Assembly (NCBI GenBank): GCA_017463615.1
Contig: JAFTOU010000027.1
Coordinates: forward strand, 186,001-250,000
Source of the DNA: Alistipes sp.
GTDB lineage: Bacteria > Bacteroidota > Bacteroidia > Bacteroidales > Rikenellaceae
DNA length: 64,000 nucleotides
Direction: 5' to 3'
The notes under the pieces were generated by a model, which had not been told where the DNA came from, searched no databases, and worked only from the letters and a program-made list of their open reading frames with translations. A program made the translations under genes and the position numbers. Positions 1 through 64,000 of the stretch are shown here, piece by piece (positions within the stretch are counted from its first letter, which is position 1; every line of letters starts with the position of its first letter).

Positions 1-2031
1 CAGACCCTCTATAGCGTCGTACTCCAACGGTCGGTCAAGCGAGCGGTAGAGCTGCTGCGAGATTATCGGCACAAGGGTCTGATTTACCAGTGTACTCTTT
101 CCCGAGCCACTGACACCCGTAACGCATATAAACTTTCCGAGCGGGAAGGTCACATCTATACCCTTGAGGTTATTTCCCCTCGCACCGCGGATGGTTATAC
201 TCTGTCCATTACCCTCGCGCAGGGTTTTAGGCACCTCTATGCAGCGACGACCCGAGAGGTAGTCTGCCGTAATGCCGTCAGAGGCGAGGATATCTTCAAA
301 AGTTCCCGCCGCAACAATATGTCCACCACGACGACCCGCCTTAGGACCTACATCTACAACAAAGTCAGCAGCGCGCATCATATCCTCGTCGTGCTCTACA
401 ACAATTACCGAGTTCCCCGCATCGCGTAGCTCCTTGAGCGTAGCTATAAGTCGCTTATTATCACGCTGATGCAGTCCGATGCTCGGCTCGTCAAGGATAT
501 AGAGCACATTGACCAACTTTGAGCCTATCTGCGTAGCGAGGCGTATACGCTGACTCTCGCCACCCGACAGACTGCGCGAAGCACGCGAGAGGGAGAGGTA
601 ACCCAGACCCACATCTACCAAAAAGCGCAGTCGCTCGCGTATCTCCTTGACAATCTCGGCAGCAATCTTCTGTTGCTTATCATCCAGATGACTCTCAATG
701 GTCGCCATCCACTCCGTCAGGGCGACTATAGACATATCAGAGAGCTGGGCGATACTCTTATCGCCAATCTTAAACTGCAGCGCCTCCGCCTTCAGACGGC
801 TACCACCGCAGACCGAGCACTTGCGGTAGGTGACAAACTGCGCGCGCCACTTCTCGCCATAGCGCGACTCCTCGTCGTCGGAGTATACGGCGTTGATATA
901 CTCGGCAATGCCCTCCCAGGTGCGCATCTGCACACCGCGCTGGTAGGTAAAGTCGGCGAGGTCCACCATAACGGGCTCCACATCGCCATAGAGTATGGCG
1001 TGCATACCCTCCTGCGAAATCTCGGAGATAGGGATGTCGGTAGTAAACCCATACCTGCGCCCCAGCGCTATGATTGTTGCAAAGAAGATGTTGTCCTTCT
1101 GCTTACCCAACGGAGCAATGCCGCCCTCCTTGATAGTCATACGGCTATCGGGCACAACCTTACTCATATCAAAGACAGCCTCCTCGCCCAGTCCGTTGCA
1201 GTGCGGACAAGCACCCTTCGGCGAGTTGAAGGAGAAGGTGTATGGCTCGGGGTCCTCAAAGGCTATGCCCGTAGTTGGGCACATCAGGTGGCGGGAGTAG
1301 TAGCGCATAGTGCCATCCGAGTAGTCGTGCAGCGCCATAGTACCCTTGCCCTGATTCATCGCATCGGCTATGGAGCGCATCATACGCTCGCGCATATCCT
1401 CACCCACCTTCAGACGGTCTATAACAAGCTCTATGGAGTGTGTTTTGTAGCGGTCCAGACGCTCGCCAGCCGAAAACTCGCGCACCTGCCCATCTATGCG
1501 GGCATAGATATATCCGCGCTTGGAGAGTGAGTCAAACAGCTCGCGGTAGTGACCCTTACGCTCCTTGACTACGGGGGATAATAGGGCTATCTTGCAGCCC
1601 GAATATTGCTCTATGATAAGGTCGCAAATCTGCTCGTCGGTAAAGTGCACCATCCGCTCGCCCGTCGTTGGCGAGTAGGCCGTAGAGGCGCGGGCATAGA
1701 GCAGACGCAGGAAGTCGCCTATCTCCGTCACCGTACCTACCGTAGAGCGAGGGTTCTTGTTCGTCGTCTTCTGCTCTATCGCCACCACGGGGCTGAGTCC
1801 CGAAATCTTATCCACATCCGGACGCTCCATAGAGCCGATAAACTGACGAGCGTAGGTAGAGAATGTCTCCATATACCTACGCTGCCCCTCGGCATAAATA
1901 GTATCAAAGGCGAGCGAACTCTTTCCGCTGCCCGACAAGCCTGTGATGACAACCAGCGCATTGCGCGGAATCTCCAGGTCTATATTTTTGAGGTTGTGCA
2001 CCCTTGCACCCTCTATCTTTATGCTATCCAT
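1..2031 (-). CDS. uvrA: UvrA, excinuclease ABC subunit A (3' end beyond window)
   Basis: UvrA is the ATP-driven damage sensor of nucleotide excision repair and loads UvrB on lesions. I translated 677 codons by hand; roughly 260 C-terminal residues lie outside the window. The first Walker A motif (GLSGSGKS) is at residues 31-38 and a second (GVSGSGKST) is close to the window edge. The first ABC signature (SLSGGESQR) and the CxxCxGxRL block (CSVCGGSRL) are present. In the first zinc-finger region the pair normally written CxxC reads CPTT, so one cysteine is absent, while the following CPHC pair is intact. The start codon, ATG at 2029-2031, gives the canonical N-terminus [14 protein letters not shown]. 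The identification is very secure. Confidence 0.96.
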
Positions 2032-2040
2032 TCTGGCTAT

Positions 2041-2070
2041 TAGCCATTAGCTTTTAGCTATTGGCTTTTT
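2041..2070. repeat. Repeat C: degenerate TAGCYATTRGC units
   Basis: A short run of near-palindromic units (TAGCCATTAGC, TAGCTATTGGC) lies upstream of uvrA. The same degenerate motif recurs in most other intergenic gaps of the window, often at both edges of larger palindromes. Each unit is nearly self-complementary. Its function is unknown. Confidence 0.7.
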
Positions 2071-2130
2071 AGTGGTATTTTTTATTATTCCCCCTTATGG
2101 TGTCAAAAATAATATGCAGCAGCCCCCAAA

Positions 2131-2259
2131 AATTTGTTGTCAAAAGGTAGTAGTTACAACGCTCGGCGCGATTGGTGACGATGGGCTGTACAAGGGCGTA
2201 CTGCCCATTGTCAGCATATCGCGTTAGCGGAAGTAAATGCTGCCTTTTCACAACAAATT
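2131..2259 (+). repeat. Structured 127-bp element, copy a (subfamily A)
   Basis: The termini AATTTGTTG and CAACAAATT are inverted repeats. The inner arms GACGATGGGC and GCCCATTGTC pair with one G-T, around the apical hairpin GTAC-n6-GTAC. The right end is one base from the TAA stop of the TauE/SafE gene. This copy carries the subfamily A blocks TACAACGCTCG on the left and GTTAGCGGAAGTA on the right. See the findings for the family comparison. Confidence 0.85.
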
Positions 2260-2260
2260 G

Positions 2261-3055
2261 TTAGTTGCAGACAGTACCCATCATCTGTGCAAATATATCA
2301 TGCAGTGAGATAAATCCCACCAAGTCGGCAAAACATATCAGGACTATAACTAAGGTAAAGCCCTTGATAAAGCCCTTACCGAGGTGCGATGCGTAGTGTG
2401 ATGCAAGGAACGAGCCGATGATATTTCCCACGCCGTGCGGAACTCCAAAGAGGTAGTCTATCTGTCCATTTATAATAAAGACGGCAAGCGAAAATGGCGT
2501 AGCGACGAAGATAACAAAGTTCTTTATCGCATTTGCCGTCATAATATCCATACGCATAGCCCAGAGGGTGATTGCGAGGATAAGGTAGCCGATGCCGATG
2601 TATATATATCCGCCATAGAAGCCGATGCCCAGGAAGAGCAGGTAGTGCCATGGCTTGATGTCAAGGTTATGTCCCTCCTTAATCTTTATACGGCTATCAA
2701 AGATAAGGTATAGCAGAATGACGACCAGAATAACGCCGAAGCATATCTTGAACACCCTATCGTCTATATGCGTAGCTACCAGCGAGCCGGCTATATTTCC
2801 GATAATCACCGGCACGGAGAGCATAAGTCCATGGCGGAGGTTAAACGCGCCCTTGCGCAGAAAGGTTATCGTGGCGGTAAGGTTCTGGAGAAATACGGCG
2901 ATACGGTTTGTACCGTTGGCGATAGTTATCGGCAGGCCGAGGGCTGTAAACATAGTTACAGTAACCACCGAGCCACCGCCCGCCAGCGTATTTATCGCCC
3001 CAACGATAATTCCCGAGATGACCAAAATTAGGGTTATGCTCAAATCCAACTCCAT
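2261..3055 (-). CDS. TauE/SafE-family sulfite exporter-like permease
   Basis: This 264-residue, very hydrophobic inner-membrane protein belongs to the TauE/SafE (formerly DUF81) family, whose members move sulfite, sulfonates or other organic anions. The family start is clear: an N-terminal helix followed by GAINTLAGGGSVVT, the glycine-rich turn typical of the group, then NGTNR. About eight membrane segments can be counted. The substrate cannot be read from sequence. The gene stands alone, with a structured repeat directly after its stop and a divergent S1-domain gene upstream. The start at 3055 is supported by the aligned N-terminus. Confidence 0.85.
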   Translation of the reverse strand: MELDLSITLILVISGIIVGAINTLAGGGSVVTVTMFTALGLPITIANGTNRIAVFLQNLTATITFLRKGAFNLRHGLMLSVPVIIGNIAGSLVATHIDDRVFKICFGVILVVILLYLIFDSRIKIKEGHNLDIKPWHYLLFLGIGFYGGYIYIGIGYLILAITLWAMRMDIMTANAIKNFVIFVATPFSLAVFIINGQIDYLFGVPHGVGNIIGSFLASHYASHLGKGFIKGFTLVIVLICFADLVGFISLHDIFAQMMGTVCN

Positions 3056-3125
3056 ATCTTTCCCACTTTTTCCTTTTTAAGAACTCAAAAATAGCAAAAT
3101 TTTCGGAAAGTTGCAATGTTTTATC

Positions 3126-3133
3126 TATTTTTG
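3126..3133 (+). promoter_or_regulatory. Bacteroidota -7 box for the 3174 gene
   Basis: TATTTTTG fits the TAnnTTTG -7 consensus of Bacteroidota sigma factor ABfA and sits 40 bp before the start of the S1-domain gene. No convincing -33 TTTG is seen at the right spacing, so this is tentative. Confidence 0.4.
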
Positions 3134-3173
3134 CACCAAATTAACGACAATATAGTAAAACCGATATAGCAAA

Positions 3174-4010
3174 ATGAAGGTTGGCGAAATACAGACACTA
3201 ACCGTAAGCCGTCTGTCGGACTACGGACTCTATCTTGCAGACGAGCAGGGCAACGAGGCGCTGCTTCCAAACCGCTATGTATCTCTGACGCAGAAGGTTG
3301 GCGACAGCGTGGAGGTGTTTATCTATCACGACTCAGAGGATAGAATCACCGCCACTACCGACAAGCCGACAATTACGGCAGGTCGCGTGGCGTGGCTCAA
3401 GGTGGTGGACAAGAATATCCACGGCGCATTTTTAGATTGGGGCATTGCGGGCAAGGACCTCTTTCTGCCAAACCGCAACCAGCAGGGTGGCATAGTTATT
3501 GGCAACCACTACCCCGTATATATGTATGTGGACGACATCACAGGTCGTTGCGTGGCGACAAACAAGCTGCGCGCCTATGTTAATAACGACGACATAGTGA
3601 CCGTAGACAAGGGTCAGCAGGTGGATATCCTCGTGGTCTCCGAGAGCCCTATAGGCTACCGCGTGATTGTAGAGAATCGCCACTGGGGCATGCTCTATAA
3701 GAACCAGATTTTCCGTCCTCTCTCGCTCGGTGAGCGCACGACAGCCTATGTTGTAAAGGTTACCGACGAGCGCCGCATAGACCTCTCGCTCCAGCGTCGC
3801 GGCTATGTGCAGGTGAAGGATAGCGCCGAACAGCTCTACGAGGCTATCGTAGCGGCAGGCGGCTCACTCGCCCTTACGGACAACAGTTCGCCAGAGCAGA
3901 TTCAAAGCACCCTGCAGATGAGCAAGAAGCTCTTTAAGCGCTCCCTGGGTGTACTTATGAGCCACAACCGCGTAACGGTAGACGAGAACGGAATAAAGAT
4001 TACGAAGTAA
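3174..4010 (+). CDS. CvfB/YitL-like S1-domain RNA-binding protein
   Basis: The 278-residue protein resembles the CvfB (YitL) family, which contains several S1-type OB folds followed by a C-terminal winged helix and binds RNA; in Firmicutes it affects virulence gene expression. S1-like stretches are recognisable at about residues 1-60 (VGEIQTLTVSRLSDYGLYL), 66-130 (with GAFLDWGIAGKDLFLP) and 145-205. The last 65 residues fit a winged helix (LTDNSSPEQIQSTLQMSKK). The stop overlaps the next start by one base (TAATG), implying translational coupling with the methyltransferase. The RNA target is unknown. Confidence 0.85.
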   Translation: MKVGEIQTLTVSRLSDYGLYLADEQGNEALLPNRYVSLTQKVGDSVEVFIYHDSEDRITATTDKPTITAGRVAWLKVVDKNIHGAFLDWGIAGKDLFLPNRNQQGGIVIGNHYPVYMYVDDITGRCVATNKLRAYVNNDDIVTVDKGQQVDILVVSESPIGYRVIVENRHWGMLYKNQIFRPLSLGERTTAYVVKVTDERRIDLSLQRRGYVQVKDSAEQLYEAIVAAGGSLALTDNSSPEQIQSTLQMSKKLFKRSLGVLMSHNRVTVDENGIKITK

Positions 4011-4774
4011 TGGCAAAGATTGCAACTGCCGAGAGAGTTTCGCGCGAGGCGTCAGACAACTATGTCTTTCAGCGCTCACTGCTCGCCTATCACCACGCCG
4101 CCACAATGATTAGTGGCGATGTACTGGAGATAGGCACAGGCACGGGCTATGGTATAGAGATTCTCGCACCACATTGCGACCGCTTCATCACGGTAGATAA
4201 GTTTCTTGACCCATCTGTCATGGTAGAGGCTCCCAACTGCGAGCGACTGCAGATGTGCGTTCCGCCACTGGGCTTTGAGAGCGGCAGCTTTGACTATGTG
4301 GTTAGCTTTCAGGTAATTGAGCATATCAAGAAGGATACAGACTTTGTCCGCGAGGTGGCTCGCGTATTGCGCCCGGGTGGTAAGTTTATCGTCTCTACGC
4401 CCAACGCCCCAATGTCGCTCACTCGCAACCCATGGCATATCAGAGAGTATACCGCCGAGCAGCTCCAAAATCTGCTAAGCATAGCCTTCAGCACCATCAC
4501 TAAGGGTGGCGTTACGGGCAACGAGAAGATTATGGAGTACTACGAGAAAAACCGCGAGGGGGTGCGCCGCATCACCCGCTTTGATATCCTTGATTTGCAG
4601 CACCGCCTGCCTCGCCAGCTGCTACAGATTCCGTACGACATCCTCAACCGCCTCAACCGTCGCCGCCTGCTCAAGCAGAATAACAACCTCACGACATCTA
4701 TCACAATGTCGGACTACGCAGTAAGCGACACTACCGACGGGGCATTTGACCTATTTTTCGTCGCAACAAAATAA
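4010..4774 (+). CDS. Class I SAM-dependent methyltransferase
   Basis: This 254-residue cytoplasmic enzyme has a Rossmann-type SAM-binding fold. Motif I, VLEIGTGTGYG, is at residues 38-48. An acidic residue follows in ITVDKF, then the post-I block SFQVIEHI and the motif LRPGGKFIVSTPN. The pattern is that of the Methyltransf_11/UbiG-like group acting on small molecules or lipids, and the substrate cannot be assigned. It starts inside the stop of the CvfB-like gene (TAATG) and is probably the second gene of a two-gene unit. The C-terminal 70 residues (residues 185-254) are outside the conserved fold and may help bind substrate. Confidence 0.85.
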   Translation: MAKIATAERVSREASDNYVFQRSLLAYHHAATMISGDVLEIGTGTGYGIEILAPHCDRFITVDKFLDPSVMVEAPNCERLQMCVPPLGFESGSFDYVVSFQVIEHIKKDTDFVREVARVLRPGGKFIVSTPNAPMSLTRNPWHIREYTAEQLQNLLSIAFSTITKGGVTGNEKIMEYYEKNREGVRRITRFDILDLQHRLPRQLLQIPYDILNRLNRRRLLKQNNNLTTSITMSDYAVSDTTDGAFDLFFVATK

Positions 4775-4779
4775 TCAGT

Positions 4780-4830
4780 TTTAACGATTATCATTAAACA
4801 CCAAAAATCGGTTTAATGTTTATCGTTAAA
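4780..4830. promoter_or_regulatory. 20-bp inverted repeat upstream of glnN
   Basis: The arms at 4780-4799 and 4811-4830 match at 18 of 20 positions when one is reverse-complemented (TTTAACGAT...ATTAAAC), with an 11-base spacer. It lies just after the methyltransferase stop and ends 23 bases before the -33 box of glnN. It could be a terminator for the upstream unit or, given its dyad symmetry next to a nitrogen-assimilation promoter, a regulator-binding site. The sequence alone does not decide. Confidence 0.6.
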
Positions 4831-4853
4831 CCATCGTAACTTTGGTGCGATTT

Positions 4854-4886
4854 TTTGCTATTATTTGAGAAAAATAACTACCTTTG
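4854..4886 (+). promoter_or_regulatory. glnN promoter (-33 TTTG, -7 TACCTTTG)
   Basis: TTTG at 4854-4857 and TACCTTTG at 4879-4886 are 21 bases apart, matching the Bacteroidota promoter consensus. The start codon is 17 bases beyond the -7 box, so the leader would be very short. Confidence 0.75.
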
Positions 4887-4902
4887 CAGAAAATCGTAAT
4901 AT

Positions 4903-7077
4903 ATGTCATTACTTCGTTTCAATATGCTTGAGCGTGCGCTTGAGCAGAGGGCGGTAGAGGTTACGCCGCCGAGCAACAATCCATCCGACTACTTTGGCGA
5001 GAAGGTCTTTGGGCGCAAGCAGATGCGCAAGTATCTGAACAAGCAGACCTTTGAGGCGCTGATTGCGACCATAGAGAACAACACCCCTCTAACTCAGGAG
5101 GTTGCCGACGCCGTAGCGGCGGGTATGCGTCAGTGGGCACTCAGCCACGGCGCAGACCACTACTGCCACTGGTTTCAGCCACTGACGGGCGGTACTGCCG
5201 AGAAGCACGACTCCTTTGCCGAGCCTGATGGCCAGGGCGGACTGTTAGAGGAGTTCTCGGGCAAGGTGCTCATACAGCAGGAGCCTGACGCCTCAAGTTT
5301 CCCAAGTGGCGGCATCCGCAACACCTTTGAGGCGCGCGGTTACTCGGCGTGGGACCCCACATCGCCAGCCTTTATCGTTGATACAACACTCTGCATCCCT
5401 ACCCTATTTATCGCCTACAATGGCGAGGCGCTGGACTACAAGACCCCACTGCTCCGCTCTATTCAGGCGGTGAACAAGGCAGCTACAGATGTCTGCCGAT
5501 ACTTTGACAAGAGCGTGGAGAGGGTATACTCCTACCTCGGTTGGGAGCAGGAGTATTTCCTTATAGACGACGCCCTCTGGTCGGCACGCCCCGACCTTGT
5601 GCAGACGGGTCGCACGCTGATGGGCCACGAGGCAGCGAAGAATCAGCAGCTGGACGACCACTACTTCGGCGCTATACCTTCGCGCGTGATTGCCTTTATG
5701 AAAGACCTTGAGTATGAGAGCCTTAAGCTCGGCATACCTCTCAAGACGCGCCACAACGAGGTTGCTCCAAATCAGTTTGAGCTTGCGCCTGTATATGAGG
5801 AGGCAAACCTTGCCAACGACCACAACCAGCTGCTCATTACCATAATGAATCAGGTAGCCAAGCGCCACCACTTCCGCGTGCTGCTGCACGAGAAGCCATT
5901 TAAGGGTATCAACGGCTCGGGTAAGCACAACAACTGGTCACTCGGAACAGATGCGGGTGTAAACCTGCTCCGTCCAGGCAAGACTGCCTTTGAGAATCTG
6001 CAGTTTATAACCTTCCTTGTCAATGTCATCGCCGCCGTACATAAGCACAATGGGCTGCTCAAGGCATCTGTAATGTCGGCAACAAACGAGCACCGTCTCG
6101 GCGCTGGCGAGGCACCTCCGGCGATTATATCTACATTCCTCGGCTCACAGATTTCGTCCGTGCTGGATAAGATTGAGAGTTCCAAGAGCGACGAGGATAT
6201 ACGCTTTGACTCAAAAAATATCTTCCGCATGAGCGGACTGAGCCAGATACCATCTCTGCTGCGCGACAATACCGACCGCAACCGCACATCGCCATTTGCA
6301 TTTACTGGTAACCGCTTTGAGTTCCGCGCTGTGGGCTCGTCGGACAACTGCGCCGAGGCTATTATTGTCATCAACACCGCCGTGGCGGAGCAGTTGGTTA
6401 GCTTCAAGCAGACCGTAGATGCTAAGATTGAGCGTGGCGAGAAGCGCGAAAGGGCGATATACGAGACCATCCGCGAGCTCATCAAGCAGAGCAAGCCTGT
6501 GCGCTTTGACGGCAACGGCTACTCGGACGAGTGGAAGGAGGAGGCTGCACGCCGTGGCCTTGACTGCCAGACATCCGCACCGCTCAACTTTGACCGCTAT
6601 ACCGACGAGCAGACCGTGCGTATGTTCGGCAATATGGGCGTATATAATAAGGTAGAGCTTGAGGCACGCGCCGAGATTAAGCGCGAGATGTATGTCAAGA
6701 AGATACAGATTGAGGCTCGCGTGCTTGGCGACCTTGTGATGAACCATATCGTACCTATCGCCTCAAAGTACGAGGGCGTGCTGCTGGATAAGGCTTGGAA
6801 GCTGCAGCAACTGGGTATGAGCTGGGCTACCGACCGTGAACTTATAGAGGATATCCAGAGTCGCACAGCGAAGATTCAGACACTTGTTGCCGAGATGATT
6901 GAGTGCCGCAAGCGTGCTAACCGCATAGAGGATATGCGCCAGAAGGCTATCGCCTACCACGACACCGTCGCCGTATTCTTTGACACCATCCGCACCGAGA
7001 TTGATAAACTCGAGGAGGTCGTAGACGACCAAATCTGGACCCTGCCAAAGTACCGCGAGATACTGTTTATCAAGTAG
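4903..7077 (+). CDS. glnN: Type III glutamine synthetase (GSIII)
   Basis: GSIII makes glutamine from glutamate, ammonia and ATP and is the main ammonia-assimilating synthetase of many Bacteroidales. The 724-residue length is typical of the family and far longer than GSI or GSII. Diagnostic stretches include PLTGGTAEKHDSF, the Glu-rich metal-site region LEEFSGKVLIQQEPDASSFP, and NGSGKHNNWSLGTD, which contains the conserved ATP/glutamate-site residues. The start follows a strong promoter by only 17 bases and is preceded by an inverted repeat, which suggests transcriptional control by nitrogen supply. No glnK or amtB lies nearby in the window. Confidence 0.97.
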   Translation: MSLLRFNMLERALEQRAVEVTPPSNNPSDYFGEKVFGRKQMRKYLNKQTFEALIATIENNTPLTQEVADAVAAGMRQWALSHGADHYCHWFQPLTGGTAEKHDSFAEPDGQGGLLEEFSGKVLIQQEPDASSFPSGGIRNTFEARGYSAWDPTSPAFIVDTTLCIPTLFIAYNGEALDYKTPLLRSIQAVNKAATDVCRYFDKSVERVYSYLGWEQEYFLIDDALWSARPDLVQTGRTLMGHEAAKNQQLDDHYFGAIPSRVIAFMKDLEYESLKLGIPLKTRHNEVAPNQFELAPVYEEANLANDHNQLLITIMNQVAKRHHFRVLLHEKPFKGINGSGKHNNWSLGTDAGVNLLRPGKTAFENLQFITFLVNVIAAVHKHNGLLKASVMSATNEHRLGAGEAPPAIISTFLGSQISSVLDKIESSKSDEDIRFDSKNIFRMSGLSQIPSLLRDNTDRNRTSPFAFTGNRFEFRAVGSSDNCAEAIIVINTAVAEQLVSFKQTVDAKIERGEKRERAIYETIRELIKQSKPVRFDGNGYSDEWKEEAARRGLDCQTSAPLNFDRYTDEQTVRMFGNMGVYNKVELEARAEIKREMYVKKIQIEARVLGDLVMNHIVPIASKYEGVLLDKAWKLQQLGMSWATDRELIEDIQSRTAKIQTLVAEMIECRKRANRIEDMRQKAIAYHDTVAVFFDTIRTEIDKLEEVVDDQIWTLPKYREILFIK

Positions 7078-7256
7078 CCGTTGGCTGTTGGCTATTAGCT
7101 TTTTTAGAGGTGTCGCTGCGCGACAATATTTATAGGGTGCGAGGAGCGCCCTATTTTTATTACGGCTTATACTGTCATCATTCGGCTTGCACCGTCGTCA
7201 CCTCATCGCACCATTTTAGCGTCATTCGGCTTGCACCGTCATCACCTCGTCGTACC
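7078..7256. repeat. Gap with repeats C, E and two tandem F units
   Basis: The 306-base gap after glnN holds no gene. Directly after the stop comes repeat C (GCCGTTGGCTGTTGGC), then a hairpin of family E (GTGTCGC-TGCGCGACA followed by TTTATAGGGTGC). Next come two tandem copies of a unit of about 44 bases (CGGCTTGCACCGTC...CACCATTTT), each ending in a sequence like the left terminus of the 127-bp element. The third such terminus opens element copy b. This looks like layered insertion at one site. Confidence 0.7.
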
Positions 7257-7384
7257 ATTTTGGTGTCAGAGTGGTGCATTTGCGGTGCATCGTGAAAAAG
7301 AGCAGTCGCGGATAGTACTAAAGCGTACAGCCGCGACTGCTATTTAAGGGATGTGCCGCAAATGCGCCACTATCACACCAAAAT
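7257..7384 (+). repeat. Structured 127-bp element, copy b (subfamily B)
   Basis: The termini ATTTTGGTG and CACCAAAAT pair exactly. The outer arm AGTGGTGCATTTGCGG pairs with CCGCAAATGCGCCACT through a single G-T, and the inner arms AGCAGTCGCGG and CCGCGACTGCT pair exactly around GTAC-n6-GTAC. The last base is shared with the TAA stop of the zinc-ribbon gene. Confidence 0.88.
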
Positions 7385-8133
7385 TACTCCTCGGTAGGGA
7401 CTAAAATACGACCACAATACTCACACACAATCAGCTTCTTGCCGAGGCTAACCTCTACCTGGCGCTGTGGTGGGATGCGGTTGAAGCAGCCAGAGCAAGC
7501 GTCGCGCTGGATGGTTACCACTGCAAGGCCATTGCGCACCTTGCTACGAATACGGTCGTAAGCGGCGAGCAGGCGGTCGTCAATCTTCTTCTTTGCAACC
7601 TCTGCCTGAGCCATCAGAGACTCCACCTGGTCAGCGGTCTCGCTCTCAATATTTGCGAGCTCAGTACGCTTAGCCTCAAGGTCTACATTACGCTCGGCAA
7701 TCTGAGCCTCGGTCTGCTCTACCTTAGCCTTCTTAGCCTTGATAGCTGCAGCATACTCGCGCAGGTGCTTCTCAGCGAGGCGAATCTCAAGCTCCTGATA
7801 GTCAATCTCCTTGGCGATAGCGTCAAACTCGCGGTTATTGCGGACATTTGCCTGCTGCTCGTTGTACTTTGCAATAAGCATATTTGCCTCGTCAATCTGA
7901 CGGCGACGCTGACGAGTCAGAGCACCCAGCTCCTCAATCTCGGCATTGATACCCTCTACACGAGTTCTCAGACCTGCGATCTCGTCGTCCAGATCCTGCA
8001 CCTCATCAGGAAGCTCACCCTTTACCTTGTTGATCTCGTCAATCTGCGAATCAATCTTCTGCAACTCGTAAAGAGCCATAATCTTCTCGTACATCGAGTA
8101 ATCTACCTCTGCGGTTTTCTTTGTTGTAGCCAT
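7384..8133 (-). CDS. Coiled-coil protein with C4 zinc ribbon (DUF164-type)
   Basis: The 249-residue protein is a long antiparallel coiled coil (about residues 20-190, rich in E, K, A and Q heptads) ending in a C4 zinc ribbon. Cysteine pairs CSGC and CEYC are separated by the typical beta-hairpin, with the sequence IPPQRQVE between. This is the architecture of the zf-RING_7/DUF164 family, found beside Nif3-like genes in many bacteria, and here it follows the Nif3 gene by 54 bases. Nucleic-acid binding is a plausible role, but no function is established from the sequence. The stop overlaps the end of a structured repeat. Confidence 0.85.
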   Translation of the reverse strand: MATTKKTAEVDYSMYEKIMALYELQKIDSQIDEINKVKGELPDEVQDLDDEIAGLRTRVEGINAEIEELGALTRQRRRQIDEANMLIAKYNEQQANVRNNREFDAIAKEIDYQELEIRLAEKHLREYAAAIKAKKAKVEQTEAQIAERNVDLEAKRTELANIESETADQVESLMAQAEVAKKKIDDRLLAAYDRIRSKVRNGLAVVTIQRDACSGCFNRIPPQRQVEVSLGKKLIVCEYCGRILVPTEE

Positions 8134-8187
8134 ATATTATTATTTTTTAATATTCTCTAACGCCTTAACACGCTAACTTCCAAAGCA

Positions 8188-8985
8188 TTACAACGAGTAA
8201 TACATTGGGTTTTCTGATTTCGCGCTCTTATAGAGCGCAAAGGTACTAATTTTTTTTGAGAAATCCGCCAAAATATTGAATAATAAATCAATTGCGCAAT
8301 ATTCGCTCTCAAAATGACCCACATCGCAGAGGGTAAAACGCCCATCTGGCAGGTAATATTGGTTATATTTCAGGTCGGCGGTTACATATATATCGCATCC
8401 CGACGCTGCCGCCTGCTCAATGAGCGAGCCACCCGCGCCCGTGCATATTGCTACGCGCTGAACGCTATCTTTCACCACCTTGCTATGGCGAATAGCCTTG
8501 CAACCGAGCGTTGTGCGCAGCAGGGCGAAGAAGGAGTTTGTACCCATCGGCTCTGGCAGGGCGCCGACAACGCCGAAGCCCACAGAGGCATCTGTGCGCG
8601 ACGGCTCAAGGGTCTGCATATCAGTGATGCCCAGCATCTGACCCAAGTGCCAACTCATACCTCCCTTTACGGAGTCAAGGTTTGTGTGACAAGCATAGAG
8701 GGCAATACTGTGCTTTATAGCACTCTCCACGCAACGCTCTACCACCGAGGCGGAGTTGAAGCGCTTGAGGGGGCTAAAGACAATAGGATGGTGGGTAATA
8801 ATCATACCGCAACCCAGCTCCAGCGCCTCCTCAATAACCTGCTCGGTAACATCTACCGCCAGCAGCACACCACCGCGGAGCTCGTCATCCAATCGGCCGA
8901 CAATAAGACCTGCATTGTCGTAGCTCTCCTGCAGCGAGAGTGGCGCAAAGGCCTCTATACAATCTGTTATCTCTCTGATTTTCAT
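8188..8985 (-). CDS. Nif3-like dinuclear metal centre protein (YbgI/YqfO family)
   Basis: The 265-residue protein belongs to the Nif3 family, widespread and fold-wise a metal-dependent hydrolase sometimes annotated as GTP cyclohydrolase I type 2; its physiological role is unsettled. Metal-ligand motifs are visible: THHP near residue 70, HTNLD near 105 and the C-terminal DVGHFESE. I chose the ATG at 8983-8985 (MKIREITDCIEAFAPLSLQE), the canonical N-terminus, rather than an open frame running 89 codons further upstream through the MerR gene. It lies 4 bases after the MerR stop, in one operon with the zinc-ribbon gene. Confidence 0.92.
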   Translation of the reverse strand: MKIREITDCIEAFAPLSLQESYDNAGLIVGRLDDELRGGVLLAVDVTEQVIEEALELGCGMIITHHPIVFSPLKRFNSASVVERCVESAIKHSIALYACHTNLDSVKGGMSWHLGQMLGITDMQTLEPSRTDASVGFGVVGALPEPMGTNSFFALLRTTLGCKAIRHSKVVKDSVQRVAICTGAGGSLIEQAAASGCDIYVTADLKYNQYYLPDGRFTLCDVGHFESEYCAIDLLFNILADFSKKISTFALYKSAKSENPMYYSL

Positions 8986-8989
8986 AGCA

Positions 8990-9451
8990 CTACCATTCAA
9001 AAAGTGTCTGCTCGCGATATGCAGGCTTTGGCTGTGGCTCTGGCTCTGGCTCGGCCTGTTCAACCACCGCAGGGACTGGCTCAGATGGTACGGCTGCAGC
9101 TGCCTGCTCGCGCTCGCTCTGCTCGTCCAACGAATCGCGCACAGCCACGAGCATAGAGCGCAGCGACTGCAGACGCTCCAGCAGCTCCATATCGGCACTA
9201 CCCTCAGCCTCCTCCGAGCGGTCACCACGCAGAGCGCGCTTTGCACCCTCAAGGGTCATGCCGCACTCCTTGACATAGTGGTAGATGCGCTTGAGAGTCT
9301 CAATATCTGACGGCGAGAAGAGGCGGTTGCCCTTCTTGTTTCTATGGGGCTTGAGGGATGGAAATTGTGTGCCCCAGTAGCGAATCAACGAGGCATTGAC
9401 ATCAAACATCTCTGCCACCTCGCCCATTGTGTAGTAAATCTTGTCACTCAT
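8990..9451 (-). CDS. MerR-family transcriptional regulator
   Basis: The 153-residue protein has an N-terminal MerR winged helix-turn-helix (residues 4-75: YTMGEVAEMFDVNASLIRYW, then GNRLFSPSDIETLKRI). After it comes a helical segment with LLERLQSLRSMLVAVRDSL and a low-complexity tail rich in E, P and A. There are no clustered cysteines of the metal-sensing kind, so the inducer is unknown. The same type of MerR protein next to Nif3 and an RNA methylase is common in Bacteroidales, and it may act globally rather than on its neighbours. It is 2 bases downstream of the RsmF-like gene. Confidence 0.88.
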   Translation of the reverse strand: MSDKIYYTMGEVAEMFDVNASLIRYWGTQFPSLKPHRNKKGNRLFSPSDIETLKRIYHYVKECGMTLEGAKRALRGDRSEEAEGSADMELLERLQSLRSMLVAVRDSLDEQSEREQAAAAVPSEPVPAVVEQAEPEPEPQPKPAYREQTLFEW

Positions 9452-9453
9452 AT

Positions 9454-10821
9454 CTATAAGTTATTTATCTTCAACGAATTAGGATAGTTGTTATTCACGC
9501 GGTTGCCTATGCGCTTGACAAAACCGAGCGCGTAGCCCTCGCAGCTGATAAGGTTTATACCCTCCGTAAACTGCTGCGCCGAAATATCGTGCTTACGCAG
9601 GTACTCAAGCGCCGTAGCCTGCTCTACCTCAACAGTCGGCACAACATCGCCATTGAGCCATACAGACTGCGAGAGCGACCACTCAGGCTTGAGCTTGCCC
9701 TTGAATATCTGTCCCATCTCCACGCCCGAGTAGATTACCGTGAGGTTATTCGCCAGCGCCTTTATCTGCTCGTAGTACTCCGCAGGGAGGGCGTAGTAGC
9801 TATCTGCCACCATCGCAAAGCGCAACTGCTCGGGGTTTGCGACCCAGCGCTGCAGCTCCTTCACCGCATCTTTCGGTGCATCTACAACAATCTTCTTGCG
9901 CGCCTTTGGCGTTACGCTACGACCTCCAATATCCGCAGCCTTGCGAGCCACAGCAACGAAAAATCCCTCGCTTACGACCCTATGTGGATAGAACTTAAAG
10001 CACTGAAAGTCACCTATCTTGCTGCACTCTACGCCCCACTGCTCCGGCACCTCAATCTCCGCTGCGGGAGCTATCTGCTCGCCCCAGAGCTCTATCATCT
10101 GGCGGACAACACCCTCATCCTCAGTGGTGTTGAAGGTGCAGGTGCTGTATATCAATGTTCCACCCGCCCTGAGGCTCTTCCACGCCTGCTCAAGGATAGA
10201 TATCTGGCGTGCAGCACACATATCTACACTCTGGACAGTCCACTCCGTGCGGGCAACCTCCTCCTTGCGGAACATACCCTCACCCGAACATGGAGCATCT
10301 ACGGCAACAACATCAAACCAACTCTCAAAGGCGGCAATGTGCTGTGGGTCGTTGTTCGTCACAACAACATTTCCCAAGCCCCACTTGCGGATGTTGTCGG
10401 CAAGGATGTTGGCACGGTTGCGCACATACTCATTCGCCACAACCAGCCCGCGACTACCTACAACCGAGGCGTAGAGGGTACTCTTACCACCCGGGGCAGC
10501 GCACATATCCAATATCTTACCGCTATCAACCCCCTCGCTACGCAGGATGTGGGAGATAAACTGCGACCCCGCCTCCTGAACATAGTACGCCCCCGCCGCA
10601 AAGGGGATATGGAGCGTAAACTGCGGTCGCTGAGCAAGATAACGCCCACTCTCCGACCACGGCACAGTCTCTCCCCACTCGCCACCGCGCCACTTGTCGC
10701 CATTCAGACGCACCGACACAGGCGACTGACCATCCAGCGCCGCAAAGAGCTGCTCCGCCTGAGCATCCCCCAACTGGCTGCGCATCGCCGCAACAAAATC
10801 TGATGGTAGAGGTGTGTTCAC
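9454..10821 (-). CDS. RsmF-like rRNA cytosine-C5 methyltransferase
   Basis: The 455-residue protein is a NOL1/NOP2/Sun-family m5C methyltransferase of the RsmF type. The SAM motif is LDMCAAPGGKSTLYA. Two cysteine motifs carry the catalytic pair: DAPCSGEGMFRKE (general, product release) and YSTCTFN (nucleophile). The C-terminal third matches the extra RNA-binding module of RsmF/YebU (KHDISAQQF, SCEGYALGFVKRIGNRVNNNYP). In E. coli the homologue modifies C1407 of 16S rRNA; the site here is inferred by homology only. It is the first gene of the unit continuing with MerR, Nif3 and the zinc-ribbon protein. Confidence 0.92.
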   Translation of the reverse strand: MNTPLPSDFVAAMRSQLGDAQAEQLFAALDGQSPVSVRLNGDKWRGGEWGETVPWSESGRYLAQRPQFTLHIPFAAGAYYVQEAGSQFISHILRSEGVDSGKILDMCAAPGGKSTLYASVVGSRGLVVANEYVRNRANILADNIRKWGLGNVVVTNNDPQHIAAFESWFDVVAVDAPCSGEGMFRKEEVARTEWTVQSVDMCAARQISILEQAWKSLRAGGTLIYSTCTFNTTEDEGVVRQMIELWGEQIAPAAEIEVPEQWGVECSKIGDFQCFKFYPHRVVSEGFFVAVARKAADIGGRSVTPKARKKIVVDAPKDAVKELQRWVANPEQLRFAMVADSYYALPAEYYEQIKALANNLTVIYSGVEMGQIFKGKLKPEWSLSQSVWLNGDVVPTVEVEQATALEYLRKHDISAQQFTEGINLISCEGYALGFVKRIGNRVNNNYPNSLKINNL

Positions 10822-10881
10822 TACTATTGAATTTTATATCTTTTTTGCGCTACTCATTTATCCACCCATTTTGGGCTAACC

Positions 10882-10940
10882 CGTCAAGCAAGTCTATTCT
10901 AATTAGGCGGCTCGCCTAATTAGAATAGACTTGCTTGACG
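10882..10940. repeat. Perfect 28-bp inverted repeat covering the kinase stop codon
   Basis: The left arm 10882-10909 and right arm 10913-10940 are exact reverse complements (28 of 28) with a 3-base spacer. The right arm encodes the last residues (QASLF) and stop of the deoxynucleoside kinase; the left arm is a non-coding mirror copy. There is no U-tract, so it is not a classical terminator, although the RNA would fold into a very stable hairpin. Confidence 0.9.
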
Positions 10941-11555
10941 CACCGCCGGATGCTCCGCATGTATCTCATCCAGTCGCATGTAGAGCGAATCAAGCACCTT
11001 GATATTCTCTACGAAGTCGGTGTTATCCTTATCGATGATAAAGACCTCGCCGTCGTAGTTGCTCACCCACTCGTCGTAGCGGTCGTTCAGGCGACGGAGG
11101 TAGTCAATATCTATATTCTGCTCGTACTCCCTGCCGCGCTTGCGAATCTGGCGCACAAGGGTGTCGATGCTGGACTTGAGGTATATCAGCAGGTCGGGCT
11201 TCGGAATAAGGTCCGTAGAGATATCAAAGAGCTTCATATAGGTGCCAAAATCACGCCCCGACATCAGCCCCATCTGGTGCAGGTTACCCGCAAAGATGTG
11301 CGCATCCTCGTAGATTGTGCGGTCCTGAAAGACATTCTGCGAGCCATCCGAGAGCATATCTATCGTCTGGCGAATACGACTTGCGAGGAAGTGCACCTGA
11401 AACTGGAACGCCCAGCGGTTCATATCCTCGTAGAAATCAGAGATGTATGGGTTGTCCACATCCTCGTAGTAGGCTTTAGCACCGTAGTGCTTTGTTAGTA
11501 TCTCGGTCAGCGTAGTCTTACCACTGCCGATATTACCTGCAATTGCGATATACAT
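10920..11555 (-). CDS. Deoxynucleoside kinase (dNK family)
   Basis: The 211-residue enzyme phosphorylates salvaged deoxynucleosides. The P-loop GNIGSGKTT is at residues 7-15. The conserved DRT of the dNK family follows in VFQDRTIYEDAHIFA, and the lid-type arginines occur in LVRQIRKRGREYE. This matches the deoxyadenosine/deoxyguanosine kinase branch of bacteria, but base specificity cannot be fixed from sequence. The gene is separate from its neighbours. Its last codons lie inside a perfect 28-bp palindrome, so the C-terminus (QASLF) may be a by-product of that duplication. Confidence 0.92.
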   Translation of the reverse strand: MYIAIAGNIGSGKTTLTEILTKHYGAKAYYEDVDNPYISDFYEDMNRWAFQFQVHFLASRIRQTIDMLSDGSQNVFQDRTIYEDAHIFAGNLHQMGLMSGRDFGTYMKLFDISTDLIPKPDLLIYLKSSIDTLVRQIRKRGREYEQNIDIDYLRRLNDRYDEWVSNYDGEVFIIDKDNTDFVENIKVLDSLYMRLDEIHAEHPAVRQASLF

Positions 11556-11565
11556 ATCTTTGGCT

Positions 11566-11670
11566 ATTGACTGTTAGCCATTGGCTCGCTTTCAGCGACC
11601 CTTCCTCCTCGCGGCTCGGCAAAGTCTGCAAGCAGTCTCTGCTCTCGCTCCGCAGCGTCGGTTGGCTTTT
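11566..11670. repeat. Repeat B with C flanks, copy 1
   Basis: A G+C-rich block of about 85 bases carries CGACCCTTCCTCCTCGCGGC and CTCTCGCTCCGCAGCGTCGG. It is framed by repeat C units (GCCATTGGC, GGTTGGC). It recurs at 41.8, 49.4 and 52.9 kb with few changes. No open frame is conserved between copies. This copy has the divergent segment GCTTTCAGCGAC at its start. Confidence 0.8.
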
Positions 11671-11708
11671 ATATTGTTTGTAATTTATTTCTATTTACAC
11701 TTGCCTCC

Positions 11709-11835
11709 ATTTTGCGTCAGAAGGCGGTAGATACGACGCTCGCCTTGAGCGACGGCGATGGGTTGTACTAATGCGTACTACCCATTGCAGGAGCGAGAGG
11801 TAGCGAAAGTAGGTATCCGCCTTATCACGCAAAAT
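11709..11835 (+). repeat. Structured 127-bp element, copy c (subfamily A)
   Basis: The termini ATTTTGCG and CGCAAAAT pair. The outer arm AAGGCGG pairs with CCGCCTT, then ATAC with GTAT after a three-base TAG bulge. The inner arms GCGATGGGT and ACCCATTGC pair with one G-T around GTAC-n6-GTAC. The final T is the last base of the trkA stop (TAA, read on the other strand). Confidence 0.87.
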
Positions 11836-13172
11836 TAGTTAAAGTAGTAACCTATGTCGGATATCGCTGACGGCATTGCAAACAGCACTACCCTATCATA
11901 GGCATTTATCTGCATATTGCTGACGGCGATAAAGACCTTGTCTCCGCGCACGATACCGCCGATGATAACATCGTCTGGAAGCCCCATCTCGCCGATGGTA
12001 GACTTTGTAGCGGGCGAGTTTGGCTTGACAATAAACTCCAGCACCTCAGCATCGCTACCAGTAAGGCACTTGATAGCAAGCACATCGGTAGACATCGTAA
12101 AGCGGAAGATATTAGAGGCGGTGACTATCTTCTTATTTATAATAGTATCAATACCCACCGAGTCGGCAATCTTGATATAGTTCATATTCTCCACCTCGGC
12201 AATCACGCGCTTAACGCCCATACGCTTAGCCAGCATAGCGGTAAGGATATTGGTCTCGCTACGACCCGTAACGGCAACGAAGGCGTCCATATTCGCCAGT
12301 CCCTCCTCCATCATAGCCTCCGTATCGCGGCCATCCTGATGGATGATAAGCGTGCGCTCAAGCATCTCGGCGAGGCTATATGCCTTATCGGCATTGTAGT
12401 CTATCAGCTTGATATTAACCTCGTCCTGCAGCTCCTTGGCAATCTGAATACCGATGCGAGAGCCACCCAGAATCATCATATTGTTGATATCCACGCTGCT
12501 CTTGCCCGACAGAGCCATAACCTCAGCAACGGCATCGTGGCGCGAGATAGCGTAGACCATATCGCCCACCATGTATGTATCGGAAGATTTCGGAATAATA
12601 GTCTGACCATCGCGCATAATAGCCACCGTACGATAGCGCAGCGGCTGCTCCTCGTCAAAGCCAGCGATAGAGGCGCCAATGAGCGACGAGTTAGGCTCCA
12701 GACGGAATACCACAAGCGAGAGCTTACCGCCCGAGAAGTCCACAAACTCGGTAGTAGCCGAGTGGCCGAGCAGGTTGATAACCTCCTCCGCCGCAATACG
12801 CTCGGGATAGAGCAGGTAGTCGATGCCCATATCAATGAACATCTCCTTGTTGTTCGGCTCTAAGTACTCAAGGTTGTCAATGCGGGCAATGGCCTTCTTA
12901 GCACCCAGCTGCTTGGCCATAATTGCCGAGAGGACATTGTCGTTCTCAATAGAGTCCACAGCGATATAGAGGTCGCACTTACGCACCGAGGCCTTACGCA
13001 GCACCGCAAAGGTGGTAGCATCGCCCTCAAGGGTAATAACATCGGCCAGCGTGCTCAGCTCCGCAAGCAGCTTAGCATCCTGGTCAATGACCGTAATATC
13101 GTGCCCATTACCGCTGAGCATCTTGGCAAGATGATTGCCTATCTCCTCAACGCCTGAAATAACTATTCTCAT
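11835..13172 (-). CDS. trkA: TrkA, regulatory subunit of the Trk/Ktr-type K+ uptake system
   Basis: This 445-residue cytosolic protein gates a TrkH-type potassium channel. It is built from two tandem RCK units, each an NAD-binding Rossmann half plus a TrkA_C half. The first begins MRIVISGVEEIGNHLAKML with VIDQD ending the second strand, and the second begins near residue 229 (NNMMILGGSRIGIQIAKEL). The first glycine motif is degenerate (GVEEIG), as in other bacteroidal TrkA proteins. No trkH partner is in the window. In other bacteria K+ uptake RCK proteins are controlled by c-di-AMP, and a c-di-AMP synthase (cdaA) lies 4.5 kb away. Confidence 0.94.
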   Translation of the reverse strand: MRIVISGVEEIGNHLAKMLSGNGHDITVIDQDAKLLAELSTLADVITLEGDATTFAVLRKASVRKCDLYIAVDSIENDNVLSAIMAKQLGAKKAIARIDNLEYLEPNNKEMFIDMGIDYLLYPERIAAEEVINLLGHSATTEFVDFSGGKLSLVVFRLEPNSSLIGASIAGFDEEQPLRYRTVAIMRDGQTIIPKSSDTYMVGDMVYAISRHDAVAEVMALSGKSSVDINNMMILGGSRIGIQIAKELQDEVNIKLIDYNADKAYSLAEMLERTLIIHQDGRDTEAMMEEGLANMDAFVAVTGRSETNILTAMLAKRMGVKRVIAEVENMNYIKIADSVGIDTIINKKIVTASNIFRFTMSTDVLAIKCLTGSDAEVLEFIVKPNSPATKSTIGEMGLPDDVIIGGIVRGDKVFIAVSNMQINAYDRVVLFAMPSAISDIGYYFN

Positions 13173-13240
13173 GGGATGTTCTGTAAATTAGTAAAATATT
13201 TTTTTGCGCCTGGGTAGATTCTATTTAGAGTCGCCCATTC

Positions 13241-13271
13241 TTGCAAAATTTCAGACAAATTTATAAATTTG
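13241..13271 (+). promoter_or_regulatory. Promoter for the 13340 gene
   Basis: TTG at 13241-13243 and TAAATTTG at 13264-13271, 20 bases apart, match the Bacteroidota -33/-7 pattern. They point toward the small membrane protein gene that starts 68 bases downstream. Confidence 0.5.
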
Positions 13272-13339
13272 TAGCGAGAAAACAAAGGATTACCCCCTTT
13301 TGATTGAAAATAAATTTAAGTAAATTTTGTAACACGCTT

Positions 13340-13597
13340 ATGCCCAACTGGTTAGTAGTTATACTTTTCGCCATCGGAGCGGTCGCTTTCTTTGGCGTTG
13401 CACTATCCCTGACACTCATTTTCAAGGGTCATCACATAGAGTCTGAAATCTCCACAAATCCAAACATGAAGAAGCTCGGCATAAAGTGTGCCGTGCAGGA
13501 GACACGCGAGGATATGGCCGCCGAGAGTTGCGACGACGACAGCGTCTGCACAGGCAACTGCGCAGGTTGCGACATAGACCACTCAGCCGCAAAATAG
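13340..13597 (+). CDS. Small single-pass membrane protein with Cys-rich tail
   Basis: The 85-residue protein has one transmembrane helix at about residues 4-29 (WLVVILFAIGAVAFFGVALS) and a polar tail. In the tail the segment MKKLGIKCAVQETRED resembles a small Bacteroidetes membrane-protein family of unknown role. The tail ends with five spaced cysteines including CTGNCAGC, which could bind a metal. I place the start at ATG 13340 because the only upstream in-frame start is a TTG at 13304 adding a polar N-terminus. It precedes the exported 381-residue protein gene by 57 bases. No function can be assigned. Confidence 0.7.
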   Translation: MPNWLVVILFAIGAVAFFGVALSLTLIFKGHHIESEISTNPNMKKLGIKCAVQETREDMAAESCDDDSVCTGNCAGCDIDHSAAK

Positions 13598-13654
13598 GGG
13601 ACAAAAATAACCCCGTCCCGTCTTTTATAGCATATAAAACCTACTTAAAAACTT

Positions 13655-14800
13655 ATGAAGCGTATACTTACACTACTGGCAGCGCTGACAGTTAGCATCA
13701 CCGCCCTCACCGCTGCAACACCTATTGAGAAACTTCCGCGTCAGATATACTCTGGAGAGTGGAAAGCGGGTCACATCCAGGGCATTGCTATGGATACCGA
13801 GCGCAAGCATATCTACTACTCCTTCACAACTATGCTCGTAAAGGCGGACCTTGAGGGCAACATCATCGGCACGGTAACGGGTCTGCTCGGCCACCTCGGC
13901 TGCATAGAGTACAACGAGGCTGACGGTCGCATATACGGCTCATTAGAGTACAAGAACGACTCCATAGGCAAGGGCATCCTCAAGCAGGAGAACACCAGCA
14001 AGGAGTGGACCACAGCCTTCTATGTGGCAATATTTGATGTGGATAAGATTGTGCGCCAGAATATGAGCGCCGAGAAGGATGGTATAATGACATCGGTATA
14101 CCTCAAGACCGTCTGCGACGACTTTGCCGCAAAGGTTGTAAACAACGGCACAACCCTTGAGCACCGCTACGGCTGCAGCGGCTTTGACGGCATAACCTTC
14201 GGCCCTAAGTTCGGCACGGCAGACTCAAAGCGCTACCTGACAATAGCCTACGGAATCTACGGCGACAAGAACCGCACCGACAACGACTACCAGGTACTGC
14301 TCCAGTACGACACCAAAAACTGGCATAAGTACGAGCAGCCACTCTCGCAGGAGAATATGCACCAGTCAGGCCCATCAAAGCCTGCCGCTCGCTACTTCGT
14401 CCATACGGGCAACACCAACTGGGGCGTGCAGAACTTTGAGTACGACCCAACCAGAAACTTCTGGTTCTTAGCAACTTACGAGCATAAAAAGAGCGAGTTT
14501 GCAGACTTCAGCCTCTTCGTCGTAGATGGACACATCGCCCCAAAGAAAGAGACCCTCAAGGGCGTCAGCTACGCCAAGAAACAGAAGGTGCTCACCCTCT
14601 GCGGCCGCGGCATGACCGACCGAAATCATACCGATATCCGCGGCTGGAAATTTGACCGCGCTTCTACCGGCATCCACGCCGTGGGCGATAACTACTTCTA
14701 CATCTCCCACCGCAAACGCAACAAACCATTCCAAAGCTGCACCGCCACCCTCTACCGCTTCGTCGGCCGCGAATCTACCCCATTCGTAAAGGTTGAGTAG
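13655..14800 (+). CDS. Exported protein of unknown function (beta-propeller-like)
   Basis: The 381-residue protein starts with a Sec signal peptide (MKRILTLLAALTVSITALTA, cleavage near residue 20) and carries no lipobox. The mature part contains recurring strand-turn segments such as GHIQGIAMDTERKHIYYSF and GHLGCIEYNEADGRIYGSLE, which look like propeller blades and suggest a six- or seven-bladed fold. I do not recognise a named family. It is probably periplasmic. A series of hairpins follows the stop, so it may be transcribed alone or with the small membrane gene. Confidence 0.8.
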   Translation: MKRILTLLAALTVSITALTAATPIEKLPRQIYSGEWKAGHIQGIAMDTERKHIYYSFTTMLVKADLEGNIIGTVTGLLGHLGCIEYNEADGRIYGSLEYKNDSIGKGILKQENTSKEWTTAFYVAIFDVDKIVRQNMSAEKDGIMTSVYLKTVCDDFAAKVVNNGTTLEHRYGCSGFDGITFGPKFGTADSKRYLTIAYGIYGDKNRTDNDYQVLLQYDTKNWHKYEQPLSQENMHQSGPSKPAARYFVHTGNTNWGVQNFEYDPTRNFWFLATYEHKKSEFADFSLFVVDGHIAPKKETLKGVSYAKKQKVLTLCGRGMTDRNHTDIRGWKFDRASTGIHAVGDNYFYISHRKRNKPFQSCTATLYRFVGRESTPFVKVE

Positions 14801-14817
14801 CGCAGGCTACGCAGTAC

Positions 14818-14968
14818 TGCCCGCTTTTTGAAAAAAGCAGGGCATGCAAAAACTTTTGGCAAAACTTCGTTTTGCTTCTATGCGCTGCGGAAATAGTCTG
14901 TTGTCTACGACAATACAAAATCAGAGAGATACATCACTTTCAAGCCAGCTTGAGTGAGTATCTCTCTG
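14818..14968. other. Three consecutive hairpins after the exported-protein gene
   Basis: The 362-base gap between 14800 and 15163 contains no gene. Hairpins lie at about 14818-14843 (TGCCCGCTTTTT against AAAAAAGCAGGGCA), 14861-14876 (GCAAAAC-TTC-GTTTTGC) and 14922-14968 (CAGAGAGATA...TATCTCTCTG, followed by CTTTTA). One or more of them probably terminates the + strand gene. Repeat C and element copy d fill the rest. Confidence 0.65.
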
Positions 14969-15045
14969 CTTTTAGTATACTTGCGGATACCAGTCTATTT
15001 CCGAATAGAAGTTCTACTGCGTCAGCCAGCCAATGGCCAATAGCC

Positions 15046-15174
15046 AATTTGTTGTCAGAGTGCGCCAGATACGGTGCATCGTGCAGAAAATCTGTCGCGG
15101 ATAGTACTAACAGCGTACAGCCGCGACAGATTTTTAAGGGATGTGCCGTAGGTGGCGTGCTATCACAACAAAAC
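15046..15174 (+). repeat. Structured 127-bp element, copy d (subfamily B)
   Basis: The left terminus AATTTGTTG pairs with CAACAAAA at the right. The inner arms AAAATCTGTCGCGG and CCGCGACAGATTTT match exactly around the GTAC hairpin. The right end lies inside the coding frame of the EEP gene: it supplies the last two leucine codons and the TGA stop. Confidence 0.86.
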
Positions 15175-16068
15175 CACAACTGAAATCGGATAATGGTCGG
15201 AAGGGAGGTGTACGCCGCGGTGCTCTGCTGAAATCTCTGACGGAGCATCGTGGAGCTTGCTATTTGCGCCGTGGTTGTCGCTCCAGTAGTGGTAGGTGAG
15301 GATGCCGTAGCGGAGCACATCGCAGCCGCGGACGAAGATGTGATCAATGCGCTTATTGGAGTGGTTGCCGACCTTGAAGCTATTGAAAGTGCCCGCAGGG
15401 GCATACTTGACAGGGGCAAGTGTATAAGCATCCCGCAGCACGCCGCTCTGTGCGAAGGTGTTATAAGCAGGGCTATCCTGCGCCACATTAAAGTCGCCCG
15501 TAAGCACAACGGTCTCCTTAGTCTTGCACATCTGGTTTATCTTCGCCAGCACCAGCTTTGCGCCCTCCACGCGAGCTGCCTTGCCCTTATGGTCCATGTG
15601 GGTATTGAAGAACCAGAAGCGCTTTTTGGTCTGCTTATCCTTGAAGTAACCCCAGCTACAAACGCGGCGGCAGACAGCATCCCAGCCGTACGACACCTCC
15701 TCAGGGGTCTCGGAGAGCCAAAATGTACCACTATCTAACAGCTCAAAGCGGTCGCGGCGGTAGAATACGGGGCTATACTCGCCCTTAGTCTTGCCATCGT
15801 CGCGAGCAACGCCTATATAGTCATACTCAGGCAGACGCTGGAGCATATACTCCAACTGGTCGTGACAGACCTCCTGCGCACCGAAAACATCAAAGGCGGT
15901 GTATGCCACAAGGTCGCACATAATATCGCGGCGCTCGGTCCAACCGTCACCACTCTTATAGTCCACCTTGGAGTGCATACGAATGTTGTAAGAGCCCACA
16001 TGCAGGCTCTGTGCCGACACTGCTACAGCCGCAAGGGCAAGCAGGGCAAGGGTAAAAATCTTTCTCAT
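15163..16068 (-). CDS. Exported endonuclease/exonuclease/phosphatase (EEP) family protein
   Basis: The 301-residue protein has a signal peptide (cleavage after about residue 19, VAVSA-QS) and an EEP fold. Motifs are SYNIRMHS (strand 1 with Asn), GAQEVCHDQL (metal-binding Glu), FFNTHMDH, LTGDFNVAQDSP (Asp/Asn) and the final SDHYPISV (Asp-His). The subgroup is that of secreted bacteroidal EEP hydrolases that may cleave nucleic acids or phosphodiesters. The substrate is unknown. Its start overlaps the ispE stop (ATGA), so it is translated from the ispE transcript. The last codons VVVLL and stop are formed partly by a structured repeat. Confidence 0.88.
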   Translation of the reverse strand: MRKIFTLALLALAAVAVSAQSLHVGSYNIRMHSKVDYKSGDGWTERRDIMCDLVAYTAFDVFGAQEVCHDQLEYMLQRLPEYDYIGVARDDGKTKGEYSPVFYRRDRFELLDSGTFWLSETPEEVSYGWDAVCRRVCSWGYFKDKQTKKRFWFFNTHMDHKGKAARVEGAKLVLAKINQMCKTKETVVLTGDFNVAQDSPAYNTFAQSGVLRDAYTLAPVKYAPAGTFNSFKVGNHSNKRIDHIFVRGCDVLRYGILTYHYWSDNHGANSKLHDAPSEISAEHRGVHLPSDHYPISVVVLL

Positions 16069-16871
16069 AACTGCTCTATGTGTAAAAATATATCTTCACT
16101 TAGCGTAAGGCACGGCTTACTCTCAAAGAGTCCAAAGAGCGCCGAGCCAGAGCCCGACATTGAGGCATATACCGCCCCGGCATCTATCAAACACTGCTTA
16201 AGCTGCGCAATGGCTGGGTGCGAGAGGAAGATATGCTCCTCAAAGTCATTCTTCACAACGCCCTGCCACTGGTCTACGGGCATCTGCAGTCGCTGCTCAA
16301 GTGGCACAGCGGGCACTGCAGGCTTCACGCCACCGTAAGCCTCGGCGGTAGAGACACCCTCCGCGGGCTTCACAACAGCAAGCCACAACCCACCCAGGGG
16401 TAGCTCTATGGGGGTCATAACCTCGCCACGACCCGTGCAAATCTGCGGAGTATTGCGGACAAAAAAGGCCGTATCGCTACCAATCTCCGCCGCGCGAGCG
16501 ATAAGTTCATCCTCGCTAAGAGACAAATTAAAGAGCTCATTGATAGCCACAATAACCGCCGTAGCGTCGCTACTTCCGCCACCCAATCCCGCACCAAAAG
16601 GCACACGCTTATCCAGCGTAATTGACACATTACCAACACTATAGCGACTCTGCATCAGTCGTAGCGCCTTTATGCACAGATTCTTCTCCGCAGAGCAATC
16701 AACCGTAATACCCCGCTGCTCAAAGAGCATACTCTCGCTCCGCTCCACCGTGACCACATCGTAGAGCCCCCGCACGGGGTACATCACGGTGCAGAGCTCG
16801 TGGAAGCCATCCTCGCGGCGGCGTAGCACATCCAAACCGATGTTTATTTTGCAATTTGCACTAATTTCCAT
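16065..16871 (-). CDS. ispE: IspE, 4-diphosphocytidyl-2-C-methyl-D-erythritol kinase
   Basis: IspE phosphorylates CDP-methylerythritol in the MEP pathway to isoprenoid precursors. The protein (268 residues) is a GHMP kinase: the N-terminal lysine motif is NCKINIGL, and the ATP-binding glycine loop PFGAGLGGGSSDA is intact. The C-terminal MSGSGSALFG loop is also present. I chose ATG at 16869-16871 because the N-terminus MEISANCKINIG matches the family; a 16-codon upstream extension is in frame but not conserved in type. dxr of the same pathway is at 34 kb. The stop overlaps the next start (ATGA). Confidence 0.95.
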   Translation of the reverse strand: MEISANCKINIGLDVLRRREDGFHELCTVMYPVRGLYDVVTVERSESMLFEQRGITVDCSAEKNLCIKALRLMQSRYSVGNVSITLDKRVPFGAGLGGGSSDATAVIVAINELFNLSLSEDELIARAAEIGSDTAFFVRNTPQICTGRGEVMTPIELPLGGLWLAVVKPAEGVSTAEAYGGVKPAVPAVPLEQRLQMPVDQWQGVVKNDFEEHIFLSHPAIAQLKQCLIDAGAVYASMSGSGSALFGLFESKPCLTLSEDIFLHIEQL

Positions 16872-16932
16872 ACTACAAATATAGTCACATAGCCGCGAAA
16901 ATGCAAGAATTTTGCGCATATTTCTTCTAAAG

Positions 16933-16964
16933 TTGAACGATATTGCAAAAATTTACTATCTTTG
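16933..16964 (+). promoter_or_regulatory. Promoter of the Skp-like/cdaA unit
   Basis: TTG at 16933-16935 and TATCTTTG at 16957-16964, 21 bases apart, form a good Bacteroidota promoter directed at the lipoprotein gene starting at 17009. Confidence 0.72.
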
Positions 16965-17008
16965 TAATTTGAATGAAAATTTTAACTAAAAAATTATAAA
17001 ACAAAACT

Positions 17009-17599
17009 ATGAAAAAGGTACTCTTCGCAGCTGCTGCGCTGCTTTTCGCTGCAAGCTGCAACAACACTGCTAACACAAACGCTACCGCTACAGAGACAGA
17101 GGCTAAGGCCGAGGTTGGTGCTTCTGATTTGGCATTTGTAAGAACTGACGCTGTATTTGCAGAGTCTGAGATTTTCAAGACCGAGGGTGTTGCCCTGCAG
17201 TCTAAGAACGAGAAGACTCAGCAGACACTGGCTCAGAAGGAGCAGAAGCTCCAGAACGAGATGGTACAGCTTCAGGAGAAGTATCAGAAGGGTCTGATTA
17301 CCACCATTGAGGCTCAGCGCAAGGAGCAGGATCTACAGAAGCGCATCGCTGCTTATCAGGAGAACGCTCAGAAGCAGCTCCGCGCACTGGAGGAGGAGAA
17401 TGTTGTATTCCAGAACCGCATGGGCGACCTTATGCAGCGTGCTATTGACGAGATTAACGCTGACGGCGCATACAAGATGATTGTAAACGCAACTGCCCTG
17501 CTGGACGCATCTGAGGAGCTGGATATCACCTCTGTTGTCCTTGCTAAGGTAAACGAGCTCTACGCTGCTGATAAGGCTGCTGCTAAGAGCGAGAAGTAA
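17009..17599 (+). CDS. OmpH/Skp-like periplasmic lipoprotein chaperone
   Basis: The 196-residue protein has a lipoprotein signal peptide with a lipobox at LFAASC (Cys17). Next comes a spacer rich in T, A and N, and then the OmpH (Skp) pattern: a short beta strand, LAFVRTDAVFAES, then a long charged coiled coil (about residues 70-140) and a returning strand. Skp-type proteins hold unfolded outer-membrane proteins in the periplasm. Lipidation suggests membrane anchoring, an arrangement seen in other Bacteroidetes OmpH proteins. It has its own promoter and is followed by cdaA after 22 bases, so the two are probably cotranscribed. Confidence 0.86.
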   Translation: MKKVLFAAAALLFAASCNNTANTNATATETEAKAEVGASDLAFVRTDAVFAESEIFKTEGVALQSKNEKTQQTLAQKEQKLQNEMVQLQEKYQKGLITTIEAQRKEQDLQKRIAAYQENAQKQLRALEEENVVFQNRMGDLMQRAIDEINADGAYKMIVNATALLDASEELDITSVVLAKVNELYAADKAAAKSEK

Positions 17600-17621
17600 A
17601 AACCGCTAACCGATTGGTAGG

Positions 17622-18389
17622 ATGGGCTTTATACCATTTACGCTGATTGACTTTATCGACATATTCCTTGTGGCGGCGTTGATGTTCGGCATCTATCGCG
17701 CCACAAGGGGTACAAGTGCGCCCTATATCTTCTTCGGCATAATTATCATCATCATCGCCTGGGTGATGGTGCGTGCCCTGAATATGGAGCTGCTCTCGTC
17801 AATACTCGGTCAGGTTATCAGCGTGGGTGTCATCGCCCTGATTATCATCTTCCAGCCAGAGATACGCCGATTCCTGCAACTTATAGGTATGCGGCAGAAG
17901 GAGTTTGACTTCATATCCAGAATGTTCTCCTCCTCGCGCAAGAAGGAGGATATAAACACCTCCCCTATCGTCTCCGCCTGCCTTGATATGAGCAACACCA
18001 AAACTGGCGCACTGATTGTCATCCGCCAGAAGGACGATCTGCTCTTTATTATTGAGAACGGTATCGCCGTAGATGCAAATATATCGGTATCGCTGCTCAA
18101 AAACATCTTCTTCAAAAATGCACCCCTCCACGACGGTGCAGTAATCATTGAGGGTCGCAGAATAGTGGCTGCCAAGTGCATCCTGCCCGTAACCCAGTCC
18201 GATGTTCCTAAGGACTACGGCACCCGCCACCGCGCCGCTATCGGCATCAGCGAACTTACCGACGCCGTGGTTGTCGTCGTCTCCGAGGAGACTGGCGGCA
18301 TCTCCATCGTCAAAAACGGCCAAATCAAACACAACATAGACCCTCAAAAATTCTCCAACGCCCTCAAAAAATCCCTCGGGCAGAGTTAG
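17622..18389 (+). CDS. cdaA: CdaA-type diadenylate cyclase
   Basis: The 255-residue membrane enzyme makes the second messenger c-di-AMP from two ATP. Three N-terminal membrane helices cover about residues 7-80, followed by a short coiled linker. The DAC catalytic domain (about 95-250) has the signature LHDGA at 169-173 and GTRHRAAIG with RHR at 202-204, so activity is expected. The usual partner CdaR is a YbbR-domain protein; a shortened YbbR-like protein is encoded elsewhere in this window (41.3 kb) instead of next door. c-di-AMP usually controls K+ and osmolyte transport. Confidence 0.95.
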   Translation: MGFIPFTLIDFIDIFLVAALMFGIYRATRGTSAPYIFFGIIIIIIAWVMVRALNMELLSSILGQVISVGVIALIIIFQPEIRRFLQLIGMRQKEFDFISRMFSSSRKKEDINTSPIVSACLDMSNTKTGALIVIRQKDDLLFIIENGIAVDANISVSLLKNIFFKNAPLHDGAVIIEGRRIVAAKCILPVTQSDVPKDYGTRHRAAIGISELTDAVVVVVSEETGGISIVKNGQIKHNIDPQKFSNALKKSLGQS

Positions 18390-18418
18390 TTTAGCCGTTA
18401 GCTTTTTAGCAGAATTTT

Positions 18419-18530
18419 ATTAAGGGTTATTAAAGACTATTAAGGGTTACTAATGGTCGCGCTCCGCGATGCTACGCAGTTGCGCTACCCTTAATAGTCC
18501 TTAATCACCCTTAATAATCTTTAATATATC
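18419..18530. repeat. Repeat D, copy 1: large (ATTAAGG)n palindrome
   Basis: Downstream of cdaA the left arm has three ATTAAGG-like heptamers and the right arm three CCTTAAT-like heptamers. They frame a core reading GGTTACTAATGGTCGCG then CGCGATGCTACGCAG. The same arrangement is at 35.9 and 46.0 kb. It would fold into a hairpin of about 110 bases. It may act as a terminator, but no U-tract of the usual kind follows. Confidence 0.8.
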
Positions 18531-18564
18531 GCTTTCGGAAAGCACCTCCGCCTATTCTCTGCAC

Positions 18565-18652
18565 CATTTTGTTGTCAAAAGGCTTACACCGTATCCCTCC
18601 TCTGTACCATTTTAGCGTCAGAAGGCTTACACCGTCGGATGTTCCTTGCATC
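18565..18652. repeat. Repeat F: two tandem units of about 44 bases
   Basis: The units read (ATTTTGTTGT)CAAAAGGCTTACACCGT...TGTACC and (ATTTTAGCGT)CAGAAGGCTTACACCGTC...TTGCATC. Each begins with a sequence equal to the left terminus of the 127-bp element, and a third terminus starts element e. They look like remnants of earlier elements added at the same place. Confidence 0.7.
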
Positions 18653-18780
18653 ATTTTGTTGTCAAAAGTGCGTAGTTGCGGGGCATCGTGAAAAATATTA
18701 GGCTCGGATAGTACTAAAACGTACAGCCGAGCCTAATATTTAAGGGATGTGCCGCAAATGCGTGCTTTTCACAACAAAAT
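18653..18780 (+). repeat. Structured 127-bp element, copy e (subfamily B)
   Basis: The termini ATTTTGTTG and CAACAAAAT pair exactly. The inner arms (AATATTAGGCTCGG with CCGAGCCTAATATT) pair exactly around GTAC-n6-GTAC. The outer arm AAAAGTGCG pairs with CGTGCTTTT through two G-T pairs. The TAG stop of the S1/P1 nuclease begins at the very next base. Confidence 0.88.
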
Positions 18781-19596
18781 CTAAAATATAGAGTTGAGTA
18801 GGGATGCAAGACGATACCCCGCCTTACGAATCTGCTCCTCAGCAAGAGGGGTATACTGGTTGAGGTACTGGCGCTTGTCGAGTTTTGTGCCCTCCTTGAT
18901 GTCGTGGACTGGGCGAGAGGCCTTTGCGGAGTCGTAGCCCCAGTCGTAAGGGGTACCTGCGGTGACATCCTTAATCTGCTGCTTGGTGTAGGTATCAAGC
19001 AGAGCGGCGGTATCCTCAAAGCCCCAAGGGTGGCGAGAGGCGATGATTGGAGTATCCCAGAGGGTATGGTAGCGCACCTTGTCCTTACCGAAGTAGATAG
19101 GATAGTAGCCGATGGTCTGGTCCTCAGGGTAGCGGATATGCTCTGGGCAGTGCATATCGCCAACGAAGTGGACGATAAGGGCGATGTGTGCTACGCGCAC
19201 AGAGTCGGGCATATCCTTAGCGTTATCCTTCAGCTCGGCAGCCATCTTCTCAATGTAGTAGATGCAGTTTTTGACATACTCGTCGCCCTTGCGGATGCCT
19301 GGATAAGGGGTGCAGTCGGCAGTAGCCTCAAAGGTGTGCGGATAGGTGATGTGGCGCTTTGCATTTGTAGGCTCAAAGCCCAAATCTACAAGCAGCTCGG
19401 GCTTGCACTCGTCGGCATAGGATGCCCACTTGACGATTGACTCGCCGTGCAGGTACTCTGTAATCTGCTTCTTAGCCTTTTTGGTCAGATGATTCTCGGC
19501 AATCTTTGCAACTGTTGCATGTCCGAGTCTACCCCACGCAGAGGCTGTTGATACCACCAACACCACTGCACACATAAGTGTTAAAATTCGTTTCAT
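18781..19596 (-). CDS. S1/P1-type zinc-dependent nuclease, copy 1
   Basis: The 271-residue secreted nuclease has a signal peptide ending STASA, after which the mature protein begins with Trp21 (WGRLGH). In the S1/P1 family the free N-terminal Trp itself binds zinc, so the cleavage position is functionally meaningful. Further zinc ligands are in ASYADECKPE, TYPHTF and IVHFVGDMHCPEH. Such enzymes cut single-stranded DNA or RNA and release nucleotides in the periplasm or outside. The gene is one of a tandem pair with near-identical layout, 11 bases apart, showing a recent duplication. Nutrient phosphate or nucleoside scavenging is a reasonable inference. Confidence 0.93.
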   Translation of the reverse strand: MKRILTLMCAVVLVVSTASAWGRLGHATVAKIAENHLTKKAKKQITEYLHGESIVKWASYADECKPELLVDLGFEPTNAKRHITYPHTFEATADCTPYPGIRKGDEYVKNCIYYIEKMAAELKDNAKDMPDSVRVAHIALIVHFVGDMHCPEHIRYPEDQTIGYYPIYFGKDKVRYHTLWDTPIIASRHPWGFEDTAALLDTYTKQQIKDVTAGTPYDWGYDSAKASRPVHDIKEGTKLDKRQYLNQYTPLAEEQIRKAGYRLASLLNSIF

Positions 19597-19607
19597 AATA
19601 GTATAAA

Positions 19608-20426
19608 TTACTCAAAAATATCGTTTAGTAATGCAGCAAGACGATAGCCAGCCTTGCAAATCTGTGCCTGAGCGATAGGGGCGTACTCGTTAAAGTACAG
19701 TCGCTTGTCAAACTTCGCCCCCTCCTTAACCTGATGCACCTTGCGCGTTGCCACAACGGAGTCGTAACCCCAGTCGTATGGAGTGCCAGCCGTAATCTGG
19801 GCAATCTGCCTCTTGGTGTATGTATCAAACAACTTAGCGGTATCGGAGAAGCCCCACGGATTGTGAGCCGCTATAATCTTGGAGTCCCATAGGCTGTGAT
19901 AGCGCACCCTATCTTTGTCTAAGTAGATGTAGAAATCACCCGCCGTAGGGTCTTCTGGGCAGCGGATATGCTCCGGGCAGTGCATATCTCCCACAAAGTG
20001 GACTATCAGCGCAATGTGTGCAACACGCACAGAGTCAGTCATATCCTTTGCATTCGCCTTCAGCTCGGCAGCCATCTTCTCAACATAGTAGATGCAGTTT
20101 TTGACATACTCGTCGCCCTTGCGAACATCGCGATAAGGGGTGCCGTCGGCATTGGTTACAAAGGTGTGTGGGTATGTGACAAAGCGCTTGGCATTTGTAG
20201 GCTCAAAGCCCAAATCTACAAGCAGCTCGGGCTTGCTATCGTCGGCATAGGTCGCCCACTTGACTATTGACTCGCCGTGCAGATACTCCGTAATCTGCCT
20301 CTTCGCCTTTTTAGTCAGATGGTTCTCAGCAATCTTAGCCACCGTTGCATGCCCAATCCTACCCCACGCCGAGGCGGTAGATATCGCCATCACAATGGCA
20401 AGAGCGAGTGTTAGTATTCTTTTCAT
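19608..20426 (-). CDS. S1/P1-type zinc-dependent nuclease, copy 2
   Basis: The 272-residue paralogue of the preceding gene shares its signal peptide plan (STASA-WGRIGH, mature Trp21) and the HFVGDMHCPEHIR motif. Differences cluster in the exposed central part (for example DDSKPELL against DECKPELL, and DPTAGDFYIYLDKDRV against DQTIGYYPIYFGKDKV), which could change substrate choice. The ATG at 20424-20426 is preferred because a signal peptide starts there; an in-frame extension of 24 codons upstream crosses the promoter. It is the first gene of the pair and has a clear promoter. Confidence 0.93.
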   Translation of the reverse strand: MKRILTLALAIVMAISTASAWGRIGHATVAKIAENHLTKKAKRQITEYLHGESIVKWATYADDSKPELLVDLGFEPTNAKRFVTYPHTFVTNADGTPYRDVRKGDEYVKNCIYYVEKMAAELKANAKDMTDSVRVAHIALIVHFVGDMHCPEHIRCPEDPTAGDFYIYLDKDRVRYHSLWDSKIIAAHNPWGFSDTAKLFDTYTKRQIAQITAGTPYDWGYDSVVATRKVHQVKEGAKFDKRLYFNEYAPIAQAQICKAGYRLAALLNDIFE

Positions 20427-20455
20427 TGTCCTATTTTGGTTGATTTTTATCTCCA

Positions 20456-20486
20456 CAAAGGTAGTAAAAAATTTGCACTGCGGCAA
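20456..20486 (-). promoter_or_regulatory. Promoter of the S1/P1 nuclease pair
   Basis: On the - strand TTG (20484-20486) and TACCTTTG (20456-20463) are 20 bases apart, and the start codon is 29 bases beyond. Confidence 0.72.
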
Positions 20487-20500
20487 CCGATGTTGCAAAA

Positions 20501-21499
20501 TTACGACCTTGACTCGTAGCTATCCAGAGCCTGAGACATCAGCTTTCTGCCAATCTCCGAAATCTCTACAACCTTGGCGTAGTCGGCGATATCACCATAA
20601 GCGTCAAAGGACATACGGACGGTGATGTCGGGCTTATAGGCACCAATCATCGCCTGCGTTTGGCGGTGGTTCATGATGCTGAACGAGCGGTCAATGATGC
20701 TCATATAGGTATCGCCAAAGTCGTTCTCCGTACGATTCTGGGCGGCAGTGCGGAAGTCGCGGATGCGGCGTGCAAGCTCTACAGCGCGGTCGCCAGCACT
20801 ACGCAGACGAGCGAGCATACTCTGGTCACTCTGGCCGCGAAGGTCGTCTATAATATCGTACGCCTGCTCGCGCGAGTGCTCGTAGAAGGCCTGCTCGGCA
20901 GCAACCTCAACCTGCTCGCTGACCATAGTGCGACGGATAGCCTCCACATCCATATAGTTGGTATCAAAGGCGAGCAGTATATCGCCATCCCTGCGGGTAA
21001 CATGGTTCAGCGGCAGGCAGTTTACCATGCAGCCATCAATCAGCAGGCTCATGCCGTGCTGTACGGGGCGAAAGAGCGACGGTATGGATATAGATGCGCG
21101 AATGGCGTCAAAGAGCTTACCGCTACGAAAGACCACCTCCTCACCCGTGCAGAGGTCTGTAGCCACGGCGGTATAAGGGATGGGCAGCGACTCAATATTC
21201 ACATCGGGGACAATCTCTTTTATCGCCTCCATAATCTTGTCGCCCTTGACAAAGTGGTTCTTGCTCACCGACAGATCCATCAGCGAGAATACCGACCAGC
21301 CATCCAGCGTGGCAAGCCAATGCTTAAACTCCGCCAACCTCCCCGCGGCATATACACCACCGACAAGCGAGCCCATAGAGCACCCCGCCACAGAGTGGAT
21401 GCCATAGCCACGCTCCAACAACTCCTCTATCGCTCCGATATAGGCCAGCCCCCTCGGCCCACCGCTGGAGAGGACAAGTGCGACATCTTTTTTCATCAT
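20501..21499 (-). CDS. Patatin-like phospholipase (RssA/NTE-type)
   Basis: The 332-residue cytoplasmic serine hydrolase has the patatin fold. The oxyanion-hole stretch SSGGPRGLAYIG is at residues 11-22, and the nucleophile elbow GCSMG is at 39-43 with Ser41. The dyad Asp is in LLIDGCMVNCLP, where DGC replaces the usual DGG or DGA but keeps the Asp. Family members release fatty acids from phospholipids or lysophospholipids. The C-terminal third is helical and unassigned. The gene ends 74 bases before the nuclease pair, with that pair's promoter between, so it is probably its own unit. It is divergent from the TspO-SOD gene. Confidence 0.9.
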   Translation of the reverse strand: MMKKDVALVLSSGGPRGLAYIGAIEELLERGYGIHSVAGCSMGSLVGGVYAAGRLAEFKHWLATLDGWSVFSLMDLSVSKNHFVKGDKIMEAIKEIVPDVNIESLPIPYTAVATDLCTGEEVVFRSGKLFDAIRASISIPSLFRPVQHGMSLLIDGCMVNCLPLNHVTRRDGDILLAFDTNYMDVEAIRRTMVSEQVEVAAEQAFYEHSREQAYDIIDDLRGQSDQSMLARLRSAGDRAVELARRIRDFRTAAQNRTENDFGDTYMSIIDRSFSIMNHRQTQAMIGAYKPDITVRMSFDAYGDIADYAKVVEISEIGRKLMSQALDSYESRS

Positions 21500-21516
21500 C
21501 TAATGGGTTAATATGA

Positions 21517-21524
21517 CAAAATTA
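21517..21524 (-). promoter_or_regulatory. -7 box upstream of the patatin gene
   Basis: TAATTTTG on the - strand fits TAnnTTTG and lies 17 bases before the patatin start. No firm -33 box was recognised. Confidence 0.45.
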
Positions 21525-21600
21525 ACGAAATTTATTTGATTCCCCAAACGGCAAGGCACTCTATTTGCAACCATCGGGGCAAGATAAACCATTTTTCACT

Positions 21601-22701
21601 ATGAAAAAGACACTCGCCTTTGTTGTTCCTATCGTCCTTGCCCTCACTATCGGGGTATTCGGCTCCTATATGCAAACTTCCGCCCTTGAGCATTGGTACC
21701 CTACGCTTGTAAAGTCGCCACTCACACCCCCTGCCATAGTTTTTCCTATAGCTTGGACTGTACTCTATGTGCTTATGGGCATCAGTTTGGGTGTTATGGT
21801 GGCTAAGGGAGATATGTCACTTGTGAGGATATGGCTGCTGCAGCTGCTGGTCAATTTTCTGTGGAGCATAGGCTTCTTCACCCTCCGCTCGCCACTTATG
21901 GGGCTGATAATTATTCTTGTGCTGGATGTGCTGGTCTTTGCATATATCCTCTATGCAATAGGCCATAACCGCCTTGCCGCGTGGATCTTTGTGCCCTATA
22001 TGCTGTGGCTGCTCTTTGCTACATACCTTACGGGATATATCTACCTGAATAACGACACGGTGGGCTACCGCACAATCAACGCCGCAAATATCACCAATAC
22101 CAATATAAATATGAGTACAGCAACACAACTCTCCGCCCCGGCACTCCACTATGCCGCCGACGCCCTCGCCCCGACAATGAGCCGCGAGACTATTGACTAC
22201 CACTACTCTCGACACCTTAAGGGCTACTTTGACAATCTCAACCGCCTTATCGCCGGCACACCCTACGAGAATATGAACCTTGAGCAGATAGTTATGCACT
22301 CCAATGGCGCTATCTTCAACAACGCCGCTCAGGCACTAAACCATATCCTCTTCTTTGACAACCTCACCCCCTCGCAGGGACAGATGCCAAAGAGGCTACA
22401 GCAGGCTATCATCCGCGACTTCGGTAGCGTGGAGAACTTCAAGGAGCAATTTACCGCCGCCGCAACCTCACTCTTCGGCTCTGGCTGGGTGTGGCTCGTG
22501 GAGGACAAGAGCGGCAAACTATCTATCGTCAGCACCTCCAACGCCGACACTCCTCTGCGCCAAGGCCTCAACCCCCTGCTGGTGCTTGATGTTTGGGAGC
22601 ACGCCTACTACATAGACCACCGCAACCGCCGCGCCGACTTCATCAACGGCTGGTGGAACATCGCCAACTGGCAGACGGCAGAAGAACGCCTCCAGCAGTA
22701 G
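21601..22701 (+). CDS. TspO/MBR membrane protein fused to Fe/Mn superoxide dismutase
   Basis: One uninterrupted frame of 366 codons joins two normally separate proteins. Residues 1-160 are TspO (tryptophan-rich sensory protein, a porphyrin-binding five-helix membrane protein): SPLTPPAIVFPIAWTVLYV and NFLWSIGFF are diagnostic. Residues 171-366 are a complete Fe/Mn superoxide dismutase with metal ligands in IDYHYSRH, QALNHILFF and LDVWEHAYYID. A short linker rich in N and T joins them. The start ATG 21601 is chosen because TspO begins there; a frame 12 codons longer is possible. An internal ATG at 22111, exactly at the dismutase boundary, could also give a soluble enzyme. Confidence 0.9.
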   Translation: MKKTLAFVVPIVLALTIGVFGSYMQTSALEHWYPTLVKSPLTPPAIVFPIAWTVLYVLMGISLGVMVAKGDMSLVRIWLLQLLVNFLWSIGFFTLRSPLMGLIIILVLDVLVFAYILYAIGHNRLAAWIFVPYMLWLLFATYLTGYIYLNNDTVGYRTINAANITNTNINMSTATQLSAPALHYAADALAPTMSRETIDYHYSRHLKGYFDNLNRLIAGTPYENMNLEQIVMHSNGAIFNNAAQALNHILFFDNLTPSQGQMPKRLQQAIIRDFGSVENFKEQFTAAATSLFGSGWVWLVEDKSGKLSIVSTSNADTPLRQGLNPLLVLDVWEHAYYIDHRNRRADFINGWWNIANWQTAEERLQQ

Positions 22702-22712
22702 GCGCGGAGGCG

Positions 22713-22850
22713 TAATATCGGCTATTAGCTGTTAGCCAATGGCGATAGTGCTTATTATGACACAAGCTAATTGTCGGCACCCCATAAATACTATCCGCGT
22801 AGTGGATACCTTAGAAAGGCTAATAGCTAATGGCCAACGGCTAAAAGCTA
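22713..22850. repeat. Repeat C on both sides of a short gap
   Basis: Units such as GGCTATTAGCTGTTAGCC on the left and GCTAATGGCCAACGGC on the right bracket the 139-base gap between two convergent genes and can pair imperfectly. The right copy reaches into the SGNH gene and provides its stop codon. Confidence 0.65.
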
Positions 22851-24463
22851 TAACTCTCCTCCACGCCGTCAAAGACTACGCGCTCGGCGATGTCGCGGAT
22901 TTTCTGGGCGGTGGAGGCGCTGACGCCGCAGTTGGATACATTTGCCGAGAAGCGGGTGTTATAGACTATCAGGTAGTTTATGCACGCCTTCATATATGCT
23001 CCTGCGCGGTTTTGGTGTCTATCGTCGGAGTAGAGCAGGTCTATACCTTGCTCGCGGGCGAGCTTGAAGCCCAGGCCTACAGGGCTCACCACTACCCTCT
23101 CCTCCAGCTCCGCCTGCAGCATTTGGCTGCCGAGCTTGAGCAGGTAGTCCAGCTTGTCGTAGCTACCATAGCCGCGATAGTTATCGTATGGGCACGCCCA
23201 GGTGCGCTCGTAGATAATCTGGCAGGATGGGGAGTATGTCATCGTCAAGGCATTTATCTGCTTGCACGCCTCAAGAATCTCCGCCTTGCCCGTATCGGCA
23301 TATATTGCAGGGTTTGGCGATGTATCCTGCAGGAAGGCGTAGTCATATCCGCCCTGCTTTATGGCATCCAACGAGAGCTCCAGATTGAGGTGTTCCGAGA
23401 ACTCCTGACCACCCTTGACGCTCACCACAGCATCTACCTGATGGCCCTCTGAGCGGGCAATCTCCTTGAACATAAACGGCGTGCCGTAGAAGTATGTGAA
23501 CGAGTTGCCGATAAAGAGTATTTTGCGCTTCTCGGTCACGCGCGGTGCCTCGGGATAGTCTATCAGATAGATACCCATATAGCCCCTTGAGGATGGTATG
23601 CGGATAGCACCACTGCCCGAGCTAAGGCAACGCAGGCGCACCTTCACACACCCATCTATAACTGGGTTTGTCAGGGTGAACGACTGGGTAAATGTTGTAT
23701 TGTGCGCCGATGTAAAGTACTTGCAGTAGAGCGAGTACTTTATCGCGCTATCCTCCGCAGCTGTACGGAGCGACTCCTTGACGCTATGCCACTGACCGCC
23801 ATCCCAGTACTCAAAGATAAAGTACTTTGGAGATGATGCCGCCACAGCTGCTATGGTGCACATAAAGTCCACCTGCTCGCCCATCTTGACCCCCTTCGTC
23901 GGAACGGCAAAGAGCAGATAGTCGCCCTTAGACATCCCCGCCACACACGCACCGCTATTTACGGAGTAGGTTAGCTCCTTGCCACTCTTGGATACTGCGC
24001 AGAGCACTGCGCTGCTGCCCTTAGGGGTACAAACGCCATCGCTCACCCACTTTGATGTATCGCAACTGGAGGTTTGGCACTCTAATCGCGCTGGGAGCGA
24101 CTCGGTGATAGAGGCGAAGTATGGAGGCTGAGTTACAGATATGGTGACGCTCTTGCCACTCTTGGCGCCCACGACAGTAATCTCTCCCTTGCGCTCGGTG
24201 GTGGAGAAGTTGGGCTCTACCCACAACTTCACACTCTGCTCCGCGCCTTGGCTTACGGTGCTACTGCCACCCACAACGCCAAACCACTGCTCTGTGGCAG
24301 ATAGTGTAATATCCTCATCCGCGGGTCCCACAGTAACACTCTGCACCACCTTGCTCTGCGCTGGCAGCACTACGCTCTCAGGCAGGGTCATCGCTCCACC
24401 CTCGGCATACGAGCTACAGCCCATAAGCACAAAGGCAACTATCCAAGTAAGAAATGTTCTCAT
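22841..24463 (-). CDS. Exported lipoprotein with BACON-like and DUF4886 SGNH-type domains
   Basis: The 540-residue protein has a lipobox at VLMGC (Cys16), so it is likely surface or periplasmic. Residues 40-110 look like a BACON-type carbohydrate-associated domain (VGPADEDITLSATEQWFGV ... GKSVTISVTQPP). The C-terminal part from about residue 315 begins RKILFIGNSFTYFYGTPFMF and matches DUF4886, an SGNH-hydrolase relative, with the expected catalytic region LLYSDDRHQNRAGAYM. A middle segment of about 190 residues forms one or two beta-sandwich modules. Polysaccharide deacetylation is a plausible but unproven role. The last residues and stop are formed by repeat C. Confidence 0.82.
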   Translation of the reverse strand: MRTFLTWIVAFVLMGCSSYAEGGAMTLPESVVLPAQSKVVQSVTVGPADEDITLSATEQWFGVVGGSSTVSQGAEQSVKLWVEPNFSTTERKGEITVVGAKSGKSVTISVTQPPYFASITESLPARLECQTSSCDTSKWVSDGVCTPKGSSAVLCAVSKSGKELTYSVNSGACVAGMSKGDYLLFAVPTKGVKMGEQVDFMCTIAAVAASSPKYFIFEYWDGGQWHSVKESLRTAAEDSAIKYSLYCKYFTSAHNTTFTQSFTLTNPVIDGCVKVRLRCLSSGSGAIRIPSSRGYMGIYLIDYPEAPRVTEKRKILFIGNSFTYFYGTPFMFKEIARSEGHQVDAVVSVKGGQEFSEHLNLELSLDAIKQGGYDYAFLQDTSPNPAIYADTGKAEILEACKQINALTMTYSPSCQIIYERTWACPYDNYRGYGSYDKLDYLLKLGSQMLQAELEERVVVSPVGLGFKLAREQGIDLLYSDDRHQNRAGAYMKACINYLIVYNTRFSANVSNCGVSASTAQKIRDIAERVVFDGVEESYSF

Positions 24464-24486
24464 AGTTAAGAATTTACATAGTTATA

Positions 24487-24494
24487 CAAAGATA
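24487..24494 (-). promoter_or_regulatory. -7 box of the BACON/DUF4886 lipoprotein gene
   Basis: TATCTTTG on the - strand, 23 bases before the start codon, is a perfect TAnnTTTG. Confidence 0.6.
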
Positions 24495-24526
24495 GTGATT
24501 TTTTAGTAAACTTCGCCATCAGCCAC

Positions 24527-24553
24527 AAAAAAAGGGCTTGGAAATCCAAGCCC
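24527..24553 (-). terminator. Intrinsic terminator of egsA
   Basis: An 8-bp perfect stem GGGCTTGG/CCAAGCCC with an AAAT loop (24534-24553) is followed on the - strand by seven T (24527-24533). It lies 60 bases after the egsA stop. Confidence 0.9.
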
Positions 24554-24615
24554 CAATGCGTAACCTGCGTTCTGGTTAAACGTCGATAGGTTTTTTGAGA
24601 TATTATTTTGGGGGA

Positions 24616-25959
24616 TTAGCACTCCCAGACGCCACCCTTGCCAAACAGATGCTCCAGAAGGGCATCCATCAGACCAAGGCGATATATAACATCAATGTTA
24701 GTATATCGGCTACGCATATATGGTATATAAGAGAATGTCTTGCGGAAGCGCTCGCGGCTCACGCCAATATGCTCTGGCTCATAAGGAGCACCTACAAGGC
24801 GGAGGTTCTCGCGCACCTCACTGAATGGGATAATCTGAGCGGCAATCTGACCCTTGAGTGTTGGCCATGCAGCCTTGAGTGCCTCAAGCTGAGCACGCAG
24901 ACCCTGCTGGTCTACATACTTGCCCTTAGTCTCCTTCAGACCACGAGCGGTATGACCAGGCATACCCTCAAATACGGCACGAATCTCAGCCTCCTGCTCC
25001 TCCCAGCTCTTCCAAGCGGCAACGCAAGCATCTACATCCAGATTCTCAATATCCTGCTGCAACAGGAACTCCAGCGATGCGGTAGAGGCAAGAGTACCGA
25101 TACCCACCTTGAAGCCGTGCGATACATGCTTACCCTCATAGCAGAGGTCCTCCATATCCCAGCAGTGTGAGAACTGATGCTCAGTGCCCGATGCAGGACG
25201 AGAAGACTGAATTGCCTGCATAGCAAAGCCACTCATCAGCAGACCCTCGCTCAGCAGCTCGGTCATCTTCACATCACCCTCGTGCACAGCCGCAGGGGCA
25301 GAGAGGCTCTCGCGCAGACCATCCTGCACAAGGCCGAGTGCGAACTCGTCAATAGCCTCATTACCAGTAACATCGGCAAGCATCCAGTCGGCTGCTGCAG
25401 GAATCTTTGCAATAAGGTCTGCATAGCCCGAAGCGGCGAGCTCCTTAGGTGCTGCAGCTGCAATAACTGGGTCCATAACAAAGCCGTAAGGGGCTGGGCA
25501 GTCAAAGGTCTGCTTGTTGCCATCCTTGGTAATAGATGCACCATAAGCGGTATAGCCATCCATAGATGCAGCTGTACCCACGCACATATACTTACGACCA
25601 ACAAGGTACGACACATACTTTGTAGTATCGTTCATCACACCCGAACCCACTGCGATAGCTATCGCCTCGGTATTCTCCAGACGCTCCTTGAGAGAGAGCA
25701 CATGCTTCCACTCGGCATAAATCTCCTTGTCGGTGTAGATAAATGGCTCGTCCTGCTCTATGCCAGCAGCCTCAAGCGACGCATATACAGCCTTACCAGC
25801 CACCTCCCAAGTGTTGAGGTCGGCAACGATAATAGCCTTGCATCCCGGAAAAAGTTTTGCGAACATCTCGCCAGTGCGTGACACTACGCCAGCACCGATA
25901 ATAAGATCCTTTGTGTCTGTCGTGCGCTCAAGGGCACGAGTAACCTTGTCCATACTCAT
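24616..25959 (-). CDS. egsA: Sn-glycerol-1-phosphate dehydrogenase (AraM/EgsA family)
   Basis: The 447-residue enzyme belongs to the iron/zinc alcohol dehydrogenase superfamily and would reduce dihydroxyacetone phosphate to sn-glycerol-1-phosphate. Family landmarks are the nucleotide-binding AVGSGVMNDTTKY, the block VGTAASMDGYTAYGASI, and metal ligands in IPAAADWMLAD, EHQFSHCWDM and HGFKVGIGT. It lies directly downstream of araD, an arrangement that recalls Bacillus AraM in the arabinose operon. The two genes are separated by a structured repeat of 127 bases and egsA has a possible own -7 box. A classical terminator ends the unit. Confidence 0.9.
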   Translation of the reverse strand: MSMDKVTRALERTTDTKDLIIGAGVVSRTGEMFAKLFPGCKAIIVADLNTWEVAGKAVYASLEAAGIEQDEPFIYTDKEIYAEWKHVLSLKERLENTEAIAIAVGSGVMNDTTKYVSYLVGRKYMCVGTAASMDGYTAYGASITKDGNKQTFDCPAPYGFVMDPVIAAAAPKELAASGYADLIAKIPAAADWMLADVTGNEAIDEFALGLVQDGLRESLSAPAAVHEGDVKMTELLSEGLLMSGFAMQAIQSSRPASGTEHQFSHCWDMEDLCYEGKHVSHGFKVGIGTLASTASLEFLLQQDIENLDVDACVAAWKSWEEQEAEIRAVFEGMPGHTARGLKETKGKYVDQQGLRAQLEALKAAWPTLKGQIAAQIIPFSEVRENLRLVGAPYEPEHIGVSRERFRKTFSYIPYMRSRYTNIDVIYRLGLMDALLEHLFGKGGVWEC

Positions 25960-25986
25960 AGTATCTAAATTTTAATTCATTTTTGG

Positions 25987-25994
25987 CAAATATA
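25987..25994 (-). promoter_or_regulatory. Possible -7 box of egsA
   Basis: TATATTTG on the - strand lies 28 bases before the egsA start. The -33 region is not convincing. Confidence 0.4.
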
Positions 25995-26032
25995 CACCGC
26001 AAAAAATATCCACCTCCCTACTTTCACCGCCC

Positions 26033-26159
26033 AATTTGTTGTCAGAACAGTGTAAATACAACGCTCGCCGATATTTGAGCCGATGGGTTGTACTTTGGCG
26101 TACTACCCATTGGCGAGAATGAGGTAGCGGCAGTAGTTATGCTGTTATCACAACAAATT
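26033..26159 (+). repeat. Structured 127-bp element, copy f (subfamily A)
   Basis: The termini AATTTGTTG and CAACAAATT are exact inverted repeats, and the inner arms GCCGATGGGT and ACCCATTGGC pair with one G-T around GTAC-n6-GTAC. The right terminus overlaps the araD TAA stop by two bases. Confidence 0.87.
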
Positions 26160-26850
26160 ATTTTTTAATTTGTCCATAGTAAGCATTAGCACCGTGCTTG
26201 CGATTATAATGCTTCTCCACCAAATCATCATTCATCTCAACGGTTGGGTTGAGGGCGAGGGTGATGGATGCCATACGGGCAACCTCCTCAAGGATGACGG
26301 AGTTCTGAACAGCCTCCTTGGCGTTCTTACCCCAAGTGAAAGGTCCGTGGTGAGCAACAAGCACCGCAGGGGTGTGCATAGGCTCCATATCCCTAAAGGC
26401 ATCGGCGATAACCGTACCTGTCTCTGCCTCGTAGGCACGCTCAATCTGCTCAGTAGTCATCTCGGCAGTGCAAGGGACAGCCTTGTGGAAGGTGTCGGAG
26501 TGGGTAGTACCGAGGTTCGGAATGCTACGGCACGCCTGCGCCCACGCTGTTGCGTATGTTGAGTGGGTGTGTACCACCGCGCCAACCTCGGCAAAAGCCT
26601 TATAGATAGCCAGGTGCGTAGGGGTATCTGACGACGGGCGCAGATTGCCCTCAACGACATTGCCGTCAAGGTCTACAACAACCATATCCTCGGCGGTCAT
26701 ATCGTCGTAGCTTACACCACTTGGCTTGATAACCACCAGATTTGTCTCTCTATCAATAGCCGAAACATTACCCCATGTAAGGATAACCAATCCATGACGC
26801 ACAAGGTCCAGATTTGCTTGGCATACGCTCTGCTTCAGATTCTCCAACAT
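26158..26850 (-). CDS. araD: AraD-type L-ribulose-5-phosphate 4-epimerase
   Basis: The 230-residue class II aldolase-fold enzyme interconverts L-ribulose-5-P and D-xylulose-5-P. The start MLENLKQSVCQANLDLVRHG at ATG 26848-26850 aligns with E. coli AraD, so seven upstream in-frame residues are left out. Hallmarks are LTWGNVSA, KPSGV, the SSDTPTH stretch and the zinc ligands VVHTHSTYATAWAQ and AHHGPFTWG. No araA or araB kinase accompanies it; its only close partner is egsA. Ribulose-5-P here could come from ascorbate, arabinose or other pentose routes, and this window does not decide. Confidence 0.92.
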   Translation of the reverse strand: MLENLKQSVCQANLDLVRHGLVILTWGNVSAIDRETNLVVIKPSGVSYDDMTAEDMVVVDLDGNVVEGNLRPSSDTPTHLAIYKAFAEVGAVVHTHSTYATAWAQACRSIPNLGTTHSDTFHKAVPCTAEMTTEQIERAYEAETGTVIADAFRDMEPMHTPAVLVAHHGPFTWGKNAKEAVQNSVILEEVARMASITLALNPTVEMNDDLVEKHYNRKHGANAYYGQIKK

Positions 26851-26868
26851 ACTATCACATATTTTGCA

Positions 26869-26876
26869 CAAAAGTA
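26869..26876 (-). promoter_or_regulatory. Possible -7 box of araD
   Basis: TACTTTTG on the - strand fits TAnnTTTG and lies 18 bases before the araD start. Confidence 0.45.
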
Positions 26877-26888
26877 TAAAGAAAAATG

Positions 26889-26928
26889 CAAAAAGGAAAG
26901 AAATTTACTATTTTTTCTTTCCTTTTTG
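26889..26928 (-). terminator. Terminator after trmB
   Basis: A perfect 15-bp inverted repeat (CAAAAAGGAAAGAAA at 26889-26903 and its complement at 26914-26928, 10-base loop) sits 18 bases after the trmB stop. The - strand arm is followed by CATTTTTC. It closes the long operon that begins at 35.7 kb. Confidence 0.7.
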
Positions 26929-26946
26929 TTTCGTTTTGGGTTGCTT

Positions 26947-27693
26947 TTACTTTTTTCTTGCCTCCTCATCGTCCTTTGCGAGGATTTCGTCGCCCTCCCA
27001 CTCAAACATCGGGAAAGATTTTTGTCCGCCCAACCCGAAGCAGGTGTATGTTATCGGCAACCCGCGTTGCAGGTAGACCGTCTCGTAGGCTGTCTTTACG
27101 GAGAGCACCTCGTCGGCATATCCGCTGCCGTAGATATCGTTGTTTGCCACCTGACAAGGCAGGCCGAAGTGTGCAATTACCGCCTGCGTATAATTATATA
27201 GGTGTTGCGAGTCGGTCTTGAGGTTTATAACGCCATCCTCAGTAAGCAGCTGGGCGTAGTACTCCAGAAATATTGGCGAGGTGAGGCGCTTCTTAGCTCG
27301 GCGGGTCTTAAGCTGCGGGTCAGGGAAGGTTATCCACAGCTCGGCAATCTCACCAGCAGCAAAGAGCGAGGTGATAAACTCTATACGTGCACGCAGAAAG
27401 CCCACATTGCTCATACCGCGCTCTGTGGCGGTCTTTGCTCCGCGCCACATACGAGCACCCTTGATATCTACGCCGATAAAGTTCTTGTCGGGGTTACGCT
27501 CGGCAAGGGCTACGGTATACTCGCCCTTACCACAACCCAGCTCAAGCACTATAGGGTTGTCGTTATGAAAAAAGTCGCTATGCCAACGACCCTTGAGTGG
27601 GTGGTCGGTGCGGAACATCTGCTCAAACTCAGGCTCTACGAAGCAGGCAAATGTCTTATTCTCGGCAAATCGTTTCAGTTTATCCTTTCCCAT
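26947..27693 (-). CDS. trmB: TrmB, tRNA (guanine-N7-)-methyltransferase
   Basis: The 248-residue enzyme methylates G46 in the tRNA variable loop. It has the class I SAM motif VLELGCGKGEYTVALAE, the GVDIKGARMWRGAK block with its acidic SAM contact, and the TrmB signature WITFPDPQLKTRRAKKRLTSP. The C-terminal TAYETVYLQRGLPITY region is also typical. Its ATG overlaps the TAA stop of the gldH-like gene by one base (TAATG), and it is the last gene of the run from ricT. A strong inverted repeat follows the stop. Confidence 0.95.
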   Translation of the reverse strand: MGKDKLKRFAENKTFACFVEPEFEQMFRTDHPLKGRWHSDFFHNDNPIVLELGCGKGEYTVALAERNPDKNFIGVDIKGARMWRGAKTATERGMSNVGFLRARIEFITSLFAAGEIAELWITFPDPQLKTRRAKKRLTSPIFLEYYAQLLTEDGVINLKTDSQHLYNYTQAVIAHFGLPCQVANNDIYGSGYADEVLSVKTAYETVYLQRGLPITYTCFGLGGQKSFPMFEWEGDEILAKDDEEARKK

Positions 27694-28112
27694 TACTCTC
27701 TAATCTCTATGCCCACTGCCTCTACGCCCTTGACTGTACGGCAGGGGGTTATTGTAAAAATATAGTCGCCACGCTGCTCAAGTAGGCAGTCTGCACGATA
27801 AGGTATAACCTCCGACGCCGTTACTGCCGTGGCGTGATAGTCCCGCTTAAGATGCAGCAGCACCTGCTCGCGACACTGATGCACATCGGGCAGTGAGGTG
27901 TGCAGCGTAACGGTCAGCGTATCGTCCTTGAACTTATCGTTGTAGCGCAGGGCTACGGATATATCGCGCAGCGACTCTGTATCGTCGTTGCTGTAAACGA
28001 TACTCACAGGCTTTGTCCAGCCGTAGGTATCCACCGCCTGCATAGCTATATGCTCCTTAGAGCCGCAGCCGATGCAGAGCAGCGAGACGATAAGCACAAA
28101 AACTGTTCGCAT
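27693..28112 (-). CDS. gldH: GldH-like lipoprotein
   Basis: The 139-residue lipoprotein has a signal peptide with lipobox LLCIGC (Cys16). The remainder (TYGWTKPVSI ... LRDISVALRYNDKF ... DTLTVTLHTSLPD) fits GldH, a lipoprotein needed for gliding and type IX secretion in Flavobacterium but conserved in non-gliding Bacteroidales as well. The start at 28112 is fixed by the signal peptide; an open frame continues 135 codons upstream but only as a shadow of ricT. It is preceded by ricT with one base between and overlaps trmB, a gene order common in the group. Confidence 0.8.
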   Translation of the reverse strand: MRTVFVLIVSLLCIGCGSKEHIAMQAVDTYGWTKPVSIVYSNDDTESLRDISVALRYNDKFKDDTLTVTLHTSLPDVHQCREQVLLHLKRDYHATAVTASEVIPYRADCLLEQRGDYIFTITPCRTVKGVEAVGIEIRE

Positions 28113-28113
28113 A

Positions 28114-29475
28114 CTACTGGTTATTCTCAGGTTTGCTTGCCCCCTTATCGCCACCCTCCTGCTGAGGACGACGAGGACGGAAGCGGTTATTTCTGCCACG
28201 AGACTGATGACGACGATCTCCCCTATCGCCACGCTCGCCACCCTGAGCATTCTGAGCACCCTGAGCACCCTCTGGCTTATGGTCAGCCTTTGGCTGTGCA
28301 CCCTCCTGCTGAGGTTTATCCTGCTCGGCACGCTCTGCGCGAGGCTGCTGTGGCTTATTGTTGCGACGCTTCTTGCGCTTCTTGTTCTTATCAAAGCGGG
28401 TGATGCTATCCTCCTCGGTGCGATATGTAGGCTCGTCACTCTTTGCCGGTGCACTATCGCCCGCGATGCTCTCAACCTTCTCGCCATTGTGGTTGGCAGC
28501 CAAAATCTCGCGCACACGCCAAACAGGGATAGTCACAACATTAGACATCATCTCCTTGCTACTGCTGAATGTCATGGTCTTTGCCAGCACATCGGTCTTG
28601 ATAAGGTAGTACTCGCCATCAATAGCCTGCAGTGGCTCCTTGACGCGCGGAATAGCACGGCGAGCATCCATATAGAGGTCGTACTCATACATCAGGCAGC
28701 ACTTGAGCTTAGAGCACTGACCTGCCAACTTAAGCGGGTTGAGCGAGAGGTCCTGCACGCGAGCAGCACCCGTAGTGACAGACGAGAAGCTCGAAATCCA
28801 CGATGCGCAGCAGAGCTCACGACCGCAAGCGCCGATACCGCCAATGCGACCAGCCTCCTGACGAGCACCAATCTGCTTCATCTCAATGCGAATATGGAAC
28901 TGCTCGGCAAAGACCTTGATAAGCTCGCGGAAGTCCACACGGCCATCGGCGATATAGTAGAATATAGCCTTAATCTTATCGCCCTGATACTCCACATCGC
29001 CAATCTTCATATCCAGACCCATATCGGCAGCAATCTGGCGCGAGCGAATCATCGTCTCGTGCTCCAGAGCGATAGCCTCCTGCCAACGCTCAATATCGTA
29101 CGGCTTAGCCTTGCGGTATATCTTCTTGAACTCGCCATTGAATGGGTTGAAGCCCACGCGACGCATCTGCTTGGCAACCATATCGCCCGTAAGCGAGATG
29201 ATACCTATATCGTGACCCGGCGATGCCTCCACAGCCACAATGTCGCCAATCTGGAGGTCCAGGTTGTTCACATTCTGGTAGAATGAGCGGCGGGTATTCT
29301 TAAAACGCACCTCAAATATATCGCATGGCTGGTGGTCTGGGTACTCCGCCTGCCAAGCGCTCTCGTGCAACTTAAAGCAACCCTCAGCGACCTGAGCCGT
29401 AACCTCGCCCTGCTCATTATAGCCAAAGGCGCAGCCACGACCAACCATTGGGGTTAGATATTTCTTATAGTCCAT
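28114..29475 (-). CDS. ricT: RicT/YaaT-like PSP1-domain protein
   Basis: The 453-residue protein contains the PSP1 domain (about residues 60-270) with the conserved cysteine cluster GACGRELCCASW and CSKLKCCLMYE. These cysteines are known to bind Fe-S clusters in Bacillus RicT, a factor affecting RNA maturation and competence. The C-terminal 110 residues are a charged low-complexity tail (KNKKRKKRRNNKPQQP, then repeated QGG, RGDRGDRR and RPRRPQQE), as in RNA-associated proteins. A TAnnTTTG box lies 26 bases upstream, so it can start its own transcript with gldH and trmB. Confidence 0.85.
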   Translation of the reverse strand: MDYKKYLTPMVGRGCAFGYNEQGEVTAQVAEGCFKLHESAWQAEYPDHQPCDIFEVRFKNTRRSFYQNVNNLDLQIGDIVAVEASPGHDIGIISLTGDMVAKQMRRVGFNPFNGEFKKIYRKAKPYDIERWQEAIALEHETMIRSRQIAADMGLDMKIGDVEYQGDKIKAIFYYIADGRVDFRELIKVFAEQFHIRIEMKQIGARQEAGRIGGIGACGRELCCASWISSFSSVTTGAARVQDLSLNPLKLAGQCSKLKCCLMYEYDLYMDARRAIPRVKEPLQAIDGEYYLIKTDVLAKTMTFSSSKEMMSNVVTIPVWRVREILAANHNGEKVESIAGDSAPAKSDEPTYRTEEDSITRFDKNKKRKKRRNNKPQQPRAERAEQDKPQQEGAQPKADHKPEGAQGAQNAQGGERGDRGDRRHQSRGRNNRFRPRRPQQEGGDKGASKPENNQ

Positions 29476-29500
29476 AGTTTCAATAATCTACAATAATTAA

Positions 29501-29508
29501 CAAAGATA
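29501..29508 (-). promoter_or_regulatory. -7 box of the ricT-gldH-trmB unit
   Basis: TATCTTTG on the - strand lies 26 bases before the ricT start, in the 64-base gap after the MATE gene. Confidence 0.6.
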
Positions 29509-29539
29509 GAAATAAAAGTTGAATTTACCCTCTGTATCG

Positions 29540-30901
29540 CTATTTTTTCAGGAACATTTTTTCATTCTTCAAATTTCTATGCACCCGAACACCATACGCC
29601 ACCGCCGCCGTTGTCAGTCCCACGACATAGCCCACAAGCAGTCCCACACTTCCAAAACCGAAGGTGAAGGCACAAAGGTAACCCACAGGTATATTTATCA
29701 ATATATAGGCAACAAAGGATAGGTAGGCGATAATCTTCACATCCTGCATACCCCTCAGCACACCGATAAGCGACCCCTGCACAGCATCCGACACCTGATA
29801 GAGTGCCACGAGCACCATCATCGGCGCCGCCAAGGCGATAATCTCGCTACTCGGCGTAAAGGCCATAGGTAGCACCCCTCGTAGAGCAACAAAAGCGACC
29901 AGCACCACCACGCCCCACAGCACAGCCAAGTGCAGAGATGCAGTTACTGCCGAGCGCATCTGCGCCATATCCCTCAGTCCATAGCAGTGCGAGGTGCGGA
30001 TAGTCGCAGCGCTACCCAACGCCACGGTAATCATAAAGGCTGCATTGCCGTAGGTCATAGCCACCTGATTTGCCGCAATAGCCTCAGCGCCAAACCAACC
30101 CATCATCACACTTGTAACCACAAAGGCGGCGCCCTCAAGCAACATCTGCCCCGCCGTAGGTATGCCGATAGTCAGCAGGCGCAGGGTATCCTTCAGGTAG
30201 TTCACACCGCGCGAGAAGAGCTTCAGGTAGTCCCTATACTTGCTACGGATAAGGAAGTAGGCAAATATCAGCACTGGCGACATATAGCGGGCAATAAGCG
30301 TAGCCAAGCCCGCGCCATAGACACCCATAGCCTCATAGCCACAATGTCCATAGATAAATACCCAGTTGAGCGCAACATTTATCAGGTTGGTAATGATGGC
30401 AATAACCATCGGCGTCGCCGTATCGCCCATACCCTCCAGAAACTGCTTAAAGCAGCCATAGAGCATAATCGCTGGCAGGCTATAGGCCATCAGTCGGTAG
30501 TACGGCACAGCCATATCCACCACCTCCACAGGCTGTCCGAGGCGGTAGAGAAGCGGCACGGAGAGCAGCTGCAGCACCATAAATATCACACCGATAATAG
30601 GAAAGCTGACAAGCGACGACTGCAGGTAGTGCGCCGTACGACGATACTCGCCACGAGCGAAGTGCTCGCCAATAATAGGCGTAATGCCCAGCGTAAGACC
30701 CAGAGCCAAGCTGAACATCACAAAGCTAATCATCACACCAAACGATACGGCAGAGAGTGGCAGCGGGTCCTGCCCACCATACGCCCCCACCATAGCGTTA
30801 TCGGCAAACTGCACGACAATATATCCCAGCTGCGAGAGCGCAACGGGCAGTGCCAAGCGTAGATTAGCCTTATAGTCTGTAATATATCTACTTAAAATCA
30901 A
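29540..30901 (-). CDS. MATE-family multidrug/toxin efflux transporter (NorM-like)
   Basis: The 453-residue protein has twelve membrane segments in two homologous halves: ALPVALSQLGYIVVQFADNAMVG in helix 1 and GIPTAGQMLLEGAAFVV in helix 7 are the usual MATE half-starts. It would export cationic drugs in exchange for Na+ or H+; substrate and ion are unknown. The start codon is TTG at 30899-30901, overlapping the TGA of radA as TTGA; the next in-frame ATG is within helix 1, so TTG is almost certainly used. That weak start may keep expression below that of radA. Confidence 0.9.
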   Translation of the reverse strand: MILSRYITDYKANLRLALPVALSQLGYIVVQFADNAMVGAYGGQDPLPLSAVSFGVMISFVMFSLALGLTLGITPIIGEHFARGEYRRTAHYLQSSLVSFPIIGVIFMVLQLLSVPLLYRLGQPVEVVDMAVPYYRLMAYSLPAIMLYGCFKQFLEGMGDTATPMVIAIITNLINVALNWVFIYGHCGYEAMGVYGAGLATLIARYMSPVLIFAYFLIRSKYRDYLKLFSRGVNYLKDTLRLLTIGIPTAGQMLLEGAAFVVTSVMMGWFGAEAIAANQVAMTYGNAAFMITVALGSAATIRTSHCYGLRDMAQMRSAVTASLHLAVLWGVVVLVAFVALRGVLPMAFTPSSEIIALAAPMMVLVALYQVSDAVQGSLIGVLRGMQDVKIIAYLSFVAYILINIPVGYLCAFTFGFGSVGLLVGYVVGLTTAAVAYGVRVHRNLKNEKMFLKK

Positions 30902-32283
30902 TCCTGCTCCTCCACCTGAGTGTTAAAGATGTGGCGAGCAAGCTCCCCAACACTATTTATACGCACCACCTCTATGCCCTCAACAACCTTCTGCGGCTTT
31001 GGGGCATAACCAGAGATGACGATAGTAGAAAATCCCAATCGTGCCGCCTCGGCTACGCGCTGCTCTGTGCGCGGTGCTGGGCGTACCTCGCCCGACAGAC
31101 CTATCTCGCCCGCAAAGCAGATACCATCGCACAGAGGGGTGTCGTAGTAGGACGAGACTACCGCCGCAATAACGGCAAGGTCAAGTCCCGTATCGGCAAC
31201 CTTAAAGCCTCCCGCAAAGTTGAGGAAGACATCCTTCTGGAACATCTTTAGCCCCACCTTCTTCTCAACTACTGCCAGCAGCATATTCATCCTTCGCGAA
31301 TCAAAGCCCGTGGTATTTCGCTGCGGAGTACCGTATGCTGCCTGACTCACAAGCGCTTGCACCTCAATAAGATATGGACGCACGCCATCTACCGAAGCAC
31401 CTACAGCAACACCGCTCAGTGGCTCGGCATAGTGCGTGAGCAGTATCTCCGAAGGGTTATCCACGCACTTGAGTCCCGTGCCGGTCATCTCAAAGACGCC
31501 AATCTCAAAGGTTGCTCCAAAGCGGTTCTTTATACCGCGCAGAATACGGTAGATATTGTTATTATCGCCCTCAAACTGAAGCACCACATCTACGATATGC
31601 TCCAGCACCTTAGGTCCTGCGATAGTACCCTCCTTGGTGATATGTCCGATGATAAAAATCGCCGTCCCGGTACTCTTGGCATACTTGAGCAGCGTAGCGG
31701 CACACTCACGAATCTGCGACACGCTACCCGGCGAAGAGTCCAGCAGCGAGGATGCCATAGTCTGTATAGAGTCAATGACCACGATATGCGGCTTAAGCTC
31801 CTCAATCTGCGCCACTACATTCTCCAGCAGCGTCTCGGTATAGACCGTACAGTTCTGATTATGAATACCTATGCGGTCGGCACGCAGGCGTATCTGCTCA
31901 GCACTCTCCTCGCCCGAGACATAGAGGGTCTTCATCCCATTATCCGTCAGGGCAAGCTGTAGCGAGAGGGTCGATTTACCGATACCCGGCTCGCCACCTA
32001 ACAGCACCAAAGAGCCTGGCACAACGCCCCCTCCGAGCACGCGATTTACCTCGCTATTGCCCGTATCAAGGCGGACGGTCTTGCCACACTCAATATCCTG
32101 CACCTTCTGCGGGCGAGCGGGCTCTATAGCGCGAGAGGCAACGAGTGCCGGCACGCTACTTGGCGCAGCGACAACCTCCTCGGCAAATGAGTTCCACGCG
32201 CCACACGAGGGGCACTTACCCAGCCACTTGGAGGCATCATATCCGCACTCGCGGCAGACATACATCTTCTTGACTTTAGCCAT
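30898..32283 (-). CDS. radA: RadA/Sms DNA repair protein
   Basis: The 461-residue RecA-like ATPase helps process recombination intermediates by driving branch migration. It has the N-terminal C4 zinc finger (CRECGYDASKWLGKCPSCG), Walker A GGEPGIGKSTL, the RadA-specific KNRFG motif in GIKNRFGATFE, and the C-terminal Lon-like domain (LAVIAAVVSSY and GEIGLSGEVRP). Length and motif order are normal. It lies 13 bases after rseP and its stop overlaps the MATE start. Confidence 0.97.
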   Translation of the reverse strand: MAKVKKMYVCRECGYDASKWLGKCPSCGAWNSFAEEVVAAPSSVPALVASRAIEPARPQKVQDIECGKTVRLDTGNSEVNRVLGGGVVPGSLVLLGGEPGIGKSTLSLQLALTDNGMKTLYVSGEESAEQIRLRADRIGIHNQNCTVYTETLLENVVAQIEELKPHIVVIDSIQTMASSLLDSSPGSVSQIRECAATLLKYAKSTGTAIFIIGHITKEGTIAGPKVLEHIVDVVLQFEGDNNNIYRILRGIKNRFGATFEIGVFEMTGTGLKCVDNPSEILLTHYAEPLSGVAVGASVDGVRPYLIEVQALVSQAAYGTPQRNTTGFDSRRMNMLLAVVEKKVGLKMFQKDVFLNFAGGFKVADTGLDLAVIAAVVSSYYDTPLCDGICFAGEIGLSGEVRPAPRTEQRVAEAARLGFSTIVISGYAPKPQKVVEGIEVVRINSVGELARHIFNTQVEEQD

Positions 32284-32296
32284 TATGCTTTAGCTA

Positions 32297-33622
32297 TTAT
32301 TTGAACAGTCTGTAAATATCATTTCCATTTGCAAAGAGCATCAGCGCCAGTAGCAGCACAAGACCTACATACTGCGCAATCTCAAGCACGTGCTCGCTAA
32401 CCTTACGGCGGGTAATCATCTCCCAGAGCGTAAAGAGCGTATGTCCGCCATCCAATCCCGGAATAGGGATGATATTCATAATGGCGAGGATAATTGAGAG
32501 GAACGCCGTCATAGACCAGAAGGCGTGCCAGTCCCAACTTCCTGGGAATATCTTACCAATAGCGATAAAGCCACCCACCTGCTTGTAAAGACCTGTATCT
32601 GGCTTTACGATAAGTTTGAGCTGGTTCCAGTAGTTATTTATCGTCTTACCCGTCAGGCGAGCACCCGCAGGGATAGCCTGCAGCAGCGTGTAGCTCTTTG
32701 TGCGCAGAGTGTAAGGCAGTGCGGCGGTCATAACGCCAATCTTGCCCTCTGCGTTCACATCCACAAGGACAGAGAGCTGCTCCTGCCCACGCACAACCTT
32801 CAGCTCGGCAGCCTTACCGGCACGCTCCGTAAGCAGGGCGGCATAAGAGCCGAAATTAACCTCGTCAATGCCATCTATGCCGACGATGCGGTCGCCCTTC
32901 TGCAGACCAGAGGCCTTCGCGCTGTCAGACACTAACGAGTCTATAATAAACGGATGGAGCACAGTGCAGAACTGCCCGAACTCCTCCTTCTGACGCAGAG
33001 AGTTAATCTTCTCATACGGCACAGTCACGCCCGTAGGAGCACCATCGCGCAACACCACGACATTGAGGTCATCCTCGGCAAGAATCACGCGCGAGAGTAT
33101 CGCTGCGCTATTTACAATCTCCTCGTCGTTGATTGTAATAATACCATCACCATCGCGGAAGCCCAACGACTCGCCATCGGCATTGAAGCTATATCCATAC
33201 CCGCGCGTAACATCCTCATTTGCAAGATATTGCTCGCCCCACGCATAGCTTATACCGCAGTAGATGAAAAATGCAAGGATAACATTCATCGTAACGCCCG
33301 CAACAAGCACCAAGAAGCGCTGCCATGCTGGCTTTGAGCGGAACTCCCACGGCTGAGGCTCTGAGGCGAGATCTTTGCTGCCCTGATTCTCGTCAATCAT
33401 ACCGGCAATCTGGCAGTAGCCTCCCAGCGGCAGCCATCCCATACCATACTCGGTCTCTCCCCTACGGAACTTAAAGAGCGAAAATCCCCAATCAAAGAAG
33501 ATATAAAACTTGTCTACGCGGATTCTAAAGAGTCGCGCCATAATAAAGTGACCAAACTCATGAACAGTCACAAGTAGGGTCAAGCTCATAAAAAACTGGA
33601 TAATTCTAATTACTGTCTCCAT
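32297..33622 (-). CDS. rseP: RseP, site-2 intramembrane metalloprotease
   Basis: The 441-residue membrane protease cuts transmembrane anti-sigma factors and signal-peptide remnants. The zinc motif HEFGH is at residues 21-25 in the first helix, and the partner LDGGH (in PIPGLDGGHTLF) is in the C-terminal helix pair. Two PDZ-like regions lie between (about 130-200 and 215-290, the second with SGLQKGDRIVGIDG). It sits between dxr and radA, as in many bacteria where rseP follows dxr, and is part of the envelope/isoprenoid run. Confidence 0.95.
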   Translation of the reverse strand: METVIRIIQFFMSLTLLVTVHEFGHFIMARLFRIRVDKFYIFFDWGFSLFKFRRGETEYGMGWLPLGGYCQIAGMIDENQGSKDLASEPQPWEFRSKPAWQRFLVLVAGVTMNVILAFFIYCGISYAWGEQYLANEDVTRGYGYSFNADGESLGFRDGDGIITINDEEIVNSAAILSRVILAEDDLNVVVLRDGAPTGVTVPYEKINSLRQKEEFGQFCTVLHPFIIDSLVSDSAKASGLQKGDRIVGIDGIDEVNFGSYAALLTERAGKAAELKVVRGQEQLSVLVDVNAEGKIGVMTAALPYTLRTKSYTLLQAIPAGARLTGKTINNYWNQLKLIVKPDTGLYKQVGGFIAIGKIFPGSWDWHAFWSMTAFLSIILAIMNIIPIPGLDGGHTLFTLWEMITRRKVSEHVLEIAQYVGLVLLLALMLFANGNDIYRLFK

Positions 33623-33638
33623 ATTGAAATTTTATTGT

Positions 33639-34796
33639 TTACTCACTAATCTTCAAAAATTCACGAGCAAGGGCGCGAGCCTCGGCATCCGAAGCGGCAT
33701 ACTGCTCAAGGGTTGGGTGCTCCACAAATGTGGCGTGGCTGAGGGCGTACTCAATGGTGCGGACAATATCCAGATAGCCGCATCGGTGAGCCAAAAATGC
33801 CGCTACAGCGACCTCATTTGCACCATTCATCGTACAGGCTACCGTACCTCCGCGGCGAAGGCAGTTGTAGGCGATATCCAGTGCCGGGTACTTCACCCTA
33901 TCCACCTCGGCAAATGTCAGCGTAGGGTTTTGTGCAAAGCTGAAGTGCTCGTCTCTCACCGCACGGCGTGGGTACATCAGGGCAAAGGATATAGGCATGT
34001 GCATATCGGGCGTACCGAGCTGCGCCTTGATAGCCCCATCCTCAAACTCAACCATAGAGTGGATGACCGACTGAGGGTGCTGGATAACCGAAATCTTATC
34101 GGCATCCAAGCCAAAGAGCCACGCCGCCTCAATAACCTCAAAGCCCTTATTTACAAGCGTAGAGGAGTCTATGGTAATCTTTGCGCCCATGCTCCACTGC
34201 GGATGTCGCAGAGCCTGCTCTGGCGTTACATCGCCCAACGCCTCTATCGGAAGGTCGCGCAGCGAGCCACCACTGCAGGTGATAATCAATCGGCGCAGTG
34301 GCGAGTGCTCGCCAATAAGGCACTGGAAAATAGCCGAGTGCTCCGAGTCTATCGGAATTATCGGCGCATTATACTGTCGCGCAAGGCGCATAACCAACTC
34401 GCCTGCAACTACAAGGGTCTCTTTATTTGCCAGCGCAATCTTCTTAGATTTTTTTATCGCCGCCACTGTCGGTAGCAGACCCGCATAGCCCACAAGGGCA
34501 TTGACAACAACATCTACATTATCGTCGGCAGCCACCTGCGCCACAGCATCATCGCCCGCATAGACCTTTATCGGATATGGCTCCAGCGCCTGACAAAGTG
34601 GCTCATAGAGCGAGATGTCGGCAATCACTACGCTATCAACATTAAACTCAACAGCCTGCTGTGCCAGTCGCTGCCAGTTGCGATGCGCCGTAAGGGTGGT
34701 AACCTCAAATAGGTCGCTATTCTCGCGCACTATATCAAGCGTCTGCACGCCTATAGAGCCCGTTGAGCCAAGTAGTGCTATTCTCTGTTTACTCAT
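33639..34796 (-). CDS. dxr: DXP reductoisomerase (Dxr/IspC)
   Basis: The 385-residue enzyme makes MEP, the first committed step of the MEP isoprenoid pathway. The NADPH-binding loop LGSTGSIGVQTLDIV is at residues 9-23. The metal and substrate site is IPIDSEHSAIFQCL, with KITIDSSTLVNKGFEVIEA following, and NGANEVAV near the C-terminus is conserved. Neighbours are the M23-like gene 8 bases upstream and rseP 16 bases downstream. ispE of the same route is in this window but far away. Confidence 0.97.
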   Translation of the reverse strand: MSKQRIALLGSTGSIGVQTLDIVRENSDLFEVTTLTAHRNWQRLAQQAVEFNVDSVVIADISLYEPLCQALEPYPIKVYAGDDAVAQVAADDNVDVVVNALVGYAGLLPTVAAIKKSKKIALANKETLVVAGELVMRLARQYNAPIIPIDSEHSAIFQCLIGEHSPLRRLIITCSGGSLRDLPIEALGDVTPEQALRHPQWSMGAKITIDSSTLVNKGFEVIEAAWLFGLDADKISVIQHPQSVIHSMVEFEDGAIKAQLGTPDMHMPISFALMYPRRAVRDEHFSFAQNPTLTFAEVDRVKYPALDIAYNCLRRGGTVACTMNGANEVAVAAFLAHRCGYLDIVRTIEYALSHATFVEHPTLEQYAASDAEARALAREFLKISE

Positions 34797-34804
34797 CTTA
34801 AACT

Positions 34805-35656
34805 CTAAAATAAAATATAGGACTCAGGGTTGAGTGGCTCGCCACCCATCCACATCTCAAATTCAAACATACGCTCCGCCTGCTCCTGCACCGCCGAGTA
34901 GCCGATAACCTCGCCCGAAGTTACGCGCTGACCCTTGCCCACGATAGCTCCCGAGAGGTTGCGATATACCGAGGCTATGCCGTTGTCGTGCTGGATGAAG
35001 ATGCTATTTCCACTCTCTGGAAGCCAATCTACAGCCACCACCGTACCGTCGGCAATAGAGACAATCTGTTGCTCCGCTGCCGCCGCCATACGGATACCAA
35101 ATAGACCCACCTTGGCGTTAAATCGCTCGGCGATAATGCCGTCCATAGGCTTCACGGCATTGATAGTCGTGCGCTGCTGACCACCACCCGCGCTGATAGC
35201 ATAGAGGCGGTCGTTCTCCATCTGGCGACGGAGGAGGGTATCTGCCGCAGAGGGTGGGACAATGCTCTTATCAAAGGCTACAGAGTCGCTACGCACAGAG
35301 CTCACCGTCGGCATCTTGCCATCCACTACAAGGATGCGATTCTCGTTGTAGATAAGCATATCGTTCATCTTGCGCTCCAGCGAATCTACACGAATAAGGG
35401 TACGAATAAGGGTCTGACGCGAGCGTGTTGCATCCGTGCGATAACCTGGTAGCATATCCAACAGAGGGGTGTAGGCCACCAACAACAGCAGCAGACTAAA
35501 TACTATGCAGACCACCGCCACACAACTCATTATCATCGCCATCGGCGACAGATGGGCATACCAACGCTCAGCCCCACTCTCTGGCTCAATTATAGAGAGT
35601 CGGCGCTTGCGAAATATATTATGCCACCAAAGCGAAATCTTCTCAAATAGTTTCAT
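34805..35656 (-). CDS. Membrane-anchored LytM/M23-like protein, zinc ligands lost
   Basis: The 283-residue protein has one transmembrane helix (about residues 38-64), a coiled linker and a C-terminal LytM (peptidase M23) fold (about 170-283). The fold is recognisable by GIRMAAAAEQQIVSIADGTVV, IFIQHDNGIASVYRNLS and VTSGEVIGYS. Active M23 enzymes have HxxxD in the first segment and HxH near the end; here these read GIRMAAAA and MFEFEMW, so no zinc site remains. Inactive LytM proteins such as EnvC activate amidases, and a similar partner role in cell division or wall remodelling is likely. It opens the eight-gene run. Confidence 0.85.
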   Translation of the reverse strand: MKLFEKISLWWHNIFRKRRLSIIEPESGAERWYAHLSPMAMIMSCVAVVCIVFSLLLLLVAYTPLLDMLPGYRTDATRSRQTLIRTLIRVDSLERKMNDMLIYNENRILVVDGKMPTVSSVRSDSVAFDKSIVPPSAADTLLRRQMENDRLYAISAGGGQQRTTINAVKPMDGIIAERFNAKVGLFGIRMAAAAEQQIVSIADGTVVAVDWLPESGNSIFIQHDNGIASVYRNLSGAIVGKGQRVTSGEVIGYSAVQEQAERMFEFEMWMGGEPLNPESYILF

Positions 35657-35737
35657 ATAGACACATATGGTATGTTCTACAAATTAGTAAATTCGTTATC
35701 GTTTTAGAGTAGACTCTATTGCGGTCACTTTGTGGCT

Positions 35738-35818
35738 TATTTTGGCATCTTTCCCTGCTTTTCTTGGTTATAATAGGCTATTACTCCCTCAAAAAGCAGG
35801 AAAACATATCCAAAATAA
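35738..35818. repeat. Imperfect inverted repeat upstream of the M23-like gene
   Basis: In the 625-base gap 35657-36281, TTATTTTGG (35738) pairs with CCAAAATAA (35810), and CCTGCTTTT with AAAAGCAGG at about 35792, giving an 80-base dyad in the long leader of the operon. The rest of the gap holds the promoter, repeats D and E/C and element g; I see no gene. Confidence 0.55.
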
Positions 35819-35865
35819 TCCCCCAAATTGCCTCGCCCTAATTTATAGAACCTACCATATTTGGA

Positions 35866-35899
35866 CAAAGATACGAACTTATTTTGGAAATACCGCAAA
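35866..35899 (-). promoter_or_regulatory. Promoter of the M23-dxr-rseP-radA operon
   Basis: On the - strand TTTG (35896-35899) and TATCTTTG (35866-35873) are 22 bases apart. The predicted transcript has a leader of about 200 bases that includes the inverted repeat. Confidence 0.65.
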
Positions 35900-35944
35900 G
35901 TATCATAGATACTTTTTTAGCCATTGGCTTTTCAGAGTTTTTTC

Positions 35945-36060
35945 ATTAAGGACAATTAAAGATAATTAAAGGTTACTAATGGTCGCGTTCCGCGACGCTA
36001 CGCAGTACAGAATTGCGTCACCCTTAATAGCCCTTAATCTCCCTTAATAGCCTTTAATAT
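35945..36060. repeat. Repeat D, copy 2
   Basis: ATTAAGG-type heptamers on the left and CCTTAAT-type heptamers on the right frame the core GGTTACTAATGGTCGCG and its partner CGCGACGCTACGCAG. The layout is as in copy 1, with an extra GAATTGCGTCA in the middle. Confidence 0.82.
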
Positions 36061-36095
36061 ATCGCAATCCGGACTGCACCGTCGGTTGTTCCTTG

Positions 36096-36166
36096 CACCC
36101 TATAAACACTGTCGGCTTGCCGACACCGCTAAAAGGCCAATGGCTAACGGCTAACGACCAACGGCC
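36096..36166. repeat. Repeats E and C in inverted order
   Basis: GCACCCTATAAACACTGTCG-GCTTG-CCGACACCGC (family E, inverted relative to 7.1 kb) is followed by GGCCAATGGC and CTAACGGC units of family C. Together they form a composite seen again at about 49.55 kb. Confidence 0.7.
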
Positions 36167-36293
36167 ATTTTGTCGTCAAAAGTGTGTAGTTGCGGTGCAT
36201 CGTGCAAAAAGTAGCATCGGATAGTACTAAAGCGTACAGCCGATGCTACTTTTTAAGGGATGTGCCGCAAATGCGTGCTTTTCACGGCAAAAT
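36167..36293 (+). repeat. Structured 127-bp element, copy g (subfamily B)
   Basis: The termini ATTTTGTCG and CGGCAAAAT pair with one G-T. The inner arms AAAAAGTAGCATCGG and CCGATGCTACTTTTT match exactly around GTAC-n6-GTAC, and the outer arms pair with several G-T pairs. The right end codes for the last three residues (ILP) and TGA of the AlkD-like gene. Confidence 0.88.
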
Positions 36294-36923
36294 ATCTAAC
36301 TGCCAAGAAACTTCGTCTCGTATAGACGCTGCAGTTTTATTCTCTGGAAGTGCGTCAAGGACGCTCTCCACGAGGTTGCGATTAGTGGCGATGCGGGAGG
36401 CGAGAAGGTTTGTTACGCCAAGTGCAACAAGATGGTTATCAGCAAATTGAGCAACAGCCTGAGAGATAGCTGTGCGGATAGAGTTATCCGAGGCGGAGCT
36501 ACTGCGGGTAGCAGCAAGGAGTGCTGCGTATGCCGCAAGTTCGTTATCAGAGGCGGTCCACTGCATCAGCAATGTATCTATCTGACTTACGCGGCAGAGC
36601 AGCGCCTGAGCAGCCTGCTCGGCAAGCTCGGAGTTGATGATTCCGTCGCGCCAGAATGTAAGCTCCTCGTCGGTCACAGCCGCGGGGTCAGCAACCCAGA
36701 GGGCTATAATCTGCAGCTCGCGCACCTGCTGGCGATAGAGGTGCAGGGCGAGGCTATGGTCGGTGCCACACTCCGAAGCCATGTCGCGAATAGAGTGGAT
36801 GGCAACGCCGTAGTTGAGCCCATATTTTGCGCCATAGTAGCGGAAGGTATCAAGCACAGCGCCATTCATCTGCTTGCGGATTTTACCGAGCAGAGCGACC
36901 ATCTTTGATGTATTATCCTGCAT
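36282..36923 (-). CDS. AlkD-like HEAT-repeat protein (DNA alkylation repair family)
   Basis: The 213-residue all-helical protein resembles bacteroidal AlkD-type proteins. The region YGLNYGVAIHSIRDMA, then LALHLYRQQVRELQIIALWV and EELTFWRDGIINSEL, reproduces the HEAT-repeat pattern of AlkC/AlkD glycosylases that remove N-alkylated bases. Catalytic residues of Bacillus AlkD cannot be confirmed by eye. It is the last gene of the YbbR-to-AlkD operon, 2 bases after DUF4831. The final residues ILP and the TGA stop come from a structured repeat, so the ancestral C-terminus has been replaced. Confidence 0.75.
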   Translation of the reverse strand: MQDNTSKMVALLGKIRKQMNGAVLDTFRYYGAKYGLNYGVAIHSIRDMASECGTDHSLALHLYRQQVRELQIIALWVADPAAVTDEELTFWRDGIINSELAEQAAQALLCRVSQIDTLLMQWTASDNELAAYAALLAATRSSSASDNSIRTAISQAVAQFADNHLVALGVTNLLASRIATNRNLVESVLDALPENKTAASIRDEVSWQLDILP

Positions 36924-36925
36924 AG

Positions 36926-37783
36926 TTACTTAGATGATGGCAGGGCGAGAGTTACGCGCTTACCATATTGATATACAGCCATTTGCGCCGTAGCCAAAGA
37001 CTCCGTACCCACCATAAGCTCGGCCTTACACTGAGCAGGAACGGCAAACTGAGCCTTGTTCTTATCCTTCTCCGTAGCCAGCGGCAGAGCCGATGTATCT
37101 ACATCCTGAGCCACAAAGCAGAGGGCAATAGGCTCACCCGACAAATCGCCCACCGAAACCATACCCACGCCATTACGATAGCGAGCAAAGATATAGTTCT
37201 GCTCCTCAGCAGTCGGGGTTACGGTATAGCGATACTCCTCAACGATACTCTTTGTAGTGCCGTAGAAGAGTGCGAGGCACTGCTGCTCCATAGCATCTAT
37301 CTGCGCCAATGCCGAGGCAAGACCTGCACCAAATACATTCTCGCCCGCATCGCCCGTGATAAGCTCCTTGCGATGACGGCGCATAGCAAATATCATATCC
37401 GCTGCGGCAGCGGCCTGCTGCTCAACACTTTGCGCGCGGTTATCGCTCTTATATACAGGCAACTCCTGAGGCTCAACGGGCTCTGTAACCTGCTTCAGCG
37501 GAGCGGTCGTCGGGGTTTTATCTGTTATCGTAGCGCTGAGAATCTGGGTCTGCACGCGAGCAGCCAACGAGGCACGCACACCGAGCATCTTCTGCGCATA
37601 GCGGGCATACTCGCCAGGGGTGAAGTAGTCGGTCTTGACAACAACAGATACCGTAACGCTACTCTGCGGGTCGGAGTACTTCACCACCCCGCCCTCATTG
37701 TAGAGTCCTGTACGAACAACACCCTGAGCCGAGAGTGAAACCACTGCGCAGAGTGAGAATATAAGTGCAAAAATATGTTTCAT
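36926..37783 (-). CDS. DUF4831 exported protein
   Basis: The 285-residue protein has a Sec signal peptide (ALIFSLCAVVSLSA) and matches the bacteroidal DUF4831 family. Recognisable stretches are VKTDYFTPGEYARYAQKMLG and ADMIFAMRRHRKELITGDAGENVFG. No enzymatic motif is visible and its role is unknown; periplasmic location is inferred. It is 30 bases downstream of trmN6 and 2 bases upstream of the AlkD-like gene, in a run of tightly packed genes that otherwise encode housekeeping functions. Confidence 0.85.
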   Translation of the reverse strand: MKHIFALIFSLCAVVSLSAQGVVRTGLYNEGGVVKYSDPQSSVTVSVVVKTDYFTPGEYARYAQKMLGVRASLAARVQTQILSATITDKTPTTAPLKQVTEPVEPQELPVYKSDNRAQSVEQQAAAAADMIFAMRRHRKELITGDAGENVFGAGLASALAQIDAMEQQCLALFYGTTKSIVEEYRYTVTPTAEEQNYIFARYRNGVGMVSVGDLSGEPIALCFVAQDVDTSALPLATEKDKNKAQFAVPAQCKAELMVGTESLATAQMAVYQYGKRVTLALPSSK

Positions 37784-37813
37784 ATCACAAAGTTAATTTT
37801 TTTCGCCCAAATA

Positions 37814-38515
37814 TCAAAATTTTAGATAGAATTCCTTGGTCAGCTCCCGATACTCTGCACTATACTCGCGCGGAGTGTCGGTGTATATTGACAACCTCTC
37901 AGTCTCAACCGCCCCACATCCCCGAACAGCAAGCTCCACCATAACGCGCTTGACAGCACCCGTAGGCGTAGATGTAACATCGCATCGGCGGACAACATTC
38001 AGTGCTGACTTGGCAAGATATGCCTCCATCTGCTCCGTCGGAAGTATCAGCGCAAAGCGACCCGCATGGGGGTTAAGCACCCTGCAGACTGCACTATCAA
38101 GCTCGGCAAAGGTTAGCTCCGTAGCGTGTCGCGCCACAGTGCGCTTTGGGTCGGGGCAGAGCAACGAGTCGGTAAAGTATGGCGGGTTGGAGACTATCAA
38201 GTCGTACGACGCCCCATCAAGGCTCTGCGCCGCCTTGCACTCAACCTTAAGGCGAGCCGCCCACGGCGAGGCTGCAAAGTTAGCCGCTGCACACTCCACA
38301 GCGCCACTATCAATATCTATGGCATCAACCCTCGCCACACTATTTCGCTGCGCCATCATCAGGGCAATAACACCCGTGCCCGTGCCGATGTCAAGGATAT
38401 CCTGCGCATTCTCAACGCCACACCACGCCCCCAGCAGAACACCATCGGTGCCCACCTTCATAGCTGCACCGCTCTGGTCTACAGCAAATTGCTTGAAACG
38501 AAATGGGCTACTCAT
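37814..38515 (-). CDS. trmN6: TrmN6/YfiC-like tRNA1(Val) adenine-N6 methyltransferase
   Basis: The 233-residue class I methyltransferase carries the SAM motif DIGTGTGVIALMMAQR and the N6-adenine signature NPPYF (in IVSNPPYFTDSL). The N-terminus FRFKQFAVDQSGAAMKVGTDGVLLGAW is typical of YfiC, which methylates A37 of tRNA-Val1. Its start overlaps the stop of the TIGR02757 gene by 4 bases. The specific tRNA target is by homology only. Confidence 0.9.
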   Translation of the reverse strand: MSSPFRFKQFAVDQSGAAMKVGTDGVLLGAWCGVENAQDILDIGTGTGVIALMMAQRNSVARVDAIDIDSGAVECAAANFAASPWAARLKVECKAAQSLDGASYDLIVSNPPYFTDSLLCPDPKRTVARHATELTFAELDSAVCRVLNPHAGRFALILPTEQMEAYLAKSALNVVRRCDVTSTPTGAVKRVMVELAVRGCGAVETERLSIYTDTPREYSAEYRELTKEFYLKF

Positions 38516-39300
38516 CGCAAAAATCCATCTATACCTGCGCCAAAGAGGGCAAAATCATACTTCACGGGGTCATCGGCGCAGAAGGCCCTCAGCGAGTGGG
38601 TTATCTGCTCGGTAGCCTTCCAGTCGTTCTGTCGGCGGGTCAGGAGTCCCAGCTCGCGCCCCATATTACCGCTATGGACATCCAACGGCAGGTAGAGCGC
38701 CGACATAGGTATACGCTCCCAACTACCGAAGTCCACACCTCGGTTATCGCGCCTAACGAACCAGCGCAGATACATATTCAGGCGCTTACAGGCAGCGCCC
38801 TTATCTATAGAGGAGAAGTGCTTGCAGCAGTGGGGGTTATGCTCTATAGAGAAGAACTCGCGGCGCACATCCGACAGCACCGCAGCGATGCTCTGATGGC
38901 GCTCGTAGCTACTCTGAAACAGCTCGCCCAAAGAGCCATATTTATGGCAGATGCGCTGCATTGCGCGGACAAAATCTACAAAATCCTCGCCATTGAATGT
39001 GCGGTGGACATAGCTACGCAGTCGCGCCAAATCGCTCTGCTCCGCCCCAACGACAAATAGGTAGGGCGAGAAGTCCATATACTCCATCATACGGTGTGCC
39101 GAGCGGACTATAGCCTTGCGGTTTCCCCAAGCGATAGTAGCCGCCAGAAAGCCCGCAATCTCGCGGTCACGATTGTCCGTAAAGCTATGCGGAACAGATA
39201 TGGGGTCTGCCTCAATAAACTCTGCGCGGTTATACTTATCGTGCAGAGCCTCAAGCATCTCCAGCATCTGCTCAAACGAGAAATCAGAGTATGCGGCCAT
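38512..39300 (-). CDS. TIGR02757 (DUF2400) family protein
   Basis: The 262-residue protein belongs to TIGR02757, a helical family of unknown biochemical role. Landmarks are [58 protein letters not shown] and [16 protein letters not shown]. The pattern of conserved Asp, His and Arg suggests a helix-hairpin-helix-type DNA or RNA enzyme, but I would not go further. Its start is inside the lolD gene (17-base overlap), so translation is coupled. Confidence 0.9.
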
Positions 39301-39934
39301 CGCTCATAACAATTTTACGGTCTACAGACTCGGCAAGACTCATATCGTGCGTAACCATAACGATGGTCTGATTAAAGCGCTCCCTCACATCAAGGAGCAG
39401 GTTGTGTATCTGGTCGCGCGTCTGGGTATCAAGGTTTCCCGTAGGCTCGTCGGCAAGCACCACAGATGGACGACAGACCAGCGCGCGAGCAATAGCTACA
39501 CGCTGACACTCGCCACCCGAGAGCTCTACAGGCTTGTGCGTTGTGCGCGATGCAAGACCCACAGTCTCAAGCAGTTCCATAGCGCGGTGCTCAGCCTCCT
39601 TACGCTCTACGCCTCCGATAAGTGCGGGCATCATAACATTCTCCAGTGCCGTAAACTCTGGCAGCAGGTGGTGAAATTGGAATACAAAGCCGATGTGGCG
39701 ATTACGAAAGGCGGCAAGCTGCGACTCGCCCAGCGTGGTGCACTCTGTGCCTGCAATCTCTACCCTACCGCTATCGGCAGCCATCAGCGTGCCGAGAATC
39801 TGCAGCAGGGTACTCTTTCCCGCGCCACTTGCACCGACAATGGCAACCATCTCGCCACGCGCAACCTCAAGGCTCACACCACGGAGCGCCTCCACAGAGG
39901 AAAATCGCTTATAAATCTCTGAACACTTTATCAT
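39284..39934 (-). CDS. lolD: LolD-like ABC transporter ATP-binding protein
   Basis: The 216-residue ATPase has Walker [10 protein letters not shown] (34-42), the Q-loop [21 protein letters not shown], signature [15 protein letters not shown] and Walker [13 protein letters not shown]. It is of the LolD/MacB class, which powers lipoprotein release from the inner membrane or similar mechanotransmission. No lolCE permease is next to it; in Bacteroidales the permease is usually encoded elsewhere. It overlaps folP by 26 bases at its start and the TIGR02757 gene by 17 bases at its end. Confidence 0.9.
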
Positions 39935-40745
39935 CTTTGTATATTCTGTAAATCTTTACTATCTCTGCCGCCTCCCTGACATCGTGCACCCGAAGGATAG
40001 TCGCCCCCTGACGCAGTGCCTCCCAATTCAGAGCCACAGTACCCGCCAACGACTGCTCGGGCGAAGAGTCTAACACCTTGTATATCATCGACTTGCGTGA
40101 AAGCCCCGCAAGTACTGCATAGCCCTTACTACAGAGGTGATGCAGCCCCGCCAGCAGAGCGTAATTCTGCTCCACGCTCTTAGCAAAGCCGAAGCCGGGG
40201 TCAAGGATTATATTATCCCTATCTACACCGCGTCGTTCAAGCTCCGCAGCGCGCGAAGTGAGGTAATTCACAACATCGGCGACAACATCTGCATACTCGG
40301 TCTTGCTCTGCATAGTCTGCGGCGTGCCACGCATGTGCATAGCCACATAGGGAACACCCATCTCAGCCACGGTATCAAACATCGCCTCGTCGCCCTCGCC
40401 CGCCGTGATGTCGTTCACAATCACAGCGCCATAATTCGCCACCGTACGGCGGACAATCTCCGCGCGGAAGGTATCTACAGATACCGCCACACAAGGTGCA
40501 ACCCTGCGCGCAGCAGCTACGCCCATATCTACCCTCTCCCACTCCTGCTCTACGGATATATCCGTAGCACCCGGGCGTGAGGAGTAGCCACCGATATCTA
40601 TTATAGTAGCACCCTGAGCCACCACATCGGCTATACGCTGCTCCAGCGCCTGCAGGCTCTGCATACGCGAGGCGGCATAGAAGGAGTCGTCCGTAACATT
40701 AACGATTGCCATCACCTGCGCAGTATGGAAAGAGGGGAAAATCAT
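39909..40745 (-). CDS. folP: Dihydropteroate synthase (FolP)
   Basis: The 278-residue enzyme joins pterin diphosphate to p-aminobenzoate in folate synthesis and is the sulfonamide target. The N-terminal motif reads [15 protein letters not shown] (more usual is NVTPDSFSDG, with a Pro in place of the first Asp). [11 protein letters not shown] and the lysine/arginine loops follow, with [16 protein letters not shown] and [15 protein letters not shown] at the end. It overlaps coaE by 4 bases and lolD by 26 bases. Confidence 0.95.
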
Positions 40746-41323
40746 AACATTCTGAGCGATTTATCTATCTGGGCAACCTGACGCTCGGCAGCCTCAAGGT
40801 CGTTATTCTCAATTACAAAATCTACGCGGGAGCTAAGAGCCTCACTGCTCATCTGCACCGCCATACGCGCCGCTATAGCCTCCCTTGTAGCACCATCACG
40901 AGCAGCGGCGCGAGTAATAGCCACATCTGCATCTACAACAACGGCAATAGTGCGGTCCACCACCCTATCAAGCCCCGACTCAAAGAGTATTGCCGACTCT
41001 ACGATAACATAATCGCCACCCTGACTCTCTGCCCACTGCACAAAGTGACGGCACACTGCAGGGTGGACTATAGAGTTGAGTAGCAATCGTTTAGAGTCGT
41101 CAGAGAATATCTGCGAGGCGAGATACTGACGGTTGAGCACGCCATTCTGGTAGCACTCTGCACCAAAGGCCTCGGTTATCTGCGCCATTAGAGAGTGATC
41201 TGTAGACATCAGCTCCTTGGCGCGGTCGTCGGCGATATATACCGCCACACCCCGCTGCTCAAAGAGGCGACAGATGGTACTCTTACCACTGCCGATAGTG
41301 CCACAAAGACCAACCTTTATCAT
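40742..41323 (-). CDS. coaE: Dephospho-CoA kinase (CoaE)
   Basis: The 193-residue P-loop kinase completes CoA synthesis. The P-loop GTIGSGKST is at residues 8-16. The substrate-binding LNSIVHPAVCRHFV and VIVESAILFESGLDR, where the catalytic Asp/Glu lie, and the lid ARDGATREAIAAR are conserved. It overlaps its neighbours by 4 bases on both sides (YbbR-like before, folP after). Confidence 0.96.
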   Translation of the reverse strand: MIKVGLCGTIGSGKSTICRLFEQRGVAVYIADDRAKELMSTDHSLMAQITEAFGAECYQNGVLNRQYLASQIFSDDSKRLLLNSIVHPAVCRHFVQWAESQGGDYVIVESAILFESGLDRVVDRTIAVVVDADVAITRAAARDGATREAIAARMAVQMSSEALSSRVDFVIENNDLEAAERQVAQIDKSLRML

Positions 41324-41760
41324 TTCAGCAGGTTTTTAGGCGCCTCTATATCGGGTATAGTGCCTACCGAGCGGATGTTGATATCGCTCAGACGCACAGA
41401 GATAGCATTCTTGAGCGACTCGGACTGCAGGTGCAGACGAATCTTGTCGCTCGGAGCCTCGCCAATCTGCGTAACCTCTCGCATGATGGTGTACTCCAAC
41501 TCCGAGAGCGGAATATTGAGTCGCGAGGTGGAGATAACATAACCAAAGAGATTTGTACCCTTGCCCTCAACCACGCAGGTTACATTAAATCGCTGATCGC
41601 CAATACGGACACGAACATCTATATCGGTGGTGTAGTTGTAGTTCAACTTAGCTATATACCACAGCGTAAACGCCGCCACAAGCAGCATTATAAATACCGG
41701 CGAAATATACTTTTTCCCCAGCGAGATAATACCCTTAATATACTCCCAGATTCTTTTCAT
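41320..41760 (-). CDS. YbbR-like membrane protein
   Basis: The 146-residue protein has one membrane helix (about residues 19-37, SPVFIMLLVAAFTLWYIAK) and an exported part resembling a YbbR-like domain. This type precedes coaE in several Bacteroidales. In Firmicutes, YbbR proteins (CdaR) bind and regulate the diadenylate cyclase CdaA; whether this one acts on the CdaA at 17.6 kb is speculation. It is the first gene of the eight-gene operon and follows a promoter that lies inside a perfect palindrome. Confidence 0.7.
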   Translation of the reverse strand: MKRIWEYIKGIISLGKKYISPVFIMLLVAAFTLWYIAKLNYNYTTDIDVRVRIGDQRFNVTCVVEGKGTNLFGYVISTSRLNIPLSELEYTIMREVTQIGEAPSDKIRLHLQSESLKNAISVRLSDINIRSVGTIPDIEAPKNLLK

Positions 41761-41765
41761 AACTA

Positions 41766-41807
41766 CAAAGGTAGTAATAATTTGCGATTCCGCAAATTAT
41801 TACTACC
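41766..41807 (-). promoter_or_regulatory. Promoter embedded in a perfect 17-bp inverted repeat
   Basis: On the - strand TTTG (41793-41796) and TACCTTTG (41766-41773) are 19 bases apart, 6 bases before the YbbR-like start. The arms 41770-41786 and 41791-41807 are exact reverse complements (17 of 17, 4-base spacer), so the palindrome covers the -33 box and half of the -7 box. It could be an operator, or a cruciform/hairpin at the extreme 5' end of the mRNA. Confidence 0.7.
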
Positions 41808-42006
41808 ACTGTTGGCTGTTGGCTCGTCTACGACGACCCTTCCTCCTCGCGGCTCGGCATAGTGTGCAAGCTCCTTCTGCTCTCGCTCCGCAGCGTCGGT
41901 TAGCTTTTAGCCATTGGCCATTGGCTTTTCAGAGGTATCGCCTGCGGCGATGAGTGTTAAAGGGTGCAAGTGCCAACCTATTTTGTCGTCAAAAGTGCAC
42001 CGACCT
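41808..42006. repeat. Repeats C-B-C-E, copy 2, plus an F-like left terminus
   Basis: The 372-base gap holds no gene. Repeat C (TTGGCTGTTGGC) leads into repeat B (CGACCCTTCCTCCTCGCGGC ... CGCAGCGTCGG), then C again and the E hairpin GGTATCGCCTGCGGCGATGAG. Next is a lone element left terminus (ATTTTGTCGTCAAAAGTGCACC), which precedes element h. Confidence 0.75.
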
Positions 42007-42133
42007 ATTTTATCGTCAAAAGGCGGTAGTAGGTGTGCATCGCGAAGATAGTCTGGATGGGTTGTACTTAAGCGTACTACCCATTCAGGCTATTGAGGGA
42101 TGTGCAGCTAATGCCGCCTTATCACGATAAAAT
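42007..42133 (+). repeat. Structured 127-bp element, copy h (subfamily B)
   Basis: The termini ATTTTATCG and CGATAAAAT pair exactly, using a T/A pair where most copies have G/C. The outer arm AAGGCGG pairs with CCGCCTT, and the inner arms ATAGTCTGGATGGGT and ACCCATTCAGGCTAT pair with two G-T pairs around GTAC-n6-GTAC. It overlaps the TAA stop of the GLUG/SGNH gene by one base. Confidence 0.88.
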
Positions 42134-45100
42134 TACTCTTCGAGCCAGGTACCGAGTTCAGAATATATCTTCTCGGCCATAAAGACCATTGCCTTCGCAG
42201 ATGGGTGACAACCCTTGCCGGTAGATGGGTCGTAGTCGTGCTTTGGCATATAGGTCTGGTCGTTGAAGCCATTTACGGCGAGGAGGTCTACGACCTTGAC
42301 ATTAGTGCTATAGTGAGCGGCAATCTTATGGATAGACTCCTGAACGCCTACGCCGACATAGTCGCCGACGATAGCGACAATCTTTGTATCAGGACGGCGC
42401 TCCAGAACCAGCTTGATGAGCTTGATATACGCCTCGCAGAAGGTTGTGTCGTTCAGAGCCTCAATCGCTGTGCGAGTGGTAGCTGCATCGGCTGCATCAA
42501 AATAAGGCTTGAGGTCTGCATCGCTTGGACCTGCGGTTGCCTTAAGCTCTACAGAGCCATAGAGCGGCGCGTGGTTCTTGTTCCAGTCGTTAGTACCGCC
42601 GTGGATGATGACGATATCAGCCTCGCCAACGCCCTGATTGTCAATGAATCGCTTAGCGTAGTAGGTATCGGCAGTAGCTGATGAGTTTGCCACGCAAGTA
42701 CCTGAGTATGAGATATTTCGCTCAATCTTAGCATCAAGCATCAGGTCGTTTGCCAGAATCCACCAGTAGGTCTGCGACATAGAGGTCAGATCGCCATCTG
42801 CAGTTGGGTAGTGGCAACTATAGCCGTTAGGCACGATACCTCTAAATGTAGAGATACTATCGCCGATAACGCTAACGCGCTTCTGTGTAGATGGGGTTGC
42901 AAGGTTTGTTGCCATACCCTCAATTACAGGATAGCCATCGGCATCCTTAACCCAGCTCTTGAGTGGGTAGGTGCAGCTACCGTTATATGCAGCTACAGCG
43001 GCGTTCATATTGTTCAGCAGCTCGTCTGCGGTGGTGATAGCAGCGACATTCTCGCCAAGCACTGGCTTGTTATTTGTTGCATTAGGGTTGCCACAGAGCG
43101 CTGTAGAATCATAGTAAGCGTGGTCAATGCTTGCGTTATAGATTCTTGAGCAGATACCTGCAGCCAACGCAGATGGAGTAGCGTATGTATCGTAACTAAT
43201 ACCGTCGGTATGGAAGCCGCCCCACTTAATTGTTGAGTAGACACCGTGGATTGTAGCACCCTTAATGTTAGCAGTAGTACCATTCTGGAAGCCGATAATA
43301 CCCGCCATAGCGTTATTCTTAGAGGCATAGCCAGCAGCGGTGCTAAGGGTATGAATCTCCTCTACGCGAGATGCGCAGTTGAGAATATTAAGAGTACCTC
43401 CTACAATCTGTGTCCAGCCTGCAATACCCGCAGCGAGGGTATAACCATTCGCTCCGTTATTACCGCGAGCCTCAATGCGATGACCTGCGTAGATAGTATT
43501 GATAATATTGAACACACAGTCTACATCGTTAGGTTTAGCGAAGCCCACAACACCTCCGATAGAGTACTGACCCACTACATTTCCGTATGCAATACAGTTA
43601 TCAATAGTGGTCTCAACCTTAACGACTACAGAGCCGACAATACCGCCGACATTATACTGCGAGCTGGTTACATTACCGTAAGACTTACAGTTGATGATAT
43701 TTGCTGTGCCATAGCTTGAGATACAACCCGCAATACCACCTGCGCAGGTTACATAGCTATGTACATCACCATAAGATACGCAGTTGATGATATTACAAGC
43801 GCGGTCGGCTGTAATATTACCCTGATAGCCGACAATACCGCCGACATTATCCTCGCCAGGGATGAAGGCGTAGTTGATACAGTCAATAACATGGGCCGTG
43901 CCATTAGTACCCTCTGCATTCAGAGTCTCAAATGGCTGCAGAGCACCTACGATACCACCCGTGTGGTCACCACGAGAGGAGATACAAGCCGACTGAGAGA
44001 CAAGACAGTTCTTTGCATATCCCGATGTCAGGTGGGCTGTAATACCACCGGTGTAGTTATCTGTAAAGTTAGATACGCATCCGTCTACAACGCAGTTGTC
44101 AAATGTTGAGAGGAAGCGTGCGCGTGCTGCCATACCACCGCAGAAGTGGCTAATAGCATCAACAGTAGCACCCTTAGCCAAGGTACACTTGTTGAACTTT
44201 GTGCCCGCTGCGTATGCCACAATACCGCCACAATTCTGTGAAGCCGACTTTGCAGCACCGCTAAATGTCACGCCCTCCATTGTACAGCCATTCACATAGC
44301 CCGCAACACCACCGGCATTACTTACCTCATAGTCCTTGCTATCGGCAGGCTCAATAAACTTGATTGTTGCTGTACCACTAACCACAGCATCAACATTGAC
44401 ATTCTCAAATGTGGTATCAAATGCCACACCCGCAAGCGCACCAACATTGATGTGCGAAGATACGAACTCGCTATCCTTGATAGTAATGTTCTTCAGCGTA
44501 GCACCCTCGGTGTAGCCAAACAGACCACACGCCTGAGTTGCAGTGTTGTTAATAGCGACGCCAGAAATAGTGTAGTTACCACCATCGTAAACGCCCTTAA
44601 ATGGCTGTGTAGCAATATTCAGCGTCACTGCTGTTGCAGTATAGTCGGTGTTATCCACATAGCTACCAATAGGAGCGATAGCGAGGCCCGACATATCAAT
44701 ATTTGCCACCTGACGGTAGTGCTTGTCGGCGTATGTTGCACTCTGAGCCGCATCGTTAATACGGGTAGAGAGCAGCTGCAGGTCGGCAGCAGTGCTAATC
44801 AGATATGGATTTGCAGCTGAGCCGTCGCCACCACCCCACTCGCCTGTAATCTCGCGGCGAGAAGCGGCATTGTTCAGGCTGACATAGAGGTCGTAGTAGG
44901 TGTTACGAGCAAGCTGCTTATTATATACATAGGTATAGATAGCCTTGTCGGTCGTAACCTCAATAGTTCCCTGATAGTCGCCCGGTGCAAGTACCATATA
45001 GAGCGCCTGAGCCTCAGTCTTAGATGCGCCAACGGTATATGGAGCCGCCAAAGTGGTGGTTACATTGCTGTAGTTGCCACCAGTGAGCACCAGAGCGTCT

Positions 45101-45720
45101 GCATCTCCTGATGCAAGGTCTACAGCAAACTCGCCCGCAACAGTACCTGAGGTGGTATAGCTAACAGAGCGCACAAGTTCACCAGCGTAAGCATCTGAGC
45201 CATAAACCTTTACCTGTAACAGCGACGCCATTGGACGCATAGTCACCTGCGGAGTAAGCTCGCTACCCAGAGTCTGCGGATAGCCAATCATCGGCATATT
45301 TACCACATTGAAAACAGCCGCCTCAGACTGACTCTGCGCCTGCGGAATAGTGAGCGACACCTGCGATATGCCCTTAGCGTCATTTGCACCACTATGTGGG
45401 AAGTAGACGAACATCTTATCGCCCGCCACAAAGTCCTTTGTCGTAGTTGAACAGATACCACGACCGTCCTGCAGAGCCACTACAGCCTCGGCATTTACGG
45501 TTGGGAGGGTAGAGTCGATATAGACACCCAGAACCTCCTCGCCATTGCCCTGCCAAGCATAGAGGCCATCGTTAAAGAGAATACGGGTATCCTCGTCCAA
45601 ATCAACATAGAAGCTCAACTGCTTGGATACAAGGGCGCTATCCTCAACAGCATCCCTCTGACAAGAATTTAATCCTAAAACTGTAGCAATAGCCACAATA
45701 ATAACAAACAATCTCTTCAT
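42133..45720 (-). CDS. Giant surface lipoprotein: fimbrillin-like + GLUG repeats + SGNH hydrolase
   Basis: The 1195-residue protein has a lipobox GLNSC (Cys20). Residues about 30-290 resemble a fimbrillin-type N-terminal domain. Residues about 300-930 hold many GLUG-like repeats (pattern NVGGIVGY...INCxxYGNV), predicted to stack into a beta-solenoid. Residues about 945-1195 form an SGNH/GDSL hydrolase: VSVIGDSISTF with the catalytic Ser, HGGTNDW, and a C-terminal DPSTGKGCHPSA with Asp and His. This joins a surface stalk to an esterase, probably for host or dietary glycan deacetylation. It is preceded 11 bases upstream by a 43-residue gene and the two form a unit. Confidence 0.87.
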   Translation of the reverse strand: MKRLFVIIVAIATVLGLNSCQRDAVEDSALVSKQLSFYVDLDEDTRILFNDGLYAWQGNGEEVLGVYIDSTLPTVNAEAVVALQDGRGICSTTTKDFVAGDKMFVYFPHSGANDAKGISQVSLTIPQAQSQSEAAVFNVVNMPMIGYPQTLGSELTPQVTMRPMASLLQVKVYGSDAYAGELVRSVSYTTSGTVAGEFAVDLASGDADALVLTGGNYSNVTTTLAAPYTVGASKTEAQALYMVLAPGDYQGTIEVTTDKAIYTYVYNKQLARNTYYDLYVSLNNAASRREITGEWGGGDGSAANPYLISTAADLQLLSTRINDAAQSATYADKHYRQVANIDMSGLAIAPIGSYVDNTDYTATAVTLNIATQPFKGVYDGGNYTISGVAINNTATQACGLFGYTEGATLKNITIKDSEFVSSHINVGALAGVAFDTTFENVNVDAVVSGTATIKFIEPADSKDYEVSNAGGVAGYVNGCTMEGVTFSGAAKSASQNCGGIVAYAAGTKFNKCTLAKGATVDAISHFCGGMAARARFLSTFDNCVVDGCVSNFTDNYTGGITAHLTSGYAKNCLVSQSACISSRGDHTGGIVGALQPFETLNAEGTNGTAHVIDCINYAFIPGEDNVGGIVGYQGNITADRACNIINCVSYGDVHSYVTCAGGIAGCISSYGTANIINCKSYGNVTSSQYNVGGIVGSVVVKVETTIDNCIAYGNVVGQYSIGGVVGFAKPNDVDCVFNIINTIYAGHRIEARGNNGANGYTLAAGIAGWTQIVGGTLNILNCASRVEEIHTLSTAAGYASKNNAMAGIIGFQNGTTANIKGATIHGVYSTIKWGGFHTDGISYDTYATPSALAAGICSRIYNASIDHAYYDSTALCGNPNATNNKPVLGENVAAITTADELLNNMNAAVAAYNGSCTYPLKSWVKDADGYPVIEGMATNLATPSTQKRVSVIGDSISTFRGIVPNGYSCHYPTADGDLTSMSQTYWWILANDLMLDAKIERNISYSGTCVANSSATADTYYAKRFIDNQGVGEADIVIIHGGTNDWNKNHAPLYGSVELKATAGPSDADLKPYFDAADAATTRTAIEALNDTTFCEAYIKLIKLVLERRPDTKIVAIVGDYVGVGVQESIHKIAAHYSTNVKVVDLLAVNGFNDQTYMPKHDYDPSTGKGCHPSAKAMVFMAEKIYSELGTWLEE

Positions 45721-45731
45721 AGCTGTAATTT

Positions 45732-45863
45732 TTAGAGGTTATCTTCCCCGCCATAATCGGGCTGTTCAAAGTTACCATCCGAGAGTGCAAAACCCCTCTC
45801 CAAAGATACTGCAAGCTGCCTAAGCTGCGGCGCAGTGTAGATTTCAAGATACTTTCTGTCCAT
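45732..45863 (-). CDS. Small protein (43 aa) paired with the GLUG/SGNH lipoprotein
   Basis: The frame (ATG 45861-45863, stop 45732-45734) encodes MDRKYLEIYTAPQLR ... LERGFALSDGNFEQPDYGGE, 43 residues. It has a basic start, a YxAPQLR motif, ERGFA-S in the middle and an acidic tail. Two more genes of the same plan precede the other giant lipoproteins at 60.2 and 63.7 kb. No signal peptide or membrane helix is visible. A TAnnTTTG box lies 31 bases upstream. Function is unknown; conservation of the pattern and the constant neighbour make it a real gene. Confidence 0.75.
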   Translation of the reverse strand: MDRKYLEIYTAPQLRQLAVSLERGFALSDGNFEQPDYGGEDNL

Positions 45864-45894
45864 ATAAGTTTAGTTTTTAGGTATTTACTGAGTC

Positions 45895-45902
45895 CAAAGT
45901 TA
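45895..45902 (-). promoter_or_regulatory. -7 box for the 43-aa gene and the GLUG/SGNH lipoprotein
   Basis: TAACTTTG on the - strand matches TAnnTTTG, 31 bases before the small gene. Confidence 0.55.
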
Positions 45903-45928
45903 TAAATTTTCTTCGGAAAAAGCAAGGG

Positions 45929-46142
45929 ATGGCTTTTGGCTATCAGCTTTTTAGAGGTATTTTATTAAAGGTCATTAAAGAGAATTAAGGGTTACTAATG
46001 GTCGCGTTCCGCGACGCTACGCCGTACGAAATTTGCGCAACCCTTAATAACCCTTAATAGCCTTTAATATACAGCCACGGCTTATTCCGTCGCTCATTAT
46101 TTGCACGATTTTATAGTCAGAGTGGTGCCAATAAGCAATACC
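45929..46142. repeat. Gap with repeat C, repeat D copy 3 and an element left terminus
   Basis: In the 413-base gap after the 43-aa gene I see no further gene. Repeat C (GGCTTTTGGCTATCAGC) is followed by repeat D (45963-46071: ATTAAAGG and ATTAAGG units, core GGTTACTAATGGTCGCG, then CCCTTAAT units). A solitary element left terminus (ATTTTATAGTCAGAGTGG, about 46110) precedes element i. Confidence 0.75.
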
Positions 46143-46274
46143 CAATTTGACGTCAGAACGCGGTAGATACAACGCTCGGCACAAAAAACAGCGAAGGGCT
46201 GTACTAAGTCGTACTGCCCTTTGCTGTTTATTTGTGTTAGCGGAAGTAGGTATCCGCGTTATCACGTCAAATTG
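46143..46274 (+). repeat. Structured 127-bp element, copy i (subfamily A)
   Basis: The termini CAATTTGACG and CGTCAAATTG pair over 10 bases. The outer arm AACGCGG pairs with CCGCGTT, and the inner arms AAACAGCGAAGGGC and GCCCTTTGCTGTTT pair with one G-T around GTAC-n6-GTAC. It ends two bases before the secDF stop. Confidence 0.88.
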
Positions 46275-46276
46275 AC

Positions 46277-49219
46277 TTATTGCTTAGACTTTGCGGGGAG
46301 CAAATCATACGCCAACGGCGTCGCAATAAAGAGGGTTGAATATGTACCAACGATAACACCGATGAGCAGTGCGAATACGAAACCACGGATAGTTGTACCA
46401 CCGAAGATAAAGATTGCAAGCAGGGTTACCAGGGTAGTACCTGAGGTATTGAGGGTACGAGACAATGTAGAGCAAAGTGCATTGTTCAAGTTCTCACGAG
46501 CGTTACGCTTAGGGAAGAGAACATTGTACTCACGAATACGGTCAAAGACAACCACTGTATCGTTGATAGAGTAACCGATGATAGTCAGAATTGCTGCGAT
46601 GAATGCCTGGTCAATCTCAAGACTGAATGGCATAAAGGTGTAGCAGAGTGAGTAGAGACCGATAACGAAGAACACATCGTGTGCAAGACCCACGGTAGCA
46701 CCTGTAGCCCACTGCCACTTCTTGAATCGGAATGCGATATAGAGACCGATAGCAATCAGTGAGAAGAATACAGCGAAGAATGCGCCAGTAGTCATATCCT
46801 TAGCCACTGCAGGACCAATCTTATCTGCAGAGATAATACCGTTCATATCCTCCTGAGTATTCTTGAACGCATCCATAGAGATGTCGTAGCTATAGAGTGG
46901 CTTGAGAGCCTTGTAAATCAGCTTCTCAACCTCCTCAGTAGTAGCCTCAGAGGTATCGTCGTGCTTGTACTGAGTAACGATACGCATGTGGTTCTTGTCA
47001 CCATACTGCTTAACCTCAAATGAAGCGTTTGCAGCATCCTCAGCGTCAGCGAAGACCTCAGAGAGCTGTGCACGAACCTGCTCAGCAGTAACCTCCTGGT
47101 CAAAGCGAACTACGAAGGTACGACCACCGGTAAACTCTACGCCGAGGTTAAGACCCTGAACGAACAGAGAGATAACAGATGCGAGGATTACAGCGCCAGA
47201 AGCCAGGTAAGCAATCTTACGCTTGCCGATGATGTCAAACTTGAAGTCTGCAAGCCAGTTCTCAGACCAGCTACGAGAGAATGATACGGTGCCACGCTTC
47301 TCCAGTACCCACTCAATAAGCATACGAGTAACGAATACTGCGCAGAAGAATGAGGTGATGATACCGATAATCAGAGTAGTTGCGAAGCCCTGTACTGGAC
47401 CATTACCGAAGATGTAGAGAACAACACCGGTGATGATGGTAGTAAGGTTACCGTCGATAATTGCTGAGTATGCGTTAGAGAAACCATCCTTGATAGCGGC
47501 AGCAAGACCCTTGCCTGCACGAAGCTCCTCCTTGATACGCTCAAAGATAATAACGTTAGCATCCACCGCCATACCCATGGTAAGCACGATACCCGCGATA
47601 CCTGGCAGGGTAAGAACTGCACCGAATGAAACGAGCACACCCATAAGCAGGAATACATTGACAATCAGCGCTGCAGCTGACAACCAACCACCTGTCTTAT
47701 AGAACAGACCCATATAGAGCAGTACCAGAACGAATGCGATAACGAATGAGAGCAGACCAGAGTTGATAGACTCCTGACCCAGTGATGGACCTACTACGGT
47801 ATCCTGGATGATGCGTGCTGGAGCTGGAACCTTACCAGACTTAAGAACATTTGCAAGGTCCTGAGCCTCCTGGATAGTGAAGTTACCAGTAATAGATGAG
47901 TTACCACCCTCAATCTTGTTGCGAACAACAGGAGCAGAGTATACATAACCATCCAGAACGATAGCGATGCACTTGTTGATATTATCAGCGGTAAGCTGTG
48001 CCCACTCGGTAATACCGTTAGAGTTCATTGACATAGATACCTCAGCATCTGCACCAGTCTGTGCGTATGTAGCACGAGCGTCAGAGATTACGCCACCATC
48101 CAGTGGAGCCTTACCATCGGCACGCTCAACCTTGATAGCATAGAGGCAGAGGCGGTTGTCAAACATAGGCTCGCCCTTGATACCCCACTTGAATGCAACA
48201 TCTGCAGGGAAGCAGTCGCGAACCTCTGGCAGAGCCAGATACTTGTTGATAGTAGCAACATCGGCTGCAACAGCTGCACCGATAACTGCGCCACCAGCAT
48301 AGTCTGGGCTGAGAAGTGCCAGGAGTGGATTCTGCTCGCGAGAGAAGCGGCTCTCAGCACCCTCCTCTGCAGTAGCAGCAACCTCAGCAGCGAGCTCTGA
48401 CTGAGCAGTCTCAGCTACAGCCTCGTCTGTTGCCAATGACTTTACAACAGCATCAGCACGAAGCAGCGATGGAAGCAGCTCAGCGCCATTGTATGTTGTC
48501 CAGAACTCAAGCGATGCAGTACCCTGGAGGAGCTTACGAACACGCTCAGGCTCCTTGATACCTGGAAGCTCTACCAGAATACGGTTAGAGTTTGGCAGGC
48601 GCTGGATATTTGGCTGCATAACGCCGAAGTGGTCAATACGGCTACGGATGATGTTGAATGAAGCAGAGATAGCAGCCTCAGTCTCCTCGCGAAGGACCTT
48701 AACTACCTCAGCATCAGACATTCCAGGCTGGATATCCTTGCGGTCTGGGCTAAGGAAAATATCTACCAGCTTACCACCGTTGCCACCCTCAGCATAAGCC
48801 TCTGCGAAGGTGCCGATGTAGTCGCCAGTACCCTCCTTAAGAGCCTGTGCAGCCTTCTCCATAGCGGCGATGAATGCAGGATCGTTCTTGCTATCGCCAG
48901 CCAGTGACTTAACCACATCCTCAACCTGAATCTCGAGCATTACGTTCATACCGCCCTTCAGGTCAAGACCCAAGTTAATCTCCTTCTCCTTGCACTGCTT
49001 GTATGTAAACTGTGCAAGACCAATGTTGTAAACCACCTTGTTCTGAATAGAATCGAGGTAGTACTGCTCCATTGCAACCTGCTCCTCTGCAGGGAAAGCT
49101 GCAGCGTACTCTACAGCATCCTTCTCTACGCTACGAGTCTTGAGCGAGAATGTCAGCTGATAGAGACACGCCAGCGAAAGCAGGATTGCAATCAATTTGA
49201 TAAAACCTTTACTTTGCAT
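46277..49219 (-). CDS. secDF: SecDF, fused protein-export membrane protein
   Basis: The 980-residue protein combines SecD and SecF, as is usual in Bacteroidota, and uses the proton gradient to pull secreted proteins across the inner membrane. SecD features are the N-terminal GLDLKGGMNVMLEI, a large periplasmic region (about 90-440), and five helices after it with GMAVDANVIIFERIKEEL. The SecF half begins near residue 640, with FTGGRTFVVRF and the matching IGYSINDTVVVFDRIRE. The periplasmic P1 region carries an unusual insertion rich in A and E (about 265-310). The gene has a clear promoter and stands alone. Confidence 0.97.
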   Translation of the reverse strand: MQSKGFIKLIAILLSLACLYQLTFSLKTRSVEKDAVEYAAAFPAEEQVAMEQYYLDSIQNKVVYNIGLAQFTYKQCKEKEINLGLDLKGGMNVMLEIQVEDVVKSLAGDSKNDPAFIAAMEKAAQALKEGTGDYIGTFAEAYAEGGNGGKLVDIFLSPDRKDIQPGMSDAEVVKVLREETEAAISASFNIIRSRIDHFGVMQPNIQRLPNSNRILVELPGIKEPERVRKLLQGTASLEFWTTYNGAELLPSLLRADAVVKSLATDEAVAETAQSELAAEVAATAEEGAESRFSREQNPLLALLSPDYAGGAVIGAAVAADVATINKYLALPEVRDCFPADVAFKWGIKGEPMFDNRLCLYAIKVERADGKAPLDGGVISDARATYAQTGADAEVSMSMNSNGITEWAQLTADNINKCIAIVLDGYVYSAPVVRNKIEGGNSSITGNFTIQEAQDLANVLKSGKVPAPARIIQDTVVGPSLGQESINSGLLSFVIAFVLVLLYMGLFYKTGGWLSAAALIVNVFLLMGVLVSFGAVLTLPGIAGIVLTMGMAVDANVIIFERIKEELRAGKGLAAAIKDGFSNAYSAIIDGNLTTIITGVVLYIFGNGPVQGFATTLIIGIITSFFCAVFVTRMLIEWVLEKRGTVSFSRSWSENWLADFKFDIIGKRKIAYLASGAVILASVISLFVQGLNLGVEFTGGRTFVVRFDQEVTAEQVRAQLSEVFADAEDAANASFEVKQYGDKNHMRIVTQYKHDDTSEATTEEVEKLIYKALKPLYSYDISMDAFKNTQEDMNGIISADKIGPAVAKDMTTGAFFAVFFSLIAIGLYIAFRFKKWQWATGATVGLAHDVFFVIGLYSLCYTFMPFSLEIDQAFIAAILTIIGYSINDTVVVFDRIREYNVLFPKRNARENLNNALCSTLSRTLNTSGTTLVTLLAIFIFGGTTIRGFVFALLIGVIVGTYSTLFIATPLAYDLLPAKSKQ

Positions 49220-49290
49220 TTGAGTTAAAAATTAAAATTATTTGTTTTTGTTCTCTTTCGTTTTGTTTCGTTACTATACACAAAAGCACG

Positions 49291-49320
49291 CAAAGATAAT
49301 AAAAATTTTTCAATTCACAA
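49291..49320 (-). promoter_or_regulatory. secDF promoter
   Basis: On the - strand TTG (49318-49320) and TATCTTTG (49291-49298) are 19 bases apart; the leader is about 65 bases. Confidence 0.68.
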
Positions 49321-49368
49321 TCTTCCGCGCGCTAATTTCAACAATATAGCATAAAAAGCCCCTATTTA

Positions 49369-49617
49369 TTGGGCTATTGGCCATTTGCCATTGGCTCGTC
49401 TACGACGACCCTTCCTCCTCGCGGCTCGGCATAGTGAGCAGGCTCCCTCTGCTCTCGCTCCGCAGCGTCGGTTAGCTATTGGCTATATCAAGGTATCGCT
49501 ACGCGATAGTGTTTAGGGGTGCAGTTTGTACTGCTGGTTTTTGTAGCGCCCTATAAACACTGTCGACTTGCCGACACCGCTAAAAAGCCAATGGCTAATA
49601 GCTAACGGCTAATGTCC
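49369..49617. repeat. Repeats C-B-C-E, copy 3, followed by inverted E and C
   Basis: The 525-base gap between secDF and the Ca2+ ATPase has no gene. It contains C-B-C, the E hairpin GGTATCGC-TACGCGATA with GTGTTTAGGGGTGC, then a mirrored GCGCCCTATAAACACTGTCG, the stem-loop GTCGACTTGCCGAC, and C units (GCCAATGGC, GCTAACGGC). The two E halves can pair with each other, so the whole block is one composite palindrome. Confidence 0.75.
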
Positions 49618-49643
49618 ATTTTGGCGCGCTATCACGCTAAAAT
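49618..49643 (+). repeat. 26-base deletion derivative of the structured element
   Basis: ATTTTGGCG and CGCTAAAAT, the two termini of an element, are separated by only CGCTATCA, retaining the TATCAC block typical of right ends. It directly abuts the left end of element j, so the younger copy was added exactly at the older copy's right end. Confidence 0.7.
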
Positions 49644-49769
49644 AATTTGTCGTCAAAATGCGGTAGTAGGCGCGCATCGTGAAATATCCCCGGATGGGTT
49701 GTACTTGAGCGTACTACCCATTCGGGGATATGAGGGATGTGCGGCTAATGCCGTATTTTCACGGCAAAT
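49644..49769 (+). repeat. Structured 127-bp element, copy j (subfamily B)
   Basis: The termini ATTTGTCG and CGGCAAAT pair with one G-T. The inner arms ATATCCCCGGATGGGT and ACCCATTCGGGGATAT pair with a single G-T around GTAC-n6-GTAC. The right 25 bases are read in frame by the Ca2+ ATPase gene. Confidence 0.88.
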
Positions 49770-52700
49770 AACCTGAATAGGTCGGGGATAATAAGTACTG
49801 GTGAGGTCAGTAGCAACAACCATCCCCAATCCTCGGCGGAGAGAGGTGTGACATTGAAGAACTCGCCAGCGAAGGATACGATAGCCACCTGGCCGAGCAG
49901 GATGATGAGCAGAATCCAGATGAAGCCTGAGCTATAAGAGGCGGTTACCGCCTTACGGTTGCGGAACAGGTCTACAATGTCAAGTATCAGGCTACGGTTT
50001 GTGCGGAAGTACTTGGCATTAAACAAGTTCCAGAACTGCAGCAGCACGAATGTAGAGAAGAATACGCCCAGGTCGTGGCCGCTCATACTCTTAGTATTTG
50101 CGACATCAAATAGACCCGTAAACATCATCTTGATACTCTCCACACTCAGCAGTTGGGCTACGCTATCCACGCTAACATGGCGCAGCAGCTGCCACAGAGC
50201 CGAGAGGAAGACAAAGAAGAAGAGCCCTGTGCCCACAATGCGCTTCATCATCGCGATATTGATAATATGACTCTTAGGACTACGCGGAGCCTCGTTTAGC
50301 ACACCCTTATCTGGTGGCAGCGACGAGAGCGCCATAGCGGCGAAGGTATCCATAATAAGGTTTACCCAGAGCATCTGAGTAACAGTAAGTGGCGACTCAA
50401 GTCCCAAAAATGCACCCAGCAACACTACAAGGCAGGCGCAGAGGTTGATAGTCATCTGGAAGATGATAAATCGGCGGATATTGAGGTATAGCGAGCGACC
50501 CCACATAATCGCCTTATTGATGCTTGAGAATGAGTTGTCAATAATGGTTATATCGCTCGCCTCCTTAGCCCTTGATGTGCCGTCGCCCATACTCAGACCC
50601 ACCTGCGCCTTGCTGAGCGCTGGGGCATCATTCGTACCGTCGCCCGTAACGGCCACCACCTCGCCCACCTGCTGGAGCAGGGTCACAAGGCGCGCCTTAT
50701 CATCGGGGCGTGCACGGGAGATAATCTTGAAGTTAGGGTCGGCAACAAGCGCCAGAGCCTCAGCGTCCGACATAGCTGCAAACTGCGGTCCCGTAACGCT
50801 CTGCGGAGCCTCGTCAGCAGTCAGCAGACCTATCTGGCGACCAATCTCGTTTGCTGTTCCAGGGGTGTCGCCCGTAACGATAATAACGCGCACCTTTGCC
50901 CTATTTCGGCAGGTATCTATAGCCTCCAGCACATCCTCGCGAACAGGGTCGGCAATACCCACCACGCCAACAAATATCAGCGGGCTATCCTCGTCCCCCA
51001 CAACCTGATAGGCAAAGCCGAGGGTACGCATAGCCTTGTTCTGATATGCCGTAAGGGTCTGAAGCACAGAGCCTTTATCTACACCCGCAGCAATAGTGTC
51101 GCACATCTCAAGCAGTATCTCCGGAGCACCCTTTATCAGTCGCAGCGTGCGCTTATCCTCTGCTACGACGACCGTCTCCATAGACTTTGTCTCGGTAGAG
51201 AATGGACGCTGGCTTACAAGGGTCACCTTGCGGCGCAGTACGGCGTAGTCCTCGCCCTGCCCCTTGAGCCACTTGAGCAGCGCACCCTCCGTAGGGTTAC
51301 CAATCACGCGAGTGACGCCATCGCTCTCTACGGCCAACTCGGCAGTAGAGTTTACGGCGACATTGAGCTTGATAATATCCTCCGCATCCTCGCCATAGAG
51401 GTCGGATGCCATCACTACCATCTGATTCTTTGTCAGCGTACCGGTCTTGTCGGTGCAGATAACCGTCGTAGCGCCCATGGTCTCGCAAGCGTGGAGCTTA
51501 CGCACTAAGTTGTTAGCCTTGAGCATCTTACGCATACTAAGCGCAAGGCTCACGGTAACACTCATAGGCAGACCCTCAGGCACAGCTACGACAATGAGCG
51601 TCACGGCAATCATCACCGACGAGAGCATAAACTCCGCAAAGCCGAGCCAGTCAAACTGACCCTCTACGGCATGACCCTCGCCAACGAAGTAGACTATCGT
51701 TCTACCCACAAGGATAAGGGCGGCGATGATAAAGCTCGCCTTGGATATAAGACCTCCCAGCTGGTCAAGCTGCTGGTTGAGTGGGGTCTCCACATCACTA
51801 CCCTCGCGAGTCAGAGCCACACCGCGACCCTCCTCCGTATCGTCACCCACAGCGGTTACGCAGTAGTAGCAGTTACCCTCAATAATCATCGCGCCACGCA
51901 GCAGGAAGTCCGAGTCGTAGGTTGCATCGGGGTCGCTATCCTCGGGGTTGGCACTCTTGTTGGCATACACCTCGCCCGTAAACTTGGACTCATCCACCTT
52001 GAGTGAGTTGGAGAATAGCAGACGGCCATCGGCAGGCACCTCGTCGCCACTCTCAAGGTAGACAATATCGCCCACGACGACATTCTGCTTCTTAACCTTG
52101 AATGGGCGAACTACCATAACCACTGGCGACTTGCTCGTATCCGACTGCGGCACAGCGCCCTTACTTGCAGCTATAGATACCCGCTCCGCCTTGTCACCCT
52201 TGGCAATATCTCCAAAAAAGCCCTTCTCACAGAACACATTGTCGTGAGTAAGGGTGTCCGGCTGACAATCTATATCAGCCTTGTCGGCAGCAAAGGCTGC
52301 TGGCGAGACTACGCTGGCAGTAACGGCGACATTCAAACCCTCGTGCAGCTCAAGGTCTATCTCCTTGTCTACGCTCTCGTCTACCTTCTCGGAGGATAGC
52401 ACAGAGGCGATGTTGGAGGCGGTCAAATCCTCGCTCTGCTTGTAGAGCACCAGCTCCACAGTGCGGTAGACAATTACCGGACGGTCGTCCTTGACCTTAT
52501 TTAGAATCTCAAACTCCTTGTTTGCCTTAACCTCAAAAATAAAGGCGATGCCCGTTGCCAAAAGTAGAGCCACAAGTACACCACACGGCTCTAAAAGCAT
52601 AGACATCCCCTTGCCCATCCATATAATCTCGTAGAGAGATATACCCACCGATAGCACAAATACAACCAGTAGGACGATGATAATCGGGTCCTTAAACTTC

Positions 52701-52825
52701 TCTATATACTGCCACCAGAGCGACCTCTTCTTCGGCGGCGTTATGATATTCTTACCCTCGCCACGCTGCACCTGCTCCGAGTTGAAAGCCAGCGCCTTGG
52801 CGAAAATCTGCTGCTTGTTCATCAT
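49745..52825 (-). CDS. PMCA-type calcium-translocating P-type ATPase with insertion
   Basis: The 1026-residue pump resembles eukaryote-like plasma-membrane Ca2+ ATPases. Phosphorylation motif CTDKTGTLTKNQ, PEGLPM in helix 4, the hinge TGDGTNDAPALSKA and ten helices are present. I take the start at 52825 (MMNKQQIF); a frame 17 codons longer has no support. In the actuator domain about 113 residues (122-234, with acidic and alanine-rich text such as ASVVSPAAFAADKA) separate VIVYR from VVRPFKVKKQN, where relatives have only a few residues. The last residues (about AVKIRH) and stop are encoded by the structured element, so the original C-terminus is altered. Calcium export is inferred by family. 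Confidence 0.88.
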   Translation of the reverse strand: MMNKQQIFAKALAFNSEQVQRGEGKNIITPPKKRSLWWQYIEKFKDPIIIVLLVVFVLSVGISLYEIIWMGKGMSMLLEPCGVLVALLLATGIAFIFEVKANKEFEILNKVKDDRPVIVYRTVELVLYKQSEDLTASNIASVLSSEKVDESVDKEIDLELHEGLNVAVTASVVSPAAFAADKADIDCQPDTLTHDNVFCEKGFFGDIAKGDKAERVSIAASKGAVPQSDTSKSPVVMVVRPFKVKKQNVVVGDIVYLESGDEVPADGRLLFSNSLKVDESKFTGEVYANKSANPEDSDPDATYDSDFLLRGAMIIEGNCYYCVTAVGDDTEEGRGVALTREGSDVETPLNQQLDQLGGLISKASFIIAALILVGRTIVYFVGEGHAVEGQFDWLGFAEFMLSSVMIAVTLIVVAVPEGLPMSVTVSLALSMRKMLKANNLVRKLHACETMGATTVICTDKTGTLTKNQMVVMASDLYGEDAEDIIKLNVAVNSTAELAVESDGVTRVIGNPTEGALLKWLKGQGEDYAVLRRKVTLVSQRPFSTETKSMETVVVAEDKRTLRLIKGAPEILLEMCDTIAAGVDKGSVLQTLTAYQNKAMRTLGFAYQVVGDEDSPLIFVGVVGIADPVREDVLEAIDTCRNRAKVRVIIVTGDTPGTANEIGRQIGLLTADEAPQSVTGPQFAAMSDAEALALVADPNFKIISRARPDDKARLVTLLQQVGEVVAVTGDGTNDAPALSKAQVGLSMGDGTSRAKEASDITIIDNSFSSINKAIMWGRSLYLNIRRFIIFQMTINLCACLVVLLGAFLGLESPLTVTQMLWVNLIMDTFAAMALSSLPPDKGVLNEAPRSPKSHIINIAMMKRIVGTGLFFFVFLSALWQLLRHVSVDSVAQLLSVESIKMMFTGLFDVANTKSMSGHDLGVFFSTFVLLQFWNLFNAKYFRTNRSLILDIVDLFRNRKAVTASYSSGFIWILLIILLGQVAIVSFAGEFFNVTPLSAEDWGWLLLLTSPVLIIPDLFRLFAVKIRH

Positions 52826-52894
52826 AGCAATTAAATTTTCCGCAAAGATAACACCAGCCACAAACAAAACGGCCAAAAATCCAAACGTTTGGAT

Positions 52895-53050
52895 TTTTAG
52901 CCGTTAGCCGTTAGCTATTGGCTGTTGGCTCGTCTACGACGACCCTTCCTCCTCGCGGCTCGGCAAAATGAGCAAGCTCCTTCTGCTCTCGCTCCGCAGC
53001 GTCGGTTAGCTTTTCAGCGGTATCGCCATAGGCGATGGTGTTTAGGGGTG
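52895..53050. repeat. Repeats C-B-C-E, copy 4
   Basis: GCCGTTAGCCGTTAGC leads to repeat B (CGACCCTTCCTCCTCGCGGC), then TTAGC and the E hairpin GGTATCGCCATAGGCGATGG and TTTAGGGGTGC. The block lies between the ATPase start and the stop of the 189-aa gene and contains no gene. Confidence 0.75.
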
Positions 53051-53085
53051 CGGATTGCACCGACGGCATAGACTGGAGCGGTTTA

Positions 53086-53655
53086 TTAAAGTCGGGTAAG
53101 GTCGAGCGCAAACCAGCTTTGGGTCTTCCAGCTTGCACCGTCGTCCATTTTCTGCACAATTTTGGCGTCAGAAGTATGCAACCTTGACGGTATATCATTA
53201 TACCAAATCCATACCTCAGTACCCTTCATTCTGTTGGGTTTGCTGCGGCTTGGGTGGGATTTATAGAACTCGTTGCGGTCTATGATGATGAGGTTTGTAC
53301 CTTTTTGCTTATGGAAGAGCATCCAGCGATAGGCGTCGTCTGCAGTTTTGAACTTCAGCAGCTCTGAGGCCTCTACAACCTCGTTACCCGAGAGCTTGAG
53401 TGACAAGATTGGTAAATCAAGCACCACATGCTCAAGTCCAGGAGCCGAGCTATGGTAAAACTTCATCGTATAGCCCACAGCGGTATTGACAATAAAAAAT
53501 TCGTCATCGCCCTTCCACCCATATCTCCACAGCCCATCACTTTTTGCACCGCCAGAGAGCTTGCTGAACTCCCCGATGATGTAGAGGCTCTGCTCCTGAG
53601 CCGATGATGTGAGCGCAAAGAGCGCAAAGGCAGCGAGTAGTATTAACCGTTTCAT
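53086..53655 (-). CDS. Small exported protein, last gene of the kinase-AAA operon
   Basis: The 189-residue protein has a signal peptide (MKRLILLAAFALFALTSSAQ). The mature part (SLYIIGEFSKLSGG ... GLWRYGWKGDDEFFIVNTA) is beta-rich and I do not recognise its family. It starts 7 bases after the TerB-like gene, so it is probably cotranscribed with the kinase-AAA gene. The final 30 or so residues (from about HTSDAKIVQ) are read through repeat F sequence (GCTTGCACCGTCGTCCATTTT) and an element left terminus (ATTTTGGCGTCAGAAG), so the natural C-terminus was probably near residue 160. Confidence 0.7.
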   Translation of the reverse strand: MKRLILLAAFALFALTSSAQEQSLYIIGEFSKLSGGAKSDGLWRYGWKGDDEFFIVNTAVGYTMKFYHSSAPGLEHVVLDLPILSLKLSGNEVVEASELLKFKTADDAYRWMLFHKQKGTNLIIIDRNEFYKSHPSRSKPNRMKGTEVWIWYNDIPSRLHTSDAKIVQKMDDGASWKTQSWFALDLTRL

Positions 53656-53662
53656 ATAGCAC

Positions 53663-55174
53663 TTACTTCTTCAGTTTACACCACAGGTCGTGGGAGGTGG
53701 CGGGGTGGGTTACGCCGTCGGCGCTCTGTATGGCAAGGGCAGTAGAGGAGTACTCTACGCTATAGCTCTTGCTCTGCTTGTCGTACTTGATGCAGTACTG
53801 GTCGGCGCCTGCGAGGCGGTGCACACTGGAAAAGCCCGTATTGACATAGTTTTTCAGCGCGCTACGGTGCTGGATAATCTTTGATATATAACCCAGAAAT
53901 GAGCTCTTGGCGCTATCCTTAGTAGAGAAGTAGTCGTAGATGACGATAAGGTTATATATCAGGTATGCCCAGTCGCTACGGTATGCCAGAAGGGTCTGCT
54001 TAAGGCGCTCCAGGCTGAATATATCGGAGTTTATGCTCTCCAAAATCTCGGCATTATTCAGGTAGCCCAGTGCCTGCTCAAAACAACTCTGCGGCACGCC
54101 CACCTTGCCGTAGAACATCAGCAGCAGGTAGAGGCTCTTTGCCTGAGGGGCAGACTCAAACCTGAGCGCCATATTATCTATATCCACCAGTCGCAGCTCC
54201 CCCTTGCGGTCAATGAGCAGCGAGCTGGCAATCTTGGCCTCCGAGCTCAGGTAGTCGTAGAGGATGCGGTAGTAGCCCTCGTAGCTTATCAGATTTACAT
54301 TCTGCTCCAACAGCCTCACGAAGTGGAGGATGCGCTGCTTGACCTGCTCGGAGATATCTATGCAGAGGAAGTCCACCATCTTAACCAGACGGCCATCGTC
54401 CTCCAGCAGATAGTTATCCTCAATCTTGACCATCAGAAAGCCCTGATAAGGTATACGGTTGGGCTCTATATTATATCGCGAGCAGACAATCTTGTAGAAG
54501 GTCTTGGTATCCAGTCCGCCCAGCGTGTTATTCAAGTCGGAGAGCCTTACCCTATCGCCCACAGGGACGATAAACTCCATAGAGCGGCGCAGGAAGTCAA
54601 AGTCGCCCTCTGCCCCCTCCGAGTCGTCCCATCGGCGCTCAAGCTCTGCAACAACATTGGGGAGGTAGAAGAGTTGCAGCCCCACATCGTTCAGCGCCTT
54701 TGTCAGCAGCAGGTAGTCGTACTTATCGCTCAGCACACTATGCACACCGCTGCACTGCTCGCGCTCTAAGTATATAATCTGCTCGGCAGAGCACTCGGCA
54801 TCAATATCCGATGTAGAGACCACCGTGCACCACCCCTGCGACTGCTCCTCTAACGCAAGGCGTATAGCTGTGAGGAGCATACTCTCGCGAGAGTCTATAT
54901 CGCTATCGGCACCGACAATAGAGCTCAGCACCTCCAGCGCCTGCTGCTTACTCTGCTCCGAGAGGGTACTGAGGCAAGATATAGCCTGCTGCAGCGATAT
55001 GTAGTGGATAAACTCCAAGTCGCTAACCCCAATACCACACGCCCGCTGCAGGCGGTCAAGCAGCGAAACTTCATCCTTGTGAATCTGCTTATCCGCCTTC
55101 ACCAAATCCACCGCGAGCTTAAACAGCGCCCGCTTCTGAACATCGGTAAGCTCTATATTCAGGTCTGCAACCAT
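53663..55174 (-). CDS. TerB-like domain protein of unknown function
   Basis: The 503-residue protein begins with a TerB-like helical domain (about residues 8-115) with two acidic metal-binding-type motifs, KADKQIHKDEVSLLDRL (26-42) and GADSDIDSRESMLLTA (88-103). These resemble the paired loops of the tellurite-resistance TerB/DjlA family. The other 390 residues are mostly helical and unassigned; a segment near 205-300 could bind a partner, and the last 60 are beta-rich (SVHRLAGADQYCIKYD). It lies 12 bases after the kinase-AAA gene and 7 bases before the exported protein. The operon context suggests it is a regulator or substrate of the ATPase. Confidence 0.75.
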   Translation of the reverse strand: MVADLNIELTDVQKRALFKLAVDLVKADKQIHKDEVSLLDRLQRACGIGVSDLEFIHYISLQQAISCLSTLSEQSKQQALEVLSSIVGADSDIDSRESMLLTAIRLALEEQSQGWCTVVSTSDIDAECSAEQIIYLEREQCSGVHSVLSDKYDYLLLTKALNDVGLQLFYLPNVVAELERRWDDSEGAEGDFDFLRRSMEFIVPVGDRVRLSDLNNTLGGLDTKTFYKIVCSRYNIEPNRIPYQGFLMVKIEDNYLLEDDGRLVKMVDFLCIDISEQVKQRILHFVRLLEQNVNLISYEGYYRILYDYLSSEAKIASSLLIDRKGELRLVDIDNMALRFESAPQAKSLYLLLMFYGKVGVPQSCFEQALGYLNNAEILESINSDIFSLERLKQTLLAYRSDWAYLIYNLIVIYDYFSTKDSAKSSFLGYISKIIQHRSALKNYVNTGFSSVHRLAGADQYCIKYDKQSKSYSVEYSSTALAIQSADGVTHPATSHDLWCKLKK

Positions 55175-55186
55175 AGTAAAAACGCT

Positions 55187-57040
55187 CTATACTCGGTAAC
55201 CAATCTTAGGCTTTGCCATATTGCTGCGCTCAATGCCCTCCATCTTCTGGCGAATCTGCTCGTAGACCTTCATCGCATCCGGACGCAGGGATGGGTGGGT
55301 ACTGCTGATAGTACTCTCAAGGGTCTGCTGGCAGATAAGGCGGTCGGTATATGCCGAGACCATAGCCGCATCGTTTACCACATAGGCAATATCGCTGGCG
55401 ATAAATCCCTCGGTAAGCTCCGCCAGTCGCTGAGCATCTATATCGTCGCTACAAGGGCGGTCGGCAAGATGAATCTTGAACATTTCGCGGCGAGCCTCCA
55501 AATCGGGCAGTGGCACATACACCTGCTTATCCATACGACCCGTACGAAGTACTGCAGGGTCTATCTTATCGGGACGGTTGGTTGTTCCGATGACAAAAAT
55601 TCCGCGCTTAGAGCAGTTGTTGAGCTGCGTGAGGAACTCATTTACCTCGCCCGACGAGTACTCCGCCGCACGACTTGAGCGGTCAGGCACAAGGGCGTCA
55701 AACTCGTCAAAGCAGATGACTATCGGCGCGTGAGCCTCGGCAACCTTGAAGAGCTTGCCAATCTTCTCCTGCCCACCATGAACAAAGGAGCTGGCAAGGT
55801 CGGAGGACTTGACGAGCACAAAGTTGAACTGCGACTCCTCGGCAAACTTCTCCGAGATAAAGGTCTTACCGCATCCCGGAGGGCCATAGAGCAACATTCC
55901 ATTCGGTATCGTTACGCGGTACTGCTCCGCCTTCTCCTTATTTCTGAGCACAAAGAGCACGCGCTGCTCCAAGTAGCTCTTCAGCTCCGCCATACCGGCA
56001 ATATCCTTGAAGCCATTGCCTCCGCCCGTCTTAATCTCAAAATTTACGCGATTTGGGTCGTTCTGCGAGTAGCCATCCTCCTTCTGCGGGGTGTAGCTGT
56101 TGCTGCTGCTCTTGTCCGACTTCGTTGGCGCAGATGGCTTGCTCTCCGACTTGGAAGGCTGCGCCTCCTCACTCTGAGCCTCGCCAACAAAGCTCTTATA
56201 GTCCAAATCTAATAGCAGCTGCTCCACGCTGTGGTATCGCTCGGCAAAGTTGAGCGCAAGTCCCTTGGCGAGTATTACCTTCAGGCGCTCGTCTATATTT
56301 AGGCTGTTGAAGTTTATCGGCTCCTGCTTGCGCTCTGCCTTGACCAGCATCGCGCGACGCACGAAGTTGGCACCATCGCCGAAGAATACCCTCCACGGCA
56401 CGCGACCTGTGAGCATGGTATAAAATACCGCCGTGGCAGCAAATATATCGCTACGCTCGTCGTAGATGCCCGCAAAGGTCTCGTTGGCAGAGTAGAATAC
56501 CTCAAGGTCGGAGGTGTCAAATGGCGCGCTGCCACTGCACTTTGGCGAGGTGTGACCGAGGTCTATAATCTCGGCACTGCCCGCAGTGGCGCTGAGCATA
56601 ATGTTGCGCGGGGTGATGTCGTTGTGATAGAGTCCCTGCTGGTGCATGCTCTGCAAGCCCTCCAATATGCCGACAAAAATCTCTACCGCCTCAGCCTCCG
56701 AAAGACGCTGCTCGCGGTATATCTTCTCGGCAAGCAGCTCGCCCGTAAAGTAGGTGGTGGTGTAGTACTGACAGAGGCTCTGCTCGGCCTCTATCGTGCC
56801 AAAGGAGACTAACGAGACCACATTGCGGCTCTTAATCTTCTGACTGTACTCAATCTCCAGCACAACGCCCGTAGTAGGATTTACCAACTTCTGCGGCACC
56901 TGCTTCATTATGTAGACCTTCATAAAGAAGGGCTGGTGCGATGAATCCTCTACACGATAAGTCTCGGTGTAGAGATTCGCCTTTATAAGACTCTGCACCA
57001 AGTATCCATCTACTCTCTGACCAATCTGAAGAACTGCCAT
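55187..57040 (-). CDS. Serine/threonine kinase-AAA+ ATPase fusion protein
   Basis: The 617-residue protein joins a protein-kinase domain (about 10-285) to an AAA+ module (about 340-590). The kinase has MKVY (Lys41), catalytic HND at 139-141 followed by PRN (Asn146) and DLG at 160-162, but the glycine loop (LIKANLYTETY) lacks the usual glycines. A linker rich in S, K and P (286-330) follows. The AAA+ part has Walker A GPPGCGKT (386-393), Walker B FDEFD (444-448), sensor 1 Asn488 and the arginine finger LRTGRMDK (498-505), of the Cdc48/FtsH-like clade. It heads a three-gene operon. Function is not known; protein remodelling controlled by phosphorylation is a reasonable guess. Confidence 0.85.
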   Translation of the reverse strand: MAVLQIGQRVDGYLVQSLIKANLYTETYRVEDSSHQPFFMKVYIMKQVPQKLVNPTTGVVLEIEYSQKIKSRNVVSLVSFGTIEAEQSLCQYYTTTYFTGELLAEKIYREQRLSEAEAVEIFVGILEGLQSMHQQGLYHNDITPRNIMLSATAGSAEIIDLGHTSPKCSGSAPFDTSDLEVFYSANETFAGIYDERSDIFAATAVFYTMLTGRVPWRVFFGDGANFVRRAMLVKAERKQEPINFNSLNIDERLKVILAKGLALNFAERYHSVEQLLLDLDYKSFVGEAQSEEAQPSKSESKPSAPTKSDKSSSNSYTPQKEDGYSQNDPNRVNFEIKTGGGNGFKDIAGMAELKSYLEQRVLFVLRNKEKAEQYRVTIPNGMLLYGPPGCGKTFISEKFAEESQFNFVLVKSSDLASSFVHGGQEKIGKLFKVAEAHAPIVICFDEFDALVPDRSSRAAEYSSGEVNEFLTQLNNCSKRGIFVIGTTNRPDKIDPAVLRTGRMDKQVYVPLPDLEARREMFKIHLADRPCSDDIDAQRLAELTEGFIASDIAYVVNDAAMVSAYTDRLICQQTLESTISSTHPSLRPDAMKVYEQIRQKMEGIERSNMAKPKIGYRV

Positions 57041-57067
57041 AATACATTTATTTAAGTTTCCAACTCA

Positions 57068-57099
57068 CAAATATAGCACATTTCTAACACAAAACAAAA
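57068..57099 (-). promoter_or_regulatory. Promoter of the kinase-AAA operon
   Basis: On the - strand TTTTG (57095-57099) and TATATTTG (57068-57075) are 19 bases apart. The T-rich tail of the upstream gene's terminator doubles as the -33 region. Confidence 0.62.
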
Positions 57100-57125
57100 C
57101 CAGCGAGGTTATTAGCCCCGCTGGT
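57099..57125 (-). terminator. Terminator of the 57147 lipoprotein gene
   Basis: The stem ACCAGCGAGG/CCCCGCTGGT (one mismatch) with a 7-base loop is followed on the - strand by TTTTGTTTTG. Confidence 0.85.
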
Positions 57126-57146
57126 CTGAAATATATCTCCCAAGAG

Positions 57147-60100
57147 TTACTCTACATCAACAAATGACATATCTGAGTAAACAGCTGGAGTGGTGTAACC
57201 TGTCAGCCAATACTTCCAGTAGTAAGTATCACCCTCAGTGTCGTTGAGCTTGTGAAGGATGTCTGCCTCGTAGCGATCCTCACCAGTACCACCCTTAACA
57301 GTACCGATATAACCACCTGCCTTGCAGTTCTTTATAGGCAGAGCCCTATTAGGATTACCTGCGATAGCTGCACGATACTCGGTTGTTGCATCAAGATTTA
57401 CTACATAAGCAGTCTTAGCCTCGTTCAACTCCAGAAGTGTATCGTGTGCAGCAAGCATCTTACCAGTGTTAGTACAGTTCTCAATCAGAGCCTTAGCGCC
57501 ACCGCCAGTACCTACAACACCTGCAAGCAGTACATAGGTATTTGCAGTTGAAGCACCAGTCTCGCGAGCGGTCTTAGTCAGACAGCACATTGAGCCAGAG
57601 TTGCTACAGTTCTTAACATAAGAGTACTGATTCTCAATACAGCCAATGATACCGCCGAGAATCTGTTCCTTTGGAGACTCATACTCAACAGCCAGAATAC
57701 CTGTATTTACACAGCCCTCAATAGCTGAGCAGTTATTTACACCGGTCATACCACCAAGACGGAACTTAGCATTACCACCCATAAGGCGAACAAGACCATT
57801 GTTAGTACAGTTGGTAACATAGATACCATAAACACCGTCAGCAGTAACATCAGTTCCACCATAGCAGCAACCTGCGATACCACCACCATAGTTCCAAGCA
57901 GTATTAACAGTAGAACCATAGAGGGTAAGAGTTCCGTTGTTTACGCAGTTCTCAATAACAATACCCTTGTCGTGACCGCTACCTGCTACACCAATCTTAC
58001 CACCGAATGCACCTGCAAATGTCTGCGAATTTGAAGCAGCAGCATCTACATAAACAGCACCCTGGTTCTCGCAGTTGGTCATCTTGCTGCAGAAGCGTGA
58101 GTAACCGATAAAACCACCAACGCAGATACCGCCAGCCATTGTATCAACATTCTGGACAGTTACAGAGCCCTTGTTCACGCAGTTATCAGCATACGCTGTC
58201 TTAGAAGCGCCACCATTGGTAAGACCAATAACACCACCAACGCTTACAGTTGATGGAGAGTTAGTCTCCTCGTTCAGAGTAACATCACCGCTATTCTCGC
58301 AGTAAGAGATAGTGTGATAGTTTATACGACCTACAACACCTGCAAAGTGGAGAGCAGAGCAAGTAGACTCGGTAGAACCTACATTAACATCACCGCTATT
58401 CTTACAGTAGCTCATAACACCAGCCTCCTCAGCGCTCTGGGTAATGTAACCGAATACACCACCTACATAGGTGTTATTACCAGTGTTGAATACGGTAACA
58501 TCTGCGCTATTCTCGCAGTTTGTTACAGTTGGGGTATTTCCAGCAGAGCCATCGCCAATCATACCTACAACACCACCTACAACAGCCTGATTTGCCTTAG
58601 CCTCAGCGTGGGCGAGGTTGATTGCGCCCTGGTTCTTACAATCCTTAACAAGGATATCTGCAGTAGAGGCGTAAACGCGGCCGATAACACCACCTACGCG
58701 AGTCTTACCAGAAGACTGTGCACCTGCAGAGATAGCAACCTGGCTTACGCAGTTCTCAACAGTACCGCCGCTAATCTGAGCAACAACACCGCCGACATAA
58801 GCCCAGTTGTTACCTGGGTCGGTCATATTGGCAACGATAGTACCTGCAACGGTCAGATTCTTAACAACACCGCCATTTGCTACAACGCCAAACAGACCGC
58901 AAGAGTTGTGGTAAGAGGGAACCAGCTCGCCCTCAGCGTTAGGAAAGCTAACCTTATGAATGTCGTAGTTGTGGTCGATAGTAAGGCCAGAGATAGTGTT
59001 GTTACCACCATCAAAGATACCCACGAACTGAGGCTTAACGGTCTGAGCATCGTCGTTGTTGCAACCGATAGCAATCCAGTTTGTATATGCCGACAGGTCA
59101 ATATTGTTCTTCAGAACAACAACACCATCCTCGTTAGAGAACTCTGCACCTGCAGGGTAACGCTCTGTAGTGCCGTTAATTGCATCTGCAAATGCCTTCA
59201 TCTGCTCTGCAGTAGAGATACCGTCGGCAACCTTCTCCTTCAGTACATCTACACTCTGGTAGATATGCTTGTGCTCGTCTACAGCAGTAGCGCCAGCCTC
59301 GTACTTAGCCCAGATAGTGCGGCGTGCATTCTCAGCGCCATTCTTGTAGGTCTTAAGCACAGCCTGGTCGTGGTAGATAGGAGCATAGAGCTCGGTCTTC
59401 TCAACCTCGGTAGTGGTCTGGTCCTCGTTGGTGATGGTCTCCTTAATAGTCACCTCGCGGGTAAGACCCATAACTACGGCCTGCACATTGCGAGCAGTAG
59501 CGATATCTGCAGCAGCGCCCATAGATACCTTTACCTCGGTGCCAACCTCTGCAGTCTCAAGGCTGATAGCGCCTGTAGCAGCGTCTACAACAACGCCAGA
59601 AGCTACAGCGTAGGTCTTGCTAAGCAGCGAGTTGCTCAGGCTGATAGCATCTACATTCCAGCTCTTAGAAGCGGTAAGCTCAAACTCTACAACAGAAGCG
59701 AGTGGCTGCATTGTAGCAACGAGCTTCTGGTCCTCAATAACCACATTTGCAGAGTAGTGGTAGAGCGGCATCTTGTTTGTCAGCTCACCTGCAACCTGCT
59801 CTGCAGCGATATCGTAAACTGCAGTCATAGCATCAGCATCTACACTCTTAACATTGTAGAATACAGCCACTGGCTTAGTCAGGTCGGTTGGCAGGAACGC
59901 CTCCGAGCCCTCCTTTACTGTAAACTCAGAGGTACGACCTGCCTGTGTGGTCAGATAGGTGTATGTCTTGCCATCATAAACCACTGTAAGCTCGTCGCCT
60001 ACCTCCCAGTTAAACTTACTTGTACCTGCAGCCTTATCGCCTGTAACAGTTACACGGGTAAGGTCGTCTACAGTAGCAACGATGGTAAGGCTCTGGCCGA

Positions 60101-60215
60101 CAGCCTCAACGCCCTCATTGCCATTGATATTCACATCAACATCGGATGTCAAATCCTTTGAACAGCTACTTGCCAACACAGCAACAGCAGCCATAAGCAT
60201 AAAAATCTTTCTCAT
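57147..60215 (-). CDS. Giant surface lipoprotein: fimbrillin-like N-terminus + GLUG repeats
   Basis: The 1022-residue protein starts with a lipoprotein signal (lipobox LASSC, Cys18). Residues about 40-300 resemble the FimA/fimbrillin-type sandwich (VTRVTV-like strand, FNWEVGDELTVVYDGKTY, then GRTSEFTV). Residues about 350-960 hold at least ten GLUG-like repeats with the pattern VGGVxGxI...TxCENSGxV. This is the layout of Bacteroidales outer-surface adhesin-like proteins. It lacks a terminal SGNH domain. A 45-residue gene lies 24 bases upstream in the same unit, and a strong terminator follows the stop. Ligand unknown. Confidence 0.85.
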   Translation of the reverse strand: MRKIFMLMAAVAVLASSCSKDLTSDVDVNINGNEGVEAVGQSLTIVATVDDLTRVTVTGDKAAGTSKFNWEVGDELTVVYDGKTYTYLTTQAGRTSEFTVKEGSEAFLPTDLTKPVAVFYNVKSVDADAMTAVYDIAAEQVAGELTNKMPLYHYSANVVIEDQKLVATMQPLASVVEFELTASKSWNVDAISLSNSLLSKTYAVASGVVVDAATGAISLETAEVGTEVKVSMGAAADIATARNVQAVVMGLTREVTIKETITNEDQTTTEVEKTELYAPIYHDQAVLKTYKNGAENARRTIWAKYEAGATAVDEHKHIYQSVDVLKEKVADGISTAEQMKAFADAINGTTERYPAGAEFSNEDGVVVLKNNIDLSAYTNWIAIGCNNDDAQTVKPQFVGIFDGGNNTISGLTIDHNYDIHKVSFPNAEGELVPSYHNSCGLFGVVANGGVVKNLTVAGTIVANMTDPGNNWAYVGGVVAQISGGTVENCVSQVAISAGAQSSGKTRVGGVIGRVYASTADILVKDCKNQGAINLAHAEAKANQAVVGGVVGMIGDGSAGNTPTVTNCENSADVTVFNTGNNTYVGGVFGYITQSAEEAGVMSYCKNSGDVNVGSTESTCSALHFAGVVGRINYHTISYCENSGDVTLNEETNSPSTVSVGGVIGLTNGGASKTAYADNCVNKGSVTVQNVDTMAGGICVGGFIGYSRFCSKMTNCENQGAVYVDAAASNSQTFAGAFGGKIGVAGSGHDKGIVIENCVNNGTLTLYGSTVNTAWNYGGGIAGCCYGGTDVTADGVYGIYVTNCTNNGLVRLMGGNAKFRLGGMTGVNNCSAIEGCVNTGILAVEYESPKEQILGGIIGCIENQYSYVKNCSNSGSMCCLTKTARETGASTANTYVLLAGVVGTGGGAKALIENCTNTGKMLAAHDTLLELNEAKTAYVVNLDATTEYRAAIAGNPNRALPIKNCKAGGYIGTVKGGTGEDRYEADILHKLNDTEGDTYYWKYWLTGYTTPAVYSDMSFVDVE

Positions 60216-60239
60216 AGTTCTTGTTGTTTTGTTGGTTAA

Positions 60240-60377
60240 TTACTCGTCCTCGCGGCCCTCAAATGTTAAATCCTCAAAGCCTGAGACCTCTGATGCTGCA
60301 AAACCTGCCTCAATATGGCAACGGCACTCGCGCAGCTCTGGGCACTGATATGCCCCAAATTTAAGATTTGTTTTCAT
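60240..60377 (-). CDS. Small protein (45 aa) paired with the 57147 lipoprotein
   Basis: ATG at 60375-60377 and TAA at 60240-60242 give 45 residues: MKTNLKFGAYQCPELR ... IEAGFAASEVSGFEDLTFEG. Comparison with the two relatives shows the same order: basic start, Y(x)2P(E/Q)LR, a C-x-C pair, E-x-GFA-x-S and a tail with FEG and acidic residues. The two CxC-containing copies may bind a metal or form a disulfide. No leader peptide is evident. Function unknown. Confidence 0.75.
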   Translation of the reverse strand: MKTNLKFGAYQCPELRECRCHIEAGFAASEVSGFEDLTFEGREDE

Positions 60378-60467
60378 AAAAATGGTATTATTAGGTTATG
60401 TTATACTTCTTTATGATAATAAGACACTTTCACCCCACCTTACCCCTAAAGCAAGGTGAATTTTTTG

Positions 60468-60475
60468 CAAATATA
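60468..60475 (-). promoter_or_regulatory. -7 box of the 45-aa gene and 57147 lipoprotein unit
   Basis: TATATTTG on the - strand, 90 bases before the small gene. The leader contains a small hairpin (ACCTT/AAGGT). No clear -33 was seen. Confidence 0.5.
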
Positions 60476-60493
60476 TACAATTTTTTGGATAAT

Positions 60494-60519
60494 AAAAAAC
60501 CACGAGTCTCCCCGTGGTT
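60494..60519 (-). terminator. Terminator of the 60539 lipoprotein gene
   Basis: The stem AACCACG/CGTGGTT with an 8-base loop, plus six A before and T after, makes a bidirectional-looking U-tailed hairpin 20 bases beyond the stop. Confidence 0.87.
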
Positions 60520-60538
60520 TTTTATCAATTTATAACGC

Positions 60539-63500
60539 TTAGTTTGCCGAGCCGAGGAAGCTATTCTCGCTCAGTGTCATATTACCTGTCCAGCCGGTAA
60601 ACCAGTGCTCCCAGTGCCACAGACTTGTAGCATCGTCTACCAGTGGGTGGAGCTGATCTACCTCGTAAGTACCAGCCTCTGCATTGAAGTTCTTGATAGA
60701 GCCGATAGAGCCACCGAGCTTACAGCCAGAGATAGAATATTTACCAGGAGCTGCGCCTATGATAGCCGAGCGGCACTCAAAGTTACGACCCTCCTCAACG
60801 CTTGTAGGAGCTACCCACGCCTTAGTCTCATCGTTCCAGTTGTGAGTTCCGTCGTTTGTACCAAGCACCTTACCGCTGAATGTACAGTTGATAATCTTTG
60901 ATTTCGCATCCTTTGCACGACCAAGGATACCACCGATACAAGCGTGGTAGTTGTTAGCAACAGTCTTCTCGCCAGTACCACTTCGCGTAGGCATAAGATA
61001 TGCAACAGTACCGCTGTTTGTACAGCCAGAGATGATAGAGTATGTTGCATTCTCAATAAAGCCTGCGATACCGCCGAAGAACTCCTCCTTATATGCAGGG
61101 GTACGCTCAGAGGTAATCTCGCCCTCGTTTACGCAGTTGATAACCTCGCCTCGGTTAATCAGACCAGTGATACCACCTGCACGATACTTAGCACCACCCA
61201 GTGCGCGAACCTTTCCCTTATTTACGCAACCATCAACAATAACACCTACATTGCCGTATGCTGCTGTAAAGGTATCAGAAGATGCACCGCCATAGCAAGT
61301 ACCGAAGCAACCGCCAATATAGCACCAGCCACCTACGGTCTCAGTAGTCTCGGTATATGAAGATATAGCGCCCTCGTTTGTACAGTCGTAGACCTGAATA
61401 CCATTCTGCATAGGGTTAGAGTTCACTCCATTCTTACCAACGATACCACCGCAGTGGAATGCAGAAGTTGATGTCATGTGAACAGATACAGAGCCCTTAT
61501 TTACGCAACCATCAACAACCAGTGGCTGAGTAGCGTAGCCGATAATACCACCCACCATTGGAGCGACATTCTGACGATTCTCAACAACACCATTGTTTAC
61601 GCAGTCGGTAATATATACCTCGCCATTAGCCTTTGTATTTCTACCATTGGTATAACCAGCGATACCGCCGATATACATCTCAAGGTCTGTAGCCTCCTTA
61701 GTACCCTCGCCCAGAGAGATTTTACCATTGTTCTCGCACCCAAGGAACTCGTAGTGGCGAGTCTGACCCACGATACCACCGACATTACATGTGGTCTGAC
61801 CTGTTACAGTCACAGCGCCATTGTTTACGCAGTTCTCAAATACGCCCTCCTTCTCGCTCAGACGGGTAGTGTAACCGAACACACCGCCAATGATACCATT
61901 AGCCGTGGACTTTACAACCACACTACCGTTATTTGTAAGGTCAGAGATATTTACATCTACCGCCTCGCCATCGCCTACAATACCGATAACGCCACCGCCG
62001 ATAATCTCCCAAGCAGCAGCACCGTCAGCGTGGATAACGCTGATATCGCCCTCGTTTGTAAGGTTGCTAATCTCGTTGTCAATCTCAGACTGCACGCGGC
62101 CCACAACACCACCGAAGCGAACCTTAGTATTGAGCTGGCTGCCAGAGGTGATAGTCACCTTGCTGGTAAGGTTATCCAGCGGAGCACCATACTGCTGTGC
62201 AACAACACCGCCAACATAGATCCAGTACGACTCAACATCTGCAGGGATAGTATAGTCCAGAACGATGTTACCCTCAACGGTCAGATTCTTGATAGCACCT
62301 GCAGGGCTCACAGCACCAAACAGACCTGCGCTTGAGCAGATTACAGTGCCCTCGCCACCGTCGTAGGTTGTATACTTGAGCTGGTGGTCCGCGTAGTTGT
62401 AGTTGATGTTCATACCGCTAATGGTGTTGCCCTGACCATCAAAACGGCCAGAGAAGATAGTCTCAACGCCATCAAAAGTATCTGCATTGTTCTGACCAAT
62501 AGCAATCCAGTTGCTATAGTCCGCCAGACTGATGCTGTTGTTGAGCAGGATAACGCCATCCTCGTTACAGAACTTAGTACCTGCAGGGAAGGTCTCAACA
62601 GAGAGGTTTACCTCGTCTGCCAGCTCCTTAAGGTCGGCAGCGGTAGAGATACCATTCTTGTGACCATCAAGGATATCCTTAAGCGGCTGATATACATGCT
62701 TGCGCTCGTCTACAGCCTTGGTGTTATCCACCGTGTAAGCGCTCCAAATAGTGCGGCTGAAGTTCTCAACGCCACCCTTATAGAGCTTCACGCAACCCTT
62801 ACCGCAGTATACTGGTGCGTGGTGAGTCGTGGTGGTAGTGGTAACGGCAGCATCGCCCTCACCCTCGGTAGTCTCAACGGTAACCTCGTTAGATACGCCA
62901 GGGACAACAACCACTACATTACGCTTAGTTGCAAAGTCGTGCATAGCGGCAAGGTTTACCTTCACGCTCTTGCCCACAGTTGCAGCAGAGAGGTCAATAA
63001 GACCTGTTGCAGCATCTACAACAAGGCCTGCAGCCGATGCGTAGGTATAGAGCTGACGAGCAGAGGTGCTGAGGCTCAGCGCATCTGCATTCCAAGCGCT
63101 TGACGCCTGAAGCTCAAACTCTACGACCGATGCCAGAGGCTTCATCACAACCACAACCTTTCCATTCTCCACAGCTGTAGTTGCTGCATAGCCATAGAGA
63201 GGCAGCTTATTTGTCAGCGTACCCTCGGTCTGCTCGGCAGCAATATCAAAGGTAGCCTTCAGCGTTGCAACATCTACGCTTGCAACATTGTAGAATGCAG
63301 CCACCGGAAGTGACGCATCTACAGCAGTGAGTGCATTTGCATCATCCTTTGGCACGAAGGTAGATGTACGGCCTGCCTGCTGAGCAAGGTATACATACTG
63401 TGCGCCATTGTGTACCAGAGTAAGCTCGTCGCCCACCTCCCAGGTGAGGTAGCTGGTCTGGTCAGACACATTTGTATTTACACGGGTAACATCGTCAGCC

Positions 63501-63643
63501 ACAGCCTCAACGACAATACCATCGCCGCTCCAAGAGCCTACGCCCTGAGAGCCGCCAACAAGATTATCAACATCTGTTGTCAAATCCTTTGAGCAGCCTG
63601 CCAACATAGCAACAGCCGCTACAAGCATAAAAATCTTTCTCAT
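60539..63643 (-). CDS. Giant surface lipoprotein: fimbrillin-like N-terminus + GLUG repeats
   Basis: The 1034-residue protein begins MRKIFMLVAAVAMLAGCSKDL with lipobox LAGC (Cys17). I start at ATG 63641-63643, not 30 codons upstream, because the signal peptide is there and the 44-aa gene occupies the preceding sequence. Like its neighbour it has a fimbrillin-type region (LTWEVGDELTLVHNGAQYVYL, GRTSTFV) and then about ten GLUG-like repeats (VGGVVGRV..ISDLTNEGDI and similar). The two proteins share many segments and arose by duplication. An adhesin-like or carbohydrate-binding surface role is inferred. Confidence 0.85.
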   Translation of the reverse strand: MRKIFMLVAAVAMLAGCSKDLTTDVDNLVGGSQGVGSWSGDGIVVEAVADDVTRVNTNVSDQTSYLTWEVGDELTLVHNGAQYVYLAQQAGRTSTFVPKDDANALTAVDASLPVAAFYNVASVDVATLKATFDIAAEQTEGTLTNKLPLYGYAATTAVENGKVVVVMKPLASVVEFELQASSAWNADALSLSTSARQLYTYASAAGLVVDAATGLIDLSAATVGKSVKVNLAAMHDFATKRNVVVVVPGVSNEVTVETTEGEGDAAVTTTTTTHHAPVYCGKGCVKLYKGGVENFSRTIWSAYTVDNTKAVDERKHVYQPLKDILDGHKNGISTAADLKELADEVNLSVETFPAGTKFCNEDGVILLNNSISLADYSNWIAIGQNNADTFDGVETIFSGRFDGQGNTISGMNINYNYADHQLKYTTYDGGEGTVICSSAGLFGAVSPAGAIKNLTVEGNIVLDYTIPADVESYWIYVGGVVAQQYGAPLDNLTSKVTITSGSQLNTKVRFGGVVGRVQSEIDNEISNLTNEGDISVIHADGAAAWEIIGGGVIGIVGDGEAVDVNISDLTNNGSVVVKSTANGIIGGVFGYTTRLSEKEGVFENCVNNGAVTVTGQTTCNVGGIVGQTRHYEFLGCENNGKISLGEGTKEATDLEMYIGGIAGYTNGRNTKANGEVYITDCVNNGVVENRQNVAPMVGGIIGYATQPLVVDGCVNKGSVSVHMTSTSAFHCGGIVGKNGVNSNPMQNGIQVYDCTNEGAISSYTETTETVGGWCYIGGCFGTCYGGASSDTFTAAYGNVGVIVDGCVNKGKVRALGGAKYRAGGITGLINRGEVINCVNEGEITSERTPAYKEEFFGGIAGFIENATYSIISGCTNSGTVAYLMPTRSGTGEKTVANNYHACIGGILGRAKDAKSKIINCTFSGKVLGTNDGTHNWNDETKAWVAPTSVEEGRNFECRSAIIGAAPGKYSISGCKLGGSIGSIKNFNAEAGTYEVDQLHPLVDDATSLWHWEHWFTGWTGNMTLSENSFLGSAN

Positions 63644-63665
63644 AGTTCTTACTGTTTGTTGGTTA

Positions 63666-63800
63666 TTACTCCTCTGGACGGCCATCATAGTCCAGGTCAT
63701 CAAAATCTGTTGCGCCAGAGACTGCAAAGCCACGCTCTATGCTACAGTTGCACACTCTGAGCTGCGGTGCTGCATAAGCACCAAGAAATTCTCTTCTCAT
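63666..63800 (-). CDS. Small protein (44 aa) paired with the 60539 lipoprotein
   Basis: ATG at 63798-63800 and TAA at 63666-63668 encode MRREFLGAYAAPQLR ... CSIERGFAVSGATDFDD, 44 residues ending YDGRPEE. It shares with the 60240 gene GAY-x2-P-x-LR, a C-x-C pair and E-x-GFA-x-S. It lies 24 bases after the preceding gene and 22 bases before the lipoprotein, so all three may form one unit. Function unknown. Confidence 0.76.
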   Translation of the reverse strand: MRREFLGAYAAPQLRVCNCSIERGFAVSGATDFDDLDYDGRPEE

Positions 63801-63824
63801 ACTCTTCGTTTTAAGGTTTTTATG

Positions 63825-64000
63825 TTAAAGTTTGGTTATCTTGAAGTTGTCAAAGTAGAGGCGGATAGAACGGCCATCGGCCTGCTCCTCGGTGTATACC
63901 TCAAAGGTTGTATCGCGGGTTACATTGTCAAAGCTGACCTCAAAAGTTCCGTAGGTTTTTATCTTATCCATCGCAACCACAATCTCGCGCTTATCGCTCA
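63825..64000 (-). CDS. C-terminus of an unidentified protein (5' end outside window)
   Basis: 58 codons are visible, ending SIRLYFDNFKITKL. The alternating hydrophobic pattern (GTFEVSFDNVTRDTTFEVYT, then RSIRLYFDNFKI) is that of a jelly-roll beta domain, as found at the end of secreted carbohydrate-active or surface proteins. It probably belongs to the same surface-protein cluster. The family cannot be named from this fragment. Confidence 0.65.
   Translation of the reverse strand, partial: SDKREIVVAMDKIKTYGTFEVSFDNVTRDTTFEVYTEEQADGRSIRLYFDNFKITKL

Follow-up and report, generated by a model that had tools for sequence, protein, structure and literature searches.

The window, a stretch of 64,000 nucleotides from an Alistipes-like source genome, contains ten copies of a hairpin element. 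An earlier note on this DNA had described them as ten copies of 126-132 bp that share one architecture, and all ten were recovered at the following positions, where they lie kilobases apart beside housekeeping-type genes.

2131..2259, + strand: hairpin element 1, TACAACGCTC type; adjoins the stop of gene 2261-; three relatives have an empty site here
7257..7384, + strand: hairpin element 2, GCATCG type; abuts the stop of gene 7384-
11709..11835, + strand: hairpin element 3; abuts the stop of the TrkA-like gene 11835-; element-free in the single relative inspected (site 29)
15046..15173, + strand: hairpin element 4; overlaps the stop of gene 15163-
18653..18780, + strand: hairpin element 5; abuts the stop of gene 18781-
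26033..26159, + strand: hairpin element 6; abuts the stop of gene 26158-; element-free in the single relative inspected (site 8)
36167..36293, + strand: hairpin element 7; overlaps the stop of gene 36282-
42007..42133, + strand: hairpin element 8; abuts the stop of gene 42133-; element-free in two relatives (site 0)
46143..46274, + strand: hairpin element 9; 2 bases from the stop of the SecDF gene 46277-; element-free in two relatives (site 11)
49644..49769, + strand: hairpin element 10; overlaps the 3' end of gene 49745-

Just to the left of element 8 lies a truncated left arm from an older copy, and two such arms are found left of element 5 (one by the remnant count, both visible). The elements are non-coding repeats, about 125-130 bases long and apparently spreading, that are defined by their fold far more than by their sequence. 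A covariance model built from the ten window copies detected at least 148 copies in the source genome. This number is a lower bound because 150 candidates were scored, and it includes three weak matches (35.8-41.5 bits), of which one is a fragment. Stretches free of listed copies still contain 7 left-arm motifs in 380 kb. While 49 of the 148 copies lie outside the stretches used, 99 were used, and nine of these were left out for want of a regular end motif. The resulting set of 90 distinct own copies underlies the counts of strand folding, tetrads, run tails, target duplications, remnants, neighbour direction and stop distance. Copies are also present in 22 of 60 relatives, all 22 carriers belonging to the same genus as the source, which at this threshold makes 23 carriers among 37 genomes of the genus with the source included, and a similar framework recurs in nine matches from other families.

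The core is 124-130 bases long in 89 of the 90 own copies and 117 bases long in one, and the internal mismatches are conserved. Across the 90 copies the terminal tetrads were indeed seen to vary and yet to stay complementary, the commonest pairs being ATCG/CGAT and GTTG/CAAC (18 copies each), GGCG/CGCC (11) and AGCG/CGCT (10). Around these variable tetrads the termini are partly conserved in the source genome, with ATTT at the left and GTCA/TCAC inside. In close relatives, the outer arms are quite different, and ATTT and GTCA/TCAC change as well. The tip GTAC-n6-GTAC described earlier holds as the general architecture, but some copies carry an ATAC/GTAT tip instead.

Five copies folded as the + strand gave z-scores of -8.3 to -13.4, and none of 200 shuffles folded as well. 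The structure is conserved with covariation. Genome-wide, 21 of 32 pairs covary on the tree, compared with 18 of 1984 non-partner control pairs, in an alignment of 150 rows that was fitted to the covariance model's own structure. Same-branch double changes at pairs numbered 264 in this tree-based test, against 37.7 expected. Fourteen antisense re-readings among the 150 rows were removed for the covariation tree and for the tally of model pairs. There is also a G-T bias for one strand. The ratio of G-T to A-C pairs is 435:55 in the 90 own copies under a scoring that is symmetric for the two strands, and at the model pairs it is 278:23 for the source genome (96 rows) and 93:3 for relatives (40 rows). 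The earlier hand count of over twenty G-T pairs and no A-C pair was thus right in that G-T is far commoner, but A-C is rare rather than absent. Moreover, the + sense folds better than the other strand in 90 of 90 copies. Covariation and G-T bias support the proposal that the + strand is selected as RNA or as single-stranded DNA.

It could be argued that the elements are structured RNAs, whose + sense transcripts fold and act, for instance as antisense at gene ends or as a SINE-like, reverse-transcribed template. G-T pairs make up about 9% of aligned pairs and A-C pairs are rare, as in RNA, and both the conserved internal mismatches and the single reverse transcriptase match in the genome agree with this idea. 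G-U pairs at the observed rate being also typical of RNA, they were counted against a folded DNA acting at the replication fork. However, in 50 of 90 copies the gene on the left runs opposite to the + direction, so that no + gene reads into them, and the reverse transcriptase lies on a separate 3.5 kb contig, unlinked to the elements. In addition, an RNA role by itself leaves the orientation over whole contigs (see below) unexplained. We therefore regard a structured RNA as rather unlikely.

The elements are positioned at the ends of genes. The right-hand gene is on the opposite strand in 79 of 90 copies, and in 65 of 90 the right end of the element falls at -12..+8 of the stop of an opposite-strand gene. 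By a simpler ORF rule, an opposite-strand ORF end was found within the same interval at 70 of 2000 random positions. Of 38 copies from relatives, the best-scoring ones for which a locus was available, 34 have an opposite-strand ORF end nearby, all within -10..+9. Of the nine matches in other families, seven were inspected and five have such an ORF end, one of them by a short ORF only. At L270, the ORF at the element end is just 119 codons long, with 300 bases to the next larger gene.

This position at stop codons raises the question of whether the elements are terminators or 3'-end modules of the opposite-strand neighbour that are kept for ending transcription. A plain intrinsic terminator is indeed present near the stop at five of ten element-free orthologous sites (sites 0, 1, 9, 11 and 13; by eye), and A-run or T-run tails occur on some inner arms (left 41/90, right 47/90, both 26/90), the T-run being on the + strand in 47/90 and on the - strand in 41/90 copies. 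However, the mRNA of the neighbour corresponds to the other strand, and this is the weaker folder in all 90 copies; about half of the copies have no run tail. A terminator scan of window positions 1-20000 found none inside its five elements, which is weak evidence as only loops of 3-8 bases were allowed. Moreover, an orientation lock does not follow from a terminator that works both ways. Thus, termination as the reason for which the elements are kept is improbable. A universal terminator was ruled out, since run tails are found in just about half of the copies.

Along contigs as long as 402 kb, nearly all elements have the same orientation. In the source genome, 138 of 142 copies match the majority orientation of their contig (random mean 88.6), and in relatives the corresponding numbers are 29/30, 83/88 and 13/14 among the matches listed, this tally resting on 150 of 265 matches. 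The genes on the same contigs are mixed in strand, with 45% of the coding sequence on the element strand. The orientation may be set by replication. The GC skew of the element strand is negative in 15 of 21 stretches, so it looks like the lagging-sense strand and thus not like the strand that is exposed on the lagging-strand template, the usually assumed site of single-strand transposition. The polarity of rpoB agrees with the element orientation in G016 (C1) and disagrees in G027 (C32); in the other four genomes, rpoB had no match in two and was located on a contig without listed copies in two. Both the lagging-sense look of the element strand and the split rpoB polarity were counted against an action at the fork.

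The complementarity of the arms could also be of mutational origin. In this case, template switching in the hairpin would repeatedly correct one arm to fit the other (quasipalindrome correction), and the orientation would reflect the survivors after deletion of those copies whose strong strand lies on the lagging template. The outer arms are locus-specific yet complementary, as such a process predicts, and the skew indicates a C-rich element strand, which places the better-folding strand probably not on the lagging template. However, the correction should yield perfect pairs instead of hundreds of G-T pairs with few A-C pairs, and a mutation bias on a C-rich strand would, judging from the skew, favour A-C over G-T. 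The preserved core length (124-130 in 89/90) and the recurrence of a similar framework in other families argue against it as well, and we consider this explanation distinctly improbable.

The presence of elements at orthologous sites varies between relatives. Moreover, one and the same gene end can carry different elements in two close relatives. Six of the nine element sites common to G027 and G028 hold clearly different elements, of which four end at the same gene base and two within about ten bases (by eye). A left-arm remnant without a right end was flagged just left of the copy in 10 of 90 copies, one of these remnants being a full neighbour by eye, and a right end alone lies beside the copy in 1 of 90. 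Different elements at one gene end could also be due to independent insertions at a hot spot.

No target site duplication was detected in the 90 copies at lengths of 3, 4, 5, 6 and 8 bases and offsets of 0-3 (counts of 0-2 versus shuffled means of 0-1.7). This result bears on the idea that the elements are ordinary MITEs of a double-strand (DDE) transposon, which would be in line with their size of about 130 bp, high copy number, intergenic location and terminal inverted repeats that are partly conserved in the source genome (ATTT, GTCA/TCAC). However, the tetrads inside the termini are variable and complementary, the outer arms are quite different in close relatives, and a DDE element is expected neither to keep one orientation in 138 of 142 copies nor to prefer G-T pairs. 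A MITE origin is therefore very improbable. As to a known MITE or REP family with conserved termini, which the earlier note had considered, neither a Y1 transposase nor a target duplication was found, but the termini in the source genome are partly conserved.

The Y1 transposase (PF01797) was absent from all 41 genomes of the genus, while the same search was positive in 5 of 14 control genomes, and a REP-type mobiliser was ruled out on this basis. The reverse transcriptase match, on contig C49, is real but was set aside as unlinked to the elements. The earlier note knew of no described family with these features. No Rfam match at the gathering score was obtained in the window. At E<=1, positions 2100-19000 gave nothing on the elements, the sole match being SNORD71 at 8512-8600, outside them. 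Among seven loci of relatives searched at E<=0.5, MIR1862 overlaps a distant copy in L091 with 26.9 bits against a threshold of 84. Phages and plasmids yielded no match to one of the ten elements as query, nor did viral contigs to one tip pattern. Among the papers listed for Alistipes, Bacteroidetes and structured RNA, none describes the hairpin family in its title or abstract opening, and a generic literature search gave nothing relevant.

The best reading of the hairpins is a repeat that resembles REP and ERIC but is distinct from them and acts at the fork as single-stranded DNA. Three features that go beyond the earlier note, namely the orientation lock, the position at stop codons and the exchange of elements at one gene end, tilt the interpretation towards single-stranded DNA. 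On this reading, the folded form would be DNA rather than RNA: the + sense strand would fold at or near the replication fork, and a process linked to replication would place and exchange copies at gene 3' ends, in a single orientation relative to fork movement. We assign this reading a probability of roughly one half. The exchange may take place at the fork, for instance through a leading strand that stalls at the base of the hairpin and switches to another copy, or through a hypothetical hairpin-recognising enzyme. A new copy would tend to replace the part of an older copy that lies towards the gene, and the elements may be mainly selfish. Counted against the fork reading were the 25 of 90 copies that are not at such a stop codon and the fact that no mobilising enzyme was identified. 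More tentatively, the elements may form a fundamentally new class of chromosomal hairpins that is nearly sequence-free, selected as a single strand, locked to one replication strand, located at opposite-strand stops and exchanged in place, without a Y1 transposase, by fork-coupled template switching or a hypothetical hairpin recombinase.

Since the letters of this repeat change widely while fold, strand, orientation and gene-end position are kept, it is well suited to studying how single-strand hairpins persist, spread or are exchanged at forks, and why the 3' ends of genes are targeted. As it is maintained along contigs as long as 402 kb, the orientation could mark the direction of replication in metagenome bins. 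If the folded form is RNA, a large new RNA family would be present in gut Bacteroidales.

Several known systems resemble the hairpins in part. ERIC sequences are intergenic imperfect palindromes of about 127 bases and thus similar in length, location and symmetry. However, ERIC has a single consensus sequence, whereas the arms differ freely here with pairing kept. In integron attC sites, the fold is conserved more than the sequence and the terminal structure is variable. The hairpins share this preference for fold over sequence. The attC sites lie at the 3' end of a gene and act as a folded bottom strand (PMC7923331), which resembles the gene-end position and the proposed single-strand action of the hairpins. 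Unlike attC, the R boxes GTTRRRY and RYYYAAC are found at the ends of 0/90 copies, and the window copies are kilobases apart without a cassette array. A group IIC intron is a far larger ribozyme with its own reverse transcriptase. Hairpins located 3' of genes, among them terminators and attC sites, serve as targets of these introns (PMC7923331), and the elements likewise are hairpins at gene 3' ends. However, the elements are far smaller and have no Rfam match in the window, and their RNA sense would be the opposite strand. HMP2_4205, a palindromic candidate structured RNA of 132 bp from gut Bacteroidetes, is similar in length and phylum (PMC8040213) and may or may not be the hairpin family. 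The GTAG-/CGTC-tagged REP/REPIN sequences are high-copy intergenic palindromes mostly downstream of genes, whose termini can supply a stop codon to flanking ORFs (PMC3733652), and a single-strand transposition intermediate has been suggested for REP (PMC3116915). CGTC is present within the first 14 bases of 65/90 hairpins, which adds to the likeness, and GTAG within the first 30 bases of 43/90. However, REP units have 20-40 bases, whereas the hairpins have 124-130 and no constant unpaired tag. Unlike REP, they reside in a genus without Y1 transposase (0/41 genomes), keep one orientation per contig and have arms that covary.

The ten hairpin elements of the window described in the earlier note were recovered at their positions and with the proposed architecture. 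When the + strand of five copies was folded, the z-scores lay between -8.3 and -13.4, and 0 of 200 shuffled sequences were equally stable; two copies folded on both strands were stronger on the + strand (-74.3 vs -56.6 and -80.3 vs -71.5 kcal/mol). A covariance model built from the ten copies found at least 148 matches, three of them weak, in the 2.38 Mb genome containing the window (own genome); this count is a lower bound, with 150 candidates scored. This genome is a gut MAG of an Alistipes-like member of the Rikenellaceae, and the closest relatives of its SecDF come from Alistipes and Rikenellaceae MAGs (amino-acid identity up to 78%).

The arms were indeed found to covary. In a 150-row alignment, which was fitted to the structure and contains 14 antisense re-readings, 96.2% of the cells are paired vs 77.0% after shuffling, and the covariation score is 0.516 vs 0.175 for shuffled rows and at most 0.122 for slid structures. 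A tree test on 134 distinct copies, from which the antisense re-readings were dropped and in which relatedness was allowed for, revealed an excess of same-branch double changes at 21 of 32 pairs vs 18 of 1984 non-partner pairs. Altogether, 264 such changes were observed vs 37.7 expected, and pairing was retained in 239 of them. The terminal tetrads are variable as claimed, but they are surrounded in the own genome by a conserved outermost ATTT and inner GTCA/TCAC. Moreover, modules are mixed: two second-stem types and four tip-core types occur in seven combinations. Thus, the structure of the family is conserved and its sequence largely is not.

The proposal that the structure is formed by the + strand was also supported. 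In all 90 distinct own copies with a regular end motif, the + strand folds better (mean -69.4 vs -56.6 kcal/mol) and G-T pairs outnumber A-C pairs. The total absence of A-C pairs that had been noted did not persist, as 435 G-T and 55 A-C pairs were counted in these copies with an alignment scoring that is symmetric for both strands. Counted at the model pairs, the ratio of G-T to A-C amounts to 278:23 for the 96 own rows; the 40 rows taken from relatives give 93:3. Such a bias would not be expected from inert duplex palindromes; one strand is the working strand.

Most of the elements lie at stop codons. The right-hand gene lies on the opposite strand in 79 of the 90 copies vs 49% of 210 intergenic regions from copy-free stretches (p ~1e-14), and in 65 copies its stop codon falls between -12 and +8 relative to the end of the element, exactly abutting it in 31; the remaining 25 copies have no such stop codon. 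In 13 of the 90, the stop codon lies within the right arm; the TATCAC of this arm can provide a TGA to the gene strand. Among relatives, an opposite-strand ORF ends nearby in 34 of 38 cases, all 34 within -10 to +9, and among matches from other families in 5 of 7 (-12 to +1; one ORF is short). Only 70 of 2000 random positions have such an ORF end in range.

Comparison with relatives suggested exchange at these sites. The following features of the window were noted:
2131-2259 (+): hairpin element 1
11571-11670, 41809-41908, 49381-49480 and 52915-53014: second repeat family, ~100 bp, 85-96% identical
18389-18488, 35915-36014 and 45934-46033: third intergenic repeat, situated to the left of hairpin elements and containing TTAAGGG/CCCTTAA strings
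19119-19418 and 19949-20248: direct repeat of 300 bases, 86% identity

Three genomes (G028, G027 and G036) have no element at the site of element 1; two convergent genes adjoin each other there. Matching the 3' ends of 22 own genes to the close relatives G027 and G028 yielded 42 places, of which 30 were examined. Among 13 sites examined in both, six carry an element in both (one of them, L216, judged by eye only), seven in neither (one doubtful due to possible paralogues) and none in one alone. By eye, the shared sites, including three further ones, hold clearly different elements in six of nine cases and the same element in three; four of the six different pairs end at the identical gene base and two within about ten bases. 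A plain terminator was seen by eye at 5 of 10 element-free sites (sites 0, 1, 9, 11 and 13). Furthermore, a left-arm remnant without a right end was flagged left of 10 of the 90 copies, one being a full neighbour by eye, and a lone right end occurred once among the 90. Thus, a newly arrived copy appears to replace the portion of an older one that faces the gene.

Other repeats occur nearby. In G027 and G028, look-alikes of the ~100 bp repeat are inserted inside a hairpin element, one insertion being flanked by an apparent 5-base AACGC duplication. Of the 90 copies, 30 have CTACGCA or TAATGGTCG strings of the third repeat in their left flank. In three more distant genus members (L204 2127-2260, L205 11956-12089, L206 11243-11374), one hairpin copy is found where an ORF beginning MKRYGQVIG starts, on the same strand as this ORF, which resembles an L-rhamnose mutarotase; this copy has possibly been kept vertically. 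Tandem copies with a period of ~149 bp stand at contig ends of genome G182 (L267 1-340, L269), on one side beside a presumably thrA-like and on the other beside a presumably phosphoglycerate-mutase-like gene.

On contigs with at least two copies, 138 of 142 own copies agree with the majority orientation vs a mean of 88.6 and a maximum of 106 in 5000 random draws, and all 32 copies on a 402 kb contig share one orientation. Among the matches listed for relatives (150 of 265), the majority orientation is shared by 29 of 30, 83 of 88 and 13 of 14, the last being a small sample whose value random draws also reached. Gene orientation does not account for this lock because 45% of the coding is on the element strand (window and 20 stretches without listed copies), and replication direction is the natural reading. 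GC skew on the element strand is negative in 15 of 21 stretches, which suggests that this strand is the lagging-sense one and so the template of the leading strand; since rpoB agrees on one contig (G016 C1) and disagrees on another (G027 C32), this polarity is only likely. If it is right, a polymerase about to complete the gene would stall at the hairpin base on the leading template. A putative switch at this point to another hairpin copy would account for why the right boundary is fixed, why the right half of the old copy is lost and why the orientation stays constant. No Y1 transposase was found in 41 genus genomes, and no target duplication at the 90 copies. Elsewhere in the own genome, a reverse transcriptase ORF of 472 residues is located on a 3.5 kb contig (L190 1162-2580).

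Carriers amount to 23 of 61 genomes including the own, all from a single genus, of which 22 of 36 other members have copies; 24 genomes from other families had none. With strict filters, copies were found in 4 of 295 genomes of an order-wide sample, own included, with none in two genomes of the same family but a different genus, and in 1 of 296 of a phylum-wide sample, namely the own. The three other-family genomes of the order-wide sample gave nine matches in total at E<=0.01 (approximate E-values), very divergent in sequence; the weakest (G148) may be due to chance. In three of the four kinds inspected, the framework is close to TGTCAGAA..AGATnC in the left arm and GCAGATn..TTATnACA in the right, and the inner hairpin is capped. 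One element searched against phages and plasmids and one tip pattern searched in viral contigs gave no match.

REPs have been described as lying downstream of genes and being able to supply stop codons (PMC3733652), and the hairpin elements likewise occur mostly at gene 3' ends, in some copies with the stop codon in the right arm. However, a REP is 20-40 bases long and bears a constant tag, and RAYT-type enzymes are absent from the 41 genus genomes. Movement through a single-strand intermediate has been discussed for REPINs (PMC3116915). The geometry is shared with attC sites as these are described (PMC7923331), whereas their R boxes are absent from the hairpin elements. Finally, a 132 bp palindromic candidate reported in Bacteroidetes (PMC8040213) could be related to the hairpin elements.
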